NCBI GenBank assembly: GCA_026692845.1
Contig: JAPLNM010000100.1
Location: 1-64,000, forward strand
Length of the DNA stretch: 64,000 bases
Reading direction: 5' to 3'
Origin: Planctomycetota bacterium
GTDB taxonomy: Bacteria > Planctomycetota > Planctomycetia > Pirellulales > Pirellulaceae
Positions within the stretch are counted from its first letter, which is position 1. Every line of letters begins with the position of its first letter. A model generated the notes under the pieces. That model was not told the DNA's origin. It made no database searches and saw only the letters and a program-made list of their open reading frames with translations. Shown piece after piece: positions 1-64,000 of the stretch. The position numbers and the translations under genes were made by a program.

Positions 1-105
1 GAACCCAGATGCGTCAAGCGCCGGAGGGACCAGTACAAGCTGATGATGGAACCCCGAGACAAACTGCGACAGAGGCTCAGCAAGGGAGATAACTCGTTTG
101 AGTGA
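1..105 (+). CDS. C-terminal end of an unidentified protein (partial)
   Basis: Frame 1 is open from the first base of the window to a TGA at 103-105, giving 34 residues. The peptide is very basic and reads like a charged helical tail, ending in LSKGDNSFE. Nothing in it identifies a family, and the start lies outside the window. The support is only the open frame and natural-looking composition, so it could be chance. It would be transcribed towards the convergent fabH gene, with a repeat-bearing gap in between. Confidence 0.3.
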   Translation, partial: EPRCVKRRRDQYKLMMEPRDKLRQRLSKGDNSFE

Positions 106-129
106 AACAGTTTACGCAAGGCGTACAGT

Positions 130-275
130 GCCATTCGTGCCTGGCACCGGATTGGCAGTCGCACCGGATTGGCAGTCGCGATGGGTGCCTGGCACCTAGT
201 TAACGCCGCACCTAGTTAACGCCACTGGGTTTGCTAGCATCCGGGCAGGTCGCAAGCGATCGGACGGATCAGAGG
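130..275 (-). repeat. Degenerate copies of the 59-bp minisatellite plus GATCNGACG repeats
   Basis: The stretch contains GTGCCTGGCACC twice, TAGTTAACGCC twice and CACTGGGTTTGCTAGCATCC. These are the same blocks, reverse-complemented, that make up the 59-bp unit repeated at 49577-50105. It runs straight into gatcggacg and gatcagagg (256-273), matching the 9-bp repeats that border the large array. The fabH stop codon lies inside this 9-bp repeat. It is a second, decayed locus of the same composite element. Confidence 0.75.
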
Positions 276-1309
276 CGCAGTAGGGCAGTGCCCCAGGTCA
301 AGCCGGCGCCGAAGCCGCACAGTAGAGCGAGTTTTCCCTTTTTCAACCTGCCTTGCAGGTTCGCTTCGTGAAGCGCCAGCGGGATGCTTGCCGCCGAGGT
401 GTTTCCGTACCGGTCGAGGTTGATGATGACCTTGTCGGGCGCGATCTGCAAGTCCCTGACCGCCGCATCGATGATCCGCGTGTTGGCTTGATGCATGACC
501 AAAAGATCGACATCCTCCAGGGAGTATCCCGATGCTGCAACGACATCCTTGCAACTGTCGACGACGCAGCGCACGGCCCACTTGAAGACCGCTTTGCCAT
601 CCATCTGCATGTACTGTCGGCCTTGGGCTAAACGCTCGGGGGTCAGAGGTTCTCTGGACCCACCTCCGGGTGTGCAAAGCGATTCAGGAGAGCCTTCGGC
701 TCCCAAGGTAAACGAGAGGATCCCAGTCATGGTTTTTGGATCGCTCGACGCGGTGGGTTCGACCGGTTGGAGCAGCGCCGCGCCGGCGCCGTCGCCGAAG
801 AGCGGATAGGTCTTTATATCCGACGGATTGACCGTCCGGCTCATGACCTCGCTACCGATGATCAAGGCGTTTCGCGCTAGGCCGTTGGCGACAAATTGCG
901 AGCCGACGATCAGTCCGTACATGAAACCTGAGCAAGCCGCATTGATGTCGAAGGCCGGCGCGATGCACCCGAGTTTGCGCTGCAAAATGCAGGCTGTCGA
1001 GGGGGTCATGAAGTCCTGCGTGATGGTTGCCACTAGGACCAGATCGACCTCTTTGGGGTCGACCTGAGCGCGGTTCAAGCAATCCATGGCTGCTAGGTAG
1101 CCCAGATCGCTGGAGGCTTGGTCCTCACTGGCGAACCTTCGCTCTCGAATGCCGGTGCGTTGGATGATCCACTGGCTATCGCAACCCAGTTGTGCCAAGT
1201 CTTCGTTGGTCACGATACGCGTTGGTGTGAACATTCCGGTAGAGGCGATAACCACTGGGATCTGCTTGCCAAGTCGGCTGCGTCCACTCTCGACTAATGA
1301 AGCATTCAT
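269..1309 (-). CDS. fabH: Beta-ketoacyl-ACP synthase III (KAS III)
   Basis: This cytosolic thiolase-fold enzyme starts fatty acid synthesis by condensing acetyl-CoA with malonyl-ACP. With the ATG at 1309 it has 346 residues, close to the family norm. The catalytic triad is visible: Cys126 in NAACSGF, His273 in VMHQANTR and Asn303 in YGNTSAAS. The GFGAGLTWGTALL motif closes the C-terminus. The frame stays open upstream to a TTG at 1372, but the family begins near QIPVVIASTG, so the ATG 16 codons earlier is preferred. A TATACT hexamer lies upstream on the coding strand around 1362-1367 and could be a -10 box. No other fatty-acid genes are adjacent. The stop codon falls in a GATCNGACG repeat. 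The FabH assignment is firm; the exact acyl-CoA preference is unknown. Confidence 0.93.
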   Translation of the reverse strand: MNASLVESGRSRLGKQIPVVIASTGMFTPTRIVTNEDLAQLGCDSQWIIQRTGIRERRFASEDQASSDLGYLAAMDCLNRAQVDPKEVDLVLVATITQDFMTPSTACILQRKLGCIAPAFDINAACSGFMYGLIVGSQFVANGLARNALIIGSEVMSRTVNPSDIKTYPLFGDGAGAALLQPVEPTASSDPKTMTGILSFTLGAEGSPESLCTPGGGSREPLTPERLAQGRQYMQMDGKAVFKWAVRCVVDSCKDVVAASGYSLEDVDLLVMHQANTRIIDAAVRDLQIAPDKVIINLDRYGNTSAASIPLALHEANLQGRLKKGKLALLCGFGAGLTWGTALLRL

Positions 1310-1655
1310 CTTGGCGACACGAGGAGGTAGTTCATGCTTGGCACTTGCCTCGCGAGTCCGAGAGTATAGCAATGCGAGGGTGGCTGAATACGGCTTTTTT
1401 GGACAGATTCGCCGGCGCGCGAAGTGCTAACGCAGGATCTGGTTTGGGTGAATCCAAGGGATCGCAACGATTTTGACAAGATTTCAACAATTTTGACGAT
1501 TCCGCCGTTTTGGGGGGTGACTACGCCTAGGTAGGGGGGTTAGATTCTACGGCTACAGCGGGTCTGTTATCACGCTTTGTACGCGTGAATCGTGGCCATT
1601 ATGCCGTGGCTCGTTTCCCCCACACACTCCAGCCATAGAAAGTGTTGATGTTGCG

Positions 1656-2483
1656 ATGTGCTTGATCGCCATTCAATATCGCGTGGTTCCAGAGAGTCCT
1701 ATCCTCGTGGCCACCAATCGCGAGGAGTTTTACGATCGGCGGAGTCATTCGCCGAGTATTCAATCTGGTAAACCGCGTGTTCTGTGTCCCCTCGATCAAC
1801 GTAGCGGAGGGACTTGGTTGGGTGTCAACCAACACGGAGTCTTCGTAGGGATCTGCAACCGCAGAGTTTTCGAACCTTTGGGTTCGAATCTTTCCCGAGG
1901 ATTGCTCGTCAAAGAAGTGTTGAAGGCGCCCAATAGTCGTGAGGCCGTCGAGCGAGCGCTCGAGGAGACCCACAAACACCGTTTTGAAGCTTGTAATTTG
2001 GTGATTGCTGACCGAGATTTCGGTTTTGCGATTCACCATGACCAAGAGGATGAAGTGGTTGATTTGCAACCTGGACTGAGCATCATCGGCGGTCGGAATC
2101 TGAACGATCCGCGCGACGAACGTGTTCAACTTGCAGGCCGACTGCTTACCCTTCAAAACCTCGATTCTCCTGTGAAATTCTTGGCTGTCGCCAGCAAGGT
2201 TTTCGCGAGGTTGCCCAATCCGTTGGCTCGCGCCAGCATGGTTATCCAAGGGGTCGATTACGGTACGGTCTCGAGCACCCTGATCGCTCTTGGACCTAAA
2301 CCCCGCGACGCTATTTTCCAGTATGCGGATGGTCCTGCTAGCGAAGCACGTTTCGAGGACTACTCGCCCCTGTTGCGGGATATACTCAGTCGTGGACTTC
2401 GCGAGTCGAAGTCCAAGGCGATCGCATCTGCGGAGATGTCGGAATCCGAAGCGGACTTGGCCGAAACGGCCGACATCGATTGA
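1656..2483 (+). CDS. NRDE (TANGO2-like) family protein
   Basis: The 275-residue protein begins MCLIAI and carries ATNREEFYDRRS near residue 23, the signature that gives the NRDE family its name (here NREE). GGTWLGVNQHGVFVGICNRR and HHDQEDEVVDLQPG are further family blocks. The N-terminal Cys2 is the position used as nucleophile in Ntn-hydrolase folds, to which this family has been related, but no substrate is established. The eukaryotic homologue TANGO2 is implicated in heme and lipid handling. Length matches the family. It is divergent from fabH across a 346-bp gap and precedes the sugar kinase on the same strand at too large a distance (345 bp) for obvious coupling. A cytosolic protein is inferred, because no signal peptide is seen. 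Confidence 0.85.
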   Translation: MCLIAIQYRVVPESPILVATNREEFYDRRSHSPSIQSGKPRVLCPLDQRSGGTWLGVNQHGVFVGICNRRVFEPLGSNLSRGLLVKEVLKAPNSREAVERALEETHKHRFEACNLVIADRDFGFAIHHDQEDEVVDLQPGLSIIGGRNLNDPRDERVQLAGRLLTLQNLDSPVKFLAVASKVFARLPNPLARASMVIQGVDYGTVSSTLIALGPKPRDAIFQYADGPASEARFEDYSPLLRDILSRGLRESKSKAIASAEMSESEADLAETADID

Positions 2484-2659
2484 TCGATGGTCATCCTGGG
2501 TATGGAGAGGTCCATTCTCCTTGCAAGTTCCTGGATGCATGCCCCAGCGGCCAGCGCTAGTGGATCAAGAAGGGGTTGGTACATCGAAGCTTGTCGTCTC
2601 GGCGACAAGCTTCGGACCATAGTGGTTTTGGGTACCACGTAGAACCGATCGATCCACAT

Positions 2660-2824
2660 ATGAAAATCATTCGCCACCAAGATGCCCGAGGACAGATCCG
2701 CTTTGACAGTGCGCATGCCGAGGGCAAGCTTCCGGTTTGTCTCAAGCACGGAGATACCGTTTGGAGCGATATCGAGAGGATCGGCGCGTTGACGAACCAT
2801 TGGCTCGACGAGCCGCTCGGGTGA
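2660..2824 (+). CDS. Possible small protein upstream of the sugar kinase
   Basis: An ATG-initiated frame of 54 residues (MKIIRHQDARGQIRF at its start) fills the second half of the 345-bp gap between the NRDE gene and the kinase, ending 4 bp before the kinase ATG. Its start loosely resembles N-termini of fumarylacetoacetate hydrolase-family proteins, which would make it a truncated remnant, but this is only an impression. There is no clear Shine-Dalgarno sequence. The close spacing would allow translational coupling. I see nothing else in 2484-2659. Confidence 0.25.
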   Translation: MKIIRHQDARGQIRFDSAHAEGKLPVCLKHGDTVWSDIERIGALTNHWLDEPLG

Positions 2825-2828
2825 TCCG

Positions 2829-4160
2829 ATGATCCGTCCGGGCCATAGTTCGATTGGGTTGGATATTGGCAGCAGCTCGATCAAGGGGGCCGTGCTTGAC
2901 CTCGAAGCCGGTGAATTGGTTTCGGTCTGCTCTTGTCCGTTTCCAGATCCGATCGTGGGGTTGCCTGAGGGCCATATCGAGATCGATCCGGCATCGATTC
3001 TCGCACGGGTTCGGCAAGTGATCGATGAGTTAGCCGAACAAGTCAGTTCGCGAAGCTCGATTTGGATTTGCGGGCAGATGGGTGGACTGATTTTGGCTGA
3101 CGAGCGTGGCCGAGCCGAGTCGAACTACATTTCGTGGCGTGATCAGCGCGCCTTGCTAGCTTCGCCCGGCATGCGGACTTCGCTCGAGACGCTACGACTC
3201 GATTGGCCGGAGGCGATATTTGCGAGTTTGGGAAGGGAGTTGCAAGCCGGATCGACCTCGACTCTTTTGCACTGGCTTTCGGAGCATCGCCAGCTGCGAG
3301 ATGGCGTCCTCCCATTGTCGATCGCGGATTTTTGCATCAGTCATTTTGCCAAGCAGCCCGGTACCATGCACACAACGCATGCGATTGGACTGATCGACTT
3401 GGGCAAGCGCGATTGGCACTACGGGGCCATGGAGCGCATCGGGCTTGGAGATCTTTGGTGGCCCGAATTGGTATGCGACGAGCGTTCGATGGCTAGGTGG
3501 AAAATCGGCTCGCATCTTTACCAAGTGCATGGTTCGTATGGAGACCAGCAGTGCGCGCTGTTCGGAGCGGGCTTGGGCCTGGGCGAACTTTCGATCAATA
3601 TCTCGACAGGATCGCAAGTCAGCCTGCTTAGCGATCGGTTTGAAAGTGGGGCGTATCAAACGCGCGCTTACTTTGGCGATCGCTTTCTCAAGACGATCAC
3701 CCATTTGCCTGCGGGCAGGTCACTGAATGCGTTGGTGGACCTGCTGACTGAGTTGGCTTTTGCCGAAGGTCAGACGCTTGAGCGGGTTTGGGAGAACATT
3801 TCGGATAAAATGGACCAAGTCGCATCGACCGATATGACGTCGGATATTGCCTTTTTTGCAGGTCCGGTCGGAAGCTTTGGATCCTTGAGCCATTTGACCA
3901 CCGAAAATCTCTCGGTCGGTCATCTGTTCTTGGCAGCTTGCAACGCCATGGCCAAGAATTATTCCCAAGCTGCACAGAGGTTATCGACCAGCGGCCGATG
4001 GGATTCGGTGGTTTTATCGGGTGGATTATCAAGTCGCCTACCCCGATTGGTCCGCTTGATCGAAGAGCGTTTTGAATTGCCTGTTCGGCAGTGCGCGGGG
4101 GAAGAAACGCTGCTTGGGTTATTGCGACTGGCGCAGCAGCATAGCAAAACGCAAGTTTAG
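2829..4160 (+). CDS. FGGY-family carbohydrate kinase, sedoheptulokinase-like
   Basis: The 443-residue protein has the two actin-like ATPase domains of FGGY sugar kinases. The N-terminal phosphate-1 motif is GLDIGSSSIKGAVLD (residues 10-24); WICGQMGGLIL and SWRDQRALL follow. A glycine-rich phosphate-2 region sits at SINISTGSQVSLL (about residue 256), and VVLSGGLSSRLPRL near residue 398 is the adenosine-binding part. The overall arrangement and the STGSQ block resemble sedoheptulokinase more than glycerol or xylulose kinase, so transfer of phosphate from ATP to a seven-carbon ketose is plausible but unproven. At 443 residues it is at the short end of the family. No transporter or isomerase neighbours help to fix the substrate. 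Confidence 0.8.
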   Translation: MIRPGHSSIGLDIGSSSIKGAVLDLEAGELVSVCSCPFPDPIVGLPEGHIEIDPASILARVRQVIDELAEQVSSRSSIWICGQMGGLILADERGRAESNYISWRDQRALLASPGMRTSLETLRLDWPEAIFASLGRELQAGSTSTLLHWLSEHRQLRDGVLPLSIADFCISHFAKQPGTMHTTHAIGLIDLGKRDWHYGAMERIGLGDLWWPELVCDERSMARWKIGSHLYQVHGSYGDQQCALFGAGLGLGELSINISTGSQVSLLSDRFESGAYQTRAYFGDRFLKTITHLPAGRSLNALVDLLTELAFAEGQTLERVWENISDKMDQVASTDMTSDIAFFAGPVGSFGSLSHLTTENLSVGHLFLAACNAMAKNYSQAAQRLSTSGRWDSVVLSGGLSSRLPRLVRLIEERFELPVRQCAGEETLLGLLRLAQQHSKTQV

Positions 4161-4293
4161 ACCTAGCAGTAGGGTTTTGAACTTCCCCGGGACAAGCGCA
4201 TCATGAATTGAGTGCATGGGCGGAATTGGCCGGTTTTTTCGGTCGCCTTGGCATCGGTAGTGGCGGTTTCGATCTGGGTCGGCGCCCAGGAGT

Positions 4294-5832
4294 TCAATCC
4301 TCTTCGTCGGTTTGCGCTTCCTGTTCGTCGACATCTTCGAAGTTGTTGTAGTTCAAAGGGGAGATGGCCCTTCGTAGGGCTTTGGTCATGGCTTCGATGG
4401 GGGGTTCCAGGCCTGTAAAAAGGCGGTACTGGTAGGCGGCTTGTCGAACGAACATGCTTAAGCCGGTGATGACGGGGCATCCGGCAGCCTTGGCGTTTCG
4501 GATCAGGAGCGTTTGTTCGGGGTTGTAGACGGTATCGAAGACCAGGGTGCGCGCATCGAGGTTTTCCTTTTTAAATGGAGAGGCATCCATTTCGGGGAAC
4601 ATGCCGATGGGAGTGCAGTTGACCATGATGTTGGGTTGGACGCTGTGACGTTCTTCCCAAGGCACAGCGCGTCCGCCAAATTCTTTTGCCAATTGGCTGG
4701 CGGCTTCGAAGTTTCGGCTTGAGAAAGCGACTCGGACGCGTCGTTGTGCTAGCCCCCAGCCGATGGCGCGAGCAACACCACCGGAACCCAGGAGCAGTGC
4801 CGAGCGGCCTTCGAAGGGATTGGGTTCTTCGAAAAGTTTACTCAGGCCGTAACCGATGCATTCCATTGCGGCGCGGTAATCGGTGTTGTAACCGATGCGA
4901 TCTTCGCCGCTCAGGACGATGGTATTGCAGGCTCCGATGCCTTGGGCGGCCGATTCGGCTTGGGTCAGCAAGGGGAGAACGGATTGTTTGTGGGGGATAG
5001 TCACGCTCAGTCCACCGACACCTTCGCGTTGGCACCATCGGAAGAAGGTTGAGATATCTCCTGCCGCGACGCGGAACGGCAAGTATCGGTAGTCTAGGTT
5101 GTTGGCTTCGAACGCGCTGTTGTGGAGCATGGGGCTATAGGATTGCGCGACGGGGTCGGCGACGACGCCGAATATCTTGGTTTTATCGGTGATGGTTTCG
5201 ACGCGGTAGACATTTTTCATGTCGTGGTAGGAAAGTTGGCCGGGAGCCACACGTCGGTCGAGGTTGAACACGCAGTAGGTAAACGGAGCGTCATAGCGAG
5301 CACCGAGGATTCGGGTGATTGAGCCGTAGTCCCCCATCGCGATACCGATGGTGGGTGTTTTGGCGTTGCGCATCAAATCGATAACCCGAGCGGTATCGTC
5401 GAACGAATTGGCTTGGACGGCGATTTTGACGATGTCCGCATCGAGTTTGGCTAGCCGAGCGTGGATCGCTTCGAGGTCTTCGGGTAAGCCTTCGAAGTTA
5501 TGGTAGCTGATGATTCGTTTGGTTTTTCCGTAGCGAGGGATTTTCGCGGCGGTGTCTTCCTCAAGATCGATGTATTCGACCCCAGTGGCGATCGATTGGC
5601 GAAGGAGCATCAAGCGGTCCTCTTCGGACTTTTCCCAGCGGCCTCCGTCTTCTTTTCGGCGGCAGGTCACTACGACGGGCGTGGGTCGATTTTTTAGAAT
5701 CCTGGCCAGTTCGATGCTACGGGCGATGTAATCCATCCGCAGCTCGACGAGCGTGGCGCCTTGGGCCGCTACATCGAGATGTTCTTGGATAGTGTGTTTA
5801 TGACGGGTGCGGGCGACGGTGACGCAAAGCAT
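4294..5832 (-). CDS. aroDE: Bifunctional 3-dehydroquinate dehydratase (type I) / shikimate dehydrogenase
   Basis: This is a fusion of two consecutive shikimate-pathway enzymes in 512 residues. Residues 1-215 form a type I dehydroquinase barrel with His111 (SYHNFEG) and the Schiff-base Lys136 (DIVKIAVQ). Residues 216-495 form the NADPH-dependent shikimate dehydrogenase: FGVVADPVAQSYSP, catalytic Lys282 in SVTIPHK, Asp318 in YNTDYRAAM, and the nucleotide-binding GSGGVARA near 349. The fusion should channel 3-dehydroquinate to shikimate; the same order is known from plants and some bacteria including planctomycetes. An acidic tail of about 20 residues (EDVDEQEAQTDEED) follows. The stop of the pabA/trpG gene lies 30 bp upstream on the same strand, so the two chorismate-pathway genes probably form an operon. 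Confidence 0.93.
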   Translation of the reverse strand: MLCVTVARTRHKHTIQEHLDVAAQGATLVELRMDYIARSIELARILKNRPTPVVVTCRRKEDGGRWEKSEEDRLMLLRQSIATGVEYIDLEEDTAAKIPRYGKTKRIISYHNFEGLPEDLEAIHARLAKLDADIVKIAVQANSFDDTARVIDLMRNAKTPTIGIAMGDYGSITRILGARYDAPFTYCVFNLDRRVAPGQLSYHDMKNVYRVETITDKTKIFGVVADPVAQSYSPMLHNSAFEANNLDYRYLPFRVAAGDISTFFRWCQREGVGGLSVTIPHKQSVLPLLTQAESAAQGIGACNTIVLSGEDRIGYNTDYRAAMECIGYGLSKLFEEPNPFEGRSALLLGSGGVARAIGWGLAQRRVRVAFSSRNFEAASQLAKEFGGRAVPWEERHSVQPNIMVNCTPIGMFPEMDASPFKKENLDARTLVFDTVYNPEQTLLIRNAKAAGCPVITGLSMFVRQAAYQYRLFTGLEPPIEAMTKALRRAISPLNYNNFEDVDEQEAQTDEED

Positions 5833-5862
5833 GCTGTGGAGGAGGCTGGTCGAAAAAGGGGT

Positions 5863-6462
5863 TTACTCGGAAGGCGGACCCGACCAGCTTAAAAATCGCT
5901 TCAGAAGCGTCGGTCCGGGTTCGGTCAAAAAACTTTCGGGGTGGAACTGCCAGCCTTCGACAGGGAACTGCCGGTGCCGGACTCCCATGATAATTCGATT
6001 GCCTTGGGAGTCTTGCACCCAGGAGGAAACCTGCAAGCAGGAAGGGAGGCTTTCGGGGAGGATGACCAAGGAGTGGTATCGCGTTGCGATGAATGGGTTG
6101 GGCAGCTCGGAGAACATTCCTTTGCCGTCGTGGCAAATTCGATCGGTTTTGCCGTGCATGAGTTCGGGGGCTCGGACGATTTTCCCGCCGAAGGCTTGTC
6201 CGATCGATTGATGGCCCAGGCAAACGCCCAGGATTGGGAATTCGCGATGAAGTTTTTCGATGACTTCGACGCAGATTCCGGCTTCGTTGGGAGTGCAGGG
6301 GCCTGGTGAGAGTAGGATCCGATCGGGCCGCATTTGTCGGATTTGTTCGACCGTCAGTTCATCGTTTCGGACCGTGCGTACATCGAGGCTCGGATCGATT
6401 TCTCCGAGTCGTTGGACGAGGTTGTAAGTAAATGAATCGTAATTGTCGATCAACAGGATCAT
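5863..6462 (-). CDS. pabA: Aminodeoxychorismate/anthranilate synthase glutamine amidotransferase subunit
   Basis: A class I glutamine amidotransferase of 199 residues that releases ammonia from glutamine for chorismate amination. It starts MILLIDNYDSFTYNLVQ, the textbook opening of PabA/TrpG. The triad is Cys81 in GVCLGHQSIGQAFGG, His174 and Glu176 in GWQFHPESFLT. An upstream in-frame extension to 6510 adds 16 residues that do not fit the family, so the ATG at 6462 is chosen. Whether it works with PabB, TrpE or both cannot be told, because the synthase subunit is not in the window. It is co-directional with aroDE, 30 bp downstream, which supports a joint aromatic/folate biosynthesis role. Confidence 0.9.
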   Translation of the reverse strand: MILLIDNYDSFTYNLVQRLGEIDPSLDVRTVRNDELTVEQIRQMRPDRILLSPGPCTPNEAGICVEVIEKLHREFPILGVCLGHQSIGQAFGGKIVRAPELMHGKTDRICHDGKGMFSELPNPFIATRYHSLVILPESLPSCLQVSSWVQDSQGNRIIMGVRHRQFPVEGWQFHPESFLTEPGPTLLKRFLSWSGPPSE

Positions 6463-6684
6463 TGATCTGGCTTTTTTTGGGGGAACGTTTATTCTCTTCG
6501 GGCCTAACAAGTCCGAAAAGGCACTTCGTGGTCTGCAGGTCTCTTAGGTTAACCTCAACCCGGAAAAAAGGTACTACTGAGACCGGATTGTTGTTGAAGT
6601 TGCCTGAAGGGAACGACGATAACGATAATGCCTACTCTTCCTTGCCTAATGTTCATTGAGCACCAAGAACCCCGGACAGCTTTT

Positions 6685-6924
6685 ATGGAACGAACACCCT
6701 CAGCAGGGTCCCTTTCAGGGAATTTTCTAGGCTCGGAGTATTTCGACACTTTCGGTAGCTCAACGATTTTTGGATCGCCGGGTGGATCGAACACCAAGGC
6801 AGCGTCGAAGACCGCCGAGTCGACCAATAAGCAGTCTGGCTTGTGGGGTAACGGTTCGGTGGCCGCACGCGACGGCGGACAATGGCCCTTGGGCTCACAG
6901 ACCTTCTCTTCGACGAAGCCATAG
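6685..6924 (+). CDS. Doubtful small Ser/Gly/Thr-rich protein
   Basis: A plus-strand ATG frame of 79 residues begins MERTPSAGSLSGNF and overlaps the 3' end of asnB by 30 bp. Its composition (Gly, Ser, Thr, few Arg or Cys) is more natural than most antisense frames here, and it fills most of the otherwise empty 432-bp gap between asnB and pabA (6463-6894). It has no recognisable family, no signal peptide and no clear ribosome binding site, and the minus strand is also open here. It may be non-coding. Confidence 0.18.
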   Translation: MERTPSAGSLSGNFLGSEYFDTFGSSTIFGSPGGSNTKAASKTAESTNKQSGLWGNGSVAARDGGQWPLGSQTFSSTKP

Positions 6925-8844
6925 TTCGAGTACTAGCAGATTCCAAAGACGATAGCCTTGGTTGGCTCGTCCTTGCATGTGCTCGTCGACCAATTGCCGG
7001 ATCGCTTCGGGCCTAAAGAACTGATGGCATCGAGCGTCGTTGCCCAGCAGAGCATCGTTCGTACGCTCTTTAAGCGACGTGCGAAACCATTTGGCGATCG
7101 GTATGCCAAAGCCCATCTTGGGCCTTGTCCAGATTTCGGCAGGAAGTTCGTCTCGGAAGGTTTCCCGCAGCAGCCATTTGCCTTTCCCTCGATGCATTTT
7201 GAGTTTCAGCGGCAAGCTCATCGCCCACTCGACCAGGGTGTAGTCGAGGAACGGTTGGCGCGCTTCGAGCGAGTGCCTCATCGACGCCATATCGACCTTA
7301 GTCATCAGATCGCAGGGGATGTAGGTTTGCAGGTCGGCGGCCATCGCGCAACTCATCGGGTCACGCTTGGCGGGGTTGGCCTTGGTCCAAGCCTGATCGA
7401 GGAAGGCGAAGGGATCTTGATTCGGAAGCGCTTCGATGAATGCATCTTGGTAAAGATTGATGCGGGCTTGTTCACCGAAGATCTGTATCCAATTGATGTA
7501 ACGTCGAGGTGATGACTGTCCAAGAGCCTCGCAGAACCGCCGGATCCGTCGTAGGATCGAACGCCGGGCGTTGGAGTCGGGCAAGGATCGGATCAAGCGA
7601 GAGCCCGAGAGCCAACCGACGGGCAAGCAGCTTTGGAGCTGCTCGCTCAATTGCAGGGCGCGATAACGTTCATATCCTCCAAAGAGCTCATCGCCCCCAT
7701 CGCCGCTGAGGGCCACGGTCACCGATTGGCGGGTCAGTTCACAGAGATACCAGGTTGGCACGGCGCTTGAATCGCTGAACGGCTCGTCGTAATGATCGAC
7801 CAACGCGTCGAGTATTCCGACCGCGTCGGGCTGGACTTCAAACCGCTCGTGCTTGGTCCCAAGATGCTTGGCCACCGAGGCGGCGTATTGCGTTTCATCG
7901 AAGTCGGCTTCGGAAAACCCGATCGCGAAGGTCCGCAAAGGGGTCGAAAGCAGCTTTTGTGCAATCGCACATACCAGCGACGAATCGATTCCTCCCGAGA
8001 GGAACGCCCCCAACGGAACGTCGCTGCGCAGGCGTCGCTCGACGGCTGCGGTCAACTGGGTTCGAAGCTCGGACTTGGCTTGGTTCAAGCTGATGCTGGC
8101 CTGATAGGACCAATCGATGTCCCAATACCGCTGTATCTCGATTCGGCCATTCTCAAAGACCAAAAAATGACCGGGGGGTAGCTTGTTTACCCCCCGATAG
8201 ATCGTCATCGGATGAGGGATGTACTGGTAAGTCAAGTACGAATCGATCGCACTCGGATCGATCTGGGTCGGAAAGCCCGGCACGCTTCGCAAGGCCTTGA
8301 GTTCGCTTGCAAAGAATAGCCGATCCCCCGAGTGCCAGTAAAAAAGCGGTTTTTTTCCAAGCCGATCCCGAGCCAATACCAGCCGGTTTTTCTTGGAATC
8401 CCAAAGGGCGATGGCGAACATCCCATTGAAATGCTTGAAACAATCCGTTCCAAGATCTTCATACAGATGGACGATCGTCTCGGTGTCGCTTTGCGAGCTG
8501 AATCGATGCCCGGCTCCTTCGAGCCGATGCCGCAGTTGGCGGTAGTTGTAGATCTCGCCGTTGAACACCAATCGCACCGAAGCGTCTTCATTGGTCATCG
8601 GCTGTCGGCCAGTATCCAGATCGATGATCGAGAGTCGCCGGAATCCTAGCGCGACCCGGCTGCTTGCGGAGGTTTCGACCAGATGGTTCGATCGCTTGGC
8701 GGCCGGAGAGTTATCGGCCGGAGAGACCCAAAGGCCTTCATCGTCTGGCCCCCGATGCGCGATCGCATCGGTCATCGCCCGGAGCTGTTGAACCGACAAG
8801 CCGGACGCATGGGCCGACCACACCCCTCCAGCGATGCCGCACAT
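6895..8844 (-). CDS. asnB: Asparagine synthetase (glutamine-hydrolysing)
   Basis: A cytosolic two-domain enzyme converting aspartate, glutamine and ATP to asparagine. Cys2 of MCGIAGGVW is the N-terminal nucleophile of the Ntn glutaminase domain, followed by HRGPDDEGLW, RRLSIIDL and NGEIYNYRQLR. The synthetase domain has the PP-loop SGGIDSSLVCA near residue 285 and SGDGGDELFGGYERY near 385. At 649 residues it is the long AsnB type. Members of this group sometimes act in exopolysaccharide or lipopeptide clusters as amidotransferases, but the neighbours here do not indicate such a cluster. It is 108 bp downstream of a secreted hypothetical protein on the same strand. Confidence 0.93.
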   Translation of the reverse strand: MCGIAGGVWSAHASGLSVQQLRAMTDAIAHRGPDDEGLWVSPADNSPAAKRSNHLVETSASSRVALGFRRLSIIDLDTGRQPMTNEDASVRLVFNGEIYNYRQLRHRLEGAGHRFSSQSDTETIVHLYEDLGTDCFKHFNGMFAIALWDSKKNRLVLARDRLGKKPLFYWHSGDRLFFASELKALRSVPGFPTQIDPSAIDSYLTYQYIPHPMTIYRGVNKLPPGHFLVFENGRIEIQRYWDIDWSYQASISLNQAKSELRTQLTAAVERRLRSDVPLGAFLSGGIDSSLVCAIAQKLLSTPLRTFAIGFSEADFDETQYAASVAKHLGTKHERFEVQPDAVGILDALVDHYDEPFSDSSAVPTWYLCELTRQSVTVALSGDGGDELFGGYERYRALQLSEQLQSCLPVGWLSGSRLIRSLPDSNARRSILRRIRRFCEALGQSSPRRYINWIQIFGEQARINLYQDAFIEALPNQDPFAFLDQAWTKANPAKRDPMSCAMAADLQTYIPCDLMTKVDMASMRHSLEARQPFLDYTLVEWAMSLPLKLKMHRGKGKWLLRETFRDELPAEIWTRPKMGFGIPIAKWFRTSLKERTNDALLGNDARCHQFFRPEAIRQLVDEHMQGRANQGYRLWNLLVLELWLRRREGL

Positions 8845-8952
8845 TTGAATTGTCCTCGAGAGAAAGACGAACGATTGGAGGATTCCCCAGGGGATCGTTC
8901 GCTCAATTCTCTATTGTAACGCCTGTTGGCCATCGACACTTCAGCAGGTCGA

Positions 8953-10224
8953 CTACTTCTTGGTCACCTCAGGGGATTTTCTAGGACCCGGAAAGACTGG
9001 CCCCGGAAAGACTGGCGTGTAAGGGGCCGTGCGAGCGGTTCTCCAAGCCTGCGGTTGCTTGGCTTGCCCGTTGGGTTCCTCGGTCCCGACATAACTCGGT
9101 GCAAAAGGGATCGGGCTGTTGGTCTTCAAGATCGCAATCTGCTTGCGAATGTTCGAGAGATCTTCTTGGATGGCATCCAAGTCCTCGCGGCTTGCAGTCA
9201 GGCTCTGGCAGCGTCTCTGTTCGGTCGATTCGTAGGGGGTTCTAGACCAGTCGTTTTGAGGGGGCGTCGAGGCCCGGACGGCCAAGGCTTCGGCCGACTC
9301 CTGACGCGCTTCGATCATCGCAAGTTGGGTTTGCAACTGCTGATTGTGTTGAAGCAAAAGTTCGTAGCGTTGGGCGTACATCGCCCGTTCGGCGGCCAAC
9401 TGCTGGCTCATTTCCAAGCGAACCGAGTTTTGCGCATGAGCCACGATGTAGGCCACCAGCGTGCTCGCCGGCAGCGTGACTTGCACGTCGCTTAGGGTTC
9501 CGAAGATATTTTGATCTTGGTTTTCCAGGCTGGGGTATCCTTGCAGTGGATACTCTTGCATGACGTAATCTGGTTGGTATGGATCTGGTTGGTATGGATT
9601 AGGTTGAAGTTGATTAGGTTGAAGTTGATTAGGTCCGAACGGATTGGCATCCTGCATGGCAAAAGGGAAGCTCGGTGGTATCGGCGGTGCGACGGGAGCT
9701 TCGCTGATCTGTTCTTGGCCCGGATTCTCACCGGCAGTTCCATCGTGATGTGGATCGGTGATGTCGGTTCGGAGTGCGGTGCCGGTTGGATTTGCATCGC
9801 AAGTTCCGTTGGCGCAACTCTTGTTCTGCGATGCCGGGAGGACTGCTTCGAGTTCGATCTCGGGTACCACGCCATGGATTGCAAGTTTGGCTGTGACCCG
9901 CCGCGGATTTTTCATCCAATCTGAAACCCATTGAGCCAAGGTGACATTGGAGGCCTCGGGTGTTTTCGCTTTGGGGCCAGTTGCCAGGGCTTTGGTCGGT
10001 TGTTCGACGGAGTTTTCCTCGCATGGGCAAGGTTCCTGCGCTGCGGCACCTTTGCGGGTCGAAGCGTCGCTCGGAACCGGTTGGTCCAGCGCGAAGGCTT
10101 GAGCCGAAGTGCTTGCCGATCCGATTGCTAGGGCCAAAGCGATGGCCGTAGCGACAAAACTTCGGCGAGCCGATAGCTGACGAGCCGAAAGCTCAGTTGT
10201 CGAGACGTGAAATAGCGCATCCAT
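8953..10224 (-). CDS. Secreted or periplasmic coiled-coil protein with pentapeptide repeats
   Basis: I do not recognise the family. From the ATG at 10224 (GGGAG eight bases upstream) the protein has 423 residues; an ATG at 10239 would add five. An N-terminal signal peptide (hydrophobic VATAIALALAIGS, cleavage after AQA) indicates export. A Cys-containing stretch (EEPCPCEEN) and a Pro/Gln-rich linker follow, the latter with four five-residue repeats (QPNQL, QPNQL, QPNPY, QPDPY). A probable coiled coil spans about 285-330 (Gln/Glu/Leu-rich), with a second helical part at EDLDAIQEDLSNIRKQIAI. The tail contains the tandem PVFPG PVFPG. A structural envelope role is possible, but this is inference. 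Confidence 0.6.
   Translation of the reverse strand: MDALFHVSTTELSARQLSARRSFVATAIALALAIGSASTSAQAFALDQPVPSDASTRKGAAAQEPCPCEENSVEQPTKALATGPKAKTPEASNVTLAQWVSDWMKNPRRVTAKLAIHGVVPEIELEAVLPASQNKSCANGTCDANPTGTALRTDITDPHHDGTAGENPGQEQISEAPVAPPIPPSFPFAMQDANPFGPNQLQPNQLQPNPYQPDPYQPDYVMQEYPLQGYPSLENQDQNIFGTLSDVQVTLPASTLVAYIVAHAQNSVRLEMSQQLAAERAMYAQRYELLLQHNQQLQTQLAMIEARQESAEALAVRASTPPQNDWSRTPYESTEQRRCQSLTASREDLDAIQEDLSNIRKQIAILKTNSPIPFAPSYVGTEEPNGQAKQPQAWRTARTAPYTPVFPGPVFPGPRKSPEVTKK
9570..9629. repeat. Four 15-bp tandem units inside a coding region
   Basis: Two identical copies of ctggttggtatggat are followed directly by two identical copies of taggttgaagttgat. All four have a 15-bp period and are in frame with the minus-strand gene, where they encode QPNQL/QPNPY/QPDPY-type pentapeptides. 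The two pairs are related to each other, suggesting duplication followed by drift. Confidence 0.9.
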
Positions 10225-10283
10225 GCGAAAGACTCCCATCCTGCCGTTGAACCACGAAGCGTCACACCGAGCGACCCTTTAAT

Positions 10284-10351
10284 ACACCATGCCCTCTAAG
10301 ACACCGTGCCCTCTAAGACACCGTGCCCTCTAAGACATCGTGCCTTCTAAG
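10284..10351. repeat. Four 17-bp tandem repeats in a divergent intergenic region
   Basis: The unit acaccgtgccctctaag occurs four times head to tail with one or two mismatches in the outer copies, and a fifth partial copy (acaccg) follows. It lies in the 352-bp gap between the divergent secreted coiled-coil gene and the AsmA-like gene, close to the start of the former, where it could separate or modulate the two promoters. Nothing else is evident in this gap. Confidence 0.9.
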
Positions 10352-10576
10352 ACACCGCTGAGGAGGACTCTAGCAAATTCTCCAGTTGTAAACAAAGATC
10401 GATCTAGGACCTATGGGGCATTGATCTGGCTCTTTCCTACCCGAAACGGTTATCCTCCGAGCCGAGCCTATAGATCTACATAGATCTACCGCCCGAAATC
10501 TGCGAACCCGTGGGAAAGGGTTGGTAGGAAGGGCCAAAAATGCTAGCAAAAGTCAAGACCAAGGATTGGTATAGCG

Positions 10577-13500
10577 ATGCGAAGAGTTCGATCCAAACAG
10601 CAGCAGGATGACAGCTTGGCGAAAATTCACTCAAACGGAGCATCGAGCCGATCGGTTCGCAGAGGCTCGAAATGGAAATGGCGACTTGCGATCGGTGGGA
10701 TCGTGGCTCTGGGCTTAGTCGCTGCGGCACCGACGGTGGCGTTAAGGCAACGCGCATGGTTGCTCGAGCAGATCAATCAGCGATCGGGACTTGCGCCGAT
10801 CCAGGTGGATATTGGGCAACTCAAGGGGGGCTGGGTCGAATCGTTCGGAGTTCAGGGGTTTCGGTTGGTCGACGATCGGGGATCGGAGCTTGTGAAGATC
10901 GGATCGATCGACACGGAGCTGACGCTATTTTCTTTGATGGCCAATTACCGTCGGCTCGGAACGATCACGTTGCACCAGGTGGATGTCGCGGTGGATGTGC
11001 ATCCGGGTACGACTAGTCTTGAGGAGGCGATTAAACCTTTGTTGCAAGGGACGGTCACGAAAGAGCCAACCGCTAGCGCATCGACATCGGCAGGATTTAC
11101 TGGAAGGATTCGAATTGCTGGAGCGGTGGTAGAGGTTCGCGACACGGTCGACCAGACGGCTTGGGCCTTGCGTGTGAGTGAGGCGGACATTCCGATCCCG
11201 ACGGCCCAGCAGCCGATCCCACCGATGACGCTCGTAGGTGATTTGGTGCAGACATCGCTAGCTCCTGGGCAAACGATGGCGACCGGTCAGTTCACGTTAA
11301 GGACCGAGCCGATCGCTCCTGGGATGACGAGTTTGGCGGGTGCGAATATGCCCTCGTTGCGCATGACGGTATCGACGCAAGGGTTGCCTTTGCAATGGAT
11401 GAGTTTGGTCAAGCGTCGCTTGCCTGATTTCCCGATCGACCAGCTCGATGGTCAAGCGACGGTCCAGGCCGACGTGGAGTACACAGGACCGCAGGCCTTG
11501 ACGGCGTTTGTCAAGACAGCGCAATTGGATCGACTTCGGATCGTCGCGCCGAGTTTGGTAGGCCAGCGAGGAGCGGGGATTGAGCAGATCCGACTCAGCG
11601 GCGATATCAGTTTGTTTCAAAACCGGATCAGCACCAACAGTTCGAAGCTCGAATGCGACTTTGGGACGGTCGTATCGAAGGCCAACATGGCGATTCCGTC
11701 GAAGCTACCGGTTTGGAATCGTCCGTGGCTTGAGGACTCGGAATTTGAGGTCCAAGGGACGTTTGATTTGCCCAGGCTCGTGGCTGTCGCACCGGATCTC
11801 CTCAAGACGCAGGATCAGGTTCGTTTGCTCTCGGGCAATGCGACGCTGAGTCTGTCTCAAACTCGCGGTGCTTTGGGCCCTGAGGCGGGCGGTATTCCTT
11901 CGAGCAGCTATCAAGTCAAGCTTGGGAATCTCCTAGCGGACATGCAGGGAAAGCGGATCGAGTGGGACGAAGCTTTATCGGCCGGCTTGGAGGTGTCGGG
12001 CAATGCACAAGGGATTCCGAGTTTGCGATTGTTTTGCAATTCGGAGTTTTGCCAAGTCGAGGGAGCTGGGGATTTGCTCGACGGGAGGCTGACGGCACAA
12101 CTCGATTTGGACAAGATGGAGCAGAGGTTATCGCAGTGGTTTGTCTTGCCGTTCGAGAGCCTGACCGGCTCGGCGCAAGCCGCTGTTGCTTGGAAACTCA
12201 ACGAGGGGAATCGATTGTCGACCAACGGTTCGCTCAGGACGACCGAAATGCGTATCGCGCATCCCAACGGACGGCTCGACGAGCCAGCTTGGGACGGCGA
12301 ATTCAGCACGGTCGCACAGCTCGATGGCATGACGATCCTGCAGTTGGATCGAATCCAAGCGAATTTGAAATCCGAGCAGGAGTCGCTGCAGTTCCAGGTC
12401 CTTGAACCGATGGCCATCTCGAGCGCACCTTCGGGGCTAGGACCGAATTCTGCCCCGATGTCGCTCAAGCTCACTGGGGACTTGGCCCGATGGCAACGAA
12501 GAGGTCAAATGTTCGCAGGAATCGATCCAGGGATTTCCGTCGCTGGCAAAATCGCTTTGGATGTCCAAGGCGCCATCGATGCGAAGCATGTCGAGATTGC
12601 GATGGTCGATTGGGTTTCCGAACCGTTTCAGTTAACCAGCGGCGCGACCACCCTGCAAGAATCGCGCATGGTGGGAAAGTTTCAGGGGAAATTCGACAGC
12701 AGCCAATTGGCGAATCTTCAGGTCGATAATCTTCTGGTCAGGGCCGATTCGTTTGCCATCCAAGCGCAGGACCAAGCCGACGCGAGCAACGCAAGCCGCA
12801 AGGGCCAAGCGGCATTTCGGGTCGACCCGAGCCGATTGATCGCGTCGTTGCAAACCGAATCGGCTGGAGGCGTTGGACCGACCGGACCGACCGGAGCGGC
12901 CTCGACGCCGATTCGCATCACTGGAGACCTAACCGGTCAAATGGACTGGACGCTCGATCCGAATGACATCCGATGGCATCTGGTCACGCAAGCCAAAGAC
13001 CTGCGCGTTTTGCAGTCGACGCTCCAGCCCCGCAATCCGAATCAACTCGTCAGTACCGCAGCGCCCCCCGGTTCCGAGAGCGTTCTTTGGGAGGAACCTC
13101 AAGCGATCATGACCGTCGACGGTTCGTATCGATTCGCCGATGGCCAACTGCAATTGCCGCAAATCCTTCTGCAGACCGAATGGCTCGCCTATGGGGGTGC
13201 TACGCAGATGACCCAACAAGCCGGGTCGACGGTCGTCCAGACCCAGGGTAGCGTGACTTACGATGCGGCCCGAGCCGCCGAGCGGCTTCGACCCTATACC
13301 GGAGGGATGCTCACTGCGAGCGGCCAGAAAACACAACCCTTGGAAGTCACCTGGGTGAGCGCGCCGAATCGCAAATGGACCGAGTCGCTCACGGCCCGTT
13401 CGAGCATCGGCTGGGACAGCGCCAATGTGGTCGGGATCGATATCGGTAACGCGGACATCCCGTTGGTCATCGAGAACGGTCGCTTTGCATCCAAAGCCGA

Positions 13501-14425
13501 GTTCCCCGTATCCCAAGGTGTATTGCGATGGAATCTCGATGGCGATTTGTCCGCCGAGCCGATGGTTTTTCGCCAAACGCAGCAGCGCGTCATCGAGAAC
13601 GTAGCGATCACCCGGCAGATGTGCCAAGGCTGGCTCAAGTTCGTCACTCCCCTGTTGGCCGATGTGACGAGTGTCCAAGGAAATCTGACGCTCGATATCG
13701 ATCGCGCGGAAGTTTATCCTACCGAGTCGTTTCGCCAGACGGTCGAGGGCCGGCTGTATGTCCATGGCGCCAACGTCGGTCCTGGGCCGCTTGCCGATCA
13801 ACTTTTGGCTTTGGTGACCCAGATCCGAAATCTGCGTCGAGGAGCCGGCGCGACCGATGCAGGTGGCCAGGCGACGAGTTGGCTGCAGTTGCCCGAACAG
13901 AACATCGCCTTTGCCGTCGATCGCGGTCGCGTGATGCACAAGGACATGAAGATTCAAGCTGGGGATGTGTTGATCACGACCTCGGGGTCCGTCGGGCTCG
14001 ATGGAAGTTTGGAGCTTATCGCCGGGGTGCCGATCCTCAAGGAGTGGGTCGACAAGACCCCTGCATTGCAACCTTTGGCTGGCCAGATGATTCAGATCCC
14101 GATACGCGGAACGGCCTCGCGACCGCAGCTTGACAGCAGCGGCATGATCCAACTCAGTCAGCAACTGGCGACCAGCGCTTTGACCGGCGCGGCGCAAAAG
14201 CAAATCGACAAGGGTCTCAACAAGTTGCTCGGTCCGTTGTCCAACTCGCTCGGTCCTTTGCAGCCTCTGGGGGGTGGCACGAGCGGCGCGCCGAGCGGCT
14301 CTGCGTTCCCGATGCCGAGTCTGCCGGGTTTGCCGAGCCTACCGAACTTAGGGATCCCAGGATTTGGCAATCCGTTCGGTCCGGCGCCGGCCGCTGCAGC
14401 ACCTGGGCTACCACCAGCACCGTGA
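10577..14425 (+). CDS. AsmA/TamB-like large envelope protein
   Basis: A 1,282-residue protein with a basic N-terminus, one membrane anchor (about residues 36-56, LAIGGIVALGLVAAAP) and a long beta-rich region of repeated short strands typical of AsmA, TamB and YhdP proteins. These are now viewed as bridge-like lipid transporters between inner and outer membranes; that role is inferred from fold only. An AsmA-C-like part includes TSGSVGLDGSLELIAGVPIL and IPIRGTASRPQLDSSG near residue 1150. The last 60 residues are a Pro/Gly-rich tail. A short GPTGPTG tract (about residue 768) comes from a 9-bp tandem duplication at 12875-12892. A large antisense open frame (12929-14203) is a by-product of codon bias. 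It appears to be a monocistronic gene. The fold assignment is moderate and the partners are unknown. Confidence 0.72.
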   Translation: MRRVRSKQQQDDSLAKIHSNGASSRSVRRGSKWKWRLAIGGIVALGLVAAAPTVALRQRAWLLEQINQRSGLAPIQVDIGQLKGGWVESFGVQGFRLVDDRGSELVKIGSIDTELTLFSLMANYRRLGTITLHQVDVAVDVHPGTTSLEEAIKPLLQGTVTKEPTASASTSAGFTGRIRIAGAVVEVRDTVDQTAWALRVSEADIPIPTAQQPIPPMTLVGDLVQTSLAPGQTMATGQFTLRTEPIAPGMTSLAGANMPSLRMTVSTQGLPLQWMSLVKRRLPDFPIDQLDGQATVQADVEYTGPQALTAFVKTAQLDRLRIVAPSLVGQRGAGIEQIRLSGDISLFQNRISTNSSKLECDFGTVVSKANMAIPSKLPVWNRPWLEDSEFEVQGTFDLPRLVAVAPDLLKTQDQVRLLSGNATLSLSQTRGALGPEAGGIPSSSYQVKLGNLLADMQGKRIEWDEALSAGLEVSGNAQGIPSLRLFCNSEFCQVEGAGDLLDGRLTAQLDLDKMEQRLSQWFVLPFESLTGSAQAAVAWKLNEGNRLSTNGSLRTTEMRIAHPNGRLDEPAWDGEFSTVAQLDGMTILQLDRIQANLKSEQESLQFQVLEPMAISSAPSGLGPNSAPMSLKLTGDLARWQRRGQMFAGIDPGISVAGKIALDVQGAIDAKHVEIAMVDWVSEPFQLTSGATTLQESRMVGKFQGKFDSSQLANLQVDNLLVRADSFAIQAQDQADASNASRKGQAAFRVDPSRLIASLQTESAGGVGPTGPTGAASTPIRITGDLTGQMDWTLDPNDIRWHLVTQAKDLRVLQSTLQPRNPNQLVSTAAPPGSESVLWEEPQAIMTVDGSYRFADGQLQLPQILLQTEWLAYGGATQMTQQAGSTVVQTQGSVTYDAARAAERLRPYTGGMLTASGQKTQPLEVTWVSAPNRKWTESLTARSSIGWDSANVVGIDIGNADIPLVIENGRFASKAEFPVSQGVLRWNLDGDLSAEPMVFRQTQQRVIENVAITRQMCQGWLKFVTPLLADVTSVQGNLTLDIDRAEVYPTESFRQTVEGRLYVHGANVGPGPLADQLLALVTQIRNLRRGAGATDAGGQATSWLQLPEQNIAFAVDRGRVMHKDMKIQAGDVLITTSGSVGLDGSLELIAGVPILKEWVDKTPALQPLAGQMIQIPIRGTASRPQLDSSGMIQLSQQLATSALTGAAQKQIDKGLNKLLGPLSNSLGPLQPLGGGTSGAPSGSAFPMPSLPGLPSLPNLGIPGFGNPFGPAPAAAAPGLPPAP

Positions 14426-14513
14426 TTTTGTACCGGCACCGTGATTTTTGATTGGATCGAGATCTCCGAGACACATTAGGAGTCGATCGAAAGGACCCGA
14501 TCTAGAAGAACTA

Positions 14514-15080
14514 TTAGCTTTCGGGGTTCCACTCGGGGAATTTCTCGAGTTGTTGTTTTAGGGCAGCCCGAGCTCGATTCAATCGGGATCGAACTGTGCC
14601 GATGGAGATTTTTAGCACATCGGCGATGTCTTCGTAGGCGAGGTCTTCCATTTCGCGAAGCACGAGGATGGAGCGGTGGTCTTCGGACAGCAGGGCAAGG
14701 GCTCGGTGGACGAGTTGGATGTCTTCGTTGCGACTCATGCGCAGGTCGGGTCCATCGCCGTCGAATTCCGGTTCGGCACCGGAGTTCTCACGGGACTCAT
14801 CGAGGGACTGGTGATTTTTCCGCCGCCGCCGTCGTGCCAGGGCGAAGTTGAAAGCGATTCGGTAGAGCCAGGTGAAAAAGCGGCTATTGCGCTGGAACGT
14901 ATCGAGCTTGAGGTAGGCTTGGATAAACGATTCCTGGACGACGTCTTCGGCTTCGTCGGCGCTGCCAACGACGCTGATCATGGCCGTATAGAGTCGGTCC
15001 TGGTAGCGGAGCACCAAGGTTTCGAAGGCAGTGCTTTTTCCGGCGAGTGCCAACTGAATCAGTTCGTCTTCGTCGTTCAC
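14514..15080 (-). CDS. ECF-type RNA polymerase sigma factor
   Basis: A 188-residue group 4 sigma factor. Region 2 is visible as FETLVLRYQDRLYTAMISVV and DEAEDVVQESFIQAY (residues 18-55) with FTWLYRIAFNFAL recognising the -10 element. Region 4 is ALALLSEDHRSILVLREME and YEDIADVLKISIGTVRSRL (about 130-170), the helix-turn-helix for -35 contact. The start codon is GTG. No anti-sigma gene is adjacent downstream: the next gene in that direction is convergent asmA-like. Upstream on the same strand, 165 bp away, lies a MacB-type permease, too far for certain co-transcription. What it senses or controls is unknown. Confidence 0.9.
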   Translation of the reverse strand: MNDEDELIQLALAGKSTAFETLVLRYQDRLYTAMISVVGSADEAEDVVQESFIQAYLKLDTFQRNSRFFTWLYRIAFNFALARRRRRKNHQSLDESRENSGAEPEFDGDGPDLRMSRNEDIQLVHRALALLSEDHRSILVLREMEDLAYEDIADVLKISIGTVRSRLNRARAALKQQLEKFPEWNPES

Positions 15081-15245
15081 TCTTTGGATCTAAGGGACAG
15101 AAGGAGGAGATGAAAGGAAAGGATAGGCCGCAAAGTCTTGGCAGAGCCTTGCAAGATAATGAATTATATTTGGGGAATTGTCGCGAGGAATTCCCCATAA
15201 AGTGGGGGTATTTCCTAGAAAAACCGAATCCCTTGGGGAATTGAG

Positions 15246-16487
15246 CTACTCGTACCGCAGGGCGTCTATCGGATCGAGCTTGCTGGCTCGCCAAGCTGGG
15301 TAGAAACCGAAGCCGATTCCGACGCAGGCCGAGAAGATCAAGCTGATGAGGGCAGCCCAGTAGTTGACGATGATTGGCCAGTCCCGACCGCTTGAAAGGG
15401 CGTTGATGGCCATGGTCAGACCTACCGAGCCGAGGATACCGAGGGTCACGCCGACGATTCCTCCGACGACCGACAGAAGCATCGCTTCGACCAAAAACTG
15501 CATGAGGATGTCTTGGGGCCGCGCTCCGACGGCCATTCGAATTCCGATTTCGCGGGTCCGTTCGGTGACCGAAACGAGCATGATGTTCATGATTCCAACT
15601 CCGCCGACGACGAGTGAAATGCCGGCGATCGAGGCGAGCATGGCCGTGAGGGTCCCGGTGACGATCCCAAAGGCACTTGCGATCTCGGTGGTATTGGCGA
15701 CTTGGAAGTCAGGGGGTTGTCCCATCGAGATGCGGTGACGATCCATCATCAACGATTCGATTTCTTGTTGGGCGACGGTCATCAATTCGGTCGATCGCGC
15801 CGAGGCTAGGGCGACATCGACGTTATTGAAGTTCGAGCCTTGGAGTCGTTTCCGGACGGTGGTAAAGGGCATCAGGACGACGTCGTCTTGGTCGTCCCCG
15901 ACGATGTTGGCACCTTTGCTGACCAGGACACCGACGATTTCGAAGGGGATGTTTTTGATACGGACGTTTTGTCCGATGGGGTTTGCCGTTTGGAAGAGTT
16001 TCTTCACGACGGTCGCACCCACGACGCATACTTTATTGGCGTTGTTGATGTCGCCTTCGGTAAAGAAGCTACCGGAATCGATCTGCCAGTTTCGGACCAG
16101 CAGGTAGTCTGCGCCGACGCCGACCAGATCGCGGGGTCTCCAGTTGTTATTGCCGCTTATGACTTGGCCGACAGCGCCGACCAAGGGGCTTGCGGCAAGC
16201 ACACTGGGGCACTCGCGTGCGATAGCCATTACGTCGGTGACGGTCAGCGAAGGCGTTTGTCCAGTTCGTGCCCCGCGGGCTTGTCGGCTCCCTGGGGAGA
16301 TGACGATGACATTGGTACCGAGGTTTTTGAATTCACCTTGGACCAGTTCGCTGGCGCTAGTCCCGATCGAGACCATCGCGGTCACTGCAGCGATTCCGAT
16401 GACAACCCCGAGGATCGTCAAGCCGGCCCGCAGCTTGTTCTTGCCAAGAGCCGCTATCGCGATTCGAAGGATATTTGTAAACGTCAC
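15246..16487 (-). CDS. MacB/FtsX-type ABC transporter permease
   Basis: The 413-residue protein has the MacB topology: one N-terminal transmembrane helix (LTILGVVIGIAAVTAMVSIG), a periplasmic MacB core domain (about 45-260), then three C-terminal helices with the family block VTERTREIGIRMAVGA and the terminal AWRASKLDPIDALRYE. Such permeases work by mechanotransmission to export peptides, lipoproteins or drugs, and need a cytosolic ATPase. No ATPase gene is present in the neighbourhood, so this is an orphan permease in the window. The start is GTG. It lies 26 bp downstream of a glycosyltransferase gene on the same strand, which suggests one transcript. Confidence 0.88.
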   Translation of the reverse strand: MTFTNILRIAIAALGKNKLRAGLTILGVVIGIAAVTAMVSIGTSASELVQGEFKNLGTNVIVISPGSRQARGARTGQTPSLTVTDVMAIARECPSVLAASPLVGAVGQVISGNNNWRPRDLVGVGADYLLVRNWQIDSGSFFTEGDINNANKVCVVGATVVKKLFQTANPIGQNVRIKNIPFEIVGVLVSKGANIVGDDQDDVVLMPFTTVRKRLQGSNFNNVDVALASARSTELMTVAQQEIESLMMDRHRISMGQPPDFQVANTTEIASAFGIVTGTLTAMLASIAGISLVVGGVGIMNIMLVSVTERTREIGIRMAVGARPQDILMQFLVEAMLLSVVGGIVGVTLGILGSVGLTMAINALSSGRDWPIIVNYWAALISLIFSACVGIGFGFYPAWRASKLDPIDALRYE

Positions 16488-16513
16488 GGATTAGGTAGCC
16501 TCAACAGTTCAGA

Positions 16514-17620
16514 TTACAAAACAGGTCCTTGGCCGATAGATAGTTTACTCAATATTTCTGAATAGAGGAGTTCATATTTCCTCATCTGCGCTTTGAGTTG
16601 GAAGTCCTCTTCGACCCGCTTTCGGTTGAATTGCCCCAGCCGCTCGAGGGCTGCTGGGTTTTTCACAAGTCCCACCAGAAGGTTTTCCCAGGCATCCCAA
16701 TGGTCTCTCGGTACGGATTGTTCGGCGAGGGAATCCCCGAGCAAATCTTCGATCCCTTCGACGCGCATGGTAGCCACGGGCAAGCCCACCGACATGGCTT
16801 CGAGCACCACGTTGGGCATCCCTTCATAACGGGTGGGTAAGAGCAACAGTTCCGATCGCTCCATCCAGTCGAGCACATCGGCGCGTCGTCCGAGCCGTTC
16901 AACACGGCGGGCCAGTGGCGAGTCTTTGGCCCATTGGGACCACGCATTGGCCCAGGATCCATCGCCGATAACGACCAAGCGGTGTTCGGGGAGTGCTTGG
17001 AGGATCGCAGGGGTTTTCTCAAGGAGCACATCGATCCCTTTTTGGGGTTCGAGCCGCCCGACGAACAGGAGAATTTTTTCACGAATCGCGTTCGTGGGTT
17101 TCGAGGGCAGTTCGATGCCGTTGGGGATGACCACGAGGCGCTCGGGGTCGAAGCCTTCGTGTTGCAAGGCCCATTGGGCGACCTGTTGGCTGACGCAAAC
17201 GACTTTTTTAGGATAGCAGCGCCAGAACCAGGCCAAACGGCTGCGCCAGCGCCGAGGTTCGACGACTCGGACCCCTGCGACCTGAGGGATTTGGTGTTTG
17301 GAGTAGCACCAAGCGCCCAAGAGGTTCGCATGCCAGAGGAAGGATTGGACCACATCGGGTGGATCGCTTCGGATCCGTTGCACCAGTCGCGAGCGTGCCC
17401 AGGGGAGTTGGTAGGATTTGCTAGCGTTTAAGAAAACCGTTTGGATTTCAAGAGCTTTCAGTTGCTCGTAGAGGAGCGAATCGACGCGAGTCGTCGGAGC
17501 CGGCGCGATAGAGATGACCCGGACGCAGTGTCCATTTTGTTTCAGAAAGCAGGCAAGCTCCGTGCAGCACCGTTCGGCGCCGCCGGTAAAGAGTTCGGTG
17601 ATGAGCAGATCGATTTTCAT
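16514..17620 (-). CDS. GT4-family glycosyltransferase
   Basis: A 368-residue retaining GT-B fold enzyme. The acceptor-side domain opens with MKIDLLITELFTGGAERCC, a common start of family 4 transferases. The donor domain shows IPNGIEL, LLFVGRLEPQKGIDVLLE and the EX7E-type block YEGMPNVVLEAMSVGLPV near residue 265, where the glutamates contact the nucleotide sugar. It probably adds a sugar to a lipid-linked or surface polysaccharide at the cytosolic membrane face. Donor and acceptor cannot be deduced. It is first in a minus-strand run with the MacB-type permease (26 bp apart), which could hint at export of a glycosylated product, although this is speculative. Confidence 0.88.
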   Translation of the reverse strand: MKIDLLITELFTGGAERCCTELACFLKQNGHCVRVISIAPAPTTRVDSLLYEQLKALEIQTVFLNASKSYQLPWARSRLVQRIRSDPPDVVQSFLWHANLLGAWCYSKHQIPQVAGVRVVEPRRWRSRLAWFWRCYPKKVVCVSQQVAQWALQHEGFDPERLVVIPNGIELPSKPTNAIREKILLFVGRLEPQKGIDVLLEKTPAILQALPEHRLVVIGDGSWANAWSQWAKDSPLARRVERLGRRADVLDWMERSELLLLPTRYEGMPNVVLEAMSVGLPVATMRVEGIEDLLGDSLAEQSVPRDHWDAWENLLVGLVKNPAALERLGQFNRKRVEEDFQLKAQMRKYELLYSEILSKLSIGQGPVL

Positions 17621-17791
17621 TTAGCCGCCGTGGGAGGACGAATCGGGATCAAACTCGTGTTGTGCTTGAGCCTCTAGACAAGCTAAAGACATCTTTTGGC
17701 GATTCCGAAGTTTTCGGTGCGTGGGCCGCCCTGCGCGTTACGAAATAGCTTAATCGATGGTTCTAGGGTTTCCCAAGCATGGAGGCTAGGG

Positions 17792-18901
17792 ATGTTCCGA
17801 AACTCTGGCTTGCACGGGCTATGGGCCCTGGCTTTGCCGATGGCATTCCTTGGATGCGACGAGGTCGAGGATTTCCGTGCGCCCGCAGCAGTCGTAGGGG
17901 TGGGGGATTCGAGCGGTGGGATGGTATTACCGCCTACTGGATTGACGGGATCGACGGGGCCTACAGGATCGACGGGGCGGACAGAACCCACGCGAGCGAT
18001 GTCCTCGATGCGACCGTCCGATAGTGTCAGTGCCGTAGGGGTACCGACGCGAACCCAGCAAACGATCTTGATCGCGAGTTTCAACATTCAGACATTTGGG
18101 GTCAAGAAGGTAACCGATCCGGTGGTTGTGGATCGGATTGTAAGGATATTGCGATTATTTGACGTCATTGCAATCCAGGAGGTACGCGCGACGGACCAAA
18201 CGGTTTTGCCTCAGTTGCTCCAGATGGTCAATTCGCAGGGAGCCCGATACGATTTCATACTTGGGCCTCGACTGGGTCGAACGGACTCGAAAGAGCAGTA
18301 TTGTTACGTGTATGACACGACGCGGATTTTATCGAGTCCGTCGGCCAGTTACACGGTCAACGACACGGCGGACTTATTGCATCGCGAGCCATTGGTCGGA
18401 CGTTTTGCAACACAGGTACCGGCGGGATATCCACCGTTTACTTTTTCATTGATGAATATTCATACCGATCCTGGCGAGGTCAAGCAGGAGCTGCCGGTGA
18501 TGCATACGGTATTGCAAGTGGTCCGCGAGTACGAGTGGTCGACGGCTCGGGAGGACGACGTCATGATGATGGGTGATTTGAATGCAGCGCCGTCGAAGTT
18601 TGGGAATTTGGCGCAGGTGCCGGGGATTTATTGGGTGATCCGAGACCAGCCGACCAACACGCGTCGCACGGAGTTGTACGACAATATCTTATTTGACCGA
18701 GGTCCGACCAACGAGTTTGTGGGGCGAGCGGGAGTGTTGGACATGGCGACGCTCTTTGGTATCCCGATGGAGGAGGCTTTGATGGTATCGGATCACAATC
18801 CGATTTGGGCGGAGTTCAGCATCGTCGAGCAGCCGTCGGCCTATAGTACCCCTGGGACAAGTGGAGTGATGGCCAACCAGGGTTACGGATCGGCGCGTTA
18901 G
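17792..18901 (+). CDS. Endonuclease/exonuclease/phosphatase-family lipoprotein
   Basis: The start at 17792 is supported by GGAGG seven bases upstream; it yields 369 residues with a lipoprotein signal (LWALALPMAFLGC, Cys22 as lipid attachment). Earlier in-frame codons back to 17696 are not needed. After a low-complexity linker with collagen-like GSTGPTGSTG repeats comes a DNase I-like fold: ASFNIQTFG, Glu in IAIQEVRA, NIHTDPGE, MGDLNAAPSKFG and the terminal SDHNPIWAEF. These supply the metal-binding Asn, Glu, Asp and the catalytic His. It is probably a surface-anchored nuclease or phosphodiesterase; the substrate is unknown. A second, unrelated-in-detail member sits at 58886-60163. Confidence 0.85.
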   Translation: MFRNSGLHGLWALALPMAFLGCDEVEDFRAPAAVVGVGDSSGGMVLPPTGLTGSTGPTGSTGRTEPTRAMSSMRPSDSVSAVGVPTRTQQTILIASFNIQTFGVKKVTDPVVVDRIVRILRLFDVIAIQEVRATDQTVLPQLLQMVNSQGARYDFILGPRLGRTDSKEQYCYVYDTTRILSSPSASYTVNDTADLLHREPLVGRFATQVPAGYPPFTFSLMNIHTDPGEVKQELPVMHTVLQVVREYEWSTAREDDVMMMGDLNAAPSKFGNLAQVPGIYWVIRDQPTNTRRTELYDNILFDRGPTNEFVGRAGVLDMATLFGIPMEEALMVSDHNPIWAEFSIVEQPSAYSTPGTSGVMANQGYGSAR

Positions 18902-18904
18902 TTT

Positions 18905-18974
18905 TTCGTATTGTCGATCGGGTCTGCTCGGTGCCAAGCTTCTCAAGGATGGCCATGACTTCCGAAAGCTCCAT
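18905..18974 (-). pseudogene. 5' stub of a DNA alkylation repair (AlkD-like) gene
   Basis: On the minus strand an ATG at 18974 opens MELSEVMAILEKLGTEQTR, which matches the characteristic opening of AlkD-type DNA alkylation repair proteins (a short helix followed by an LGTEQ-R motif). The similarity is lost after about 23 codons, at the 3' end of the preceding lipoprotein gene, so the rest of the gene is gone. The family call rests on a short stretch remembered from the family, not on an alignment. Confidence 0.45.
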
Positions 18975-19014
18975 GCGCGCGTCTGGTGCTTTGGCTATGC
19001 AGGGCAAACGCATC

Positions 19015-19430
19015 TTAAATGATTGCTGCTAGGCAGTTTAGGAGATAGTTTTCGTCCCACGCCGCTCGTTTTCGCTTCTTCCGAGTGCTTTCTTTCGAAG
19101 TGTCCAGGCTAAGCATGTTCATCGCGAAGCGTCGAAGCAATGCAAAATTGTCCGGACTGTGGCCCTTGCGAATCCGGCTTTGGTCTTCGTTGAAGGCCAT
19201 GTCCAGTACCCAATGAAATGAGTTCTCGATGCCCCAATGCGCTCGTATGGCACTTGCAAATTTCTTTACGCTAACCGGTAGGCTACTCAGATAGTATCGA
19301 ATCTCGCTGCATTCCTTCCCGTCGCGAATCGTGATGTTGCACCCCAGTTTCGATACATCCTTCCTCGTGGACTTGATCGAAGTGCTCGCTCATCGCCTTG
19401 TCATTTGGTATACCGTTCTTTGTCTTCGAG
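19015..19430 (-). pseudogene. Remnant of an ISAs1-family transposase
   Basis: The minus-strand frame from about 19330 to the TAA at 19015 encodes the C-terminal third of an ISAs1 transposase: EIRYYLSSLPVSVKKFA, IRAHWGIENSFHWVLDMAF (with the catalytic-region Glu) and RKGHSPDNFALLRRFAMN. Upstream, around 19335-19420, similarity continues in another frame (EHFDQVHEEGCIETG), so at least one frameshift has occurred, and the N-terminal DDE portion is missing. No terminal inverted repeats were identified. It is a dead insertion sequence and marks this zone as a site of past insertion. Confidence 0.8.
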
Positions 19431-20314
19431 TAGATTCTACCCTCCGGATTGAATGCCCTTTGGAATGATGTAGGAAAAAACGAGTAAGAATGATCGTCGC
19501 CGCTCCGACGTGGACAGAATAATCCAATAGAGAGCCAAAACGACTGAGAATTTCGACCGGCGGTGGTATTGGGTTTTGGACATTGTTGACTAGGTTGACT
19601 GTGTTGGGCGGTACGAGTAATGCCGCCACCGTCTGGCGACAGGTGGCTGCGGCGACAGGTACGAATGATGCTCATGATCGATACTAACATAAGACAAGCA
19701 TACAACACCACAAACTGAATTCGCAAGCTCATGATCCATTCACTCACTTGGATATGCTATGTCGAATCGATTTTTCTGGGATCTTGCGAACCAATAACAG
19801 CGCTGCGCAGTAGTCGGGTCATTTCAGTGCGTAGATCAATACCACGGACGTAAGGCACGTGGGATAGGCTTCTAGCCTGTCCGCTTTCAACAAAAACGCG
19901 ACGGTGACCATGAGCATGTCCAAACCAAGGTCATGGGGTGCATGACAGGCTGGAAGCCTATCCCACGGGAGGCGGTCTACGCTGGTCTACTTTCCACTCT
20001 CTGAACTACCCAGGTTATGTCGCCTTCATCTTTGAGACCCAGAGCAATCAATCTAATGTGTACGCGCTCCTAGTCGTCGATTTTTCGCCGAAGGGCGAAG
20101 ACACCAAGACGTTTCCTTTGATCCCATCGTCCATTCAGTCCATCGAGAACCATTTGTCGATCGAGAATATGGATTTCGAAGACTTTCGCACGGCAGTGCA
20201 CAAAGACGGAATTTTTCGGGGCTTTGCGAGCTAAAGTCGCCTTGTGCGATGTAGGATCTGAGGGCTTCAAGGGGCTACATCGATCCCAACCTTCCACGAC
20301 GTCATCGGTCCACT
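19431..20314. other. Gene-poor stretch with hairpin element and weak open frames
   Basis: Beyond the hairpin repeat at 19858-19967 I see no clear gene. A plus-strand frame 19938-20234 has a natural-looking second half (VYALLVVDFSPKGEDTKTF onward), but its ATG lies inside the hairpin arm, so it may be a fragment read through from the repeat. 19431-19857 shows only low-quality open frames on the minus strand. Confidence 0.4.
19858..19967. repeat. Hairpin repeat element with 24-bp arms
   Basis: Left arm 19858-19881 (CGTGGGATAGGCTTCTAGCC then TGTC) and right arm 19944-19967 are inverted with 23 of 24 positions matching, separated by 62 bp. A second member of the same family (GTGGCATAGGCTTCC) is at 22493-22557. 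The size and arms fit a small non-autonomous mobile or REP-like element. Confidence 0.85.
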
Positions 20315-21235
20315 ATGCGAAATCTCGACTTTAGTTCTTGGAACGGAGCTCTGACGACTCTGTTAGGGTTGGTCATCGTGTCTGCGGTTGCTGTGGGAAT
20401 TCGCCTGCTGCTTATGCAGACCATTCAGCGGCGACGCGAGCGGGAGAATCGTCAGATCAATGAGCGTCTTCGAACGCTCATCGCCGCTTACAAGATCCTG
20501 GGCGGGTCCTTCACGGGTGAGCTTAGCGTCGATCCGGCCCACCTTCGAGCGCTGCGAAAAATGACCGAAAATGGGTCCTTAGGAATGCAACCCATCGAAG
20601 GGACGACCGAAATCGGATCGACCCTGGAGGCCGCCTCGTCCGAACGAAGCCGGCGTATCCGAGATGCCGTCGAAGCCGCACTCTCGGATGTGATCTTGTT
20701 GGGCACCGAGGAGCAAGTAAACCTTGCTGCACATGCTGCACGTGAGATGGTCGCGGGCAAAAAAGTTCATTTGTCGGAGCTTATTGTGTCACTGCGGAAC
20801 TTCATTCGCAATGCTCTGGACCTAGACCCAATCTCTGCCGAACTGCACATCCCAGACCAGGGACCGCTCAGACCGACGGTTTCTAGCGGAAAGGCAAGTG
20901 GCGGTGGTCGCGGTGAAGGAGCCGATAAAGAAAACGGCGGTCGTTTGGACTCCGAGATGTCTATGGGGGCCGGAGGTCTCGGAGGAATGGCAGCGGGTCC
21001 TCATCAGGCTGCCTCTGAGATAAATCCAGAAGAGCATCCCACCGACGGCTGGACACTTCGGTGCATGGTTTTGTTCTGGCTCTTCGTCGTGCTCGTGCTC
21101 AGTCCGCCGCGGCGGACGGTGCTCGTGCTCGTGCTCGTAATCGATTCGATTACGAGCACGAGCACCGTTTCACTGAGCACGAGCACGATTTGCTCGCTCC
21201 TTGCCAGAACAAGTTGTAGGACTGATTGCGTTTAA
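20315..21235 (+). CDS. Conserved membrane-anchored protein with a repeat-derived C-terminus
   Basis: The first ~195 residues belong to a conserved but functionally unnamed family common in Proteobacteria, recognised by MRNLDFSSWNGALTTLLGL, ILLMQTIQRRRERENRQI-like juxtamembrane sequence, LAAYKILGGSFTGELSVDP-type block and AALSDVILLGTEEQV. One membrane helix (about 13-34) anchors a cytosolic helical domain. A Gly-rich linker follows. From about residue 243 the frame enters a dispersed palindromic repeat (copy at 21042-21389), giving a junk-like tail rich in Leu/Val and Ser/Thr (VLVLVLVIDSITSTSTVSLS) with Cys at the end. The native C-terminus has probably been replaced. The N-terminal family being mostly proteobacterial suggests horizontal gain. 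Whether the product is stable is unknown. Confidence 0.7.
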   Translation: MRNLDFSSWNGALTTLLGLVIVSAVAVGIRLLLMQTIQRRRERENRQINERLRTLIAAYKILGGSFTGELSVDPAHLRALRKMTENGSLGMQPIEGTTEIGSTLEAASSERSRRIRDAVEAALSDVILLGTEEQVNLAAHAAREMVAGKKVHLSELIVSLRNFIRNALDLDPISAELHIPDQGPLRPTVSSGKASGGGRGEGADKENGGRLDSEMSMGAGGLGGMAAGPHQAASEINPEEHPTDGWTLRCMVLFWLFVVLVLSPPRRTVLVLVLVIDSITSTSTVSLSTSTICSLLARTSCRTDCV

Positions 21236-21389
21236 CAGTCAGCCGCAGGCGTACGGGATTCATTGCCATCTTCGACGGCCTGGCAACAATGCGATCGATC
21301 CTGGGGGATGGACCAGTTTCGCCTAGCGATTCCATTGGTTTCATGAGCTTACCAAGCCAAAACGGACCCACAAATTCTGCTGACGAGGC
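21042..21389 (+). repeat. Dispersed palindromic repeat, copy A
   Basis: It opens with cggctggacacttcggtgca, shared with copy B, then contains the CG-rich palindrome centred on CCGCCGCGGCGG, several GTGCTCGTGCTC runs, and a second palindrome centred on AATCGATTCGATT. From 21187 on (ctcgctccttgccagaacaa to tgacgaggc) it is nearly identical to copy D at 61439-61846. It overlaps the last 64 codons of the preceding gene and abuts an AraC-regulator fragment. Confidence 0.9.
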
Positions 21390-21800
21390 AAATCTGTTTA
21401 TCTGGCTCCATGACGTCGCTTGCAGGTCTGGCTCGGTGATTCGCCAAGATTCTTCTGCGGGCTTCTTCGAGCCGAGCCGCTTTCAAGTAAGCGTTGGGGG
21501 ACATTCCAAGGAGTTCATCGAATGCGTAAAACAGCGCGCGACGTCCAGCGCCAGTGAACTCACAAAGCTCCAGGATAGAAGGTGGGTCACTCAAATGTGC
21601 GCGAATGAACTCTTCTGCTTTGCGGACGATAACCCGACGATTGAGATGCTTGAGCGGTTCCGAACACGCTTGAGATCGATCGCAGACGGTTGCAAAGATC
21701 ATTTCTGCAAGACGAATCTCAGCATTTGGTCCGATGAAGTCATGGGCCTGTCCGGAAACGATGGAGTCAACTGCACTTGGAGTTATGGGGTGTTTGACGC
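21390..21800 (-). pseudogene. Truncated AraC-family transcriptional regulator
   Basis: The minus strand is open here and encodes a recognisable AraC-type stretch: VRKAEEFIRAHLSDPPSIL, ELCEFTGAGRRALFYAFDEL (first helix-turn-helix) and LGMSPNAYLKAARLEEARR, the linker helix. The second helix-turn-helix that should follow is missing: homology stops at about 21440, just before the border of repeat copy A. Upstream the frame stays open to about 21880 without a convincing start, and what precedes is the CrtC-like fragment. It is therefore broken at both ends and cannot bind DNA as a normal family member. Confidence 0.7.
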
Positions 21801-21850
21801 CACGTGAGGGAGTCCAGTTTACAGTCCGAGCCTTTTTAGATCCACTGCGG

Positions 21851-22366
21851 GCAGGTGAGGATTTGACTTCGAGTAACGGCGACCTGATGACGTTTCGCCA
21901 GTATTACCAAGGGGAGGGCTTCAACGACGTTCAATACAACGTCAACCGCTATTTGTTCATGGACGGCAAGACCCACCAGCGCTCCTATGGATTCGGTCCG
22001 GCGGTCAAGGTCATCCCATCGAAGATGTGGGTATCTCCCAAGTCCGGCAAATCGTATCCATGGTACGGTCGAATCGAAACGCCCAAAGGCACTTTCTACT
22101 ACGAGCCGACCCATCCCGAGCAAGAAGGGTACGGGCTGGCGGGAGCCTACATTGAGGGGGTCCTTCAATTGCGAGAGGACTCCCCGACCGGGCCGATCGT
22201 GGCCACCGGTTTCACCGAAATGATCATGTTGACCGAGCCGTTTCCTGACGGCACCGACCCGTCGATGGGCCCGGCGATCTCACGCCCATTTCCGAACAAT
22301 CCGAACGACCCGTGGACTCCGAAAGGGCCAAGTGCCGTTCCAGCGACACGGTCGAAGTCGAAGTAG
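21851..22366 (+). pseudogene. 3' fragment of a CrtC/lipocalin-like gene
   Basis: The 171 codons from 21851 to the stop at 22364 match the C-terminal lipocalin half of hydroxyneurosporene synthase (CrtC)/AttH-type proteins: WVSPKSGKSYPWYGRIETP, the EPTHPEQEGYG block, YIEGVLQL and ATGFTEMI. The N-terminal half and the signal peptide are absent; in-frame codons further upstream to 21734 are antisense to the AraC fragment and have no family resemblance. A complete, Tat-exported member of the same superfamily lies 280 bp downstream, so this may be the remains of an older tandem paralogue or of a different cluster. Confidence 0.65.
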
Positions 22367-22492
22367 GCCGAAGTAGTAGGTAAAAACCTTATGGTGGCGG
22401 CCCTCGTCGTTCGCACGCTTGGGCCGCCGAACTGGCACCGTACATCATTGCTCAAGACGTCGGCAAAATTGCCGGTATCGTACCGAAGATAA

Positions 22493-22557
22493 GTGGCATA
22501 GGCTTCCTGAAGGTGGACTTCAATTCACAGGCTGGGAGCGCTGGAAGCCTATGCCAC
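22493..22557. repeat. Hairpin repeat with 15-bp perfect arms
   Basis: GTGGCATAGGCTTCC at 22493-22507 is perfectly inverted at 22543-22557, separated by 35 bp. It shares the CATAGGCTTCC-type arm with the element at 19858-19967. It sits in the 282-bp gap before the CrtC-like gene (22367-22648), about 90 bp upstream of its start, and could act as a terminator for the upstream fragment. Confidence 0.85.
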
Positions 22558-22648
22558 GCTGAAAAACAGACAGCATTTTTCCGCACGATGCTTGACAATA
22601 AGTAGTTCGATAAACGTTTAATATTCGATGAACAGAAAGACAATTTAG

Positions 22649-24007
22649 ATGCAACGTCGAGATTTACTAAAAGCCGGTGTCGGGTCAGCCGCTGCGGCGA
22701 GTGTTGCTGCGTTAGTTACATCCGAGTCCCAAACGGCTCAAGGGCAACAGCCCCAGGGTTCCTCGGGCAACGCCATCAAGCCAACCGGCTTTCCAGCGAA
22801 AAACCTCCCGCCGGTACGCGAGACGATAAAGCCGTTGCAACTCTCCGACGAACTGGTTTGCACTACACCACAGGCAGTCTATCTGCTGCCGCGCGATCAC
22901 AAGTTCCACGCTGGCGGATTTTACGCCTGCAATGAGTTTTGGGAGTGGCACTACTTCTCAGGCTTCGCCAAGGACAACGAGGGGAACGACTACGCGCTGT
23001 TCTTCGGCACCGACCCAGTCGGCTACAACGCAGAGACTGGCGGTTACGCATTCTTGCCCGCCATTATTTCCATCTCGCCAATCAAAGAAGGAAAGAAATA
23101 CGCTTACTTTGGCAACTTCCCGGTGTTCGAGCCGCAGCGTCCTGCAGACAGTACCTCACCTGCCGATTTCCAATATGTGTTGCGGAATGACGATGCCGGC
23201 TGGTCCATCGACGAGCGTTATTATGCCAACGACGAACGCTGGGTCTTTCGGATGAAATCGAAGAATCCAAAAGATCCATGGTGCGATCTTGATATCCGTT
23301 TAGGTGCACCGGGTTACATTCCGCGTACGCCGACAGGGATCGAAGAAGAGGGCTTCAACGACCAGGGGCGCTACAATCCGCAGACGATGCATGGTCTCTC
23401 CTATTACTACATCGCACCGAATATGCCTTTCACTGGCAAGTTTGGTTTTGATGGACGGGTTGTTGAACTCACTGGAAGCGTTTGGCTTGAACACCAATGG
23501 GGTAACATCAAGGGAATGGACCAGGAGAACTGCCGCTGGCGTTGGTTCAGTTTTCGTTTTGATGACGGACGAATGTTAGCCTTCCGTCACTGGGTGACAT
23601 TGCCCGACAACATGCCGGTTCATGAGCGAAACCACTACTGCATGATTCACCCGGATGGCAGAATCGAATACGGCTTTCCAAACCGTGACTTTCGCTTCAC
23701 GCCCACCCGAACCTTTAGTGTTCCAGGAGTTGACGCCCAGTGGAATCCGGAACGTTTAATGGAAACCCCGTTCGGAAACTTTTTCCTCAAATCGTTGGTA
23801 GATGACTCGGTGTATGTTAGCAAAAGCGGCATGACCTTCTGGGAAGGTCCGATGTCGATCCATAAAGACAATTCGGCTGGCGAGCGTACAGGCACTGCTT
23901 ACGTAGAGCAGTACTTTCAACCGCGTGGAGGCCCAAAGATTATGCGAACAGGCCCCGAGCAGGATTTGGCTAGAGAGTTGCCAAAAGCCGGAATCACGCC
24001 TCGGTAG
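22649..24007 (+). CDS. Tat-exported CrtC/AttH-like lipocalin-domain protein
   Basis: The 452-residue protein opens with a twin-arginine signal (MQRRDLLKAGVGSAAAASVA), so it is folded before export. The mature part resembles the hydroxyneurosporene synthase (CrtC)/AttH superfamily, two lipocalin-like barrels: FYACNEFWEWHYFSGFA near residue 92, a DDAGWSIDERYY block, VWLEHQWGN with WRWFSFRFDDGRMLAFRHW near 295, and YVEQYFQPRG near the end. CrtC hydrates carotenoids, but many secreted relatives act on other hydrophobic substrates, so no reaction is assigned. A TTGACA lies about 60 bp upstream. The gene stands between a decayed relative and a MetA-type outer membrane protein, suggesting a former catabolic cluster for an apolar compound; this is inference. 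Confidence 0.7.
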   Translation: MQRRDLLKAGVGSAAAASVAALVTSESQTAQGQQPQGSSGNAIKPTGFPAKNLPPVRETIKPLQLSDELVCTTPQAVYLLPRDHKFHAGGFYACNEFWEWHYFSGFAKDNEGNDYALFFGTDPVGYNAETGGYAFLPAIISISPIKEGKKYAYFGNFPVFEPQRPADSTSPADFQYVLRNDDAGWSIDERYYANDERWVFRMKSKNPKDPWCDLDIRLGAPGYIPRTPTGIEEEGFNDQGRYNPQTMHGLSYYYIAPNMPFTGKFGFDGRVVELTGSVWLEHQWGNIKGMDQENCRWRWFSFRFDDGRMLAFRHWVTLPDNMPVHERNHYCMIHPDGRIEYGFPNRDFRFTPTRTFSVPGVDAQWNPERLMETPFGNFFLKSLVDDSVYVSKSGMTFWEGPMSIHKDNSAGERTGTAYVEQYFQPRGGPKIMRTGPEQDLARELPKAGITPR

Positions 24008-24140
24008 GAAATGCATCAGCGCATCTCTCGCAGAATTCGTGGGTGAAAAAAGTTTTAAGAGCTCTGAACTTTAGCGTTTTCCTCGATGCCGATCGGTAAC
24101 CATCACCGAGTGGCCGCCAAAAAAGTCACGATTTCATGCG

Positions 24141-24295
24141 CCGTCGGCCGGACACTTCGGTGCATGGTTTGGTTCTAGATCTTCGTCGTGCTCGTGCTCA
24201 GTCCGCCGCGGCGGACTGAGCACGAGCACGATTTGCTCGCTCCTTGCCAGAACAAGTTGTATGCCTGATTGCGTTGAACAATCAGCCGCAGGCGT
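24141..24295 (+). repeat. Dispersed palindromic repeat, copy B
   Basis: This short member contains a perfect 42-bp palindrome whose centre is CCGCCGCGGCGG with arms GTGCTCGTGCTCAGT and its complement, followed by ctcgctccttgccagaacaa and cagccgcaggcgt as in copies A and D. It fills much of the 409-bp gap 24008-24416; I see nothing else there. Confidence 0.9.
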
Positions 24296-24416
24296 GGAAC
24301 TTGAAAATTCACGAAATTGCAAACGGCCTCTTTCGACAAAATCGTTTCAAGCCATTCACTCGTTGTAGTCGATGCGACATGAATAAACGCCGAAACCCAC
24401 CAGGTAAGTTCTGCTT

Positions 24417-25325
24417 ATGCTAAAACCCATTTTGCGACCTCTGGTCTCCATGGTGCTTGGATGTTGCGCGACGTTCTCTAGCACCGCATACAGTCAGATT
24501 GCGAGGTCATACCTCAATGCACCGCAGGGAAACTTGGCGATGTACGCGTACAGCGGGGTGCGTTCCAATACAGGTGGTGTGGAAAATTTGCCCATCCCGT
24601 TGACGGAAACCCGTTTACAAACTCAGTCGCTGATTTATTCGAGAATCCTCGACGTAGGCGGACGAACGGGTGGCTTGGGGGCGGTACTGCCGATTCAAGA
24701 TCTTTTGAGTTTCAACACCGAGTCAAACGTTGTGACCGCAAGGGAATCGGGTATCGGGGATCCTTCGGTCACCTTTGAAGCAAATTTGTTTGGTGCGCCG
24801 GCTTTGCAGCGTGAAGAATTCAAGGACTGGACCCCGGGAGATTACTGCGGCCTGCATTTTACGTTCGGGCTGCCGCTAGGGCAGTACGATCCGAACTCGG
24901 CTGTGAATCTGGGTGCAAACCGGTTTATGTTCCGACCGCTCTTGAACTACAGCATCACACGCGACGAAGGCAAATCGTGGCTCGACTTTTATTCAAGCGT
25001 CGCGTTTTACTCCGCGAACGACGAGTATTTAGGAACCAGTGTTCTCAAGCAGTCCCCTTTGACAGACATTGAACTTCATTACAGCCGAACGGTTTATGAT
25101 CGCTTGTGGGCTGGGGTAGGCGTGGTAGGTTTGTTCGGTGGTAGGGTGGAGGTAAACGACGTGGTGGCCACACCAACGCAGCAAATTGGTCGATACGCAC
25201 TCACTGCAGGCACTCCCATGTTTAAAGGATCCACCGCTATATTCGGCTACAACAGTACCTTTGCCCGCAGCGAAGGCGCTGCGGATGCAAATTCGTTCAT
25301 CCTTCAGCTTATCTATCTGTTTTAG
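24417..25325 (+). CDS. Outer-membrane protein of the MetA-pathway transporter family
   Basis: A 302-residue protein with a cleavable signal peptide (GCCATFSSTAYSQ) and a beta-barrel profile: alternating aromatic/polar strands, repeated Gly turns, and a C-terminal aromatic ending (LQLIYLF) that fits outer-membrane insertion. The general layout (YSGVRSNTGGVENLPIP, LPIQDLLSF, GIGDPSVTFEANLFG, FTFGLPLGQYD) is that of proteins annotated as transporters of the MetA pathway of phenol degradation. Such barrels are thought to admit hydrophobic compounds. It follows the CrtC-like gene by 409 bp with a repeat between, so co-transcription is doubtful. Function beyond a barrel is not shown. Confidence 0.75.
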   Translation: MLKPILRPLVSMVLGCCATFSSTAYSQIARSYLNAPQGNLAMYAYSGVRSNTGGVENLPIPLTETRLQTQSLIYSRILDVGGRTGGLGAVLPIQDLLSFNTESNVVTARESGIGDPSVTFEANLFGAPALQREEFKDWTPGDYCGLHFTFGLPLGQYDPNSAVNLGANRFMFRPLLNYSITRDEGKSWLDFYSSVAFYSANDEYLGTSVLKQSPLTDIELHYSRTVYDRLWAGVGVVGLFGGRVEVNDVVATPTQQIGRYALTAGTPMFKGSTAIFGYNSTFARSEGAADANSFILQLIYLF

Positions 25326-26115
25326 TCCTACGTTGTGCAGCTTTTAGACTTTCCGGCACAAGTAAAATTTATGACTATCTCTACCCAACTTATGGTAGAC
25401 AGGTGTTAAGATTCAAGCGAGCTTGGCAAGATCCACTGCGATACTTATGAGTCTTGGACGAAAACGTGGGGACTGTCCCCGGAATTTTTCTGTTGAACTT
25501 ATCGAATAGATCAACGATTGAGCCGGGGCGAAACCAAGATGTGCGTTAGCGATGCCCGTGCTCGAGGCCAAAGTGCTGGCTGCCGCTGCGAACGAGTCGG
25601 CTTCGTATTGGCGGTAGAATGCGTCGATGTTCGCCCACGAGGTTGCCGATTGCAGATACGCATCAGACTCTTCGTTGCGATAGGTCTTCTTGGCGTTGTT
25701 GCGGGTGGTCCAAAGACCTTAGTGTTTTGGTTCATCCGTCTGGTTAATCAGCGTTCTACTTTACCTTTAGCTAAAATTGCCCTGGGTAGCCTAAGCCCAA
25801 AACCAGCGGCAGACGGACTATGGGCAGAGATGGTTCACCCCGGTTGCCTCGCTCTTCAACTTGGCGAACCTAGCGCCTTTGCGGTGAGTTTGGGACGCTT
25901 TCCGATTGATTGATAGCCCGATTTAACGGTATTGGGCTAACGCCTAGCGGCTCACGGTGTTGCGATTCAACGGACGCACAATGATTGTTTTCAGGTGGTT
26001 TGGTTCCGTTCGACGTGCACGATAAGGCGGTGGCGTGTACTGGCCACGCCCGCGGCTGGCGCCCAGCGGCTCACGGGGACTCGCCTGCGGCGTGGTGTGG
26101 ATGCTGTGGGACTGC
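25326..26115. other. 790-bp gap with a possible gene remnant and small repeats
   Basis: A GGGGACTGTCCCC dyad sits at 25468-25480. Between about 25520 and 25715 the minus strand is open without a start codon and reads naturally (YRNEESDAYLQSATSWANID, then FYRQYEADSFAAAASTLAS), so it may be a fragment of a lost gene; I cannot name it. The plus-strand frame across the same bases is Arg/Cys-rich and looks like its shadow. Two REP-like copies follow at 25941-26076. Confidence 0.4.
25941..26076. repeat. Two REP-like copies around CGCCTAGCGGCTCACGG
   Basis: CGCCTAGCGGCTCACGG (25941-25957) recurs as CGCCCAGCGGCTCACGG (26060-26076), 16 of 17 identical, in direct orientation with about 100 bp between. 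The first is preceded by gggctaa, giving the gggctaacgcc-type sequence that is common between planctomycete genes. It lies beyond the stop of the DUF1552 gene. Confidence 0.6.
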
Positions 26116-27498
26116 TCATGACCAAAGTTCAGAGATAGCCCCGGTGCTATCGGCAAACGTGTCGATTTCAAGACCCATCAATTGAGCGATGCTTAGCCAT
26201 AGATTCGAGTTGAGCGTTCCACTGGGCATCTTGATAAATCGTCCCTGCTTGATCTGCCCTTGGGCCTTGCCTGCTACGATCATCGGAAGATCAAAAAACT
26301 GATGCGTCGCTCCATCTCCCAACCCAGCACCATACGCAATGAGCGAATTATCGAGCATCGTGCTGCCGTCGAATTCCTGGATCTCTTTCATCCGCCGAAT
26401 CAGATAAGCATACTGCTGCATATGGAAAATATCGATTTTTTGCAAATCCTTGTATCCATCTCCCTTCTGATTGTGGGTCATGTTGTGATGCTGGACCGGA
26501 TTGTCGAACACGCCTTCATACATGAGCGTTGCATCCCATCGCTCAGGGCCGAGCATGAAGGTGCAAATGTTGGTGATCCCCATCTGGAATGCTAACAGCA
26601 TCAAATCCATCTGGAGCCGAATGTATTCGCCTCGCGGTAACACCTCGTTGCTCGGTACTTTGATGTCGACGTCCGAGAGGAGCTTGTCCATCCTCTGGAT
26701 TCGCAATTCGATGCCTCGAATCATTTCTATGAACTCACCCATCGTCGCGCGATCGTCATGACCGAGTTTCTTCGTCAATGCGTTGGCATCTGCGAGAACC
26801 AAATCAGAAACATCGGCGACATGCTTGCGATAACTGTCGCGCAGGAACAATCGGTCATAGAGCTTCTTTGGCTCGCGGATCGAAGGAGCAATCTTGCCAG
26901 TACCATACCAGGATATGTTGTCGAATTCGATCGGCTCCTTGGGGGCTGTAAATCCGTTGCAACTGATCTCAAGCGTGTTGAAGATCGACGTCTGTCCCAC
27001 CGCATCGCCGATCACTTGATCCAAACTGCGTCCGTTGGGATGGGCGATTCCCTGCCGTTTGGCTTGCTCGGGCGATAAACTGGTCAAGTAGCAGGATGCT
27101 CCTTGGGCATGCACGTCTTGGCCGTCTTTGTAGGTCCTATCCAACCCGGTGATCAGAGTTATGTCGCTGGCATGCGCCCCCAAGGGTTGCATGGTCGAGG
27201 TCAATTCGAGTGGGTAAATGCCCGGCTTGTTCTTCAGACGACGTTGCTCTTTGACTTTGTCTGCGTCAAAGCCACCGATGAAATCAGGAATGTCTGCATT
27301 CTCCTCGCCAGGAAAAAAACAACGCCGAACGATCCCGTTGGGCATGTAGACAATGACTAGCTTTTTGCTTGGCTTGTTGCCAGAATACCCCTCATTCGAA
27401 ACCTGTGGTCCATCGGCAGCACTGGCCAGCGAGGGCAAAAAAGGCAGTGTTAACACGGAGCCTTTGGCCTTCAAAAACGATCGTCTCGACAGATGCAT
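26116..27498 (-). CDS. DUF1552 domain protein, exported
   Basis: The 460-residue protein starts MHLSRRSFLKAKGSVLTLPF, a twin-arginine-type signal. The body matches DUF1552: KKLVIVYMPNGIVRRCFFPG, LTLITGLDRTYKDGQDVHA, HNMTHNQKGDGYKDLQ and NSLIAYGAGLGDGATH. The family has an alkaline-phosphatase-like arylsulfatase-related look (periplasmic, His/Asp-rich) but no proven activity; it is nearly always paired with a DUF1592 cytochrome protein in planctomycetes. That pairing holds here: the partner ends 70 bp away and is transcribed towards this gene, so the two form an operon (partner first). Likely location is the periplasm or paryphoplasm. Confidence 0.9.
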   Translation of the reverse strand: MHLSRRSFLKAKGSVLTLPFLPSLASAADGPQVSNEGYSGNKPSKKLVIVYMPNGIVRRCFFPGEENADIPDFIGGFDADKVKEQRRLKNKPGIYPLELTSTMQPLGAHASDITLITGLDRTYKDGQDVHAQGASCYLTSLSPEQAKRQGIAHPNGRSLDQVIGDAVGQTSIFNTLEISCNGFTAPKEPIEFDNISWYGTGKIAPSIREPKKLYDRLFLRDSYRKHVADVSDLVLADANALTKKLGHDDRATMGEFIEMIRGIELRIQRMDKLLSDVDIKVPSNEVLPRGEYIRLQMDLMLLAFQMGITNICTFMLGPERWDATLMYEGVFDNPVQHHNMTHNQKGDGYKDLQKIDIFHMQQYAYLIRRMKEIQEFDGSTMLDNSLIAYGAGLGDGATHQFFDLPMIVAGKAQGQIKQGRFIKMPSGTLNSNLWLSIAQLMGLEIDTFADSTGAISELWS

Positions 27499-27568
27499 AG
27501 GGATGGTCTTTGAGTAGAGAATACTATGGTTGGGACTCGATTATAGCCTAAGAACCTCTACCGCAACG

Positions 27569-30514
27569 CTATCTGCTTGCTCGAAAGGGCTTGCTCAGCA
27601 CGATCTCTCGAATAAGGGATTGGATCCGAAAACCGTCTTGCTCGCAGTTTTCCAAGATCGATTCGACGGTCAAAGAATCATGTACCGTGAGTTCTCGAAC
27701 CAGCGCATATCGAAGTAGATGCTCGACGAACGCCTCGGCGAAACGCCTTTTTTCTTTGATCAACGCTTGCTTGAATGCTACCACATCCTCGAATGCATGC
27801 ATCTGTAGTAACCTTCCACTCGAATCGATAGCGCGCCCGTTTGCGTATTGCTCACGCCAGCGACCGGTGATATCAAAATTCTCAAGTGCGAATCCCAGCG
27901 GATCGATTTTTGTGTGGCATCCAGCACACGACGGGTTCTTGCGATGTGCTGCGAACTGTTCACGGATGGTTAACTCCTTGGCACCTGTCTCTTCATCCAG
28001 CGGCGGGATATCGTTAGGTGGCGGTGGTGGGGGATCGTTGAAGATGACTTCGATGATCCAAACGCCACGCGCAACGGGGTGCGTCCGCTGTGGTCCTGAT
28101 GTCATGCTCAGCATGGCCGCGTTGGTGATGATCCCTCCAAAACGAGGATCCTCGGCGGCAACTCTCTTGAATTCCCTTGATCGAAGCTGGTTCTTCAACC
28201 CCTCTTCAAACGTCCGCTCGAGATCCCGTGCAATCTTGGCCAAGTCGAGATTGGCAGGAACTCGATCCAGTTCCGATTTCGATCGTTGGATATCCGCGAG
28301 CATTTTCTGTTGCTTCAAGCGTTGATCGGGAGTGAGCCACTCTGTGAGCACTTTGTCTGACAGGAACGCTGGATTGCCATCGGCCAACATCTCTATTTCC
28401 GAGGTCGAGAGTGCTCGATCGTAGAGCCGTGCTTGATCGATCGCAACGGACATGAACCTATTGCCACCCGGTGGTAGATGCCGCAGTCCAAAAATGACCG
28501 AGGATTCATCGCGAGGGAACGTTACTTCCCCTTTTCGAAAGGGTTTGCCGTACGGTTGGCCGTTACGATACAGTGTCGTTGTGCCGTCCTCGGCATAAAC
28601 CATCACCAAATGCACCAGATCGCCGGTAACCGTCTCTTCGTAGGACTCGGGGAAATCCTCGGTGCGGCTAAAACCGTTGCTTCCCGAGATCCAATGCCGA
28701 TTTTTGCGTTCGCCGATCACAATCGTATCGAACAAATCACCGGGTCCTTGAATGCCCATCAAACCTCCACCGCGCTGATCGAGGTCCTTGAGTCGAAACC
28801 AGACTTCAAGTGTCTTGGCCTTAAGTGGGATCGGCAGTGGAGGACTTTGTAGATACGACTGATTCATCAGCACTGAGCCGTCACGCAACTCGGCATTGCC
28901 GTGTGCCGTCAGGCTCAATCCCCCAACGGAGTCCGATAAATCGGTATCAAAATCCCAAGCGGCAAAAGGTTTGAGATCCGCATGGGAGCCTGCATTTGGA
29001 TTGTCGCCGCGCTCCTTGAGCCATCGCGCACGGACAGGCTCGATCAGTTCATTGAGCTCTCTCTGAGACGCGACCATCGCAGCTTTGAGTTCCATACGCC
29101 GCTGATCGCTGGTTTGATTGTGGATACGTATCGGCTCGGCATCCACGGCCGGCGGTTTCAATGCGTCAGCGTACCAAGTCTTCAAAAAGTCGCTTTGATA
29201 AGAAAACGTCGGGGCTAGCAAGTCCGACAGTGGACGATCCTCGATAAAAACCGTATCGAAAAGCAACAGAGGCTCGAGCACCATCTGAACACCGGCCGGA
29301 CGCTCTGGATCCAAACGGAAGTACTTGTTGATCTTCGGGTCCGGGGTAGCAGCCATCAGGTTTTCCAACTGCATCCACTGGGTCGGGAACGCGTCCAAGA
29401 AACGTTCGATTTTTGGGTCGGATAACATCCGTGCAACCGTTCGTTTCAGCACGGCTGGTTCGTTCAACGTGCCATCCTCGGCCAGCGCCAACAGCTCGGC
29501 GTCCGGGCCGCTGCTCCAGAGAAAAAAGGACAATTGCGATGCGAGAGTATGAGGATCTGACCCGCTATCACTGGCTGGTAATCGATACAAAAACAATGGC
29601 GACGACAAAACGGCCGAAGCGACTTTCTTCATGCTGTCGGTAAACGACAACCCTTGTTGCATCTTGCTCTCGGCGTAAGACGCATATCGACTCAGGACAT
29701 CCTCGTCCACGGAACCACGAAACGCCCGCTTTAAGAATTTCTCCAGCCGAGTGCGGACCTCAAGATGCCGATCCACTCCTTGGGAGGGCTCTTGGAAAAA
29801 ATCAGTCCAGATGCCGACGGTCTTGTCGTTGAAATCCGGGCTCTCAACGATCGACACACTCAACCTGAGGTAGGCATCGAGCAGTAGGGGCGAGAGATTG
29901 AGCTGATTGGCCTGATTATCGAAGCCATGTTCTGCGCGAAGATCCTTGGGAAATGGTTTGACATCTTGCAAACCCGCTGGAGGAGACAACCAATCGGAGG
30001 CGACATGAACGACATCGGGCACGCGTCCCGAGTGCGGGTCACTCAACGCCCTCGGCAGATAATCGTCGTACCGCGTCATGAGCTTTTCCGACAATGCAAA
30101 TACGTCCCGATTCATTTGGAATAGGTCACGGACCACGTAGTTGTACTGAAAACGATTGAGGCGTTGGATGGGGATGCTCAGCGCAGGAGATTGCTGGCTC
30201 GATTCACGCAGCATCCCTTTGAGAATGACCACGGCATCCCTACGGTCTTGCTCGTCGAGACTCGGTTCGCCATCGGGTGGCATCGCTCCCTGATCGATCG
30301 CCTCGAGGACCCGTTGGGTCAATTCTGGATTACCGAGAAATTGTGGCAATGCATCGAACGCTTGAAGATTCACGTCTCCGTTGGCTTTTTCATTGCCATG
30401 GCATTTCACGCATTTTTCCGCGAGCAATGGCTTCAATCTGCCATCGAAGTCATCCGCATAGGCGCAGGCCATCGCGTTGGCATAGGCGACAAGGACTAGA
30501 AGGATCTGTTTCAT
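27569..30514 (-). CDS. DUF1592-family cytochrome c protein with a LamG domain
   Basis: The ATG at 30514 gives 981 residues with a signal peptide (MKQILLVLVAYANAMACAYA). Order of parts: a first heme site CVKCH at residues 35-39 (cytochrome C type), then the DUF1587/DUF1595/DUF1592 region (RLNRFQYNYVVRDLF near 115; FLWSSGPDAELLALAEDG near 345), an inserted LamG/concanavalin-like sandwich (about 525-690, AWDFDTDLSDSVGG to DQARLYDRALS), a coiled linker, and DUF1588/DUF1585 with a second heme site CAGCH at 863-867. Such proteins are probably multidomain electron-transfer or polysaccharide-associated enzymes of planctomycetes; the reaction is unknown. The LamG insertion suggests carbohydrate binding. 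It is transcribed just ahead of the DUF1552 gene. Confidence 0.9.
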   Translation of the reverse strand: MKQILLVLVAYANAMACAYADDFDGRLKPLLAEKCVKCHGNEKANGDVNLQAFDALPQFLGNPELTQRVLEAIDQGAMPPDGEPSLDEQDRRDAVVILKGMLRESSQQSPALSIPIQRLNRFQYNYVVRDLFQMNRDVFALSEKLMTRYDDYLPRALSDPHSGRVPDVVHVASDWLSPPAGLQDVKPFPKDLRAEHGFDNQANQLNLSPLLLDAYLRLSVSIVESPDFNDKTVGIWTDFFQEPSQGVDRHLEVRTRLEKFLKRAFRGSVDEDVLSRYASYAESKMQQGLSFTDSMKKVASAVLSSPLFLYRLPASDSGSDPHTLASQLSFFLWSSGPDAELLALAEDGTLNEPAVLKRTVARMLSDPKIERFLDAFPTQWMQLENLMAATPDPKINKYFRLDPERPAGVQMVLEPLLLFDTVFIEDRPLSDLLAPTFSYQSDFLKTWYADALKPPAVDAEPIRIHNQTSDQRRMELKAAMVASQRELNELIEPVRARWLKERGDNPNAGSHADLKPFAAWDFDTDLSDSVGGLSLTAHGNAELRDGSVLMNQSYLQSPPLPIPLKAKTLEVWFRLKDLDQRGGGLMGIQGPGDLFDTIVIGERKNRHWISGSNGFSRTEDFPESYEETVTGDLVHLVMVYAEDGTTTLYRNGQPYGKPFRKGEVTFPRDESSVIFGLRHLPPGGNRFMSVAIDQARLYDRALSTSEIEMLADGNPAFLSDKVLTEWLTPDQRLKQQKMLADIQRSKSELDRVPANLDLAKIARDLERTFEEGLKNQLRSREFKRVAAEDPRFGGIITNAAMLSMTSGPQRTHPVARGVWIIEVIFNDPPPPPPNDIPPLDEETGAKELTIREQFAAHRKNPSCAGCHTKIDPLGFALENFDITGRWREQYANGRAIDSSGRLLQMHAFEDVVAFKQALIKEKRRFAEAFVEHLLRYALVRELTVHDSLTVESILENCEQDGFRIQSLIREIVLSKPFRASR

Positions 30515-30644
30515 GATCAAAGGGTTCTCGCGCGGCCGATCTTTGGGTTATTCAGGAAGTTTACTGGGTAACCGCTCAGAAATAATCGAGGTAATCGCAC
30601 TATTCACAGGTTTTATCTTACTCTGATGGCGAACGAGTTGGTCA

Positions 30645-30702
30645 CCTGATCTCGTTTAACAGTCAGCCGCAGGCGTACTGGATTCATTGCCAACTTCGAG
30701 GG
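30645..30702 (+). repeat. Dispersed palindromic repeat, partial copy C
   Basis: The 58-bp stretch ctgatctcgtttaacagtca through gccgcaggcgtactggattc and attgcca matches the middle of copies A and D but lacks their palindromic half and their right end. It lies in the 524-bp gap 30515-31038, which otherwise contains only a 21-bp duplication and no convincing gene. Confidence 0.8.
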
Positions 30703-30915
30703 CAAGAACGCTCCATCGACCGCTAAGTTGGGCCAAGGTTAAAGCTTCCGAAAGCAAGTGACTCCATATTCGGTGCGACCTTGGTGCTCTCTACAATGGC
30801 AACACCAACAAGAAGAACACGAATCCGAAAGTTCTTCTACGAGCGTCAGTTATCCTAGTCTCCTTTTCCAGCGTCGACTAGGACGTTCCGGTCAGATACA
30901 ATGTTCGTCGACAAT

Positions 30916-30957
30916 GCTCGCCCAAAATAGATCCGTGCTCGCCCAAAATAGATCCGT
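30916..30957. repeat. 21-bp tandem duplication upstream of the heme protein gene
   Basis: The block gctcgcccaaaatagatccg plus t is repeated twice without mismatch, about 80-120 bp upstream of the gene at 31039. It may lie in the promoter or leader. Confidence 0.9.
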
Positions 30958-31038
30958 GCAAGATAGCTTGTGGTCATTCAAACTCGCAGTGATTTCGTCT
31001 GCAGAGTATCCCACTAGATCCTCTCGAAAGTGCTCGCC

Positions 31039-33900
31039 ATGATTTTTCATTCGAAGCTCGTCCAACGCGCCGTTACGGTCCTGGTGGTGATCGCCCTTTG
31101 TCCTAGCCTTGGAATGGCACTGGGTGCTATTCCCGTCGTGGCAGCAGATACGACCGATGTGACTGCAAAAGTTGCAGCCGCAGTGAAGGAAAACAAGCTT
31201 GTGATCCAGGCGAGCAACGGCACGTTCGGCGATACGGCTCCAGGAGTTCCGAAAAAGCTCTCGATCGAGTACCAGCTCGGCGATCAGAAGATGACCAAGG
31301 AAGCTGGCGAGAACGGGCAGATCGAAATCGCAGCACCCGCTGGGCAGAAACTGGTGATCACCAAAGCGGTTTACGGACCGGCCGATGGCTCGAAACCCGT
31401 CGACATCGAAAACGCGGCGGAAGTACTCGATACCCTACCAGGTTTTACGATCGAGCATGTACTCAGCGCTGACGCTCAGAAAAACGGTTCGTGGATTTGC
31501 ATGGCAAAGGATCCCAAAGGCCGATTGCTGCTTGGCGGACAAAGTGGCCAGCCGATCACGCGCGTGACGCTCGAGAAAGGCAAAGTCGTCAAGCAGGAGT
31601 CCTTGAGTATCCCCGTAAGCGAAACGATGGGCATGTTGTTCATCGATAATATGCTGTACATCAGCGGCAGTGGGAACAAGGGCTTTGCGCTTTATCGTTG
31701 CAAAGACACGAAAGGAAACGACAGCTACGACGATGTGGAATTTCTTCGCGAGTGGCAGGGTGGCTCCGGTGAACACGGATCCCACGGGCTTGTGCTCGGT
31801 CCTGACAAAATGCTCTACGCAGTCTGTGGGAATTTCACTGGAGTGCCGAACGATCTTGCGAGCAGTTCTCCACATCGCAGCTACGGAGATGACCTAGCGC
31901 TTCCTCGAATGGAGGATGGCAACGGTTTCGGAGCAGGTGCCAAACCACCTGGAGGGTACGTCGCTAGGATGGATTTGGATGGAAAGAACATCGAATTGTT
32001 CTCCGCAGGCGAGCGGAATACCTACGACATTGGCTTCAATGCCGACGGCGAACTTTTTGGTTTCGACAGCGACATGGAATGGGACTGGGGAAATCCATGG
32101 TACCGCCCAACGCACGTCTTCCACAGCGTTCGCGGCGGCGATAACGGTTTCCGCGAAGGGACTGCAAAATGGCCAGAACACTATGCGGATGGATTGCCTC
32201 ACACGACAACCATCGGGATCGGATGTCCGACCGGAGTTGTTTTCGGTTCCGGCGCGAAATTCCCAGAGAAATACCAAAAGGCTTTTTACATCTGCGACTG
32301 GACCTACGGTCGCCTAATGGCCGTCCACTTGACCCCAGATGGAGCCAGTTACACGGGCTCCTTTGAAAACTTTGTTGCCCCGAAATCGTTGCGTGAAAAA
32401 GGTGGACGAACCCCACTGAATCTAACCGATGTCGTCATCGGAGACGATGGATCGCTGTACTTTACGATCGGTGGTCGCGGCACACAAGCGAGTTTGTTCC
32501 GCGTAACCTACACCGGCAATGAATCTGCAAGGCCACTGGATGCCGTTGAGTTGCCCAACAAAGCCGGTGCTGACGCACGAGCGTTACGCCGTAAGCTCGA
32601 AACGTTCAACGTAAAGGAAGATCCAGCGGCGATCGAATTCGCTTGGGATCATTTGAACAGCTCCGACCGCTACATTCGCTATGCTGCCCGATTGGCGATC
32701 GAACGAAACCCGGTATCGCAGTGGCAATCTAAAGCGCTCAGTGAAAAACGCCCCCAAGCTGCACTCACGGCTTTGCTGGCACTTGCCCGGTTCGGATCTC
32801 CTGACACACAGCCAGCCATCGTAAAAGCCCTGACATCGATCCCCTCGGACAACCTTACAGACCAACAGGTACTCAACAAATTGCGTGTGATCGAAGTCTC
32901 GATCGCCAGGCAAGGGGTACCGACCGAGGAAGTTGCAAAGCAGTTGCTCTCAGACATCGGACCGATGTTTCCCGCTAAGAGTGAAACGTTCAATCGCGAA
33001 CTGTGCCAAATTTTGATCGCCCTAAAAGCTCCAGGAGTGGTTGCGAAAACGCTTGCGTTGATGACAGCCTCGCCAACGCAAGAAGAACAGGTGACCTATG
33101 CCGTTCACTTACGGAACGTCAAAGAAGGATGGAACGTCGAACTTCGCAAAACCTACCTCGAGTGGTGGAACCAAGGACGCTCCAAGGAGCATCCGGCCCA
33201 CGTCACGCAATGGTTTCAAGAAGCAGGCATAGGCTTCAACAACGGGGCTAGCTTTGCTAATTTCATGTCCCATGCTCACGAAGAGGCAAAATTTACGATG
33301 TCGCCTGACGATATCCTCGCACTGAGCGATGTTCTTTCTACCTACGCGTCGTTGCAATCGGGCAATCAAAAGCCCAAAGCAGGCCCACCTCGCACCCTAG
33401 TAAAAGAATGGTCGACCGCCGATTTGCAGCCGTTTTTGGAGCAAATGAGCAAAGGCCGGAATTTCTCTCGCGGTAAACAGATTTACAACGACGCCCAATG
33501 TGCCGCATGCCACCGCTATGGCGATCAAGGAGGAGCGATTGGGCCGGATCTGACGGCCGTCGCAACCCGATTCAAACGCCAAGACTTACTGGAGTCATCG
33601 ACCGAGCCATCGAAAGTTCTCTCCGAACAGTACATGAACACGATCATCGAAACCGACGACGGTCTTGTTGTTTCTGGCCGCATTACGGAAGAAACAGACG
33701 TCCATATCGTCCTGCGTCCAAATCCGCTAGAAACAGAGACGGTCAAGATCGAAAAGTCGGAGATTCAATCGCGAAAGCTTTCTAAAATCTCGCCGATGCC
33801 AGCAGGCTTGCTGAACAATTTCAACCAAGATGAGATCCTGGATCTACTTGCATACCTGGAATCGTTCGGTGATTCCAAGCATCCAAATTTCAAGAACTAA
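31039..33900 (+). CDS. PVC-type heme-binding protein with beta-propeller and HEAT-like repeats
   Basis: From ATG 31039 (a GTG three codons earlier is possible) the product has 953 residues and a signal peptide (TVLVVIALCPSLGMALG). A short beta domain is followed by an NHL/sorbosone dehydrogenase-like propeller (about 130-500): EHGSHGLVLGPDKMLYAVCG, RNTYDIGFNADGELFGFDSD and TPLNLTDVVIGDDGSLYFTI. Helical HEAT-like repeats span about 530-740. The C-terminal planctomycete heme domain has CAACH near residue 821, GAIGPDLTAVATRF, SEQYMNTIIETDDG and MPAGLLNNFNQDEILDLLAY. Members are thought to oxidise sugars or related substrates in the periplasm with electron transfer through the heme; the substrate here is unknown. 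An esterase gene follows 94 bp downstream, a possible operon partner. Confidence 0.88.
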   Translation: MIFHSKLVQRAVTVLVVIALCPSLGMALGAIPVVAADTTDVTAKVAAAVKENKLVIQASNGTFGDTAPGVPKKLSIEYQLGDQKMTKEAGENGQIEIAAPAGQKLVITKAVYGPADGSKPVDIENAAEVLDTLPGFTIEHVLSADAQKNGSWICMAKDPKGRLLLGGQSGQPITRVTLEKGKVVKQESLSIPVSETMGMLFIDNMLYISGSGNKGFALYRCKDTKGNDSYDDVEFLREWQGGSGEHGSHGLVLGPDKMLYAVCGNFTGVPNDLASSSPHRSYGDDLALPRMEDGNGFGAGAKPPGGYVARMDLDGKNIELFSAGERNTYDIGFNADGELFGFDSDMEWDWGNPWYRPTHVFHSVRGGDNGFREGTAKWPEHYADGLPHTTTIGIGCPTGVVFGSGAKFPEKYQKAFYICDWTYGRLMAVHLTPDGASYTGSFENFVAPKSLREKGGRTPLNLTDVVIGDDGSLYFTIGGRGTQASLFRVTYTGNESARPLDAVELPNKAGADARALRRKLETFNVKEDPAAIEFAWDHLNSSDRYIRYAARLAIERNPVSQWQSKALSEKRPQAALTALLALARFGSPDTQPAIVKALTSIPSDNLTDQQVLNKLRVIEVSIARQGVPTEEVAKQLLSDIGPMFPAKSETFNRELCQILIALKAPGVVAKTLALMTASPTQEEQVTYAVHLRNVKEGWNVELRKTYLEWWNQGRSKEHPAHVTQWFQEAGIGFNNGASFANFMSHAHEEAKFTMSPDDILALSDVLSTYASLQSGNQKPKAGPPRTLVKEWSTADLQPFLEQMSKGRNFSRGKQIYNDAQCAACHRYGDQGGAIGPDLTAVATRFKRQDLLESSTEPSKVLSEQYMNTIIETDDGLVVSGRITEETDVHIVLRPNPLETETVKIEKSEIQSRKLSKISPMPAGLLNNFNQDEILDLLAYLESFGDSKHPNFKN

Positions 33901-33994
33901 ACCACGCGATGTGTGAAAGCAACTGCGACCTTTTCCTTCTCTTTTGCGACAAAACCAGGCAACTCGCTTTCCTGATTTTGCAGAGGCCATTGCC

Positions 33995-34888
33995 ATGATC
34001 CGTAAATCCTTGATCGCTGCGTTCGTTCTCCCGATCCTCTGTTTTTTCAATGCAGCAATGGCCCAGACACTCTCATCCGATATTCCCTACGTCGAGAAAG
34101 GCCACGCACGTCACGTACTAGACATCTACACACCAACGACGCGCTCCGACACGAAATTACCAGTCATGTTTTGGATACACGGCGGCGGATGGCAGGCGGG
34201 TGACAAAAGTGATGTCGCACTCAAGCCAAAAGTCTTGACCGAACGGGGATTCGTTGTCGTCTCGACAAATTACCGACTACTGCCGGAAGTCAGCATGGAA
34301 GAACTGATCGGTGACATTTCCAAGGCGCTCGGTTGGGTCCACAAAAACGTTGCTAAATATGGCGGCGATCCGAATCGACTTTTTGTCGGAGGGCATTCGG
34401 CAGGGGCTCAGCTAGCAGCGCTGCTTTGTACCGACGATCGATACCTGAAAAACGAAGGGGTGTCGTTCCAAGTTCTCAAAGGCTGCATTCCGGTGGACGG
34501 AGATACGTACGACATTCCAAAAATAATCATGACAGCAGAGCACCGGCAAGCCCTGTACGGTGGTGAGATGTTCTCGTTTGGGCATCGGCAAAAATTTGGC
34601 AACGACCCTAAGAAGCACGTCGACTTTTCAGCCGTCACTCATGTGGCCAAGGGAAAGGATATCCCTCCGTTCCTGATCCTGTACTTTTCTGGAAATCCAG
34701 ATACGCGAGCCCAAGCGATGCGACTTGAAAGTGTGTTAAAAGCCGCCGCCATTCCAGCCTTTACTTATGGAAAGAGCGACAGCAATCATAGTCGTCTAAA
34801 CGACGATCTCGGCAAACCCGACGATCCGGCCACCCAAGAGTTCTACAAGTTTCTTGATCCATTCTTTGCGGCGACGGATTCAAAGTAG
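33995..34888 (+). CDS. Secreted alpha/beta-hydrolase (BD-FAE-like esterase)
   Basis: The ATG at 33995 gives 297 residues with a signal peptide ([19 protein letters not shown]). HGGGWQAGD near residue 62 supplies the oxyanion hole; Ser135 in GGHSAG is the nucleophile; the acid is probably in GNPDTRAQ and the His in SNHSRLND near residue 267. This organisation fits bacterial feruloyl- or acetyl-esterase-like hydrolases of the BD-FAE/alpha-beta-hydrolase-3 type acting outside the cytoplasm. An in-frame extension to 33944 would precede the signal and is not preferred. It follows the heme protein on the same strand, consistent with joint breakdown of a polysaccharide, although that is inference. 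Confidence 0.85.
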
Positions 34889-34927
34889 TTGTCTTCCTAC
34901 TTTTACGAGGATGGGGGTAGACCGTCG

Positions 34928-35338
34928 ATGGACACACCTAGCCCAGACAAGAGACCAACCGTTGGTTTTCAGATCCCCGTGACACGCAACATCGTTGAGT
35001 TCGGAGCGATTATCGCATGGTGGTTGTGCATCTTTTGGTTGGTGACACAATTCCAGTTCGTTGGTATCTGGGCGTCCCTGATCGTGATCATCGGGTGTTG
35101 GGTGAAAAGTCTTTATTTCGGTATCGAGAATTTGAATCAGTTGTACGATGCGGCTCGCAGCGACCTTTCGCATCACCAATTCTTGATCTTGATGGCTACG
35201 ACGACGATCTACAAACGGATCACACGCCTTTATTTAACCACGGAATACGCGGAATACACGGAAGGGGAGCATGGAGCTGGCGAGATGAGGGACTGTCCCC
35301 GCGGTTTTTCCAGCTATGGATTGATGATTGTCGAGTGA
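34928..35338 (+). CDS. Small two-helix membrane protein with repeat-derived tail
   Basis: Starting at ATG 34928 the product has 136 residues. Two hydrophobic helices are clear (EFGAIIAWWLCIFWLVTQF and GIWASLIVIIGCWVKSLYFG), with a cytosolic or periplasmic helix after them. From about residue 102 the frame runs into a common intergenic repeat (accacggaatacgcggaata, encoding TTEYAEYTE), so the last 30 or more residues are probably not part of the original protein. No family is recognised. It lies 39 bp after the esterase gene and may be co-transcribed. Confidence 0.55.
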   Translation: MDTPSPDKRPTVGFQIPVTRNIVEFGAIIAWWLCIFWLVTQFQFVGIWASLIVIIGCWVKSLYFGIENLNQLYDAARSDLSHHQFLILMATTTIYKRITRLYLTTEYAEYTEGEHGAGEMRDCPRGFSSYGLMIVE

Positions 35339-35675
35339 TGATTGCTGATTTTTGAATTGGAGAAACTGGAGCGTGTAGTTTATTCGGCTCATGTCTTCTC
35401 CTTCATCAATCATCAATCATCAATCATCAATCATCAATCGGATTTCAAAAATCCTGGGGACCGTCCCTGACTGTTTTTTCTAGAAGAGTTTCTCGCCAAG
35501 GCGCAAAGCTCGCCAAGGATCAGAACAAGGATCTATCGATCCTTTCCAAAAACCTCGGGACAGTCCCTGAGTTTTCCCGTCCCTAATTTTTTCCTGCGCT
35601 GTTCGCCCGGCTGTTCCCCTTTGCGAACTTTGCGCCTTTGCGAGAAACTCCGGTTTGCACCTTTGCGAGAAACTC
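35231..35675. repeat. Cluster of small intergenic repeats
   Basis: In order: accacggaatacgcggaata (about 35238); a GGGACTGTCCCC dyad (35289-35300); five perfect catcaat units (35404-35438); GGGGACCGTCCC (35457-35468); gagtttctcgccaaggcgca (35486) inverted at 35628-35650 and repeated again at about 35654-35675; and GGGACAGTCCC (35557-35567). The stretch 35339-35714 has no gene and separates the small membrane gene from the convergent suf operon, so part of it may terminate both. Confidence 0.85.
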
Positions 35676-35714
35676 AGCAGCGACCAGGACCGCAAAGAGG
35701 GCGTCCTAGGAATA

Positions 35715-37445
35715 CTACAATTCGCAGGCTCGGAGGGTCGCGGTGACAAAAGCGTCGACTTCCGATTCGGTATTGTAAAAATAAAACGATGCCCGGGCAC
35801 TGACGCCCACCGAAAACCGTTCGTGCAAAGGCATAGCGCAATGGTGCCCCACACGGATCGCTACGCCTGCGGCATTGAGATACTGTCCGATCTGGTCCGA
35901 GTGCACTCCAGGAATCACAAACGAGACGATCCCTGTCTTGCTCTGGATCGATGGACCTAGGATACGCAATCCCGAGAGGCTCGATAATCCCTCGATCGCT
36001 CGCTTGGCCAATCGCCTCTCGTGGGCGAGGATCGCTTCGCTGCCGACCCGCATGAGATACTCCAGGGCTGGTTTCATGGCGATCGCTTCGACAATCGGTG
36101 CCGTCCCGGCCTCGAATCGATGAGGTAAATCCGCAGCCACAAAACCCTGCTTGCTGACCGACTTGATCATGTTTCCACCCCCCAAAAATGGAGGCATCGA
36201 TTCAAGCAATTCCCGCTTCCCATAAAGCACACCAATGCCGGTCGGACCGAGCATTTTGTGCCCGCTGAAAACTACCCAATCGGCATCCCAGTCGCTCGCC
36301 GTCGCTTTGCCATGCGGTGCGCTTTGGGCCGCATCGACCAGTACCTTGGCTCCTACTCGGTGCGCTGCATCGACGATGTCTCTGACGGGATTGATCGTTC
36401 CAAGCACATTCGATACGGCCGTCAACGCCACAAGCTTGGTCCGCGAGCCGAGCAGTCGGTCCAAGGACTCGATGTCCAACTGGAAGTCGTCTCGCACGCC
36501 CAGCCAACAAATCTGTGCTCCCGTTCGCTCGGCTAGCTGTTGCCAAGGAACGATATTCGAATGGTGTTCCATCTCCGTCAGCAAAATCTGATCCCCAGGC
36601 CGCAGATTGGCATCCCCCCAACTGCGCGCCACCAGATTGATCGATGCGGTGGTCCCCGGGGTGAAGATGACTTGCTCGGTCGAATCGGCCTGCATCCAAC
36701 GGGCGAGCGCTTCGCGCGATTGCTCCATGGCTTGGGTGCTCTGGGCGGCCCACTGGTGCCCACTGCGATGCACGTTGGCGTAATGCGTACGGTAGACGCG
36801 ATTCATCGCATCGAGCACCGAAGTCGGGCGTTGCGAGGAGGCCGCATTGTCCAGGTAAACCCAAGGCTTTCCGCATGGGAGTTTTTCCGAGAGGATCGGA
36901 AAGTCGTCTCTGCAACTCTCGATCGGTATCGCAGGCAACGCGACGCGGTATCCGCTATCTGGCCGCGGTCTGATCTCCTGCGGCTGGCTGCTCGGGGAAA
37001 CATTCAACAACAAGGCGCCTTTGGCTATCGCTTGGATCCGCTGGACCATCGAGTGCAAGCCGTTGCTGCGCATCGGGGTCAGATACGATTTGAGTTTGAT
37101 TTCGTCGAAGAAGCCTTCGACGGGAAAAGCCAGAATGTCGCTGGCTTTGCGACCCGAATAGGCCGCCAGAAGTATCGCGACCAATCCTCGAACCATCGGA
37201 GCATCACTCGACCCACGAAACTCGATGTCGCCCCCGTCTTTTTTGTCCCCTTGGAGTTTAGGCACGAGCCAAACCATGCTTTGACAACCGAGCACCCGAT
37301 ACTCTTCGGTCTGGTACTCTTTGGGCAACTCAGGGAGCGTCTGCCCTAGTTCAATCAGATAAGCGATCCGTTCCTCGGGCGAGTCGAGTTCGGCGATTTC
37401 CTCTCGAAGATCGTCGATCGAGACACGCAGGCTACTTTGGCTCAT
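35715..37445 (-). CDS. sufS: SufE-SufS fusion: cysteine desulfurase with its sulfur acceptor
   Basis: One 576-residue chain joins two SUF proteins. Residues 1-145 are SufE: LDSPEERIAYLIELG and the active Cys54 in VLGCQSMVWLV. After a linker (about 146-185) comes SufS, a class V PLP enzyme: YLDNAASSQRPTSVLDAMN, THYANVHRSGHQW, EMEHHSNIVPWQ, the PLP-binding Lys397 in FSGHKMLGPTGIGVLYG, and catalytic Cys536 in VGHHCAMPLHERF. The enzyme takes sulfur from cysteine and here can hand it directly to its fused SufE for delivery to SufB. It is the last gene of the suf operon, two bases after sufT. Confidence 0.95.
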   Translation of the reverse strand: MSQSSLRVSIDDLREEIAELDSPEERIAYLIELGQTLPELPKEYQTEEYRVLGCQSMVWLVPKLQGDKKDGGDIEFRGSSDAPMVRGLVAILLAAYSGRKASDILAFPVEGFFDEIKLKSYLTPMRSNGLHSMVQRIQAIAKGALLLNVSPSSQPQEIRPRPDSGYRVALPAIPIESCRDDFPILSEKLPCGKPWVYLDNAASSQRPTSVLDAMNRVYRTHYANVHRSGHQWAAQSTQAMEQSREALARWMQADSTEQVIFTPGTTASINLVARSWGDANLRPGDQILLTEMEHHSNIVPWQQLAERTGAQICWLGVRDDFQLDIESLDRLLGSRTKLVALTAVSNVLGTINPVRDIVDAAHRVGAKVLVDAAQSAPHGKATASDWDADWVVFSGHKMLGPTGIGVLYGKRELLESMPPFLGGGNMIKSVSKQGFVAADLPHRFEAGTAPIVEAIAMKPALEYLMRVGSEAILAHERRLAKRAIEGLSSLSGLRILGPSIQSKTGIVSFVIPGVHSDQIGQYLNAAGVAIRVGHHCAMPLHERFSVGVSARASFYFYNTESEVDAFVTATLRACEL

Positions 37446-37447
37446 GG

Positions 37448-37846
37448 TTAGAAAATTCCGAGTTGGTCTCTAGCATCTTCAGTCATTTTATCGGGGGTCC
37501 AAGGTGGATCCATGACCACCTTGATGTCGACGAGTCCAACGCCTGGGAGTTCCTCGATGACTTGACGGCTGTTGGCCACGAGCTGCGGTCCGGCCGGACA
37601 CATCGGACTCGTCAGAGTCATTTCGACATTGATGTTCTGTTTGCCTTCTTCCCCGTCTTGGATATCGACCAGGTAGATCAGTCCAAGGTCGACGATGTTC
37701 ACGAAGAGTTCAGGGTCGATGACTCTCTTTAGTTCTTCTCGAACCTTGTCCTCGCACAGCGCGACAGGTTGGGTATCAGCAGGTTGGATATCAGCGGGTT
37801 GAGCGCTGGTGGGATGAAGGTCGACTGGTTGGTTATTCTCAGACAT
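37448..37846 (-). CDS. sufT: SufT / MIP18-family (DUF59) Fe-S assembly protein
   Basis: The 132-residue protein is the DUF59 fold: VREELKRVIDPELFVNIVD, LGLIYLVDI, TLTSPMCPAGPQL with the conserved reactive Cys, and DIKVVMDPPWTPDKMTEDA. SufT helps in maturation of Fe-S proteins, especially under high demand. The first ~30 residues are a Pro/Gln-rich extension made of QPADI/QPADT pentapeptide repeats (15-bp DNA period, 37767 onward), absent in typical homologues. It lies between the Rieske gene (44 bp) and sufES (2 bp) in one operon. Confidence 0.9.
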   Translation of the reverse strand: MSENNQPVDLHPTSAQPADIQPADTQPVALCEDKVREELKRVIDPELFVNIVDLGLIYLVDIQDGEEGKQNINVEMTLTSPMCPAGPQLVANSRQVIEELPGVGLVDIKVVMDPPWTPDKMTEDARDQLGIF

Positions 37847-37890
37847 TTTAGACTCGCTGTGTAATGATCGCCTTACTGGATCGTATGGGT

Positions 37891-38205
37891 TTAGTCGTTT
37901 AGGGCCACGTAGATCTTGCCTGCATCGATCTTGACGGTATGGCTAGGTGTGTCCTCGGTGGCTGGCATGCAGACGGCCTTTCCGTTTCGAACATCGAACT
38001 TCGCGCCGTGCCTTGGGCAGACCAAGCAAGCACCATCGAGTTGTCCATTGCCGAGGGTGCCGCCGTCGTGGGTGCACATGTCCTCGATGCAGTGAACGAC
38101 CTGATCGATCTCGACGAGAACGACGAAGCGATCGTCGATCTCGAAGGTTTGAGGTTGGTTTGGACGAATCTGGTCTCGTGGGCAAACATAATGAAATGGA
38201 GGCAT
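37891..38205 (-). CDS. Rieske [2Fe-2S] ferredoxin of the suf operon
   Basis: The 104-residue protein has the full Rieske signature: CTHDGG (first Cys-His pair) and CPRHGAKFDV (second pair), with the strand pattern of non-heme-oxygenase-type ferredoxins. It would carry a [2Fe-2S] cluster bound by two Cys and two His and shuttle electrons in the cytosol. An in-frame extension upstream to 38418 is antisense-like and overlaps sufD, so the ATG at 38205 is chosen. Position between sufD (14 bp) and sufT (44 bp) suggests that it supplies electrons for cluster assembly or is a client co-expressed with the machinery; a similar placement is seen in some other bacteria's suf operons. Confidence 0.92.
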   Translation of the reverse strand: MPPFHYVCPRDQIRPNQPQTFEIDDRFVVLVEIDQVVHCIEDMCTHDGGTLGNGQLDGACLVCPRHGAKFDVRNGKAVCMPATEDTPSHTVKIDAGKIYVALND

Positions 38206-38219
38206 TCTTGTAGTCTCTT

Positions 38220-39551
38220 TCACTCGTACTGCCGGACTTGGCGTGCGATCGCAGCGCCGAGGGCTTCGCGCACACTTTGGATGGTGATGCGATCGAAGAT
38301 TTGTTGGAAGAACCCTGTGACGATCATTCGGATCGCTTCGGATCGGGTGAAGCCACGCGACTGGGCGTAGAAGATCAATTCTTCGTCGACTCGTCCGCTG
38401 GTGCTTCCGTGGGTGCATCGGACATCGTCGGCGTTGATTTCCAGACCTGGGATGGAGTCGGCTCGGGCCGAATCGCTGAGCATGAGGTTGTCATTGCGCT
38501 GGTAGCCGTCGGTTTTTTGGGCACCTTCGCTGACTTTGATCATGCCTCTCCATACCGTGCGCGATCGATCTTGCAGAACGCTTTTGTACAAAAAGTCGCT
38601 GATGCAATGGGGGGCTTTGTGATGCTGCAGGGTGTTGTAAACCAGGTGTTGGCGATCTTGGGTGAACAGGACACCGTTGACTTGGCTTCTGGCACCTGGT
38701 TCGACCAACTCGACGCGTTGGTCGACTTGGGCAAATTTCGCACCCATCGCCGCGACGGTCCACTGCAACTGCGCGTCGCGACCTACGGAGGCTCGTTGGT
38801 GGGCAAAATGCCAGGTTCCTTTGCCCCAATCTTGGAGGTTGACGAATCGCAGGTGGCTGTTGCCGTGCTGGATCAGTTCGATACCGCCGCAGTGCAGGCC
38901 TTTTGCGTCGAGATCGGGACTCGATGATTCGAACAGCACGGTGGCTTCGGCTCCGGACTCTAGGACGATCAGCGTGTGGGATAGATCGACTTGGCCATCG
39001 GCCATCGCGGCGTGCAGGTGGATGGGTTTTTCGACGCGCACATTGCGTGGCACGTAGATGAAGTACCCATCGCTCCACATCGCTGCTTGGAGGGCGGCGA
39101 ACCGATCGCTTTTGGGGCTGATCAGGCTGTGCAGGTAGCGTTCGACGAGTGCCGAATGGTCCCGAGCGCAGCGTGACAAGGACCCGACGATGACGCCTTG
39201 GGCTCCTAGAGCTTCGTCGAGGGATTCCGAGACGACCATTCCGTTGACGCTTCGGACGCTTGCCGAGACATCGACCCCTTCGAGCAATCGGACCGGAGTG
39301 CCCTCTGGGATTTCGACGGATTCGTCGATATTCGGTGCGAAGTTGCTCAGTCTCAGTCCTCGGATATCCGACCGCATCCAATTTTCATCGCGAGGATTTG
39401 GCCAATCGATGGATTGGTAGGTTTCCCAAGCTTCTTTGCGTTTGGCGGTGAGCCAAGTCGGATCGATCCGTTTTTCCAGGAGACGATCGAAGGCGGGTTG
39501 TCCGAAGGTTTCCGTCGAATCGAGTTTATCGGTCATGGCGGAAGTAGTCAT
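38220..39551 (-). CDS. sufD: SufD, Fe-S cluster assembly scaffold subunit
   Basis: The 443-residue protein is the SufD partner of the SufBC2D scaffold. It has the right-handed beta-helix core with FAALQAAMWSDGYFIYVPRN near residue 152, ESGAEATVLFESSS, GARSQVNGVLFTQDRQHLVY, and the C-terminal block DDVRCTHGSTSGRVDEELIF with the conserved His used in cluster formation. ATGs at 39551 and 39536 are both possible; the first overlaps nothing and lies 5 bp after the sufB stop. Long antisense frames and the upstream extension to 39833 are shadows. Confidence 0.95.
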   Translation of the reverse strand: MTTSAMTDKLDSTETFGQPAFDRLLEKRIDPTWLTAKRKEAWETYQSIDWPNPRDENWMRSDIRGLRLSNFAPNIDESVEIPEGTPVRLLEGVDVSASVRSVNGMVVSESLDEALGAQGVIVGSLSRCARDHSALVERYLHSLISPKSDRFAALQAAMWSDGYFIYVPRNVRVEKPIHLHAAMADGQVDLSHTLIVLESGAEATVLFESSSPDLDAKGLHCGGIELIQHGNSHLRFVNLQDWGKGTWHFAHQRASVGRDAQLQWTVAAMGAKFAQVDQRVELVEPGARSQVNGVLFTQDRQHLVYNTLQHHKAPHCISDFLYKSVLQDRSRTVWRGMIKVSEGAQKTDGYQRNDNLMLSDSARADSIPGLEINADDVRCTHGSTSGRVDEELIFYAQSRGFTRSEAIRMIVTGFFQQIFDRITIQSVREALGAAIARQVRQYE

Positions 39552-39556
39552 AGCGA

Positions 39557-40963
39557 TTAGCCTACGGATCCTTCCATCTGAAGCTGGATCAAACGGTTCA
39601 TTTCGACGGCGTATTCCATCGGGAGTTCTTTGACCAGTGGCTCGATGAATCCGTTGACGATCATGGTGCTGGCCTCGGCCTCGGAGAGCCCTCGGCTCAT
39701 GAGATAGAACAGTTGTTCTTCTCCGATCCGAGAGACACTTGCTTCGTGTCCGATGCTGACGTCTTGATCGAGGACTTCGATGTACGGATAGGTATCGCTT
39801 TGACTTTTGGAGTCCAAGATCAACGCGTCGCAAACGACATTCGACTTGGACTTGTGAGCACCTTTTTCAACGCGAACCAACCCACGGTAGCTTGCGCGTC
39901 CACCGTTCTTGGAGATCGACTTGCTGATGATCTGTCCGGTGGTATGGGGAGCAGCGTGCACGAGTTTGGCCCCGGCGTCTTGATGCTGTCCTGCCGAGGC
40001 AAAAGCGATCGAGAGGATTTCACCACGGGCGCCTGGTTCGAGCATGTAGACTGCCGGGTATTTCATGGTCAGCTTGCTGCCCAAGTTCCCGTCGACCCAT
40101 TCCATGGTCGCATCGGCGTAAGCCACGGCGCGTTTGGTGACCAAGTTGTAGATATTGTTCGACCAGTTTTGGATCGTGGTATATCGGCATCGGCTGCCTC
40201 GCTTGCAGATGATTTCGACAACCGCTGAGTGCAGCGATTCGGAGGAATACATCGGTGCGGTGCATCCTTCGACGTAATGGATGCTGGCTCCTTCGTCGAC
40301 GATGATCAAGGTCCGTTCGAACTGGCCCATGTTCTCGGCGTTGATACGGAAGTAGGCTTGGAGGGGAAAGTCGATCTTGACCCCTTTGGGTACGTAGATG
40401 AACGAGCCTCCGGACCAGACGGCCGAGTTCAGTGCGGCGAATTTGTTATCGTTGGGTGGAATGATGGTTGCGAAGTACTCGCGTACCAGATCGGGATACT
40501 CTCGGACAGCCGTATCGGTGTCGGTGAAGATCACCCCTTGCTGGACCAGATCCTCTTTGAGCGACCCGTAGACTACTTCGCTTTCGAATTGAGCTTTGAC
40601 GCCTGAAAGGAACTTTCTTTCGGCTTCGGGGATACCGAGTTTCTCGAAGGTGTCTTTGATTTCTTGGGGGACTTCGTCCCAAGTTCGGCCCTGCTTGTTG
40701 GTGGGCTTGAGATAGTAAAAGATATCTTGGAAATTGATATCGATACTACCGCCCCATTTTGGCATGGGTTTGGAGTGGAAGATCTCGAGCGACTTAAGAC
40801 GAAAGTCCCGCATCCAATGCGGTTCGTTTTTAATTTCAGAAATCTGCTCGACGATTTGCTTGTCGAGGCCCTTGCGGGCTTTAAAAACGGCGGTCGTTTC
40901 GGTGCGGAAATCGTATTTGTTGATTTCGCCGATGGCTTCGTTGGTGCTGGTGTCGGAGGACAT
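39557..40963 (-). CDS. sufB: SufB, Fe-S cluster assembly scaffold subunit
   Basis: A 468-residue SufB, normal in length. Visible blocks are [17 protein letters not shown] near residue 54, [40 protein letters not shown] (with the conserved Cys receiving sulfur from SufE), [18 protein letters not shown] and the [19 protein letters not shown] terminal block. With SufC and SufD it builds new Fe-S clusters in the cytosol. It lies 33 bp after sufC and 5 bp before sufD. Confidence 0.97.
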
Positions 40964-40996
40964 ATTTATTGATTTTCTTTAGGGAAACGGTCTTGG

Positions 40997-41818
40997 TTAG
41001 ACGGCCAGAGGCTCTTCTTTGCCGATCATTTGCTGGTTGGCTGCTTCGGCATCCGGATAGGATTTTCGGATGCGATCGTAGCCTTGGTCGTGCAGTTCGC
41101 GTGCGAGCTCTGCGCCACCGGTTTCGACGATCCGTCCGCCGAGCATCACGTGGGTGAACTGAGGGGGATTGTGTTCGAGTAGTTTGTCGTGGTGCGTGAT
41201 GATCAGCAGGCCCATTTTATCCCGACCGATCTCGGCGATCGAGGCGCTTGCGAGTCGCACCGCATCGGCGTCCAGGCCGCTGTCGGTCTCGTCGAGAATC
41301 GCAAACTTCGGCGATAGCATGGCCATGGTTAGGATTTCGGCTCGCTTCATCTCACCACCGGAGAATCCGTCGTTGACATAACGGCGAGCAAAATCCGGGT
41401 CGATCTTCAGTTGCTCCATCTTGGCCTTGAGCTCTTTTCGGAACTCGCGCATCGGGATCAGATCCTGACCTTCCTTGCGGTCGGGTCGTCGGACATTGGT
41501 TGCCGCATGCCGCAGAAAGTCTGCGGTCTTCACGCCGGGGATGGCCACAGGGCGTTGGAAGGCCATGAAGACCCCGGCCCGGGAACGCTCGTCGGCTTGC
41601 ATCTGTGTCAGGTTCGCATCATCGAGCATGATCGAGCCTTGGGTGATCTGGTAATTCGGGTGACCGGCGATGGCCAAGCCCAGGGTGCTCTTGCCCGATC
41701 CGTTGGGACCCATCAACGCGTGGGTTTCGCCGAATTTGATGACCAAGTTCACGCCGCGCAAGATCGGCTTGTCATTGACCGAAACATGCAAGTTTTCAAT
41801 CCGCAGTATGTGGCTCAT
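40997..41818 (-). CDS. sufC: SufC, ABC-type ATPase of the SUF complex
   Basis: The 273-residue ATPase has a Walker A at GPNGSGKSTL (about residues 38-47), a SufC-type ABC signature FSGGEMKRAEIL near 152, Walker B FAILDETDSGLDADAV near 173 and the switch His in LLIITHHDKLL. SufC dimers drive conformational change of SufB and SufD during cluster assembly. The C-terminus is about 20 residues longer than in the shortest homologues. It is 21 bp downstream of sufR. Confidence 0.97.
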   Translation of the reverse strand: MSHILRIENLHVSVNDKPILRGVNLVIKFGETHALMGPNGSGKSTLGLAIAGHPNYQITQGSIMLDDANLTQMQADERSRAGVFMAFQRPVAIPGVKTADFLRHAATNVRRPDRKEGQDLIPMREFRKELKAKMEQLKIDPDFARRYVNDGFSGGEMKRAEILTMAMLSPKFAILDETDSGLDADAVRLASASIAEIGRDKMGLLIITHHDKLLEHNPPQFTHVMLGGRIVETGGAELARELHDQGYDRIRKSYPDAEAANQQMIGKEEPLAV

Positions 41819-41839
41819 TCCAGTTCGCTTTTCAAATTC

Positions 41840-42514
41840 TTATGGGTTGGTAGTTTGGGTGATTGGTTTTTGACTCGGTTTGAATTGGCACGACCCATGC
41901 CCATCGAGCTTGCAACAACTCAACTCGAGCGGTTGGCCGATGGCTTCGCTGAGCACCTGCTGTTCAAGACTGCACAGACTGCGGTCGGAATCACGGCTCG
42001 TGAGGTCTGGGTAGGGACAAGCGTGTACCGAAAGGATTGGAAGTCCTTCGATGCTCACAAACGATGCGGGAATTCGCCTTGCGGCCATCAGACCGGCAAG
42101 CGACTTCATCCGTTCTTCGAGGGATCCCTCGGGAAGAAGGACTTTAAAGGATCCCCCCATCCGCTTCGAAACCCGGTCGATGAGCTTGGACCTTGTTTGG
42201 CCTTCCTCGAGCTGAAGGATTTCCCCCCAGAGGGCCACGGCCAGATCCGTGTAGGTCACACCAACTTGCCTCCATCCCAGATCGGTCAGGAAGTACGAGA
42301 AGGTGGGGCGACCTCGTGCAGCCGAGTTTTTGCGCTTCTCGACATAACCGACGTTTTCCAGGCGATCGAGCCGCTGGCGAACGGCCGTGGCGGTCACTTC
42401 CAACTTTTCTGTCAGATCGACTACCGTGAGCCCTTCGTGACGACGCAGCAAGTCCAAGACCAACTGGTCGACGGGCCGGGTAGGGATTTGATTATTAGGA
42501 GGAGCTAAGTCCAT
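41840..42514 (-). CDS. sufR: SufR-type Fe-S-sensing transcriptional regulator
   Basis: A 224-residue winged-helix protein. The DNA-binding part (residues 14-75) shows DLLRRHEGLTVVDLTEKLEV, TATAVRQRLDRLENVGYVEK and the wing ARGRPTFSYFLTDLG. The C-terminal half carries Cys166, Cys181, Cys200, Cys201 and Cys209 in the spacing expected of SufR, which binds a [4Fe-4S] cluster and represses the suf operon when clusters are plentiful. The ATG at 42514 has AAGGTG nine bases upstream and is preferred over a GTG at 42526. Being first in the operon, it probably also controls its own expression. Confidence 0.9.
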   Translation of the reverse strand: MDLAPPNNQIPTRPVDQLVLDLLRRHEGLTVVDLTEKLEVTATAVRQRLDRLENVGYVEKRKNSAARGRPTFSYFLTDLGWRQVGVTYTDLAVALWGEILQLEEGQTRSKLIDRVSKRMGGSFKVLLPEGSLEERMKSLAGLMAARRIPASFVSIEGLPILSVHACPYPDLTSRDSDRSLCSLEQQVLSEAIGQPLELSCCKLDGHGSCQFKPSQKPITQTTNP

Positions 42515-42572
42515 GATAGCAAACACCTTACGTCAGTCGCTCGCCTAGGCCAAACGGTTGGCTCTCGATGGG

Positions 42573-42600
42573 AGTATAGGCAAAATGCCAATTTTGACAA
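42573..42600 (-). promoter_or_regulatory. Sigma70-like promoter of the suf operon with dyads
   Basis: On the minus strand TTGTCA (42595-42600) and TATACT (42573-42578) are 16 bp apart, about 60 bp upstream of the sufR start. The spacer contains the perfect dyad GGCAaaaTGCC (42579-42589), and CCAAacggTTGG (42550-42561) lies around the expected transcription start. Either could be a SufR operator. This is predicted from sequence only. Confidence 0.55.
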
Positions 42601-42719
42601 GCTTTATTGCGAAAAACAATCGGGGTTGATCTGGCTGGGCAGTTGTTCCTAGTGTTGCTCCCAAACTATCCCGCAAGCTCTGATTGAAAGAGCCCCAGCG
42701 CCATCGAAGGAAAGATTCC

Positions 42720-45700
42720 ATGGACGAATCGAATCGCAAAGCGAATTTGAATGTTAATGTTTTTTGCATGCTCAGCGTCGCGATCGCTTGGTCGCACCTG
42801 AGCGGACTGGGGATATGCCAGGAGCCACGCAAGCCGTCTTGGATTCCATTCCCGATGGGTCGGGCGGCCGACCGGGGTGTTCCCAAGGCAGGAGCGGTTG
42901 CAAAGCCTGACGAGAAGGTGATTGCTGGACCGGTTGTTTCGCAGGATCCTAACCGTCCGGAATCTTGGCTCATGTGGGCCGATCCACTTGCGCCTAACAC
43001 CCAGCAGCCTGGGGACTGTTACTTCCGGCGCACGATGGAGCTTCCGGAAATCGAGCGTTGCTTTGTCGACATTGAAAGCGAGGCGCGGACCGAGGTGTAT
43101 CTTAATGGTCAACGGGTCCGTCCTACCAAGCCTAGCGAGGGCAAGCAGCGGATCGACTTGCAAGCAGCGATACGACCTGGCGAGAATGTTCTTGCCATGG
43201 CCGTCGAATCGCTCGGCAGGAGTGTACCGGGAGTCCGAGTCGAGTTTTATTTCAAGCCCAAGCAGGGAAATTGGCGGCTGGTGGTATCCGATGGGGATTG
43301 GAAGGCATCCAAGGGTGCGCCTCGGAACTGGCAGACGCTTGGGTTCAACGACGGTTCTTGGTCCGAAGCGGTCGATTTGAGCGCACCGAGCGGCTCCAAG
43401 GCTTCTTCATCGATGGCTGGTTCGCAGCAGAGTCCATCGCAGCAGAGCAGATCTCAGCAGAGCAGATCGCAGACGAATTCAGGGCTAAGCGCAGCAGCAG
43501 TCGGCGAGGGGATCGCCAAGGGGCCTGAGCCGATGCCGCTTGCGGCACAAGCCGTAACGGATCGCAAGGATCCGCTTGCCGAGCGGTTCACGATTGTACC
43601 TGGGTTTGCGATTGAAGAGGTCGCCGACGCTCAGATCGGTTCGCTCGTGGCGATGACCTTCAACGAGTTCGGGCATATTGTCGCTTCGGTCGAAGGTGGC
43701 GGCTTGGTATTGATGTATGACTCCAATAAAGATGGTGTTCCGGACACGACCAAGCCTTATTGCGACCTTGTGCAGAACGTCCAGGGATTGTTGGCGCTCA
43801 ATGGAGACGTGTATGTTACAGGAGAAGGTCCAGAGGGGTCGGGTTTTTATCGTTTGATCGATGAGGACCGCAATGGGGAGTTAGAAAAGAGCGAGACGTT
43901 GGCGAGGTTCAAGGGAACGCCTGGGGAGCATGGGGCGCATCAGATTGCGTTTGGGCCCGACGGATGTTTGTACCTTTCGATTGGTAACCATGCTGGTTTG
44001 GTGGAATCTCCGGCTGGCTATCAGCCTTTGATGGCGCCTTATGAGGGCGATTTGGTTCGTCCTCGCTTTGAGGATCCAGGTGGGCATGCGATGGGTGTTA
44101 AGGCTCCCGGTGGGACGGTGGTCCGATACGATTTGAGTCAGCGTTCGATGAGTGTCGTGGCCGGTGGGTTGCGGAATGCTTATGACGTTGCATTTCATCC
44201 CAACGGTTCGATGTTTCTGCATGACAGCGACATGGAGGCCGACATCGGATCGGCTTGGCACCGCGCGACGGGATTGTTCAAGGTCCTCGAGGGAGGTGAG
44301 TTTGGATGGAGAAGTGGCTGGGCCAATTGGCCGGAGTATTACCCGGACCGATTAGGATCGATGGCCAATACAGGTCGAGGCTCGCCTACGGGCATTACCA
44401 TTTACAATCACTATGCGTTTCCAGCCCGATACCATCGTGCGATCTTTACGGCCGATTGGTCGGAGGGTCGAATCATGGCCGTGCAGGTCGATACGCTCGA
44501 TCGTGGCAAGGTTCGGGCTGAGGATTTCGTTGTGGGTACGCCGATGAACGTCACGGACGTCGAGGTTGGTCCTGATGGAGCGATCTACTTCTGTTGTGGT
44601 GGTCGGGGAACCGAGGGTGGGATTTATCGGGTTCGATGGCAAGGGAAGATACCTGAGGCGGTGCGCAACCTCGGGGAAGGGATCGCCAAGGCGATTCGTC
44701 AACCGCAGCTCTACTCGGCTTATTCACGTCAAGCCGTAGCGATCATCAAGCGCGAGATCGGGGAGGCTTGGGATGAGCAGGTCTTGGGTGTGGCCTTCAG
44801 TGAAGAGAATCCAGCTCGCTATCGAACCCAGGCGCTTGATTTGATGCAGTTGCTCGGTCCAATTCCGACACCGGAAATGTTGGTCGAGTTGTCCAAGACG
44901 CCCAACGATCAAGTCCGATCCAAGACCGCAAGGCTAATGGGACTCCACGCTAGCGAGCCGTCCGCATCGGCGAGGCTTCGGGAGCTATTGGCGGACGAAT
45001 CCCCTGAAGTTCGCTTGGCCAGTTGCGAAGGATTGGTCCGTAGCGCTCAGGCATGCGAGCCGACGGAAATTCGACCGTTGCTCTTGAGCGATTCGCGTGA
45101 GGAACGCTTTTTGGGCCGTCGTTTGTTGATGAATATTCCATCGAACCAGTGGCGTATGTTTCTAACCGAGAGCAACAGCAGGGTTGTGATTCAATCGGCT
45201 TTGGCACTGGTCCATCGCGACCGCGATCCGACGACGTGCGCTCAGGTCATGGACCATTTGATGCGTGTATCGAAGGGCTTTGTCAGCGATGCGGACTTTT
45301 TGGATCTTCTGCGCACCATGCAAGTTGCCTTGCATGTCAGCGGAGCCAAGGGGAGCGATTATCCAGAGGTTGGAGCATTTGTATCGCAAGAATTCCCGAC
45401 AGGCAATTCGACGATCAACGGGGAATTGGTTCGCTTGGCCACGTTTTCACAGGTCGACTTGGTGGCCGATGCGGTAGCTTATCTGAAAACCGATGCGACG
45501 ATGTCCGATCGAATGCTCATCGCGATGCATCTGCCGATGTTGCCCCACGAGTGGACCTCCTCAGAGCGCATGGCCACACTGCAGTTCCTCGAGGGATGCC
45601 TGGAGGATCAAACCGGCGGATCCTTTGCGTTGTACGTGATGAAGACCTCGGAATCGTTATCCAAGTTCCTAACGGAGCGAGAAGCGTTGCAGATATTGGA

Positions 45701-46886
45701 TTTGGGCGAGAAGTATCCCAACGCCGCGATGGCCGCTTTGTACAAGCTGCCCGAGCAACTCGATGCCCAACAGATCGACAAGCTCAAGCGGCTCGATAGC
45801 GCGATCGATCAAGGTGGATTGGAGTCCGATGTCTATAAGCGGCTCAAGACCGGGATTACTGCGGTGCTATCGATGCAAGCCGACGAATCGGCGATGGAGC
45901 ATCTCAGAGAGCGATGGCGAAAGAGCCCAGACAGGCGGGCTACCATTGCCCTGGCCATGTCCCAACGCCCCGATGAAGCCAACTGGGATTACTTGGTTCG
46001 CTCGATGGGCGTGCTGGACCTATTTGCTGTCGGGGATGTATGCAACTGCTTGCTGAAAATCGAAGCCGCAACGGAAGATCCCGAAGCGGTTCGGCAGGTG
46101 ATTTTGCAAGGCTGCAAGTTGGTCGATGCCGGCCAAGATCCCGGCCCGGTCCTGAAACTATTGGAGTATTGGACGGCCACGAGCACGGCGAGCCTGCTCG
46201 AGCCAAATGCGCAAGATCCTGAAGGTACAGAAACCCAACCGACTTCGGATTCGGCAATCACTTCGGATTCGGCAATCACTTCGGAAGCCAAAGTCACGCC
46301 GATAGCCGCTTGGCAAAACTGGTATGCAACCAAGTACCCGGATGCCCCAAGCGCGGTATTGGCCAGCGCAACGGCCGACCCGCGCTGGTCGCTGGATTTC
46401 ATCGAACAATTCCTCAACGGCGAGCAAGGCCGTCAAGGATCCTCCGAGCGAGGCCAACAGATGTATGCCAAGGCGCGTTGCAATGCGTGTCATAAGATGA
46501 ACGGCGTCGGGGGCGGATACGGGCCGGACTTGAGCAGCGTCAATCGACGCTTCACACGCATCGAGACCCTTGAGTCGATTCTGTTTCCATCGCATGTGAT
46601 CAGCGATCAGTACGCGACGAAAAAAGTCTTAACCACCGATGGTGAGGTCTTCACGGGAATTGTGGTCAAAACCCCCAAGGGATTGGCGGTCCGTGTCAAT
46701 GAGAACAAAGAGTTCGTCATCGCTGAGGATCAGATCCAAGAAGTCCAAAGCAGCAGGACATCGGTCATGCCCGCAGGACTCTTGGACAGTCTGAGTCCTT
46801 CGGAGATTCGCGACCTGATGGTCTATTTAGGCTACGTGCCTGCAGAGAAACTCGCGCAGGAAAAACCCTCTGCGGTGCGCCGTTAG
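42720..46886 (+). CDS. Giant PVC-type heme-binding protein with N-terminal beta-sandwich
   Basis: The ATG at 42720 follows GAAGGAAAG and gives 1,388 residues with a signal peptide (FCMLSVAIAWSHLSGLG). Parts in order: a galactose-binding-like sandwich (about 75-220, DIESEARTEVYLNGQRV and NWQTLGFNDGSWSEAVDL); a Ser/Gln-rich linker of three SQQSR-type repeats; an NHL/sorbosone dehydrogenase-like propeller (about 280-640, EHGAHQIAFGPDGCLYLSIG, LRNAYDVAFHPNGSMFLHDSD, TDVEVGPDGAIYFCCGGRGT); HEAT-like helices (about 660-1170); a SDSAIT-repeat linker; and the heme domain with CNACH near 1254, GGYGPDLSSVNRRF and MPAGLLDSLSPSEIRDLM. It is probably a periplasmic redox enzyme for a carbohydrate-like substrate. 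It converges on the Gfo/Idh/MocA gene with only 7 bp between. Confidence 0.88.
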   Translation: MDESNRKANLNVNVFCMLSVAIAWSHLSGLGICQEPRKPSWIPFPMGRAADRGVPKAGAVAKPDEKVIAGPVVSQDPNRPESWLMWADPLAPNTQQPGDCYFRRTMELPEIERCFVDIESEARTEVYLNGQRVRPTKPSEGKQRIDLQAAIRPGENVLAMAVESLGRSVPGVRVEFYFKPKQGNWRLVVSDGDWKASKGAPRNWQTLGFNDGSWSEAVDLSAPSGSKASSSMAGSQQSPSQQSRSQQSRSQTNSGLSAAAVGEGIAKGPEPMPLAAQAVTDRKDPLAERFTIVPGFAIEEVADAQIGSLVAMTFNEFGHIVASVEGGGLVLMYDSNKDGVPDTTKPYCDLVQNVQGLLALNGDVYVTGEGPEGSGFYRLIDEDRNGELEKSETLARFKGTPGEHGAHQIAFGPDGCLYLSIGNHAGLVESPAGYQPLMAPYEGDLVRPRFEDPGGHAMGVKAPGGTVVRYDLSQRSMSVVAGGLRNAYDVAFHPNGSMFLHDSDMEADIGSAWHRATGLFKVLEGGEFGWRSGWANWPEYYPDRLGSMANTGRGSPTGITIYNHYAFPARYHRAIFTADWSEGRIMAVQVDTLDRGKVRAEDFVVGTPMNVTDVEVGPDGAIYFCCGGRGTEGGIYRVRWQGKIPEAVRNLGEGIAKAIRQPQLYSAYSRQAVAIIKREIGEAWDEQVLGVAFSEENPARYRTQALDLMQLLGPIPTPEMLVELSKTPNDQVRSKTARLMGLHASEPSASARLRELLADESPEVRLASCEGLVRSAQACEPTEIRPLLLSDSREERFLGRRLLMNIPSNQWRMFLTESNSRVVIQSALALVHRDRDPTTCAQVMDHLMRVSKGFVSDADFLDLLRTMQVALHVSGAKGSDYPEVGAFVSQEFPTGNSTINGELVRLATFSQVDLVADAVAYLKTDATMSDRMLIAMHLPMLPHEWTSSERMATLQFLEGCLEDQTGGSFALYVMKTSESLSKFLTEREALQILDLGEKYPNAAMAALYKLPEQLDAQQIDKLKRLDSAIDQGGLESDVYKRLKTGITAVLSMQADESAMEHLRERWRKSPDRRATIALAMSQRPDEANWDYLVRSMGVLDLFAVGDVCNCLLKIEAATEDPEAVRQVILQGCKLVDAGQDPGPVLKLLEYWTATSTASLLEPNAQDPEGTETQPTSDSAITSDSAITSEAKVTPIAAWQNWYATKYPDAPSAVLASATADPRWSLDFIEQFLNGEQGRQGSSERGQQMYAKARCNACHKMNGVGGGYGPDLSSVNRRFTRIETLESILFPSHVISDQYATKKVLTTDGEVFTGIVVKTPKGLAVRVNENKEFVIAEDQIQEVQSSRTSVMPAGLLDSLSPSEIRDLMVYLGYVPAEKLAQEKPSAVRR

Positions 46887-46893
46887 GCTTTAA

Positions 46894-48213
46894 CTATTGG
46901 CCGACCGGTTTCTCATTGGGGACCGACCAATGGCCTTCACTACGGTAAGACCTGCCGAGCATTTGATGCGATTGCGGGTCGTTGGTGATCGTTTGGGTCC
47001 TCGAATCGACTTTCAATTGATTGCCCGTTCGGACCGAGATATTGGCCAAGTGGATCAAGGCGGTCGAATCATGACCGATTTGAATATCGGCCGAAGGCTT
47101 TGTACCCCGCGCAATCGCATCCAAGAAGTCGGCTTGGTGGCTCGATGCTAACGCGACGATCTCTTTGGGAGCCGGTGAGTCGACAAGCTTATTGTTCTCT
47201 GACCATACCATCAGCTTACCGCGTTTGCTGACCATGAGCATTCCTTTGGTGCCGTAGAATTCGACTCCATTGTCGCAGTTGTAAGGATAGTTTGTCGACC
47301 AAATGCGCATCTCGAAAATCAATTGACGACGGTGGCCTACTTGGCCATCGCCTGGCCATTCGAACGTGCAAGTCGCATGGTCGGGAAACTGTTGATCATC
47401 GTCAAAATAGTATTTGCCACCGATGGCACTTGCCGTGCTCGGAAGACCCTCGACACCCAGTCCCCATCGAGCGATATCGATCTCGTGAGCGCCATCGTTT
47501 CCAATATCGCCAGTACCAAAGTTATGCCACCAGTGCCAAGCGTAGTGGAATCGGTTGCTTTGGTAGGGCATGAATTCAGCAGGTCCGATCCAAGCATCGT
47601 AGTCGATGTGGTCGGGCGCTGCTGACGGTGAGGACTTGCCGATGTTGCTGCGCCGTTGGATGTTCCAAGCTTTGGCCATCAGGACCTCGCCAATGGCTCC
47701 CTCTTTGATCATTTGGATCGCGTTGACGATCTGCCGATTGCTGCGGCTTTGCGTTCCATGCTGGACGACGACCTGGTTCTTGCGGGCGGCTTCGACCAGC
47801 ATCGCACCTTCAAGGTAGTTATGGCTACAAGGTTTTTCGACGTAGACATGCTTGCCCGCGTTGCAAGCCAGAATCGAGGCAGGAGCGTGCCAGTGATCTG
47901 GGGTCGATATCACGACGGCTTGGACCTCCTTATCCTCAAGAACCCTGCGCAGGTCGGTTGTCGCTTTGGCTCCGGTCGCTTTTTCGAAGTCGGCGAGCCT
48001 TTTTTTGTCAGGGTCGCAGACCCATGCGATTTCGGCGATCTTTTGGAATTCGTCGCGATGGGTGTTGGCCCGTCCGCCGCAGCCTATCAATGCAACTTTT
48101 ATCCTGGCTCGCGGTGGGTTGGCTCGCAGTCGGTTGGCTTGCAGTGGGTTTGGTGCAAGCACCAGCGCCGTCGAGGCTCCAGCGATAAAAAATCTTCGGG
48201 GGATTCTGAACAT
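46894..48213 (-). CDS. Exported Gfo/Idh/MocA-family oxidoreductase
   Basis: The 439-residue protein has a twin-arginine-like signal (RIPRRFFIAGASTALVLAP), a Rossmann NAD(P)-binding half with VALIGCGGRANTHRDEF and the catalytic-region VYVEKPCSHNY (Glu-Lys-Pro, about residue 124), and a beta-sheet half (about 175-400) containing WHWWHNFGTGDIGNDGAHEIDIARW. Such proteins use a tightly bound nucleotide to oxidise or reduce sugars; planctomycetes export many through Tat. Residues 22-38 (NPLQANRLRANPPRA) derive from three 15-bp tandem units at 48106-48150 and give a linker after the signal. It is convergent with the heme protein, so is not in an operon with it. Confidence 0.9.
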   Translation of the reverse strand: MFRIPRRFFIAGASTALVLAPNPLQANRLRANPPRARIKVALIGCGGRANTHRDEFQKIAEIAWVCDPDKKRLADFEKATGAKATTDLRRVLEDKEVQAVVISTPDHWHAPASILACNAGKHVYVEKPCSHNYLEGAMLVEAARKNQVVVQHGTQSRSNRQIVNAIQMIKEGAIGEVLMAKAWNIQRRSNIGKSSPSAAPDHIDYDAWIGPAEFMPYQSNRFHYAWHWWHNFGTGDIGNDGAHEIDIARWGLGVEGLPSTASAIGGKYYFDDDQQFPDHATCTFEWPGDGQVGHRRQLIFEMRIWSTNYPYNCDNGVEFYGTKGMLMVSKRGKLMVWSENNKLVDSPAPKEIVALASSHQADFLDAIARGTKPSADIQIGHDSTALIHLANISVRTGNQLKVDSRTQTITNDPQSHQMLGRSYRSEGHWSVPNEKPVGQ

Positions 48214-48357
48214 GGCTATGGCTCTGGGACAAAGGACGACGAAACTCGGACCGTCTTTATAATAACCCTAATTGCATTGGGCAATTTCAAGATCCCTTGC
48301 CATGCGGCTAGATCCATTTAACCTATCAACCCCGAAACTATGCCTCGAATGCGAGTT

Positions 48358-48385
48358 TCGACCCTGGGAAATCGACCCTGGGAAA
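48358..48385. repeat. 14-bp tandem duplication in an intergenic gap
   Basis: tcgaccctgggaaa occurs twice in succession, with tcgacc as a third partial unit, in the 216-bp gap between the oxidoreductase start and the small membrane gene. The period is not a multiple of three, in contrast to repeats inside genes. Confidence 0.85.
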
Positions 48386-48429
48386 TCGACCGTAAGGCCT
48401 ATCGACCATAGAGCATTCAGAGAGCCTCG

Positions 48430-48825
48430 CTATTGGGAACGGAGATTGGTGCCTTGATGGAAGTCCTTTTCCCAATGGCTTGCGAGCTTCGACTTCCACT
48501 GGCCGTAAGCTTCTGCAAGCGATTCGGTCGGCTCGAGTCGACTCCCCTGTTGGACCTCCCCTGCTTTTCGGACAAGTTCGATCGAGGATACAGGCTGATA
48601 GTGGTCATGCCACCATCGGTCCAGGGACCGAACCGACATGAGGATGCATGCGTTGCAGATCAGTAGCAGGACCGAGAAGCGGGACAGTTGATTGACTAGG
48701 CTCGCCGCTCGTTCGCGCTGCAAGACTTCGCTGACAACCCGACCTCGCAGCGTATCGGAAGTAAGCACGAGGTTTTCGGACCGTTTAATGCGTTCTTCGA
48801 GTTCGTGGAGTTGCTCGGAATTCAT
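48430..48825 (-). CDS. Small single-pass membrane protein coupled to an ECF sigma factor
   Basis: The 131-residue product begins MNSEQLHELEERIKRSENLV, a charged amphipathic helix, and has one membrane helix (about 50-65, FSVLLLICNACILMSV) followed by a mostly helical outer domain. Its start codon overlaps the stop of the sigma gene by four bases (48822-48825), so translation is coupled. This arrangement is that of an anti-sigma factor or similar sensor, but no zinc-binding anti-sigma motif is visible and no family is recognised. Its likely job is to hold or tune the sigma factor; that is inference from context. Confidence 0.65.
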   Translation of the reverse strand: MNSEQLHELEERIKRSENLVLTSDTLRGRVVSEVLQRERAASLVNQLSRFSVLLLICNACILMSVRSLDRWWHDHYQPVSSIELVRKAGEVQQGSRLEPTESLAEAYGQWKSKLASHWEKDFHQGTNLRSQ

Positions 48826-49421
48826 GGCCGATTCGGAGAATCTCCGACCTCTTGTGGGATTTCGGTACCGAGGAATTCAGATAGTTTGGCCAAGCCGTAG
48901 CGGTAGCGACTCGCGGCCGTCGCCGGCGGAATGTCGAGTGTTAGGGCGATTTGATGGAAGGTGAACTCCTCCCAAATTTTTAGCGCGACGACCTCGGCTT
49001 GCTCGGTCGGCAATCGCCTCATGGCCATCCAGACCTGCTGCATCGATTCCTGGCTTTCGATCGCTTCGAGCTTGGCCGGCGCGATGAGCAAATCGGCTAA
49101 GCACTCGCCGAGTTTGCTGGCTACAACTCGCCAACGTTTCTTGCGTCTAAGGATCAGCAGGGCTTCGTTGCGAACCATCTGAAGGAGAAACGCCCAAGGG
49201 TTTCGGGCCCGGTAAAGCAGGTCGAATTCCGAGACGACTTTGAGCAAGGCGGTAGCCACGGCGTCTTCGGCGTCGTGCTGGCTGCGGGTGACGGTGGCTG
49301 CAAAGCGCACGAGTCGTATGCTCGTCAGGTCGTAAAGTCCCGCGACGGCAGGAATTCCGTGTTGCGAGATCGTTTCGACCTGCTTGCGAACGGTTTCTGA
49401 GAATTCTGGTTGGGTCGCCAT
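48822..49421 (-). CDS. ECF-type RNA polymerase sigma factor
   Basis: A 199-residue sigma factor with region 2 at FAATVTRSQHDAEDAVATAL and NPWAFLLQMVRNEALLIL (residues 38-95) and region 4 at MRRLPTEQAEVVALKIWEEF and FHQIALTLDIPPATAASRY (about 135-178). It overlaps by four bases the gene of a small membrane protein that may be its regulator. The upstream region (49422-50141) is a minisatellite array, so its promoter must lie in the ~120 bp between 49422 and the array or be influenced by it. Its target regulon is unknown. Confidence 0.85.
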   Translation of the reverse strand: MATQPEFSETVRKQVETISQHGIPAVAGLYDLTSIRLVRFAATVTRSQHDAEDAVATALLKVVSEFDLLYRARNPWAFLLQMVRNEALLILRRKKRWRVVASKLGECLADLLIAPAKLEAIESQESMQQVWMAMRRLPTEQAEVVALKIWEEFTFHQIALTLDIPPATAASRYRYGLAKLSEFLGTEIPQEVGDSPNRP

Positions 49422-49542
49422 GGCAACACTAAGGATGCGCCATTCATGGCTATTTATCTACAGAAGGCTCAAAAGGAAGCTCAAAAAATTGAAAAAAGCC
49501 CGCCGCTGGCGGGCACAGCAAGCTCTTTCGATAAGTTCCACG

Positions 49543-50148
49543 GATCCGACGGATCAGATGGATCAGACGGATCGTAAACCCGGTGCCAGGCACATGCTGA
49601 ATCGAGCCAGGATTTGCTAGCAACCCAGCGGCGTTAACCCGGTGCCAGGCACATGCTGAATCGAGCCCTGGCGTTAACCCGGTGCCAGGCACATGCTGAA
49701 TCGAGCCCTGAATCGCCAGGCACATGCTGAGCCGAGCCAGGATTTGCTAGCAACTCAGCGGCGTAACCAGGTGCCAGGAGCGGCGTTAACCCGGTGCCAG
49801 GCACATGCTGAATCGAGCCAGGATTTGCTAGCAACCCAGCGGCGTAACCAGGTGCCAGGCACGTGTTGAGCCGAGCCAGGATTTGCTAGCAACCCAGCGG
49901 CGTTAACCCGGTGCCAGGCACATGCTGAATCGAGCCAGGATTTGCTAGCAACCCAGCGGCGCTAACCCGGTGCCAGGCACATGCTGAATCGAGCCAGGAT
50001 TTGCTAGCAACCCAGCGGCGTAACCAGGTGCCAGGCACATGCTGAATCGAGCCAGGATTTGCTAGCAACCCAGCGGCGTAACCAGGTGCCAGGCACATGC
50101 TGAACCGAGCTAGATCAGACGGATCGGACGGATCAGACGGATCAGCGG
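49543..50148. repeat. Minisatellite array of 59-bp units bordered by GATCNGACG repeats
   Basis: The 59-bp unit runs aacccggtgccaggcacatg, ctgaatcgagccaggatttg, ctagcaacccagcggcgtt. It recurs from 49577 to about 50105 as roughly ten to eleven copies, some shortened to about 40 bp or missing internal blocks. Each unit carries the dyad GTGCCAGGCAC. Three 9-bp units of the GATCNGATG/GATCNGACG type precede it (49543-49569) and four follow it (50113-50148). The array fills the 720-bp gap between the ECF sigma gene and the next minus-strand gene, whose stop lies in the right-hand 9-bp repeats. Because there are no unique spacers it is not a CRISPR. Confidence 0.95.
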
Positions 50149-50930
50149 TGCGGCTTCTGTCCGAAATTTTCCGCCCGCTGGCGCTGCTGGTGCCTGTCCC
50201 TGATCTCACCTGCCCGAGACTCCGAACCGCCGGTGACCCTCACACTGCTGGTACCACTAGCAAGTCGAATCGCCGATACCTCAGACTCGACGTGCTGCTT
50301 GCCCAGTTTCGAAACAGGCCCGGATCGCAATTCGGATCGCAATAACGCCGAGCTCTCGGGGCTCGAGAACCGGACAGGTTCGTTGAGCTCCTGAGCCAAT
50401 TGCTCGTCTTTATCGATCGCTTTATCCATCGGAGTCTCTGAGTTGTCCTCGGGATGCAGTGCGCCGGTGGATAATGCGCCGGTGGATAATGCGCTGCAGT
50501 CGCCGTTTACCTCCGTTACCGCAGTTGCATCGATCGGACTGCTCGGTCCGAGCGCAAGCTCCTGCAGCCCATAGCTCGGTCGCACACCGCTTGGCATCTG
50601 GAATCGCGTTGGTTCCATCCAAGCGTCGCATTGCAGCCGTGCGGATCCAGCCGATATCGGTTTGCTTGCATAACGATGGCTTGTCGATTTCGCCTCGAGT
50701 TTCGCCTCGAGCCGATCCCCGGCTTGACTCAGCGGCATCATGATCAGCGACTGCAACGAGGGTAGGTAAAAGCCCTGGCTTGGCCTCGAGGGGTCCGATG
50801 CTCCATCGCATTGCCCTTGGGCTTCGCCGGCCACAGAGGCCAAGCCGCCTAGGGTGCCGCATAGGATTCCAGCCAAATGCATTCGAGCTAAACGCATACC
50901 GGTTAAACGCAATAAACGCATTAAACGCAT
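50142..50930 (-). CDS. Secreted protein of unknown function
   Basis: The ATG at 50930 gives 262 residues. The N-terminus is a run of near-identical nine-base units (atgcgttta) that encodes Met-Arg-Leu repeats, followed by a hydrophobic signal segment (GILCGTLGGLASVAGEAQG). The mature part is Ser/Pro-rich without recognisable domains. ALSTGALSTGAL comes from a 15-bp duplication at 50461-50490, and AKLEAKS-type duplications are also present. Its stop lies inside the 9-bp repeats at the end of the minisatellite. It is divergent from the TolC gene. Codon pattern and signal peptide favour a real gene, but no family is known. Confidence 0.5.
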   Translation of the reverse strand: MRLMRLLRLTGMRLARMHLAGILCGTLGGLASVAGEAQGQCDGASDPSRPSQGFYLPSLQSLIMMPLSQAGDRLEAKLEAKSTSHRYASKPISAGSARLQCDAWMEPTRFQMPSGVRPSYGLQELALGPSSPIDATAVTEVNGDCSALSTGALSTGALHPEDNSETPMDKAIDKDEQLAQELNEPVRFSSPESSALLRSELRSGPVSKLGKQHVESEVSAIRLASGTSSVRVTGGSESRAGEIRDRHQQRQRAENFGQKPHR

Positions 50931-51214
50931 CGCAAAGTTTCTCAAGAGTATCGATCGGTCCCATGGTAGATCGTACTGGCAAAGCCTCCGCGACCAGTAC
51001 CATTAAAACAAACCGCAAACTCTTCCCAGACTGCCAAGCTTTTGCCTTCGCTGGACAAATCCCTTCCGTTTCCGGGGCTTCGACTCGGTTGGGCTCATGG
51101 TATCGGGAACTCCTGGACGATCCATCGCAACAAGGGAAACAGTTGAAACGATCGTAGCGGATGTAGCGATCGGGTCATTTCCGGCGGGACACGTGCAAGG
51201 TTGTGGCAATTGCG

Positions 51215-52852
51215 ATGAATCGTTCTGGCAGGAAACAGCTAGCGGAAAATCGCTCGACCTGGGGTACCCGACTCCGGATCGGATTGCTTCTGAGCGTTGC
51301 CTCGGGTCCGATGCTCGGTTGTCAAACTCCGAATTGGTGGGCTTACCGGTCCTTGCAGTGCGTGCCTGTCTCGGCCGATAACGTGGCCACAGAGTACCTT
51401 CAAACCTGTGGTGAATCGCAATTGCCGGCCAGTGAGCCGTCTGCGTCGACCGATCCGCTAAAGCTTCCTGCGGAATTGCCGGGCAGTCAGACGGCCGACC
51501 TGATCGCGCCTATGCGACAGAGGCTCGACCCGCAAACGCAACGCGACGAGCTCAAGCGATTGTATCCGGATCTAGAAGCCGTAGCGGCTGATCCGACCGC
51601 CATGCCCGATCGTTCGCTCGATGTGACCTCTCTGGAATCTCTTCACGAACTTGCCCGGCAGAACCATCCTGGTTTGAAGGCCGCATCGGCGAGTATTGAA
51701 GCGGCCCGGGGGTTGATGGTGCAAGCTGGATTGCCGCCGAATCCCTCGGTTGGGTATCAGGCCGACACGGTTCGGACCCTAAACACGCCGGGATATCATG
51801 GTGCTTACCTACAACAGACGATTGTCACGGCGCGCAAGCTCGGATTGGCCGCGGAGGCTGCAGCCGTCGACTATGCCAATGCGACGGTCGCGCAGCGTAA
51901 AACTTGGGTTTCGGTGATGACGGAAATCAGGCGAGCCTATTTCGATGTGTTGGCTGCGCGTCAACGCATGGTCTTGGCAAGTGCTTTCTATGATCTGACG
52001 CATCGGGCATACGAAGCCCAAATCCAACTGGTCACGGCGGGCGAAGCCGCCCCTTATGAACCTTTGCAATTGCGGGTGATCCTGACCCAAGCCCGAGCAT
52101 CGGTGGTCAAGGCTCAGCAGGAATCGATCGCGTCTTGGCGGCGACTGGCCGTTGCCGTCGGTTGCCCGAATCTTCCGTCCAGGGCGATCGATGGCCGAAT
52201 CGATTGCAGCGTGCCGGCGATCGGATTTGACGAAGCTCTTGCTCGCATGACGGCCGTCCATACCGACTTGGAAATCGCTGAGAATTCGGTCCGCAAGAAC
52301 CAGACGCTTGTGGAGCTTGCCGATCGTCAGGTCGTTCCGGATGTGAAGGTGGGTTTCGTGTTGCAACGCGACTACACGTTCGAGCCCGGCGCGACGACTT
52401 ACAATCTCGTGCTAGGTGGAGATCTGCCGGTCCTGAACCGCAACCAAGGCAATCGCATCGCCACACGAGCCGAAGTCGTCAGGGCTAGCCAGCAGGTCCA
52501 GCACACTCGCAACACGTTGACCGCATCGCTAGCGACCGCATTTGGGAACTACGAGGCGAATCGGCAATTGGCCGACTCGTTTCAGGCCGATGCTTTGCGG
52601 GACCAAGTCCGGGCCTATCGCGGAGTGTACCAACGCTATCTGACGGATCCATCGAGCGTGAGCTTCAACGATGTGATCGTCGCGCAGCAAACGGTCGCTC
52701 AGGTCTTGAACCAGTACTTAGATATCCTGCAGTCTCAATGGCAGAGCCTTATCGATATCGGAGAATTGCTCCAAGTCGACGATTTGATGGAACTCGGTCC
52801 TCTCTCGGTGGTCGCAGGCGTTCCGGATCTTAGCGAAATTCAAACGCCGTAG
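51215..52852 (+). CDS. TolC-family outer-membrane efflux lipoprotein
   Basis: The ATG at 51215 (a GTG four codons earlier is possible) gives 545 residues with a lipoprotein signal ending GPMLGC, Cys36. After a linker of about 100 residues come the two duplicated TolC repeats: long alpha-helices around HELARQNHPGLKAASASIEA and RRAYFDVLAARQRMVLASAF in the first, and VRKNQTLVELADRQVVPDVK and NEANRQLADS-like helices in the second, with short beta strands between. TolC-type channels connect inner-membrane pumps to the outside. No membrane-fusion protein or pump gene is near, so the partner is elsewhere. Its last 13 bp overlap the convergent epimerase gene. Confidence 0.85.
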   Translation: MNRSGRKQLAENRSTWGTRLRIGLLLSVASGPMLGCQTPNWWAYRSLQCVPVSADNVATEYLQTCGESQLPASEPSASTDPLKLPAELPGSQTADLIAPMRQRLDPQTQRDELKRLYPDLEAVAADPTAMPDRSLDVTSLESLHELARQNHPGLKAASASIEAARGLMVQAGLPPNPSVGYQADTVRTLNTPGYHGAYLQQTIVTARKLGLAAEAAAVDYANATVAQRKTWVSVMTEIRRAYFDVLAARQRMVLASAFYDLTHRAYEAQIQLVTAGEAAPYEPLQLRVILTQARASVVKAQQESIASWRRLAVAVGCPNLPSRAIDGRIDCSVPAIGFDEALARMTAVHTDLEIAENSVRKNQTLVELADRQVVPDVKVGFVLQRDYTFEPGATTYNLVLGGDLPVLNRNQGNRIATRAEVVRASQQVQHTRNTLTASLATAFGNYEANRQLADSFQADALRDQVRAYRGVYQRYLTDPSSVSFNDVIVAQQTVAQVLNQYLDILQSQWQSLIDIGELLQVDDLMELGPLSVVAGVPDLSEIQTP

Positions 52853-53856
52853 TAGTCGCGGTACCAACGGACAAACCGTGCGATGCCCTCTTGAATGTCG
52901 GTTTTGGGTCGAAAGCCAACGGCCTTGGCCAATGAGTCGACATCGGCGTAGGTAGAGAGCACATCGCCTGGTTGCATCGGCAGGTAATGCAGGTCGGCTT
53001 TCTTGCCGATGGCTTGCTCGAGCACCTGAATGAAATGCGAAAGCTCGGTCGGTCGGTTGTTGCCGATGTTGTAAATGCGATAGGGTGCCGAGCTGGTGGA
53101 AGGATCGGGATTGGCGTTATTCCAGTTTGGATCGGATTGGGGGATCCGATCCATCAGAGGAATCATCGCATCGACGATGTCATCGACGTAGGTAAAGTCC
53201 CTTTTCATCTTGCCGTGGTTGAAGACCTCCACTGGCTGCCCATCGAAGATCGCTTTGGTGAATTTGAACAATGCCATGTCGGGACGTCCCCAAGGCCCAT
53301 AGACGGTGAAGAATCGCAGACCGGTGCATGGCAGCTTGTAAAGGTGTGCATAGCAATGGGCGAACATTTCGTTGGACTTTTTGGTGGCTGCGTACAAGCT
53401 CACTGGATGGTCGGTGTGATGCTGGGTCGAGAAGGGCTGCTGGGTATTGAGTCCATAGACACTCGAACTACTGGCAAAGACCAAGTGCTCGACTTGCTGA
53501 TGCCGGCAGCCTTCGAGAATCGTCAGCGTTCCGTCGATGTTCGATTGCGTGTAAGCGAAAGGGTTCTCGAGCGAGTAACGCACTCCAGCTTGGGCAGCCA
53601 AATGAACAACGCGATCAAAGCGATGCGTTCGAAACAGCGTCGCGATCCGCTCGCGGTCCTCCAAATGCATTTGGTGAAACTCAAAGTTCGCTTGGGCCGT
53701 CAAAAGCTTCAGACGGCTCTTTTTGAGCTCGACGTCGTAGTAATCGTTCAGGCTGTCGACGCTGACGACGCGATGGCCCAGGCTCAAGCAACGCTGAGCA
53801 AAGTGGTAGCCGATAAAACCTGCTGCACCGGTTACTAAGATCGTTTTCATTGCCAT
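52840..53856 (-). CDS. NAD-dependent epimerase, UDP-glucuronate 4-epimerase-like
   Basis: A 338-residue extended SDR enzyme. TGAAGFIGYHFAQRCLSLG (residues 9-27) is the Rossmann glycine motif; VHLAAQAGVRYSLENP and the SSSSVYG block follow, and the catalytic Tyr and Lys lie in SLYAATKKSNE near residue 157. RDFTYVDDIVDAM and YNIGNNRPTELSHF complete the family. The sequence is closest in pattern to UDP-glucuronate 4-epimerases that supply UDP-galacturonate for surface polysaccharide; the substrate is inferred. The start overlaps the stop of the preceding unknown gene as TGATG, which couples translation. It is third in an operon with manA. Confidence 0.88.
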   Translation of the reverse strand: MAMKTILVTGAAGFIGYHFAQRCLSLGHRVVSVDSLNDYYDVELKKSRLKLLTAQANFEFHQMHLEDRERIATLFRTHRFDRVVHLAAQAGVRYSLENPFAYTQSNIDGTLTILEGCRHQQVEHLVFASSSSVYGLNTQQPFSTQHHTDHPVSLYAATKKSNEMFAHCYAHLYKLPCTGLRFFTVYGPWGRPDMALFKFTKAIFDGQPVEVFNHGKMKRDFTYVDDIVDAMIPLMDRIPQSDPNWNNANPDPSTSSAPYRIYNIGNNRPTELSHFIQVLEQAIGKKADLHYLPMQPGDVLSTYADVDSLAKAVGFRPKTDIQEGIARFVRWYRDYYGV

Positions 53857-54344
53857 CAGAGTCTTGTTGAAATTTCAATCGGAAGCGATCCGGAACCCAC
53901 GGCTAAATGCCACTTGCCAAGCCGCAGGCAGTGTCGAACCCAGGTTTGCAACGAGGCAAGATTGTAAACAACGCCGGTGGCCATCCAAGGTGTTACCGAT
54001 AGGAATTCACGCCAATTCGGTTGGTTCCAGCACCAAAGGATCCTGACCGAACCTGGAAATCGATCCGGTCGGGGCCCGATCTGGCTCGACCACAACCCGG
54101 CGTCGATCCACTCGATTCGTCCATCGATGTCCTGTTGGGCGATTTTATCGGTGATTTTATCGGTGACTCGGCTCGCTCGCCAAAGGATGCGATACCCGGG
54201 CTCCCTGGATTGGTGCAACTCGGCCAAAACGGTCCGATAGACCAGCGCCCGATGCATGGGCGCAAGTCCGATGCAATGCCAGTGCTGTTCCCAACGGTTC
54301 GGACCGGCAATCGCCCGAGCGACGGTACTCGAGAGTCGGCTCAT
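53856..54344 (-). CDS. Unknown protein translated between manA and the epimerase
   Basis: The 162-residue product is not recognised. Its ATG overlaps the manA stop (ATGA, 54341-54344) and its stop overlaps the epimerase start (TGATG), which argues strongly that it is translated. It is rich in Trp and Arg (IEWIDAGLWSSQIG, CWNQPNWREF, TWVRHCLRLGKWHL) and has no signal peptide or membrane helix. DKIT DKIA near residue 62 results from a 12-bp duplication at 54141-54164. A cytosolic accessory role in nucleotide-sugar or polysaccharide synthesis is suggested by the operon only. Confidence 0.65.
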   Translation of the reverse strand: MSRLSSTVARAIAGPNRWEQHWHCIGLAPMHRALVYRTVLAELHQSREPGYRILWRASRVTDKITDKIAQQDIDGRIEWIDAGLWSSQIGPRPDRFPGSVRILWCWNQPNWREFLSVTPWMATGVVYNLASLQTWVRHCLRLGKWHLAVGSGSLPIEISTRL

Positions 54345-55405
54345 CCTGCCGATCCAAAAACCGGCTCGGCGGCAAGCACGGTGGTTTCCGGCCCGACTGC
54401 GAGACTGGCTTGACTGCAGGATTGCGGAATCAACGCCGACTCGCCGGTGCGCAGCTCGATGCTGCCTGAGCTTGTCTCGATCCTCGCAGTGCCCTTGGGT
54501 ACCGTCACGATACGGCAGGTCGGCAAATCCAATGCATAACTCGCTGGTTTGTCAAAACGCACCAAACGGAACTTGTCGCAAACGACCAGTTCCTGGGGCC
54601 CAAGCCCTGGCCCGCCAAGCTCTGGTACGCCAAGCTCTGGTACGCCAAGCTCTGGTATTGGGCGCGCCGATACTTGCCCGATGGGCCCTCGCTCAAAGTC
54701 GATCACCTCGAGAGCTTGGTCGATATGCAACGCTCGAGAATTGCCGGCAGCATCGACGCGATTCCAATCGTACAACCGAAAAGTGCAGTCGCTGGCCTGT
54801 TGGATTTCCGCGACGAGTAACCCGGCTCCTAGAGCATGGACCGTACCGGCCGGAATGAAAATGCAATCGCCCGCCTGCGGGCAAATCGCGTTCAAGCAAT
54901 CCTCGGTCTTGCCAGCCTGGATCGCTTCTACCAAATCCTTTCGCGAAACGTTGGCTTTGAGCCCTGCGTACAATAGCGAACCGGGTTCCGCGTCGATGAT
55001 GTACCAAGCTTCTGTTTTGCCCAAATCCGGGGAGGCCATTTGCAGGCCATAGGCGTCGTCGGGATGGACTTGAACACTCAAGACGTTTTGGCAATCCAGG
55101 TATTTGAGCAAAAGAGGAAAGCGGGTGACTTGGGACATCCCCTGAGCGCCTTGCGGGGACGCCAAGTTTTCCTGGCCCAGAATCGCTTCCCGATGCTCGC
55201 TGAGCAATCTGCCCAGCGTCCAGCCTTGCCAAGGCCCATTTTGGACGACCGATTGTCCTTGGGGATGGTCAACAATTTCCCAGCTCTCGGACCAAATGCC
55301 GTCTCCAGGCAGGTTTTTTCCGAGTTTCGAGGCTAGTCTGCGTCCTCCCCACAGGTACGACCGGTAAAGTGGTTCGAAGACTAGCGGAGGAAATGCCGGA
55401 AACAT
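54341..55405 (-). CDS. manA: Class I mannose-6-phosphate isomerase
   Basis: A 354-residue cupin-type zinc enzyme that interconverts mannose-6-phosphate and fructose-6-phosphate. Zn ligands are visible in LSVQVHPDDAYGL (Gln and His, about residue 114), KTEAWYIID (Glu), and the PAGTVHALG block (His, about 190). LYRSYLWGGRRLASKLGK is the typical N-terminal motif. Residues 256-270 contain VPELG repeated three times (15-bp DNA units at 54614-54658), an insertion in a surface loop. First gene of a three-gene operon with overlapping stops and starts, leading to an unknown protein and a sugar epimerase, so it probably feeds polysaccharide synthesis. Confidence 0.92.
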   Translation of the reverse strand: MFPAFPPLVFEPLYRSYLWGGRRLASKLGKNLPGDGIWSESWEIVDHPQGQSVVQNGPWQGWTLGRLLSEHREAILGQENLASPQGAQGMSQVTRFPLLLKYLDCQNVLSVQVHPDDAYGLQMASPDLGKTEAWYIIDAEPGSLLYAGLKANVSRKDLVEAIQAGKTEDCLNAICPQAGDCIFIPAGTVHALGAGLLVAEIQQASDCTFRLYDWNRVDAAGNSRALHIDQALEVIDFERGPIGQVSARPIPELGVPELGVPELGGPGLGPQELVVCDKFRLVRFDKPASYALDLPTCRIVTVPKGTARIETSSGSIELRTGESALIPQSCSQASLAVGPETTVLAAEPVFGSAG

Positions 55406-55513
55406 GGATTGCCAAATTGAGGGATTGCATCGAAGCTGATTAAAATTCTAGGTATGGATTCTAGGCATAGATTATAGTCGCGATTTTTCCGTAAGAGAGG
55501 GGATCCGCACCCG

Positions 55514-56626
55514 ATGAAAGGTGACGATCTTTTTGAAAAGAGTTCGATGACGTTCGGAGAGCACCTCGATGAGCTTCGCATCGCGCTGGTGAAATCCTCG
55601 ATTTGGCTCGGTCTGGGCATGATCCTCGGACTGATGCTTGCGACTCAGGTGGTAACCTACATGCAAGGCCCACTGGAAAAGTCCCTAGAGAATTTCTACA
55701 AAAAGAAATCACTCCGGGAGATAGCGCAAACCACGGGAAATCCAGTCCCTGCAGATCTGGAGGCTTGGATGAAAGACAACAAGGTCGTCAGCCAATACGT
55801 TTGGATCGACCCTCGCAGGCTCTCGCTCGAGAGCCTACCCGTCCCGACAGACGCCGTCCCGACAGCAGATCCGCCGACTGCAGATGCGCCGACTGCAGAA
55901 GCGCCGACTGCAGAAGCGCCGATTGGGACCGCGCCGAGCCAGAGCGGTTCGGCATCGCAATACATGGCCGATGCGGATTCCGAGGGCTTACCCGACCCGT
56001 CGAAAATGGTCAAGGTTCGGATGTTCGTCGGGGTCAAGGCCAGCACCGAAGCGTTGGGTTTGCAGGAGCCGTTTATGATTTGGCTCAAGGCTGCCTTTGT
56101 GGTTGCCGCCGTGGTAGCGAGCCCCGGAATTTTTTATCATCTATGGCAATTCATTTCATCGGGGCTTTATCCGCACGAACGCCGCTATGTCTACTTCTTC
56201 TTGCCCACGAGCTTGATCCTGTTTTGGTCCGGAGCTTGTCTTGCGTTCTTTGTGATCTTCCAGCTCGTGATTGACTTCCTGTTGGACTTCAATGCCAATA
56301 TGGGGATTGGGGCCTCCCCACGGCTGACCGACTACATGTCGTTTGCGTTGCTTTTGCCTTTAGGATTTGGAGTCGCTTTTCAATTACCCCTGGCGATGCT
56401 CGTCCTGGAACGCTTAGGGATTTTCTCCTACGAGACCTACCTGAGCCAATGGCGGATCGCGGTGCTTGCAATCGCTTTTATCTCCATGATTTTGACCCCT
56501 GCAGATATGGTCAGTATGATCGGGATGGGAGTCCCTTTGGTAGCCCTGTACTTCTTGGGGATTGCCATGTGCAAGTACCTACCGAGAGCCGCGATGCAAA
56601 ACCCAACGGTCGGTGAACCGACCTAA
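55514..56626 (+). CDS. tatC: Sec-independent protein translocase TatC with an enlarged first periplasmic loop
   Basis: At 370 residues it is about 120 longer than usual TatC. The N-terminus MTFGEHLDELRIALVKSS matches the conserved signal-binding region with Glu16. Helix 1 (about 29-49) is followed by a loop of about 130 residues (50-185) containing Pro/Ala-rich PTADAPTAEAPTAEA units (15-bp DNA repeats, 55874-55918). Then helices 2-6 follow, with the conserved FYHLWQFISSGLYPHERRY, PLGFGVAFQLPLAMLVLERL and SMILTPADMVSMIGMG. It forms the membrane receptor for twin-arginine substrates, several of which are encoded in this window. It may be co-transcribed with the four-helix membrane protein 12 bp downstream. 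Confidence 0.93.
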   Translation: MKGDDLFEKSSMTFGEHLDELRIALVKSSIWLGLGMILGLMLATQVVTYMQGPLEKSLENFYKKKSLREIAQTTGNPVPADLEAWMKDNKVVSQYVWIDPRRLSLESLPVPTDAVPTADPPTADAPTAEAPTAEAPIGTAPSQSGSASQYMADADSEGLPDPSKMVKVRMFVGVKASTEALGLQEPFMIWLKAAFVVAAVVASPGIFYHLWQFISSGLYPHERRYVYFFLPTSLILFWSGACLAFFVIFQLVIDFLLDFNANMGIGASPRLTDYMSFALLLPLGFGVAFQLPLAMLVLERLGIFSYETYLSQWRIAVLAIAFISMILTPADMVSMIGMGVPLVALYFLGIAMCKYLPRAAMQNPTVGEPT

Positions 56627-56638
56627 AGCGAATCGGCC

Positions 56639-57229
56639 ATGACCTCGAACGATCCGTACAAAAGTTTCCGAGAGTTCCCCCTCTCGGTGCGTATTGCGCA
56701 ACGGTCCTGGATCACCGCATTAGCGATTCCCCTGTTCTCGATCCGAGTGATCGCCAGGATGAAAGTTCCCTGGGTCGTGCAATCCATCTTCGGGGTCTCA
56801 GGACTCCTTGCCCTCGTCGGCTACGTCACGACTTGCTGGGTCCTAGTCCGCTATCCCTACATCGGCATGGTGGATTCCTCCGACGGTGACTTGTACACCA
56901 AATACGTCGACAAACTCGGAGCGATGATCAAAAAACTTCTAGGCCTCTGCGCAGTGGTATGCTTGTGCTTTGCCCTGGTGGCTCCAATGCGCGACGGAAA
57001 AATCAATGGCATGGAAATTCTTTGGCTCCTCTACGGGGGATCGACGCTGGTATTCTTGCTCTTCATCCTGCTGCGATTCAACCGCTTCGACCACCCGGCC
57101 GTCGCGACGCTCCTAAGGTGCACGCTGGGATTTGGCATCCCGCTTTTTCCGCTTTTTGTGCCCGCCTTGATCGTCGGCTCGCTAAGGGCCAGACGGCTCC
57201 TAGACGAAGCCCAAGAGCAGATCCGCTAG
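56639..57229 (+). CDS. Four-helix inner-membrane protein of unknown function
   Basis: The 196-residue protein lies 12 bp after tatC. It has about four hydrophobic helices (VVQSIFGVSGLLALVGYVT; LLGLCAVVCLCFALVAPM; ILWLLYGGSTLVFLLFILL; TLGFGIPLFPLFVPALIVG) and basic ends that suggest cytosolic termini. No family is recognised. The close spacing with tatC points to joint expression and possibly a role in the Tat machinery or membrane insertion, but this is inference. It converges on the porin gene 10 bp away. Confidence 0.7.
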   Translation: MTSNDPYKSFREFPLSVRIAQRSWITALAIPLFSIRVIARMKVPWVVQSIFGVSGLLALVGYVTTCWVLVRYPYIGMVDSSDGDLYTKYVDKLGAMIKKLLGLCAVVCLCFALVAPMRDGKINGMEILWLLYGGSTLVFLLFILLRFNRFDHPAVATLLRCTLGFGIPLFPLFVPALIVGSLRARRLLDEAQEQIR

Positions 57230-57239
57230 CCGTCGGGAC

Positions 57240-58712
57240 TTACCAGTTGAAGTCAAATCGCATCGCCAAGAGGTCCGATTCGGTCGCTCCATAAAGCGTT
57301 TGCTCGGTGGTGATCGGATGGATCCAATCGAACATCCAACGTGTCCGATCGCTCCAGTACCAGTTGAATCCGACGGTCAAGTCATCGTACTGGCCAGCTT
57401 GCAATGGATTCATATCCAAGTGCGACCATCGGGCTTTGAGTTCCAAAGCCCCTGGCTGAAACTCACCCCGCTTGAAACGGAAATTCTCCAGCGGTGCGTT
57501 GCGCCCAAACTGAGGTCCATGCTGTCCAAAACGATCAAAGTTACGACTCTCGCCTGTGAGAAACCAACTCGTGTGCACATAAGCCCCGCTCAGAGTCGGG
57601 TTTCCTCCATCGAGCATCTGCACGGTCCCAAGGAAAGCCTCGGATTGCACCGCAAAGCGACCCATCACGATCGCGCCTTCGAGATTGCCCGATGTCATGC
57701 TGTCGGCCCTGAGCACTCCTGAATCGATCAACCGAGGCCCCTCGGAAACCTGCGGCCTTGTTCGAATCCGAATCCGATCATCGCTGTCGTCGGTAAACAA
57801 AACCCCTAGCCCCGTATGCACCAATCGCCGGCCTTTGGGCTGGTCGTTATCGTAAGGCAACCAAGTGAGTCTGCCACTGACTCGGTACCCCTGGTTGTCA
57901 TCCAAACGCTTCTTGAACCCCTCACTGATGCTATCGATGAAGCAACCGGTGGTCCATGTCAATCTCTCATCCTGAGAACAATTGTAAAATGCGAACCCAA
58001 CCTCGCGGTCGGCTGCAAAGACCGTCTGCGTCGGTATCGAACGCTCCAAAAATATGTTGTTCGTATCGTTGGTGACCTGCTCAAGACTATACGGAACAAA
58101 GAAATTACCCACGCGAAAGCGACCCAGATAGGGGATCTGGTTCATCGTGAAATAAGCATCCTTGACCTGTGGCGTCAGGTTGGCTTCAGGAAGGGCGTCC
58201 CCAAAGGGTTCCGGTTCAAGTGTCAGCTGCAGGCGAAAATCGCAAACATCGTAGCCCGTCCCGTCGGCTACCAATCGTAAGCGTCGGAAGTTGAAGTAGT
58301 TGCTCGTATTGGGTATCGAATCGCTCGCGTTGGCCCACAGCACGTAGTCCATCTGCACGTGCCCGCCAAGCTTGACATTCCACTTCTCAGGTTCCGACTT
58401 GGTACTAGCCTCCTTGGATGTCTCTGCTTTGGGGACGGGTTGCTTGGGAACATCAGCCTTCAAAGCTACCTCAGGGGTCTCTAGAACCAAACCTTGGTTG
58501 GACTTCGGAAGCGATGTATCCTGTGCCCAGAGCCCAACAGGCAGGATTCCAGAACTCAAGACCACCAACAAACAAGCCAACCAACGGCCGCCCAATCGCA
58601 CCTTGAGCCCTTCGGATTCCTCTATTAGGTTTACTAGCATTGGTAGGTTTACTAGCATTGGTAGGTTTACTAGCATTGGTAGGTTTACTAGCATTGGTAG
58701 GTTTACTAGCAT
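57240..58712 (-). CDS. OprO/OprP-like outer-membrane porin
   Basis: The longest frame gives 490 residues, but the first 28 come from five tandem 18-bp units (MLVNLP repeats), each with its own ATG (58712, 58694, 58676, 58658, 58640). The innermost ATG yields the most usual signal peptide: a basic segment then ACLLVVLSSGILPVGLWAQ. The mature part, after a Pro/Lys/Glu-rich linker, is a phosphate-selective-porin-type beta-barrel: KLGGHVQMDYVLWAN, YFNFRRLRLVADGT, YLGRFRVGNFFVPYSLEQVT and the last strand ending LLAMRFDFNW with a C-terminal aromatic residue. Such porins are trimeric and often anion-selective; the substrate is unknown. It is convergent with the preceding membrane gene. Confidence 0.85.
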   Translation of the reverse strand: MLVNLPMLVNLPMLVNLPMLVNLPMLVNLIEESEGLKVRLGGRWLACLLVVLSSGILPVGLWAQDTSLPKSNQGLVLETPEVALKADVPKQPVPKAETSKEASTKSEPEKWNVKLGGHVQMDYVLWANASDSIPNTSNYFNFRRLRLVADGTGYDVCDFRLQLTLEPEPFGDALPEANLTPQVKDAYFTMNQIPYLGRFRVGNFFVPYSLEQVTNDTNNIFLERSIPTQTVFAADREVGFAFYNCSQDERLTWTTGCFIDSISEGFKKRLDDNQGYRVSGRLTWLPYDNDQPKGRRLVHTGLGVLFTDDSDDRIRIRTRPQVSEGPRLIDSGVLRADSMTSGNLEGAIVMGRFAVQSEAFLGTVQMLDGGNPTLSGAYVHTSWFLTGESRNFDRFGQHGPQFGRNAPLENFRFKRGEFQPGALELKARWSHLDMNPLQAGQYDDLTVGFNWYWSDRTRWMFDWIHPITTEQTLYGATESDLLAMRFDFNW

Positions 58713-58716
58713 TGGA
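58627..58716. repeat. Five 18-bp tandem units at a gene start
   Basis: aggtttactagcattggt repeats five times without mismatch except in the last base of the final unit. Each unit encodes Met-Leu-Val-Asn-Leu-Pro on the minus strand and contributes one in-frame ATG, giving the porin gene five candidate starts. Confidence 0.95.
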
Positions 58717-58885
58717 ACCGATTGGCTAAGCGTTGCGATTCAGGCGAATTCGGATTTTTCTCCCCGGTCGATACCTCCTCGGTATCTCTTCGTTACCTCT
58801 TCGGCAATCGGCAAGGCCTACTCAAGCGTTAAACTCGGACTCGGCCTAAAAACCCGAGGATTCGGAGTTGTTGCAATCACTGCAA

Positions 58886-60163
58886 CTACTGCAATTGGAT
58901 GTCGACCCAAACGAGCCGATGGTCCGAGGCGCTCACCAGGGCGTTGGCCTCCGGCGATTGGGCCTTGGATGGCCAGTACACTCCGCTAGCGAGGACCTTG
59001 AGATTTGCCGAGGGGAGCGCAAAGTCGATTCGAAGGTTGCCGGGGTTACGGTCATTGAAGTCCCCGGTGTCGTTGGCAGGATCGGCTTGATGCTTGAGGT
59101 TGGCCCCTTTGGATTCCTCGGAAGCCTCGACACCTCCTAGGCTCTTGGGCGCGGGGGACTTGGCCAATCGGGGGTGTTCGAGCAGTTTTCGGATCGCCTC
59201 GGCGCGACCATCTCCATCGATCGGATCGGAGTTGAGATCCCCTGCGATGACAAACGCGGCCTCGGGCGCAAGTGCCCCGGTCCGTCGGTTATCGTCGACG
59301 ATATAAGCACCGGAGGAATCTCCGGACACATAGTCCATGAGCAATCGGATTTCGTCGTGATTTCGGCATCCGTTTCGATCTTCCGGACCGTCGAATACCG
59401 GCGGGGTTGGGTGACTTGCAATCAAGTGCAAGGTTTTGCTGCCGATGAGGATCGGAACGTCCCAATGGGATTTCGAACTGAGTCGGAGTTGATCCCAAAC
59501 CGCATCGGGGTAATACGATTCGCGTTCTGTGGACCCTGGGGTCGATCGCATGGGACGCAGCGCGCCGGGCATTTGACTCCAGCGAAAGTTCTGGAAGGTC
59601 CGAATCGCCTCCGTTTGGATTTCATAGCGACTGAATACCGCCATGCCATACTGGCCCGGAAAGTTTCCGAATCCCCAAGCGTCGTTGGGCTCATGCAGTT
59701 TGCCGTTTCCATCCAGATCGAGTCCGGAATCGACCCCTGTGTTGACGGGTCCTGCAAAGAAGTACTTCCATGGCGTTTGTTCGGTTTTCTCGTTGCGATC
59801 TTGGCTTGAAAGGTATCGGTTCAAGAACACTTCGGCCGAGCGTTCGTCGTAATCGATTTCGTTCAGGAGAAACACATCGGGCGAAACGGCTCGGAGAATC
59901 TCGGCGATTTTCGAAGCTTGGGAATCCCCCTTGAGCAATCCCTCGGACAGCTCGCCGGCCGACTTGCGATTCATGGCGGCATTGAAGGTGGCGATACGCA
60001 AGACAACGGCTCCTGGTACCGTCGGCTCGGATCGCGGGACTTGGGCTAGGGCAACAAGACTCATGTTGAAAAACGCCAGCAAGATCGAAGTGGTGACCAG
60101 GACCTGTTTGCCCACGAACTGTCTGACTAGGTGTTCCGCTGGACGTTTAATCGCCGTAATCAT
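58886..60163 (-). CDS. Exported endonuclease/exonuclease/phosphatase-family protein
   Basis: The 425-residue protein has an N-terminal signal (VTTSILLAFFNMSLVALAQ) and a DNase I-like domain. Motifs are RIATFNAAMNRKSAGELSEG, Glu in VFLLNEIDYDER, FSRYEIQTEAIRTF, LIASHPTPP, AGDLNSDPIDGDGRA with the metal-binding Asp and Asn, and the catalytic His in ASDHRLVWVD. In planctomycetes proteins of this layout are secreted nucleases or phosphatases of unknown substrate. It overlaps the preceding small gene by 17 bp, so the two are coupled. It is the third gene of a minus-strand run beginning with the sugar isomerase at 61335. Confidence 0.88.
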   Translation of the reverse strand: MITAIKRPAEHLVRQFVGKQVLVTTSILLAFFNMSLVALAQVPRSEPTVPGAVVLRIATFNAAMNRKSAGELSEGLLKGDSQASKIAEILRAVSPDVFLLNEIDYDERSAEVFLNRYLSSQDRNEKTEQTPWKYFFAGPVNTGVDSGLDLDGNGKLHEPNDAWGFGNFPGQYGMAVFSRYEIQTEAIRTFQNFRWSQMPGALRPMRSTPGSTERESYYPDAVWDQLRLSSKSHWDVPILIGSKTLHLIASHPTPPVFDGPEDRNGCRNHDEIRLLMDYVSGDSSGAYIVDDNRRTGALAPEAAFVIAGDLNSDPIDGDGRAEAIRKLLEHPRLAKSPAPKSLGGVEASEESKGANLKHQADPANDTGDFNDRNPGNLRIDFALPSANLKVLASGVYWPSKAQSPEANALVSASDHRLVWVDIQLQ

Positions 60164-60395
60164 GATCTGCCACTTTCTTTTCGATCGCGCGGACCAAATC
60201 CGCGGCTTCCTGAAGCGTAATTAAAATCCGCTGCAACTTCCCCTCGGTTTCGGCAAAATGGTCGGTCATGAACTTCTCGGCGGTGGAATCCTTCCACTGC
60301 TCAGAGACGCTTGCGCGCGATTCACGCCAATGGTTCAACGCGTTTTGGACGCGTCCTTTGGCGCCGACCAAGTCGTTGCGGGATCTTGTACCCAT
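60147..60395 (-). CDS. Small helical protein, WXG100-like
   Basis: An 82-residue, all-helical protein: two helices separated by WKDSTAEKF (residues 35-43), which resembles the W-X-G turn of WXG100/ESAT-6 proteins (here W-K-D), and ending in a long charged helix (ILITLQEAADLVRAIEKKV). Size, turn motif and hairpin profile fit that superfamily, but Gly is replaced by Asp and no type VII secretion gene is seen here. Its 3' end overlaps the nuclease gene by 17 bp and its start lies 7 bp after the sugar isomerase stop, so all three are probably one operon. Confidence 0.65.
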   Translation of the reverse strand: MGTRSRNDLVGAKGRVQNALNHWRESRASVSEQWKDSTAEKFMTDHFAETEGKLQRILITLQEAADLVRAIEKKVADHDYGD

Positions 60396-60402
60396 GGAGG
60401 AT

Positions 60403-61335
60403 TTAAGGCTTGAGCTTTTGGGTCAGTTCGGACAGTCCATCGAGGTTCTCTTGGAGTCGAACCCTCGCATCGAGGTCGGTGTGATTGAGGATTCCTACGG
60501 GTCCATCGAAGTTCATTTGTCCGATGAGTTTCAGGACCTGCTTGTCTTGGCTCCCTTGTCCGATCGGCAAAATCTTCTTGCCGAGCCGCTCGCCGTCGGT
60601 TTCCATGCCGTTGAGGTTGATCGCCAGCAGATAGGGTTGGATTTTCGCAAGGATCGATTCGAGCCGATCGAGTTGATGGTGGGCGTGATGGAGGTTGTAG
60701 ACCATTCCGACGTTGGGAAGTCCGATCGCTTGGATGAGCCGAATTTGGTTCTCGGGTTCGCCATACCAACCGCCGTGGTTGTACAAAGCCACCTTGCAAC
60801 CGGCCTCCTGGGCGGCCAGAGCGATTTCCCGAATTCGGCGCGACTCGGACTCGATGAAGGCTTGGGTCTGCTGGGCATCCATCGAGATATCACCGCCACC
60901 GGTGACCCATAGCTGCGGGTGGATTTCATGTTTTTTTACAAGGCTCAAGATCGCTTTGGCTTCATCGTTTAGCGCCGTGGGAAACCACCACGCGGTAAAC
61001 TCGATACCGTGCTTTTTCATCGTTACAATCTCTTCCTCGAAACTCGCCACATGCTCGGCCCGGTAATCGTAAGCAAGCCGCTTGATCCCCAGCTCGTCGA
61101 GCATCGTAGCCCGTTGCTCAGGCGTTCTTTTCTTCGAATCGAAAGGGACGATGCACCAAGCCACCAGATTCGGCTTGTCGAACTTCGTCCCGCGAAAAAC
61201 TCCTGCCGCTGCCGGTTCTTGGGCCATCGCGTAAGTGCCCAAAAAAGCTGACGACAGGCAAGCTGGCGACAGGCAAGCTGGGGCGAGCAAGCAAAGGACG
61301 GTCAAAACACGAATCCGGGAAGGAAGACTCATCAT
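60403..61335 (-). CDS. Exported sugar phosphate isomerase/epimerase-like TIM barrel
   Basis: The 310-residue product has a signal peptide that contains a 15-bp duplication (PACLS PACLS, 61254-61283) and ends ...GTYAMAQ. The rest is an AP endonuclease 2/xylose isomerase-like barrel: LDELGIKRLAYDYRAEH, HGIEFTAWWFPTAL, YNHGGWYGEPENQI and GMVYNLHHAHHQLDRL contribute the metal-binding Glu, His and Asp positions. Exported members are common in planctomycetes, probably acting on polysaccharide-derived sugars; the substrate is unknown. The stop is 7 bp before the WXG-like gene, so it likely heads a three-gene operon. Confidence 0.82.
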   Translation of the reverse strand: MMSLPSRIRVLTVLCLLAPACLSPACLSSAFLGTYAMAQEPAAAGVFRGTKFDKPNLVAWCIVPFDSKKRTPEQRATMLDELGIKRLAYDYRAEHVASFEEEIVTMKKHGIEFTAWWFPTALNDEAKAILSLVKKHEIHPQLWVTGGGDISMDAQQTQAFIESESRRIREIALAAQEAGCKVALYNHGGWYGEPENQIRLIQAIGLPNVGMVYNLHHAHHQLDRLESILAKIQPYLLAINLNGMETDGERLGKKILPIGQGSQDKQVLKLIGQMNFDGPVGILNHTDLDARVRLQENLDGLSELTQKLKP

Positions 61336-61438
61336 GGGTCGGCGATGCCTGGGGCGGTGGTGACTTGAGAAACGGACGGGAAATCGACGAAACGGACATT
61401 GTAAGTCAAAGACCTACAGCATGCACGGGAAACTTGGG

Positions 61439-61846
61439 CCATGTTTTTTGGCTCTTCGGCGTGCACGAGCACAGTCCGCCGCGGCGGACGGTGCTCGTGC
61501 TCGTAATCGACTGCAGAATTGTACTCGCTCGATGACTCCGAGACACCGTCGAACTTCATCGCCATTCGAGTCAACTTCGCGACAATCCGTGCGAGTCTGG
61601 ATTCGATTACGAGCACGAGCACCGTTTCACTGAGCACGAGCACGATTTGCTCGCTCCTTGCCAGAACAAGTTGTATGACTGATTGCGTTTAACAGTCAGC
61701 CGCAGGCGTACTGGATTCATTGCCATCTTCGACGGCCTGGCAACAATGCAATCAATGATGGGGGATGGACCAGTTTCGCCTAGCGATTCCATTGGTTTCC
61801 TGAGCTTACCAAGCCAAAACGGGCCCGCAAATTCTGCTGGCGAGGC
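61439..61846 (+). repeat. Dispersed palindromic repeat, copy D
   Basis: It opens with ctcttcggcgtgcacgagca and the CCGCCGCGGCGG core, then GTGCTCGTGCTCGTAATCGA, an ~87-bp insert (ctgcagaattgtactcgctc onward) not seen in copy A, then TTCGATTACGAGCACGAGCA. The remaining ~215 bp, from ctcgctccttgccagaacaa to ctggcgaggc, match copy A almost base for base. It fills most of the 618-bp gap upstream of icd. Confidence 0.92.
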
Positions 61847-61953
61847 TGTTTTTTAAGGGAAATTGCATCTGCAGTTGTGTTTCCGGGGTTTGTGAATACA
61901 TTTTCTAATTCGTTTCTCTCCTATTTTTCTGCACCTAACCCCACCTTCTAATC

Positions 61954-63408
61954 ATGGCATCAGCAACCCCCATCACCGTCGCTTACGGCGACGGTATCGG
62001 ACCCGAAATCATGGAAGCCACTCTTCATATCATTGAAGAGGCAGGCGCTCGGCTCGAAAAGCACGTCATCGAGATCGGGGAGAAGCAGTACCTCAAAGGG
62101 AACATGGCAGGGATCGAACCGAACGCTTTTGAAAGCCTCCGCTCGACGCGAGTGTTTCTCAAAGCACCGATCACCACACCGCAAGGGGGTGGGTTCAAGT
62201 CACTCAACGTGACGACTCGCAAAGCCTTCGGCCTGTATGCCAATATCCGCCCATGCTTGAGCTACGACCCGTTCATTCGTACCAAGCATCCGAAGATGGA
62301 TGTGGTCATCGTTCGCGAAAACGAAGAGGATCTCTACGCAGGCATCGAACATCGCCATACCATCGATGTGATGCAGTGCCTGAAACTCATCTCCCGACCA
62401 GGAACCGAAAAAATCGTTCGCTATGCGTTCGAATACGCCAGAGCTTACGGTCGCAAAAAGGTCACTTGCTTTACCAAAGATAACATCATGAAGCTGACCG
62501 ACGGTCTGTTTCATAAAATCTTCGATGAGATCGCCGCCGAATACAAAGACATCGAAAACGAGCATTGGATCGTCGACATCGGAGCCGCGAAACTGGCCGA
62601 TACCCCGGAAGCCTTCGACGTCGTGGTTATGCCCAACCTCTACGGCGATATCCTCTCGGACGTCGCTGCCCAAATCGCTGGATCGGTCGGTCTGGCAGGT
62701 AGTGCCAATATCGGCGACGGATGCGCGATGTTCGAAGCCATCCACGGATCGGCACCTCGCCGCGCAGGCCAAAACCTAGCCAACCCCTCCGGCTTGTTCC
62801 TCGGCGCAATCCAAATGCTCGTCCACATCGGCCAAGCCGAAATCGCCGAATTAGCCCACAACGCATGGCTCAAAACCATCGAAGATGGCGTTCACACCTA
62901 CGATATCTTCAAAGAAGGCGTCTCGAAGGAAAAAGTGGGCACCAAGGAATTCGCCAAAGCCGTCGTGGCTCGACTCGGTAAGAAACCCGAAATCCTCCGG
63001 TCGGTCAACTACAGCAACGCTCCAAAGCGCCCACTGACGACCCGACCTCCCTACGTGCGATCCTCCGAGAAACGCGAACTCGTCGGTGCCGACGTCTTCA
63101 TCGCCTGGACCGACAAGATCGATGCACTCGCCGCGAAACTCCAACCCCTTGCCGCCGATGGCATGGTCCTGGAAATGATCTCCAACCGCGGTATGAAAGT
63201 CTGGCCAGACGGTTTCGCAGAAACCTTCACCGTCGATGTCAGCCGCTGCCGCTTCGCGATCCCAGAGGGCTCTGGCAAATCAACCACCCACGATGCGATC
63301 CTGGCTCTGCTAAGCCGGATCACCAAAGCGGGCGCCGAGTTCGTGAAACTTGAAGGACTCTACAACTTCGACGGCAAACCAGGCTTCTCGCGGGGCCAAG
63401 GTCAGTAG
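61954..63408 (+). CDS. icd: NADP-dependent isocitrate dehydrogenase
   Basis: A 484-residue enzyme of the TCA cycle that oxidatively decarboxylates isocitrate to 2-oxoglutarate. YGDGIGPEIMEATLHIIEE opens the isopropylmalate/isocitrate dehydrogenase fold; GLYANIRPCLSYDP, IVRENEEDLYAGIEHR (substrate Arg and Glu), the conserved Tyr/Lys region at YARAYGRKKVTCFTKDN, MPNLYGDILSDVAAQI (metal-binding Asp) and EAIHGSAPRRAGQNLANP follow. The extra C-terminal domain of about 140 residues, with SNRGMKVWPDG, marks the long type found in Thermus, Rickettsia and planctomycetes. It is followed by a phosphotransferase gene 11 bp downstream. Confidence 0.95.
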   Translation: MASATPITVAYGDGIGPEIMEATLHIIEEAGARLEKHVIEIGEKQYLKGNMAGIEPNAFESLRSTRVFLKAPITTPQGGGFKSLNVTTRKAFGLYANIRPCLSYDPFIRTKHPKMDVVIVRENEEDLYAGIEHRHTIDVMQCLKLISRPGTEKIVRYAFEYARAYGRKKVTCFTKDNIMKLTDGLFHKIFDEIAAEYKDIENEHWIVDIGAAKLADTPEAFDVVVMPNLYGDILSDVAAQIAGSVGLAGSANIGDGCAMFEAIHGSAPRRAGQNLANPSGLFLGAIQMLVHIGQAEIAELAHNAWLKTIEDGVHTYDIFKEGVSKEKVGTKEFAKAVVARLGKKPEILRSVNYSNAPKRPLTTRPPYVRSSEKRELVGADVFIAWTDKIDALAAKLQPLAADGMVLEMISNRGMKVWPDGFAETFTVDVSRCRFAIPEGSGKSTTHDAILALLSRITKAGAEFVKLEGLYNFDGKPGFSRGQGQ

Positions 63409-63419
63409 CCAACCGAAGC

Positions 63420-64000
63420 ATGCTCCCGATCCGCGTTCGAAAGGATCTCCAACAACTCGGTCTGGATACTCAAAGCCAAGCTTTGATTCCCCAAGCCGGA
63501 CTTTCGGGCGCGGCGGTCTACCGCGTCGGGACCTATGCCATCAAATCTCATCCAGCGGCAAGCTTCGATCGACTTGCCTCTGTGCATCGCCAGCAACAAC
63601 GCTGGGCGCAAAGCGTCCAGGGTTGGATCCCCCGCCTACGGGTTTGGCCCAGCTTGCTGAGCTCCCCGGCCCCGACCGTTTTACTCGCTGAGCTCGATGC
63701 GCCACCGGTGCATCGACCTGCCGGCGCCTCGCTCTACTCCTGCTGGGAGTGCATGGACTGGCTACCCGGAATCCACTTGGAAACGATCCAAGAGGTCACG
63801 CCCGGACAGCAAACCGCCGTCGCACACGCTCTGGGAACCCTGCACGCATTGGCTCCACAGGCGCAAAGCCCTCCAAATGGCTCGCGCGACGATCGCATGA
63901 CCGAGCGAAACCGCTTGCTCCAAGAACTCCTGCGATCGAACTTCCAACAGCAGCATCGCGATCTTGAACGCCTAGCAACCCAACCGATTCCTCTGGATCT
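63420..64000 (+). CDS. APH-family phosphotransferase (5' part, continues beyond the window)
   Basis: The frame is open from the ATG at 63420 to the last base, about 193 codons. The nucleotide-binding N-lobe shows GLSGAAVYRVGTYAIKSHP (glycine-rich loop and Lys), and a hinge region WECMDWLPGIHLE follows. This is the layout of aminoglycoside/choline/homoserine kinase-like enzymes that phosphorylate a small hydroxylated substrate. The catalytic HGD/DxD lobe lies outside the window, so activity cannot be judged. It may be co-transcribed with icd, 11 bp upstream. Confidence 0.75.
   Translation, partial: MLPIRVRKDLQQLGLDTQSQALIPQAGLSGAAVYRVGTYAIKSHPAASFDRLASVHRQQQRWAQSVQGWIPRLRVWPSLLSSPAPTVLLAELDAPPVHRPAGASLYSCWECMDWLPGIHLETIQEVTPGQQTAVAHALGTLHALAPQAQSPPNGSRDDRMTERNRLLQELLRSNFQQQHRDLERLATQPIPLD

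Follow-up and report, generated by a model that had tools for sequence, protein, structure and literature searches.

The genes of a Pirellula-type planctomycete raise the question of why tandem duplications inside them should so often be 15 bp long, when the frequency of short duplications is normally expected to fall as they get longer. A sequence-only reading of the window (the whole 64-kb stretch of DNA that was analysed) had listed 13 such arrays as coding, pointed to a preference for exactly 15 bp, and suggested that this preference may reflect a property of the replication or repair machinery.

Tandem arrays in the window

All 13 listed arrays were present with the periods claimed, and their ends were off by a few bases, within one unit at most, the largest shift being a start at 55859 instead of 55874. 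The assignment to coding DNA is doubtful for 50460-50494, which lies in overlapping ORFs of which the one scanned was without a Pfam match, and 54141-54166 was classed as intergenic by the codon-usage caller described below. The earlier list of non-coding periods proved incomplete, as arrays of 10, 16, 40, and 58 bp occur too. No Rfam match was found in the window at the gathering threshold, and a distant plasmid search with one window gene gave no match. The arrays and several intergenic duplications are as follows.

8987-9016, minus strand: 15-bp unit, two perfect copies, C-terminal region in a 428-aa protein
9568-9634, minus strand: two different 15-bp units side by side, both doubled (9568-9599 and 9597-9634), gene of the 428-aa protein
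12875-12895, plus strand: 9-bp unit, 2.3 copies, perfect, gene of a 1282-aa protein; outside the 12-18 bp class
37765-37801, minus strand: 15-bp unit, 2.5 copies, 90% matches, ahead of a FeS_assembly_P match
43422-43472, plus strand: 15-bp unit, 3.4 copies, 86% matches, ahead of the first Pfam match of a 1400-aa protein
46242-46285, plus strand: 18-bp unit, 2.4 perfect copies, flanked by Pfam matches within the 1400-aa protein
48105-48150, minus strand: 15-bp unit, 3.1 copies, 87% matches, residues ~21-36, directly before a GFO_IDH_MocA match (38-153)
50460-50494, no strand assigned: 15-bp unit, 2.3 perfect copies, coding status doubtful
54141-54166, minus strand: 12-bp unit, 2.2 perfect copies, 162-aa ORF without a Pfam match
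54600-54657, minus strand: 15-bp unit, 3.9 copies, three of them perfect, outside a PMI_typeI_cat match
55859-55922, plus strand: 15-bp unit, 4.3 copies, 93% matches, within the span of a TatC match, where the protein is far longer than the profile
58626-58715, minus strand: 18-bp unit, five perfect copies, including the start codon of a Porin_O_P gene
61252-61281, minus strand: 15-bp unit, two perfect copies, N-terminal in an AP_endonuc_2 protein
144-179, no strand assigned: intergenic 17-bp duplication, 2.1 perfect copies
192-223, no strand assigned: intergenic 16-bp duplication, both copies perfect, without microhomology at the junction
10275-10357, no strand assigned: intergenic 17-bp array, 4.9 copies, 90% matches
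48358-48391, no strand assigned: intergenic 14-bp duplication, 2.4 perfect copies

Samples and counting rules

Arrays were counted in 1.13 Mb (the own sample) out of the 5.24-Mb Pirellula-type MAG and in a comparison set of four congeneric groups (A-D), the single-contig congener G006, G029, G030, and E. coli, with genes called by a simple, purpose-built codon-usage caller. Coding period counts took in direct repeats 11 nt or longer, and the mean of three shuffles served as control; the pooled intergenic count used a run of at least 9 nt in the own sample, A-D, and G006, with L152 omitted from group C. Arrays that cross a gene boundary were assigned to neither class (at 12-18 bp, 14 in the own sample, 2 in C, and 3 in G006). 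An array was flagged as dispersed when its flanks held at least three 16-mers each present in at least three copies. Dispersed arrays are listed separately in the period counts and set apart in the microhomology set, the fit to periods of at least 12, and the clean-event tests; they were removed, group A excepted, from the pooled intergenic count and the hump fit, and retained in the densities per Mb, the count of genes with arrays, and the frame-filter count. Because the flag in group A also took orthologous copies (9 of 15 coding 15-bp arrays), A holds fewer independent events than counted.

Period spectra within and between genes

Coding arrays of the own sample numbered 20 at 12 bp, 48 at 15 bp, 19 at 18 bp, and 6 at 21 bp, and the intergenic arrays at 12, 15, and 18 bp numbered 12, 11, and 8. 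Since shuffles, by codon in the genes, gave 0-1.3 arrays per period over 12-18 bp in the whole own sample (mean of three), these arrays are not due to chance. A 12-, 15-, or 18-bp array was present in 86 of the 631 called genes. The same peak appeared in the coding DNA of A-D (20 arrays at 15 bp versus 3 at 12 and 5 at 18) and was not seen in G006 (3 versus 2 at 12 and 3 at 18). The coding spectrum, for which the earlier reading had proposed a check for flatness, is not flat: the share of 15 among coding 12-, 15-, and 18-bp arrays differs from one third (binomial p = 2e-5 for the own sample, 1e-8 once A-D are added).

The excess at 15 bp in genes is thus real, but it is not a preference for exactly 15: in intergenic DNA, periods of 13, 14, 16, and 17 bp are all common. 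Pooled intergenic counts for periods 10 to 20 were 7, 2, 28, 16, 24, 32, 19, 19, 15, 3, and 6, against 0-6 each in one shuffle, and form a class spanning 12-18 bp. A spectrum falling with unit size, as for VNTRs, was not found: the counts drop steeply on both sides, from 28 at 12 to 2 at 11 and to 3 at 19, with 32 at 15.

Within genes this class is subject to a reading-frame filter, with multiples of three making up 104 of 109 coding arrays of period 10-24 in the own sample versus 43 of 90 intergenic ones. A hump fitted to the intergenic non-multiples of three (mean 15.06, sd 2.26, bootstrap mean 14.45-15.80) predicts coding shares of 0.22/0.55/0.23 at 12/15/18 bp, with net observed shares of 0.25/0.58/0.17; the limits on the predicted share of 15 are wide (0.42-0.84), and the agreement needs periods below 12 included and multiples of three excluded, a choice made post hoc. 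Counts at 12, 15, and 18 bp did not differ significantly between coding and intergenic DNA (p = 0.13 own, 0.17 own plus A-D). What reads as a preference for "exactly 15" is in large part the midpoint of a mutational class viewed through the reading-frame filter. Two comparisons speak against an account by the filter only. A normal fit to all intergenic periods of at least 12 predicts 46.8/46.2/26.8/9.1 coding arrays at 12/15/18/21 bp versus 25/71/27/6 seen (p < 0.001), and clean events fall at 15 bp more often in coding than in intergenic DNA (29/44 versus 7/21 in the own sample, nominal p = 0.018; 38/57 versus 10/24 with A-D, p = 0.049; 40/61 versus 13/29 with G006 added, p = 0.071). There may therefore be extra sharpness at 15 within genes, beyond the frame filter.

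Change between close relatives and lineage distribution

The arrays are young and active. The array at 58626-58715 has five copies here versus one in G017 and G019. Orthologues in G010, G017, and G019 carry at the 8987-9016 site a different 15-bp tract, which varies in length by one 15-bp unit, and other 15-bp-periodic sequence at the 43422-43472 site; orthologues have other 15-bp-periodic sequence at the 9568-9634 site too; among these three genomes tracts differ by 15 bp, one by 30 bp. Pairwise alignments of close relatives (at least 400 columns; gaps counted where 18 or more of 25 positions matched on each side) held seven coding gaps of 15 bp, one of 12 bp, two of 18 bp, and none of 21 bp, the pairs overlapping and one 15-bp gap being counted three times. 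Four of the seven coding 15-bp gaps, and none of four coding 30-bp gaps, passed a test for duplication of neighbouring sequence. Gaps of 1 bp and 3 bp were commoner in these alignments (21 and 17).

The arrays are concentrated in the genus. Coding 15-bp arrays per Mb numbered 59 in the own sample, 118 in A, 21 in B, about 99 in C, and 23 in D, against 7 in G006, 0 in two other families, and 5 in E. coli. For coding 12-, 15-, and 18-bp arrays together the densities were 103 (own), 142 (A), 53 (B), 110 (C), and 35 (D), against 18 in G006, 6 each in G029 and G030, and 5 in E. coli; intergenic 12-18 bp arrays reached 338, 111, 59, 250, and 191 per Mb in the same five samples, with 103 in G006, 0 in G029, 91 in G030, and 0 in E. 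coli. This concentration favours a mutational property of the lineage, which partly supports the earlier suggestion; we found no evidence linking it to any named replication or repair enzyme.

Origin of the duplications

We consider it probable that head-to-tail duplications of about 12-18 bp arise by a mutational process specific to this lineage and that frame selection leaves the 12-, 15-, and 18-bp ones in genes. One process would lie behind all these duplications, acting in genes and intergenic DNA alike with a centre near 15 bp and an sd of about 2. Frame-shifting duplications in genes would be purged by selection, so that 12, 15, and 18 remain with 15 leading, and the surviving coding arrays would lie mostly in linkers, N-termini, and tails, where they could then gain or lose whole units via ordinary slippage. 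As to the molecular step, it is possible, though doubtful, that at a nick or fork a strand end slips back or re-joins locally over a distance of about 15 nt, in some cases assisted by 4-9 nt of microhomology.

Junctions of 70 clean events gave a mixed picture that may reflect more than one mechanism pooled. Microhomology was nil in 27 (null 38.5) and at least 4 nt in 24 (null about 1.8). Hairpins at the duplication site found no support: in the 69 events compared, one being lost to a too short flank, the one-copy sequence had a longest perfect stem no longer than that of random sites (coding 4.0 versus 4.32, n = 34; intergenic 4.37 versus 4.38, n = 35). No boundary position survived correction, the best being C at -4 (p = 0.005, 14 positions). 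AGC ended the unit in 5 of 28 zero-microhomology events versus 0.87 expected, as the best of 64 triplets. CCCAG/CTGGG occurred in units 11 times versus 2.3 (p = 4e-5, uncorrected over ~512 five-mers and several subsets), a hint only, and because of this excess a primase-site (CTG) model was considered.

Selection at the protein level for five-residue units in flexible linkers, with ordinary slippage as the DNA step, is an unlikely alternative to this lineage-specific process. It would fit the strong coding peak at 15, the sharper clean events in genes, the lower content of order-promoting residues in repeat regions (0.240 versus 0.313), and the position of most repeats outside Pfam matches. 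It does not account for the 12-18 bp class of intergenic DNA, which includes lengths impossible in coding sequence, and the units are without an evident common peptide; at E 0.001, a pentapeptide-repeat family matched none of the 10 window proteins scanned, which were all of the 11 with listed arrays but the 1282-aa one. Nor is the density of 15-bp arrays consistently raised in genes: coding and intergenic values per Mb were similar in the own sample (59/54) and C (98/98), higher in coding DNA in A (118/72), and lower in B, D, and G006. Quite unlikely, too, is an origin of the end-joining type, in which ends with a stagger of about 15 nt, from a break or a pair of nicks, are filled in and rejoined so that the overhang is duplicated. 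A fixed stagger would yield a narrow size class, and the 27 junctions without microhomology speak for it. Against it, 24 have at least 4 nt, no boundary motif was left after correction, and Ku gave no match in any of the 25 genomes of the genus (it was present in 6 of 15 others of the order). Ku/LigD end-joining fill-in had no support, on the same lack of a Ku match.

The remaining explanations are far less credible. Target-site duplications from a cleanly departing mobile element, which we regard as very improbable, would look alike in forming a narrow size class with little homology. Inspection by eye of unique intergenic repeat pairs 30-3000 bp apart in about one fifth of the genome recognised no element set with 12-18 bp flanking direct repeats among the 60 nearest of 98 pairs, and arrays of more than two copies (58626-58715, 54613-54657) are not expected from a single excision. 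A similarly slim chance attaches to lost flap removal (the PolA 5' nuclease) or lost mismatch repair; unremoved flaps reportedly lead to duplications in yeast rad27 mutants. The PolA 5'-nuclease domain was present in 40 of 40 genomes, however, and in PolA here 16 of 17 checked positions, among them all seven acidic ones of the 5' nuclease, were identical to E. coli (R20 is Q). A flap-nuclease-deficient mutator was accordingly set aside as improbable from the sequence. MutS (MutS_I) was found in this genome, G010, G017, and G019 and not in G003, G004, G012, G013, G026, and G036; its presence here speaks against a mismatch-repair-deficient mutator. An assembly artefact of short-read MAGs is hardly conceivable: most genomes used are fragmented MAGs, but the in-frame state of 104 of 109 coding arrays requires selection acting on real DNA, the single-contig G006 has the intergenic class too, at a lower rate, and 15-bp coding arrays occur in MAGs from different projects.

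Comparison with known systems

The arrays share with replication slippage at VNTRs the copy-number change in unit steps, seen between G010, G017, and G019 and in the five copies versus one at 58626. Junction microhomology points both ways, with at least 4 nt in about a third of clean events and none in 27 of 70. To our knowledge, slippage between short direct repeats alone predicts no size window. In prokaryotic satellites and minisatellites, in-gene tandem repeats have units that are multiples of three, as here, and many encode amino-acid repeats (PMC6749651); in two Burkholderia species, 12-, 14-, and 16-nt satellites derive from microsatellites of 6-8 nt (PMC6749651). The available text of that survey mentions no comparable 12-18 bp class, and in this lineage non-periodic sequence has often been duplicated just to two copies, and the class fills intergenic DNA as well. 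Short insertions in primates and flies are described as mostly tandem duplications, with lengths in two geometric (declining) regimes (PMC2374710), whereas here there is a hump at 12-18 bp. Among the matches listed in a literature search, no title dealt with a 15-bp or 12-18 bp bacterial duplication class, subscription journals being mostly outside coverage.

That lengths peak around 15 bp inside genes and outside them points to a mutational step whose length is built in, and this lineage is a natural system for finding it. Such a process would explain much of the array content of the 86 genes, and a protein-level cause would not be needed for all of them. It is conceivable, although we rate it as rather unlikely, that the Pirellula group carries an enzyme-set, homology-free ruler of about 15 nt that writes 12-18 bp tandem duplications genome-wide and would amount to a built-in generator of five-codon linker variation. 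Such a ruler could be, for example, a nucleoprotein whose nicking, displacement, or re-priming occurs at a set distance.

Coding tandem duplications peak at 15 bp

The window is part of C100, one of 182 contigs that make up a genome of 5.24 Mb. In the public genome collection, its nearest relatives go under the names of Pirellula sp., Planctomycetaceae, or Planctomycetota MAGs. Our sample of this genome (the own sample) was first 1.07 Mb, including the window, and later 1.13 Mb; genes were called with our codon-usage script, and approximately 80% of the sample was coding. Congeneric relatives were divided into groups A (G010, G017, and G019), B (G001, G004, G013, and kin), C (G005, G018, and kin), and D (other members of the genus). 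Arrays were counted as perfect copies, which detects short periods fully, or under a uniform criterion that asks for direct repeats of 11 nt or more, makes a single entry per cluster, and keeps dispersed repeats separate; this criterion under-detects periods below 11 bp.

Perfect duplications in own genes numbered 42, 1, 0, 19, 1, and 1 at 9 through 14 bp, 54 at 15 bp, 0 at 16 and 17 bp, and 16, 1, and 2 at 18, 21, and 24 bp; when neighbours were merged, 18, 36, and 12 remained at 12, 15, and 18 bp. The uniform criterion gave 20, 48, 19, and 6 arrays at 12, 15, 18, and 21 bp, where codon-shuffled own genes yielded 0.7, 1.0, 1.3, and 0 (means of three shuffles). Genes of groups A-D combined carried 3, 20, and 5 arrays at 12, 15, and 18 bp, and an equal split over these periods was rejected for both sets (binomial p = 2e-5, own; 4e-5, A-D). 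These non-flat counts bear out, at genome scale in the own sample and in A-D, the 15-bp coding excess proposed by the sequence-only reading. Genes of G006, a single-contig congener, showed no 15-bp peak (2, 3, and 3).

A frame filter acting on a 12-18 bp class

In own intergenic DNA (222 kb), the uniform criterion found 12, 10, 12, 11, 9, 4, 8, 1, and 1 arrays at 12 through 20 bp, and 3, 1, and 1 at 9, 10, and 11 bp, periods below 11 bp being under-detected. Merged perfect copies numbered 28, 17, 9, 3, 2, 13, 5, 10, 8, 8, 7, 4, and 1 at 7 through 19 bp, and the trough at 10-11 bp sets a 12-18 bp class apart from the duplications of 7-9 bp. Pooled intergenic DNA (own, A-D, and G006; run of at least 9 nt) gave 28, 16, 24, 32, 19, 19, 15, 3, 6, and 11 at 12 through 21 bp, compared with 0-6 in one shuffle. 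The surplus at 12, 15, and 21 bp over neighbouring periods suggests that part of these arrays lie within uncalled genes, and we therefore fitted only periods not divisible by 3. The window array at 54141-54166 may lie within an uncalled gene.

The fit, a normal hump over a flat background, had a mean of 15.06 and an sd of 2.26 (own intergenic alone, 14.72 and 2.03). It predicts coding shares of 0.22/0.55/0.23 at 12/15/18 bp, with wide bootstrap limits (0.42-0.84 for 15 bp); the net shares seen were 0.25/0.58/0.17. Coding and intergenic 12/15/18 counts did not differ significantly (p = 0.13, own; 0.17, own and A-D). Selection that removes frameshifting duplications from genes, acting on the 12-18 bp class, accounts for much of the coding peak. 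It may not account for all of it: a normal fit to all intergenic periods of at least 12 bp did not reproduce the coding ratio, and clean events were sharper at 15 bp in genes: 29 of 44 coding versus 7 of 21 intergenic in the own sample (p = 0.018; 0.049 with A-D added and 0.071 with G006 added). An extra preference for 15 bp in genes may thus act beyond this frame filter. The earlier emphasis on exactly 15 bp in genes is right as to the peak, but that peak is largely a product of the filter.

Among own arrays with periods of 10-24 bp, 104 of 109 in genes were multiples of 3 versus 43 of 90 in intergenic DNA. This bias in genes points to real DNA on which selection acts and speaks against assembly noise as the source of the arrays.

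Distribution of the arrays across the genus

Duplications of this kind are found mainly in this genus, at rates that vary among its members; a weak intergenic background may exist outside, as G030 shows. The earlier interpretation holds in part: a duplication process with a preferred length probably operates in this lineage, but the preferred length covers 12-18 bp, with 15 at its centre.

Array densities per Mb (95% Poisson limits): coding 15-bp; intergenic 12-18 bp
Own: 59 (45-77); 338 (266-423)
A: 118 (66-195), orthologous copies counted repeatedly; 111 (23-325)
B: 21 (3-77); 59 (1-328)
C: 99 (45-188); 250 (81-583)
D: 23 (6-60); 191 (88-364)
G006: 7 (1-20); 103 (59-167)
G029 (another family of the order): 0 (0-23); 0 (0-100)
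G030 (another family of the order): 0 (0-22); 91 (19-266)
E. coli K-12: 5 (0-28), one array in 198 kb; 0 (0-72)

Duplication junctions and candidate machinery

Junctions were analyzed in 70 clean events (perfect two-copy duplications of 12-18 bp with non-periodic flanks) from own, A-D, and G006 (34 coding and 36 intergenic; four gene-edge events were left out). Microhomology was 0 nt in 13 coding and 14 intergenic events (homology-blind expectation, 18.4 and 20.1) and at least 4 nt in 15 and 9 (expectation, approximately 0.9 each). With 27 of 70 at 0 and 24 of 70 at 4 or more, numerous events can do with hardly any homology or none, and a sizeable part use it. Duplication sites showed no association with hairpins and no firm boundary motif. 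In the units of these events, CCCAG/CTGGG occurred in 11, where 2.3 were expected (uncorrected p = 4e-5); CAG/CTG was the top 3-mer in coding and intergenic units (pooled p = 0.01, neither significant alone).

Classical end joining is a poor candidate for the process, since Ku was found in none of the 25 congeneric genomes (it occurs in 6 of 15 others from the order). Loss of flap removal is likewise a poor candidate, as all 40 genomes encode the PolA 5'-nuclease domain and the own genome keeps the acidic residues of E. coli PolA. Loss of mismatch repair is also a poor candidate, MutS being present in the own genome.

Arrays in the window and their turnover

All 13 arrays listed by the sequence-only reading are present with the periods it gave, and two loci hold more than it described:
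9568-9634: two distinct 15-bp units, each doubled
58626-58715: perfect 18-bp unit in five copies, including the start codon of a Porin_O_P gene

The latter array opens the gene with several in-frame ATG codons; G017 and G019 have a single copy. Eleven of the 13 arrays were alignable to at least one relative, and none of these 11 was found as the same array in a relative. At 8987, 9568, and 43422, relatives carry other 15-bp-periodic tracts in the same place. The protein at 8953-10239, without a Pfam match, has orthologues with different 15-bp arrays in the same places, a turnover hot spot.

Among G010, G017, and G019 (pairwise identity 92-95% over aligned parts), 15-bp-periodic tracts differ by whole 15-bp units. 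Pairwise alignments gave coding gaps of 1 bp (21), 2 bp (3), 3 bp (17), 6 bp (2), 9 bp (5), 11 bp (2), 12 bp (1), 14 bp (3), 15 bp (7), 18 bp (2), 21 bp (0), and 30 bp (4) and intergenic gaps of 14 bp (2), 15 bp (3), 18 bp (1), and 24 bp (3); the pairs overlap, so these counts are not independent events. Of the coding gaps, four of the seven at 15 bp passed a test for duplication of adjacent sequence, whereas all four at 30 bp did not.

Order-promoting residues made up 0.240 of repeat flanks versus 0.313 at random gene positions (n = 93, p = 9e-9). Of these 93, 38 lie within the N-terminal 20% of the protein. Pfam matches were found in 7 of 10 scanned window proteins, with arrays outside the matched stretches except in TatC. 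The arrays lie where in-frame insertion is tolerated; positive selection is not required. The TatC protein (55514-56626) has a 326-residue match to a 208-position profile, indicating a large insertion, and a 15-bp array within its span.

The own sample also holds numerous short dispersed intergenic repeats. Two further sets of repeats were seen in the window:
21119-21188 and 61609-61645: blocks of the 6-bp repeat GAGCAC/GTGCTC; the 14-mer GAGCACGAGCACGA occurs 41 times in the own sample, both strands counted
49715-50145 and 61446-61856: repeats between genes, the GGTGCCAGGCAC type among them, found in many places in the relatives searched, among the matches listed
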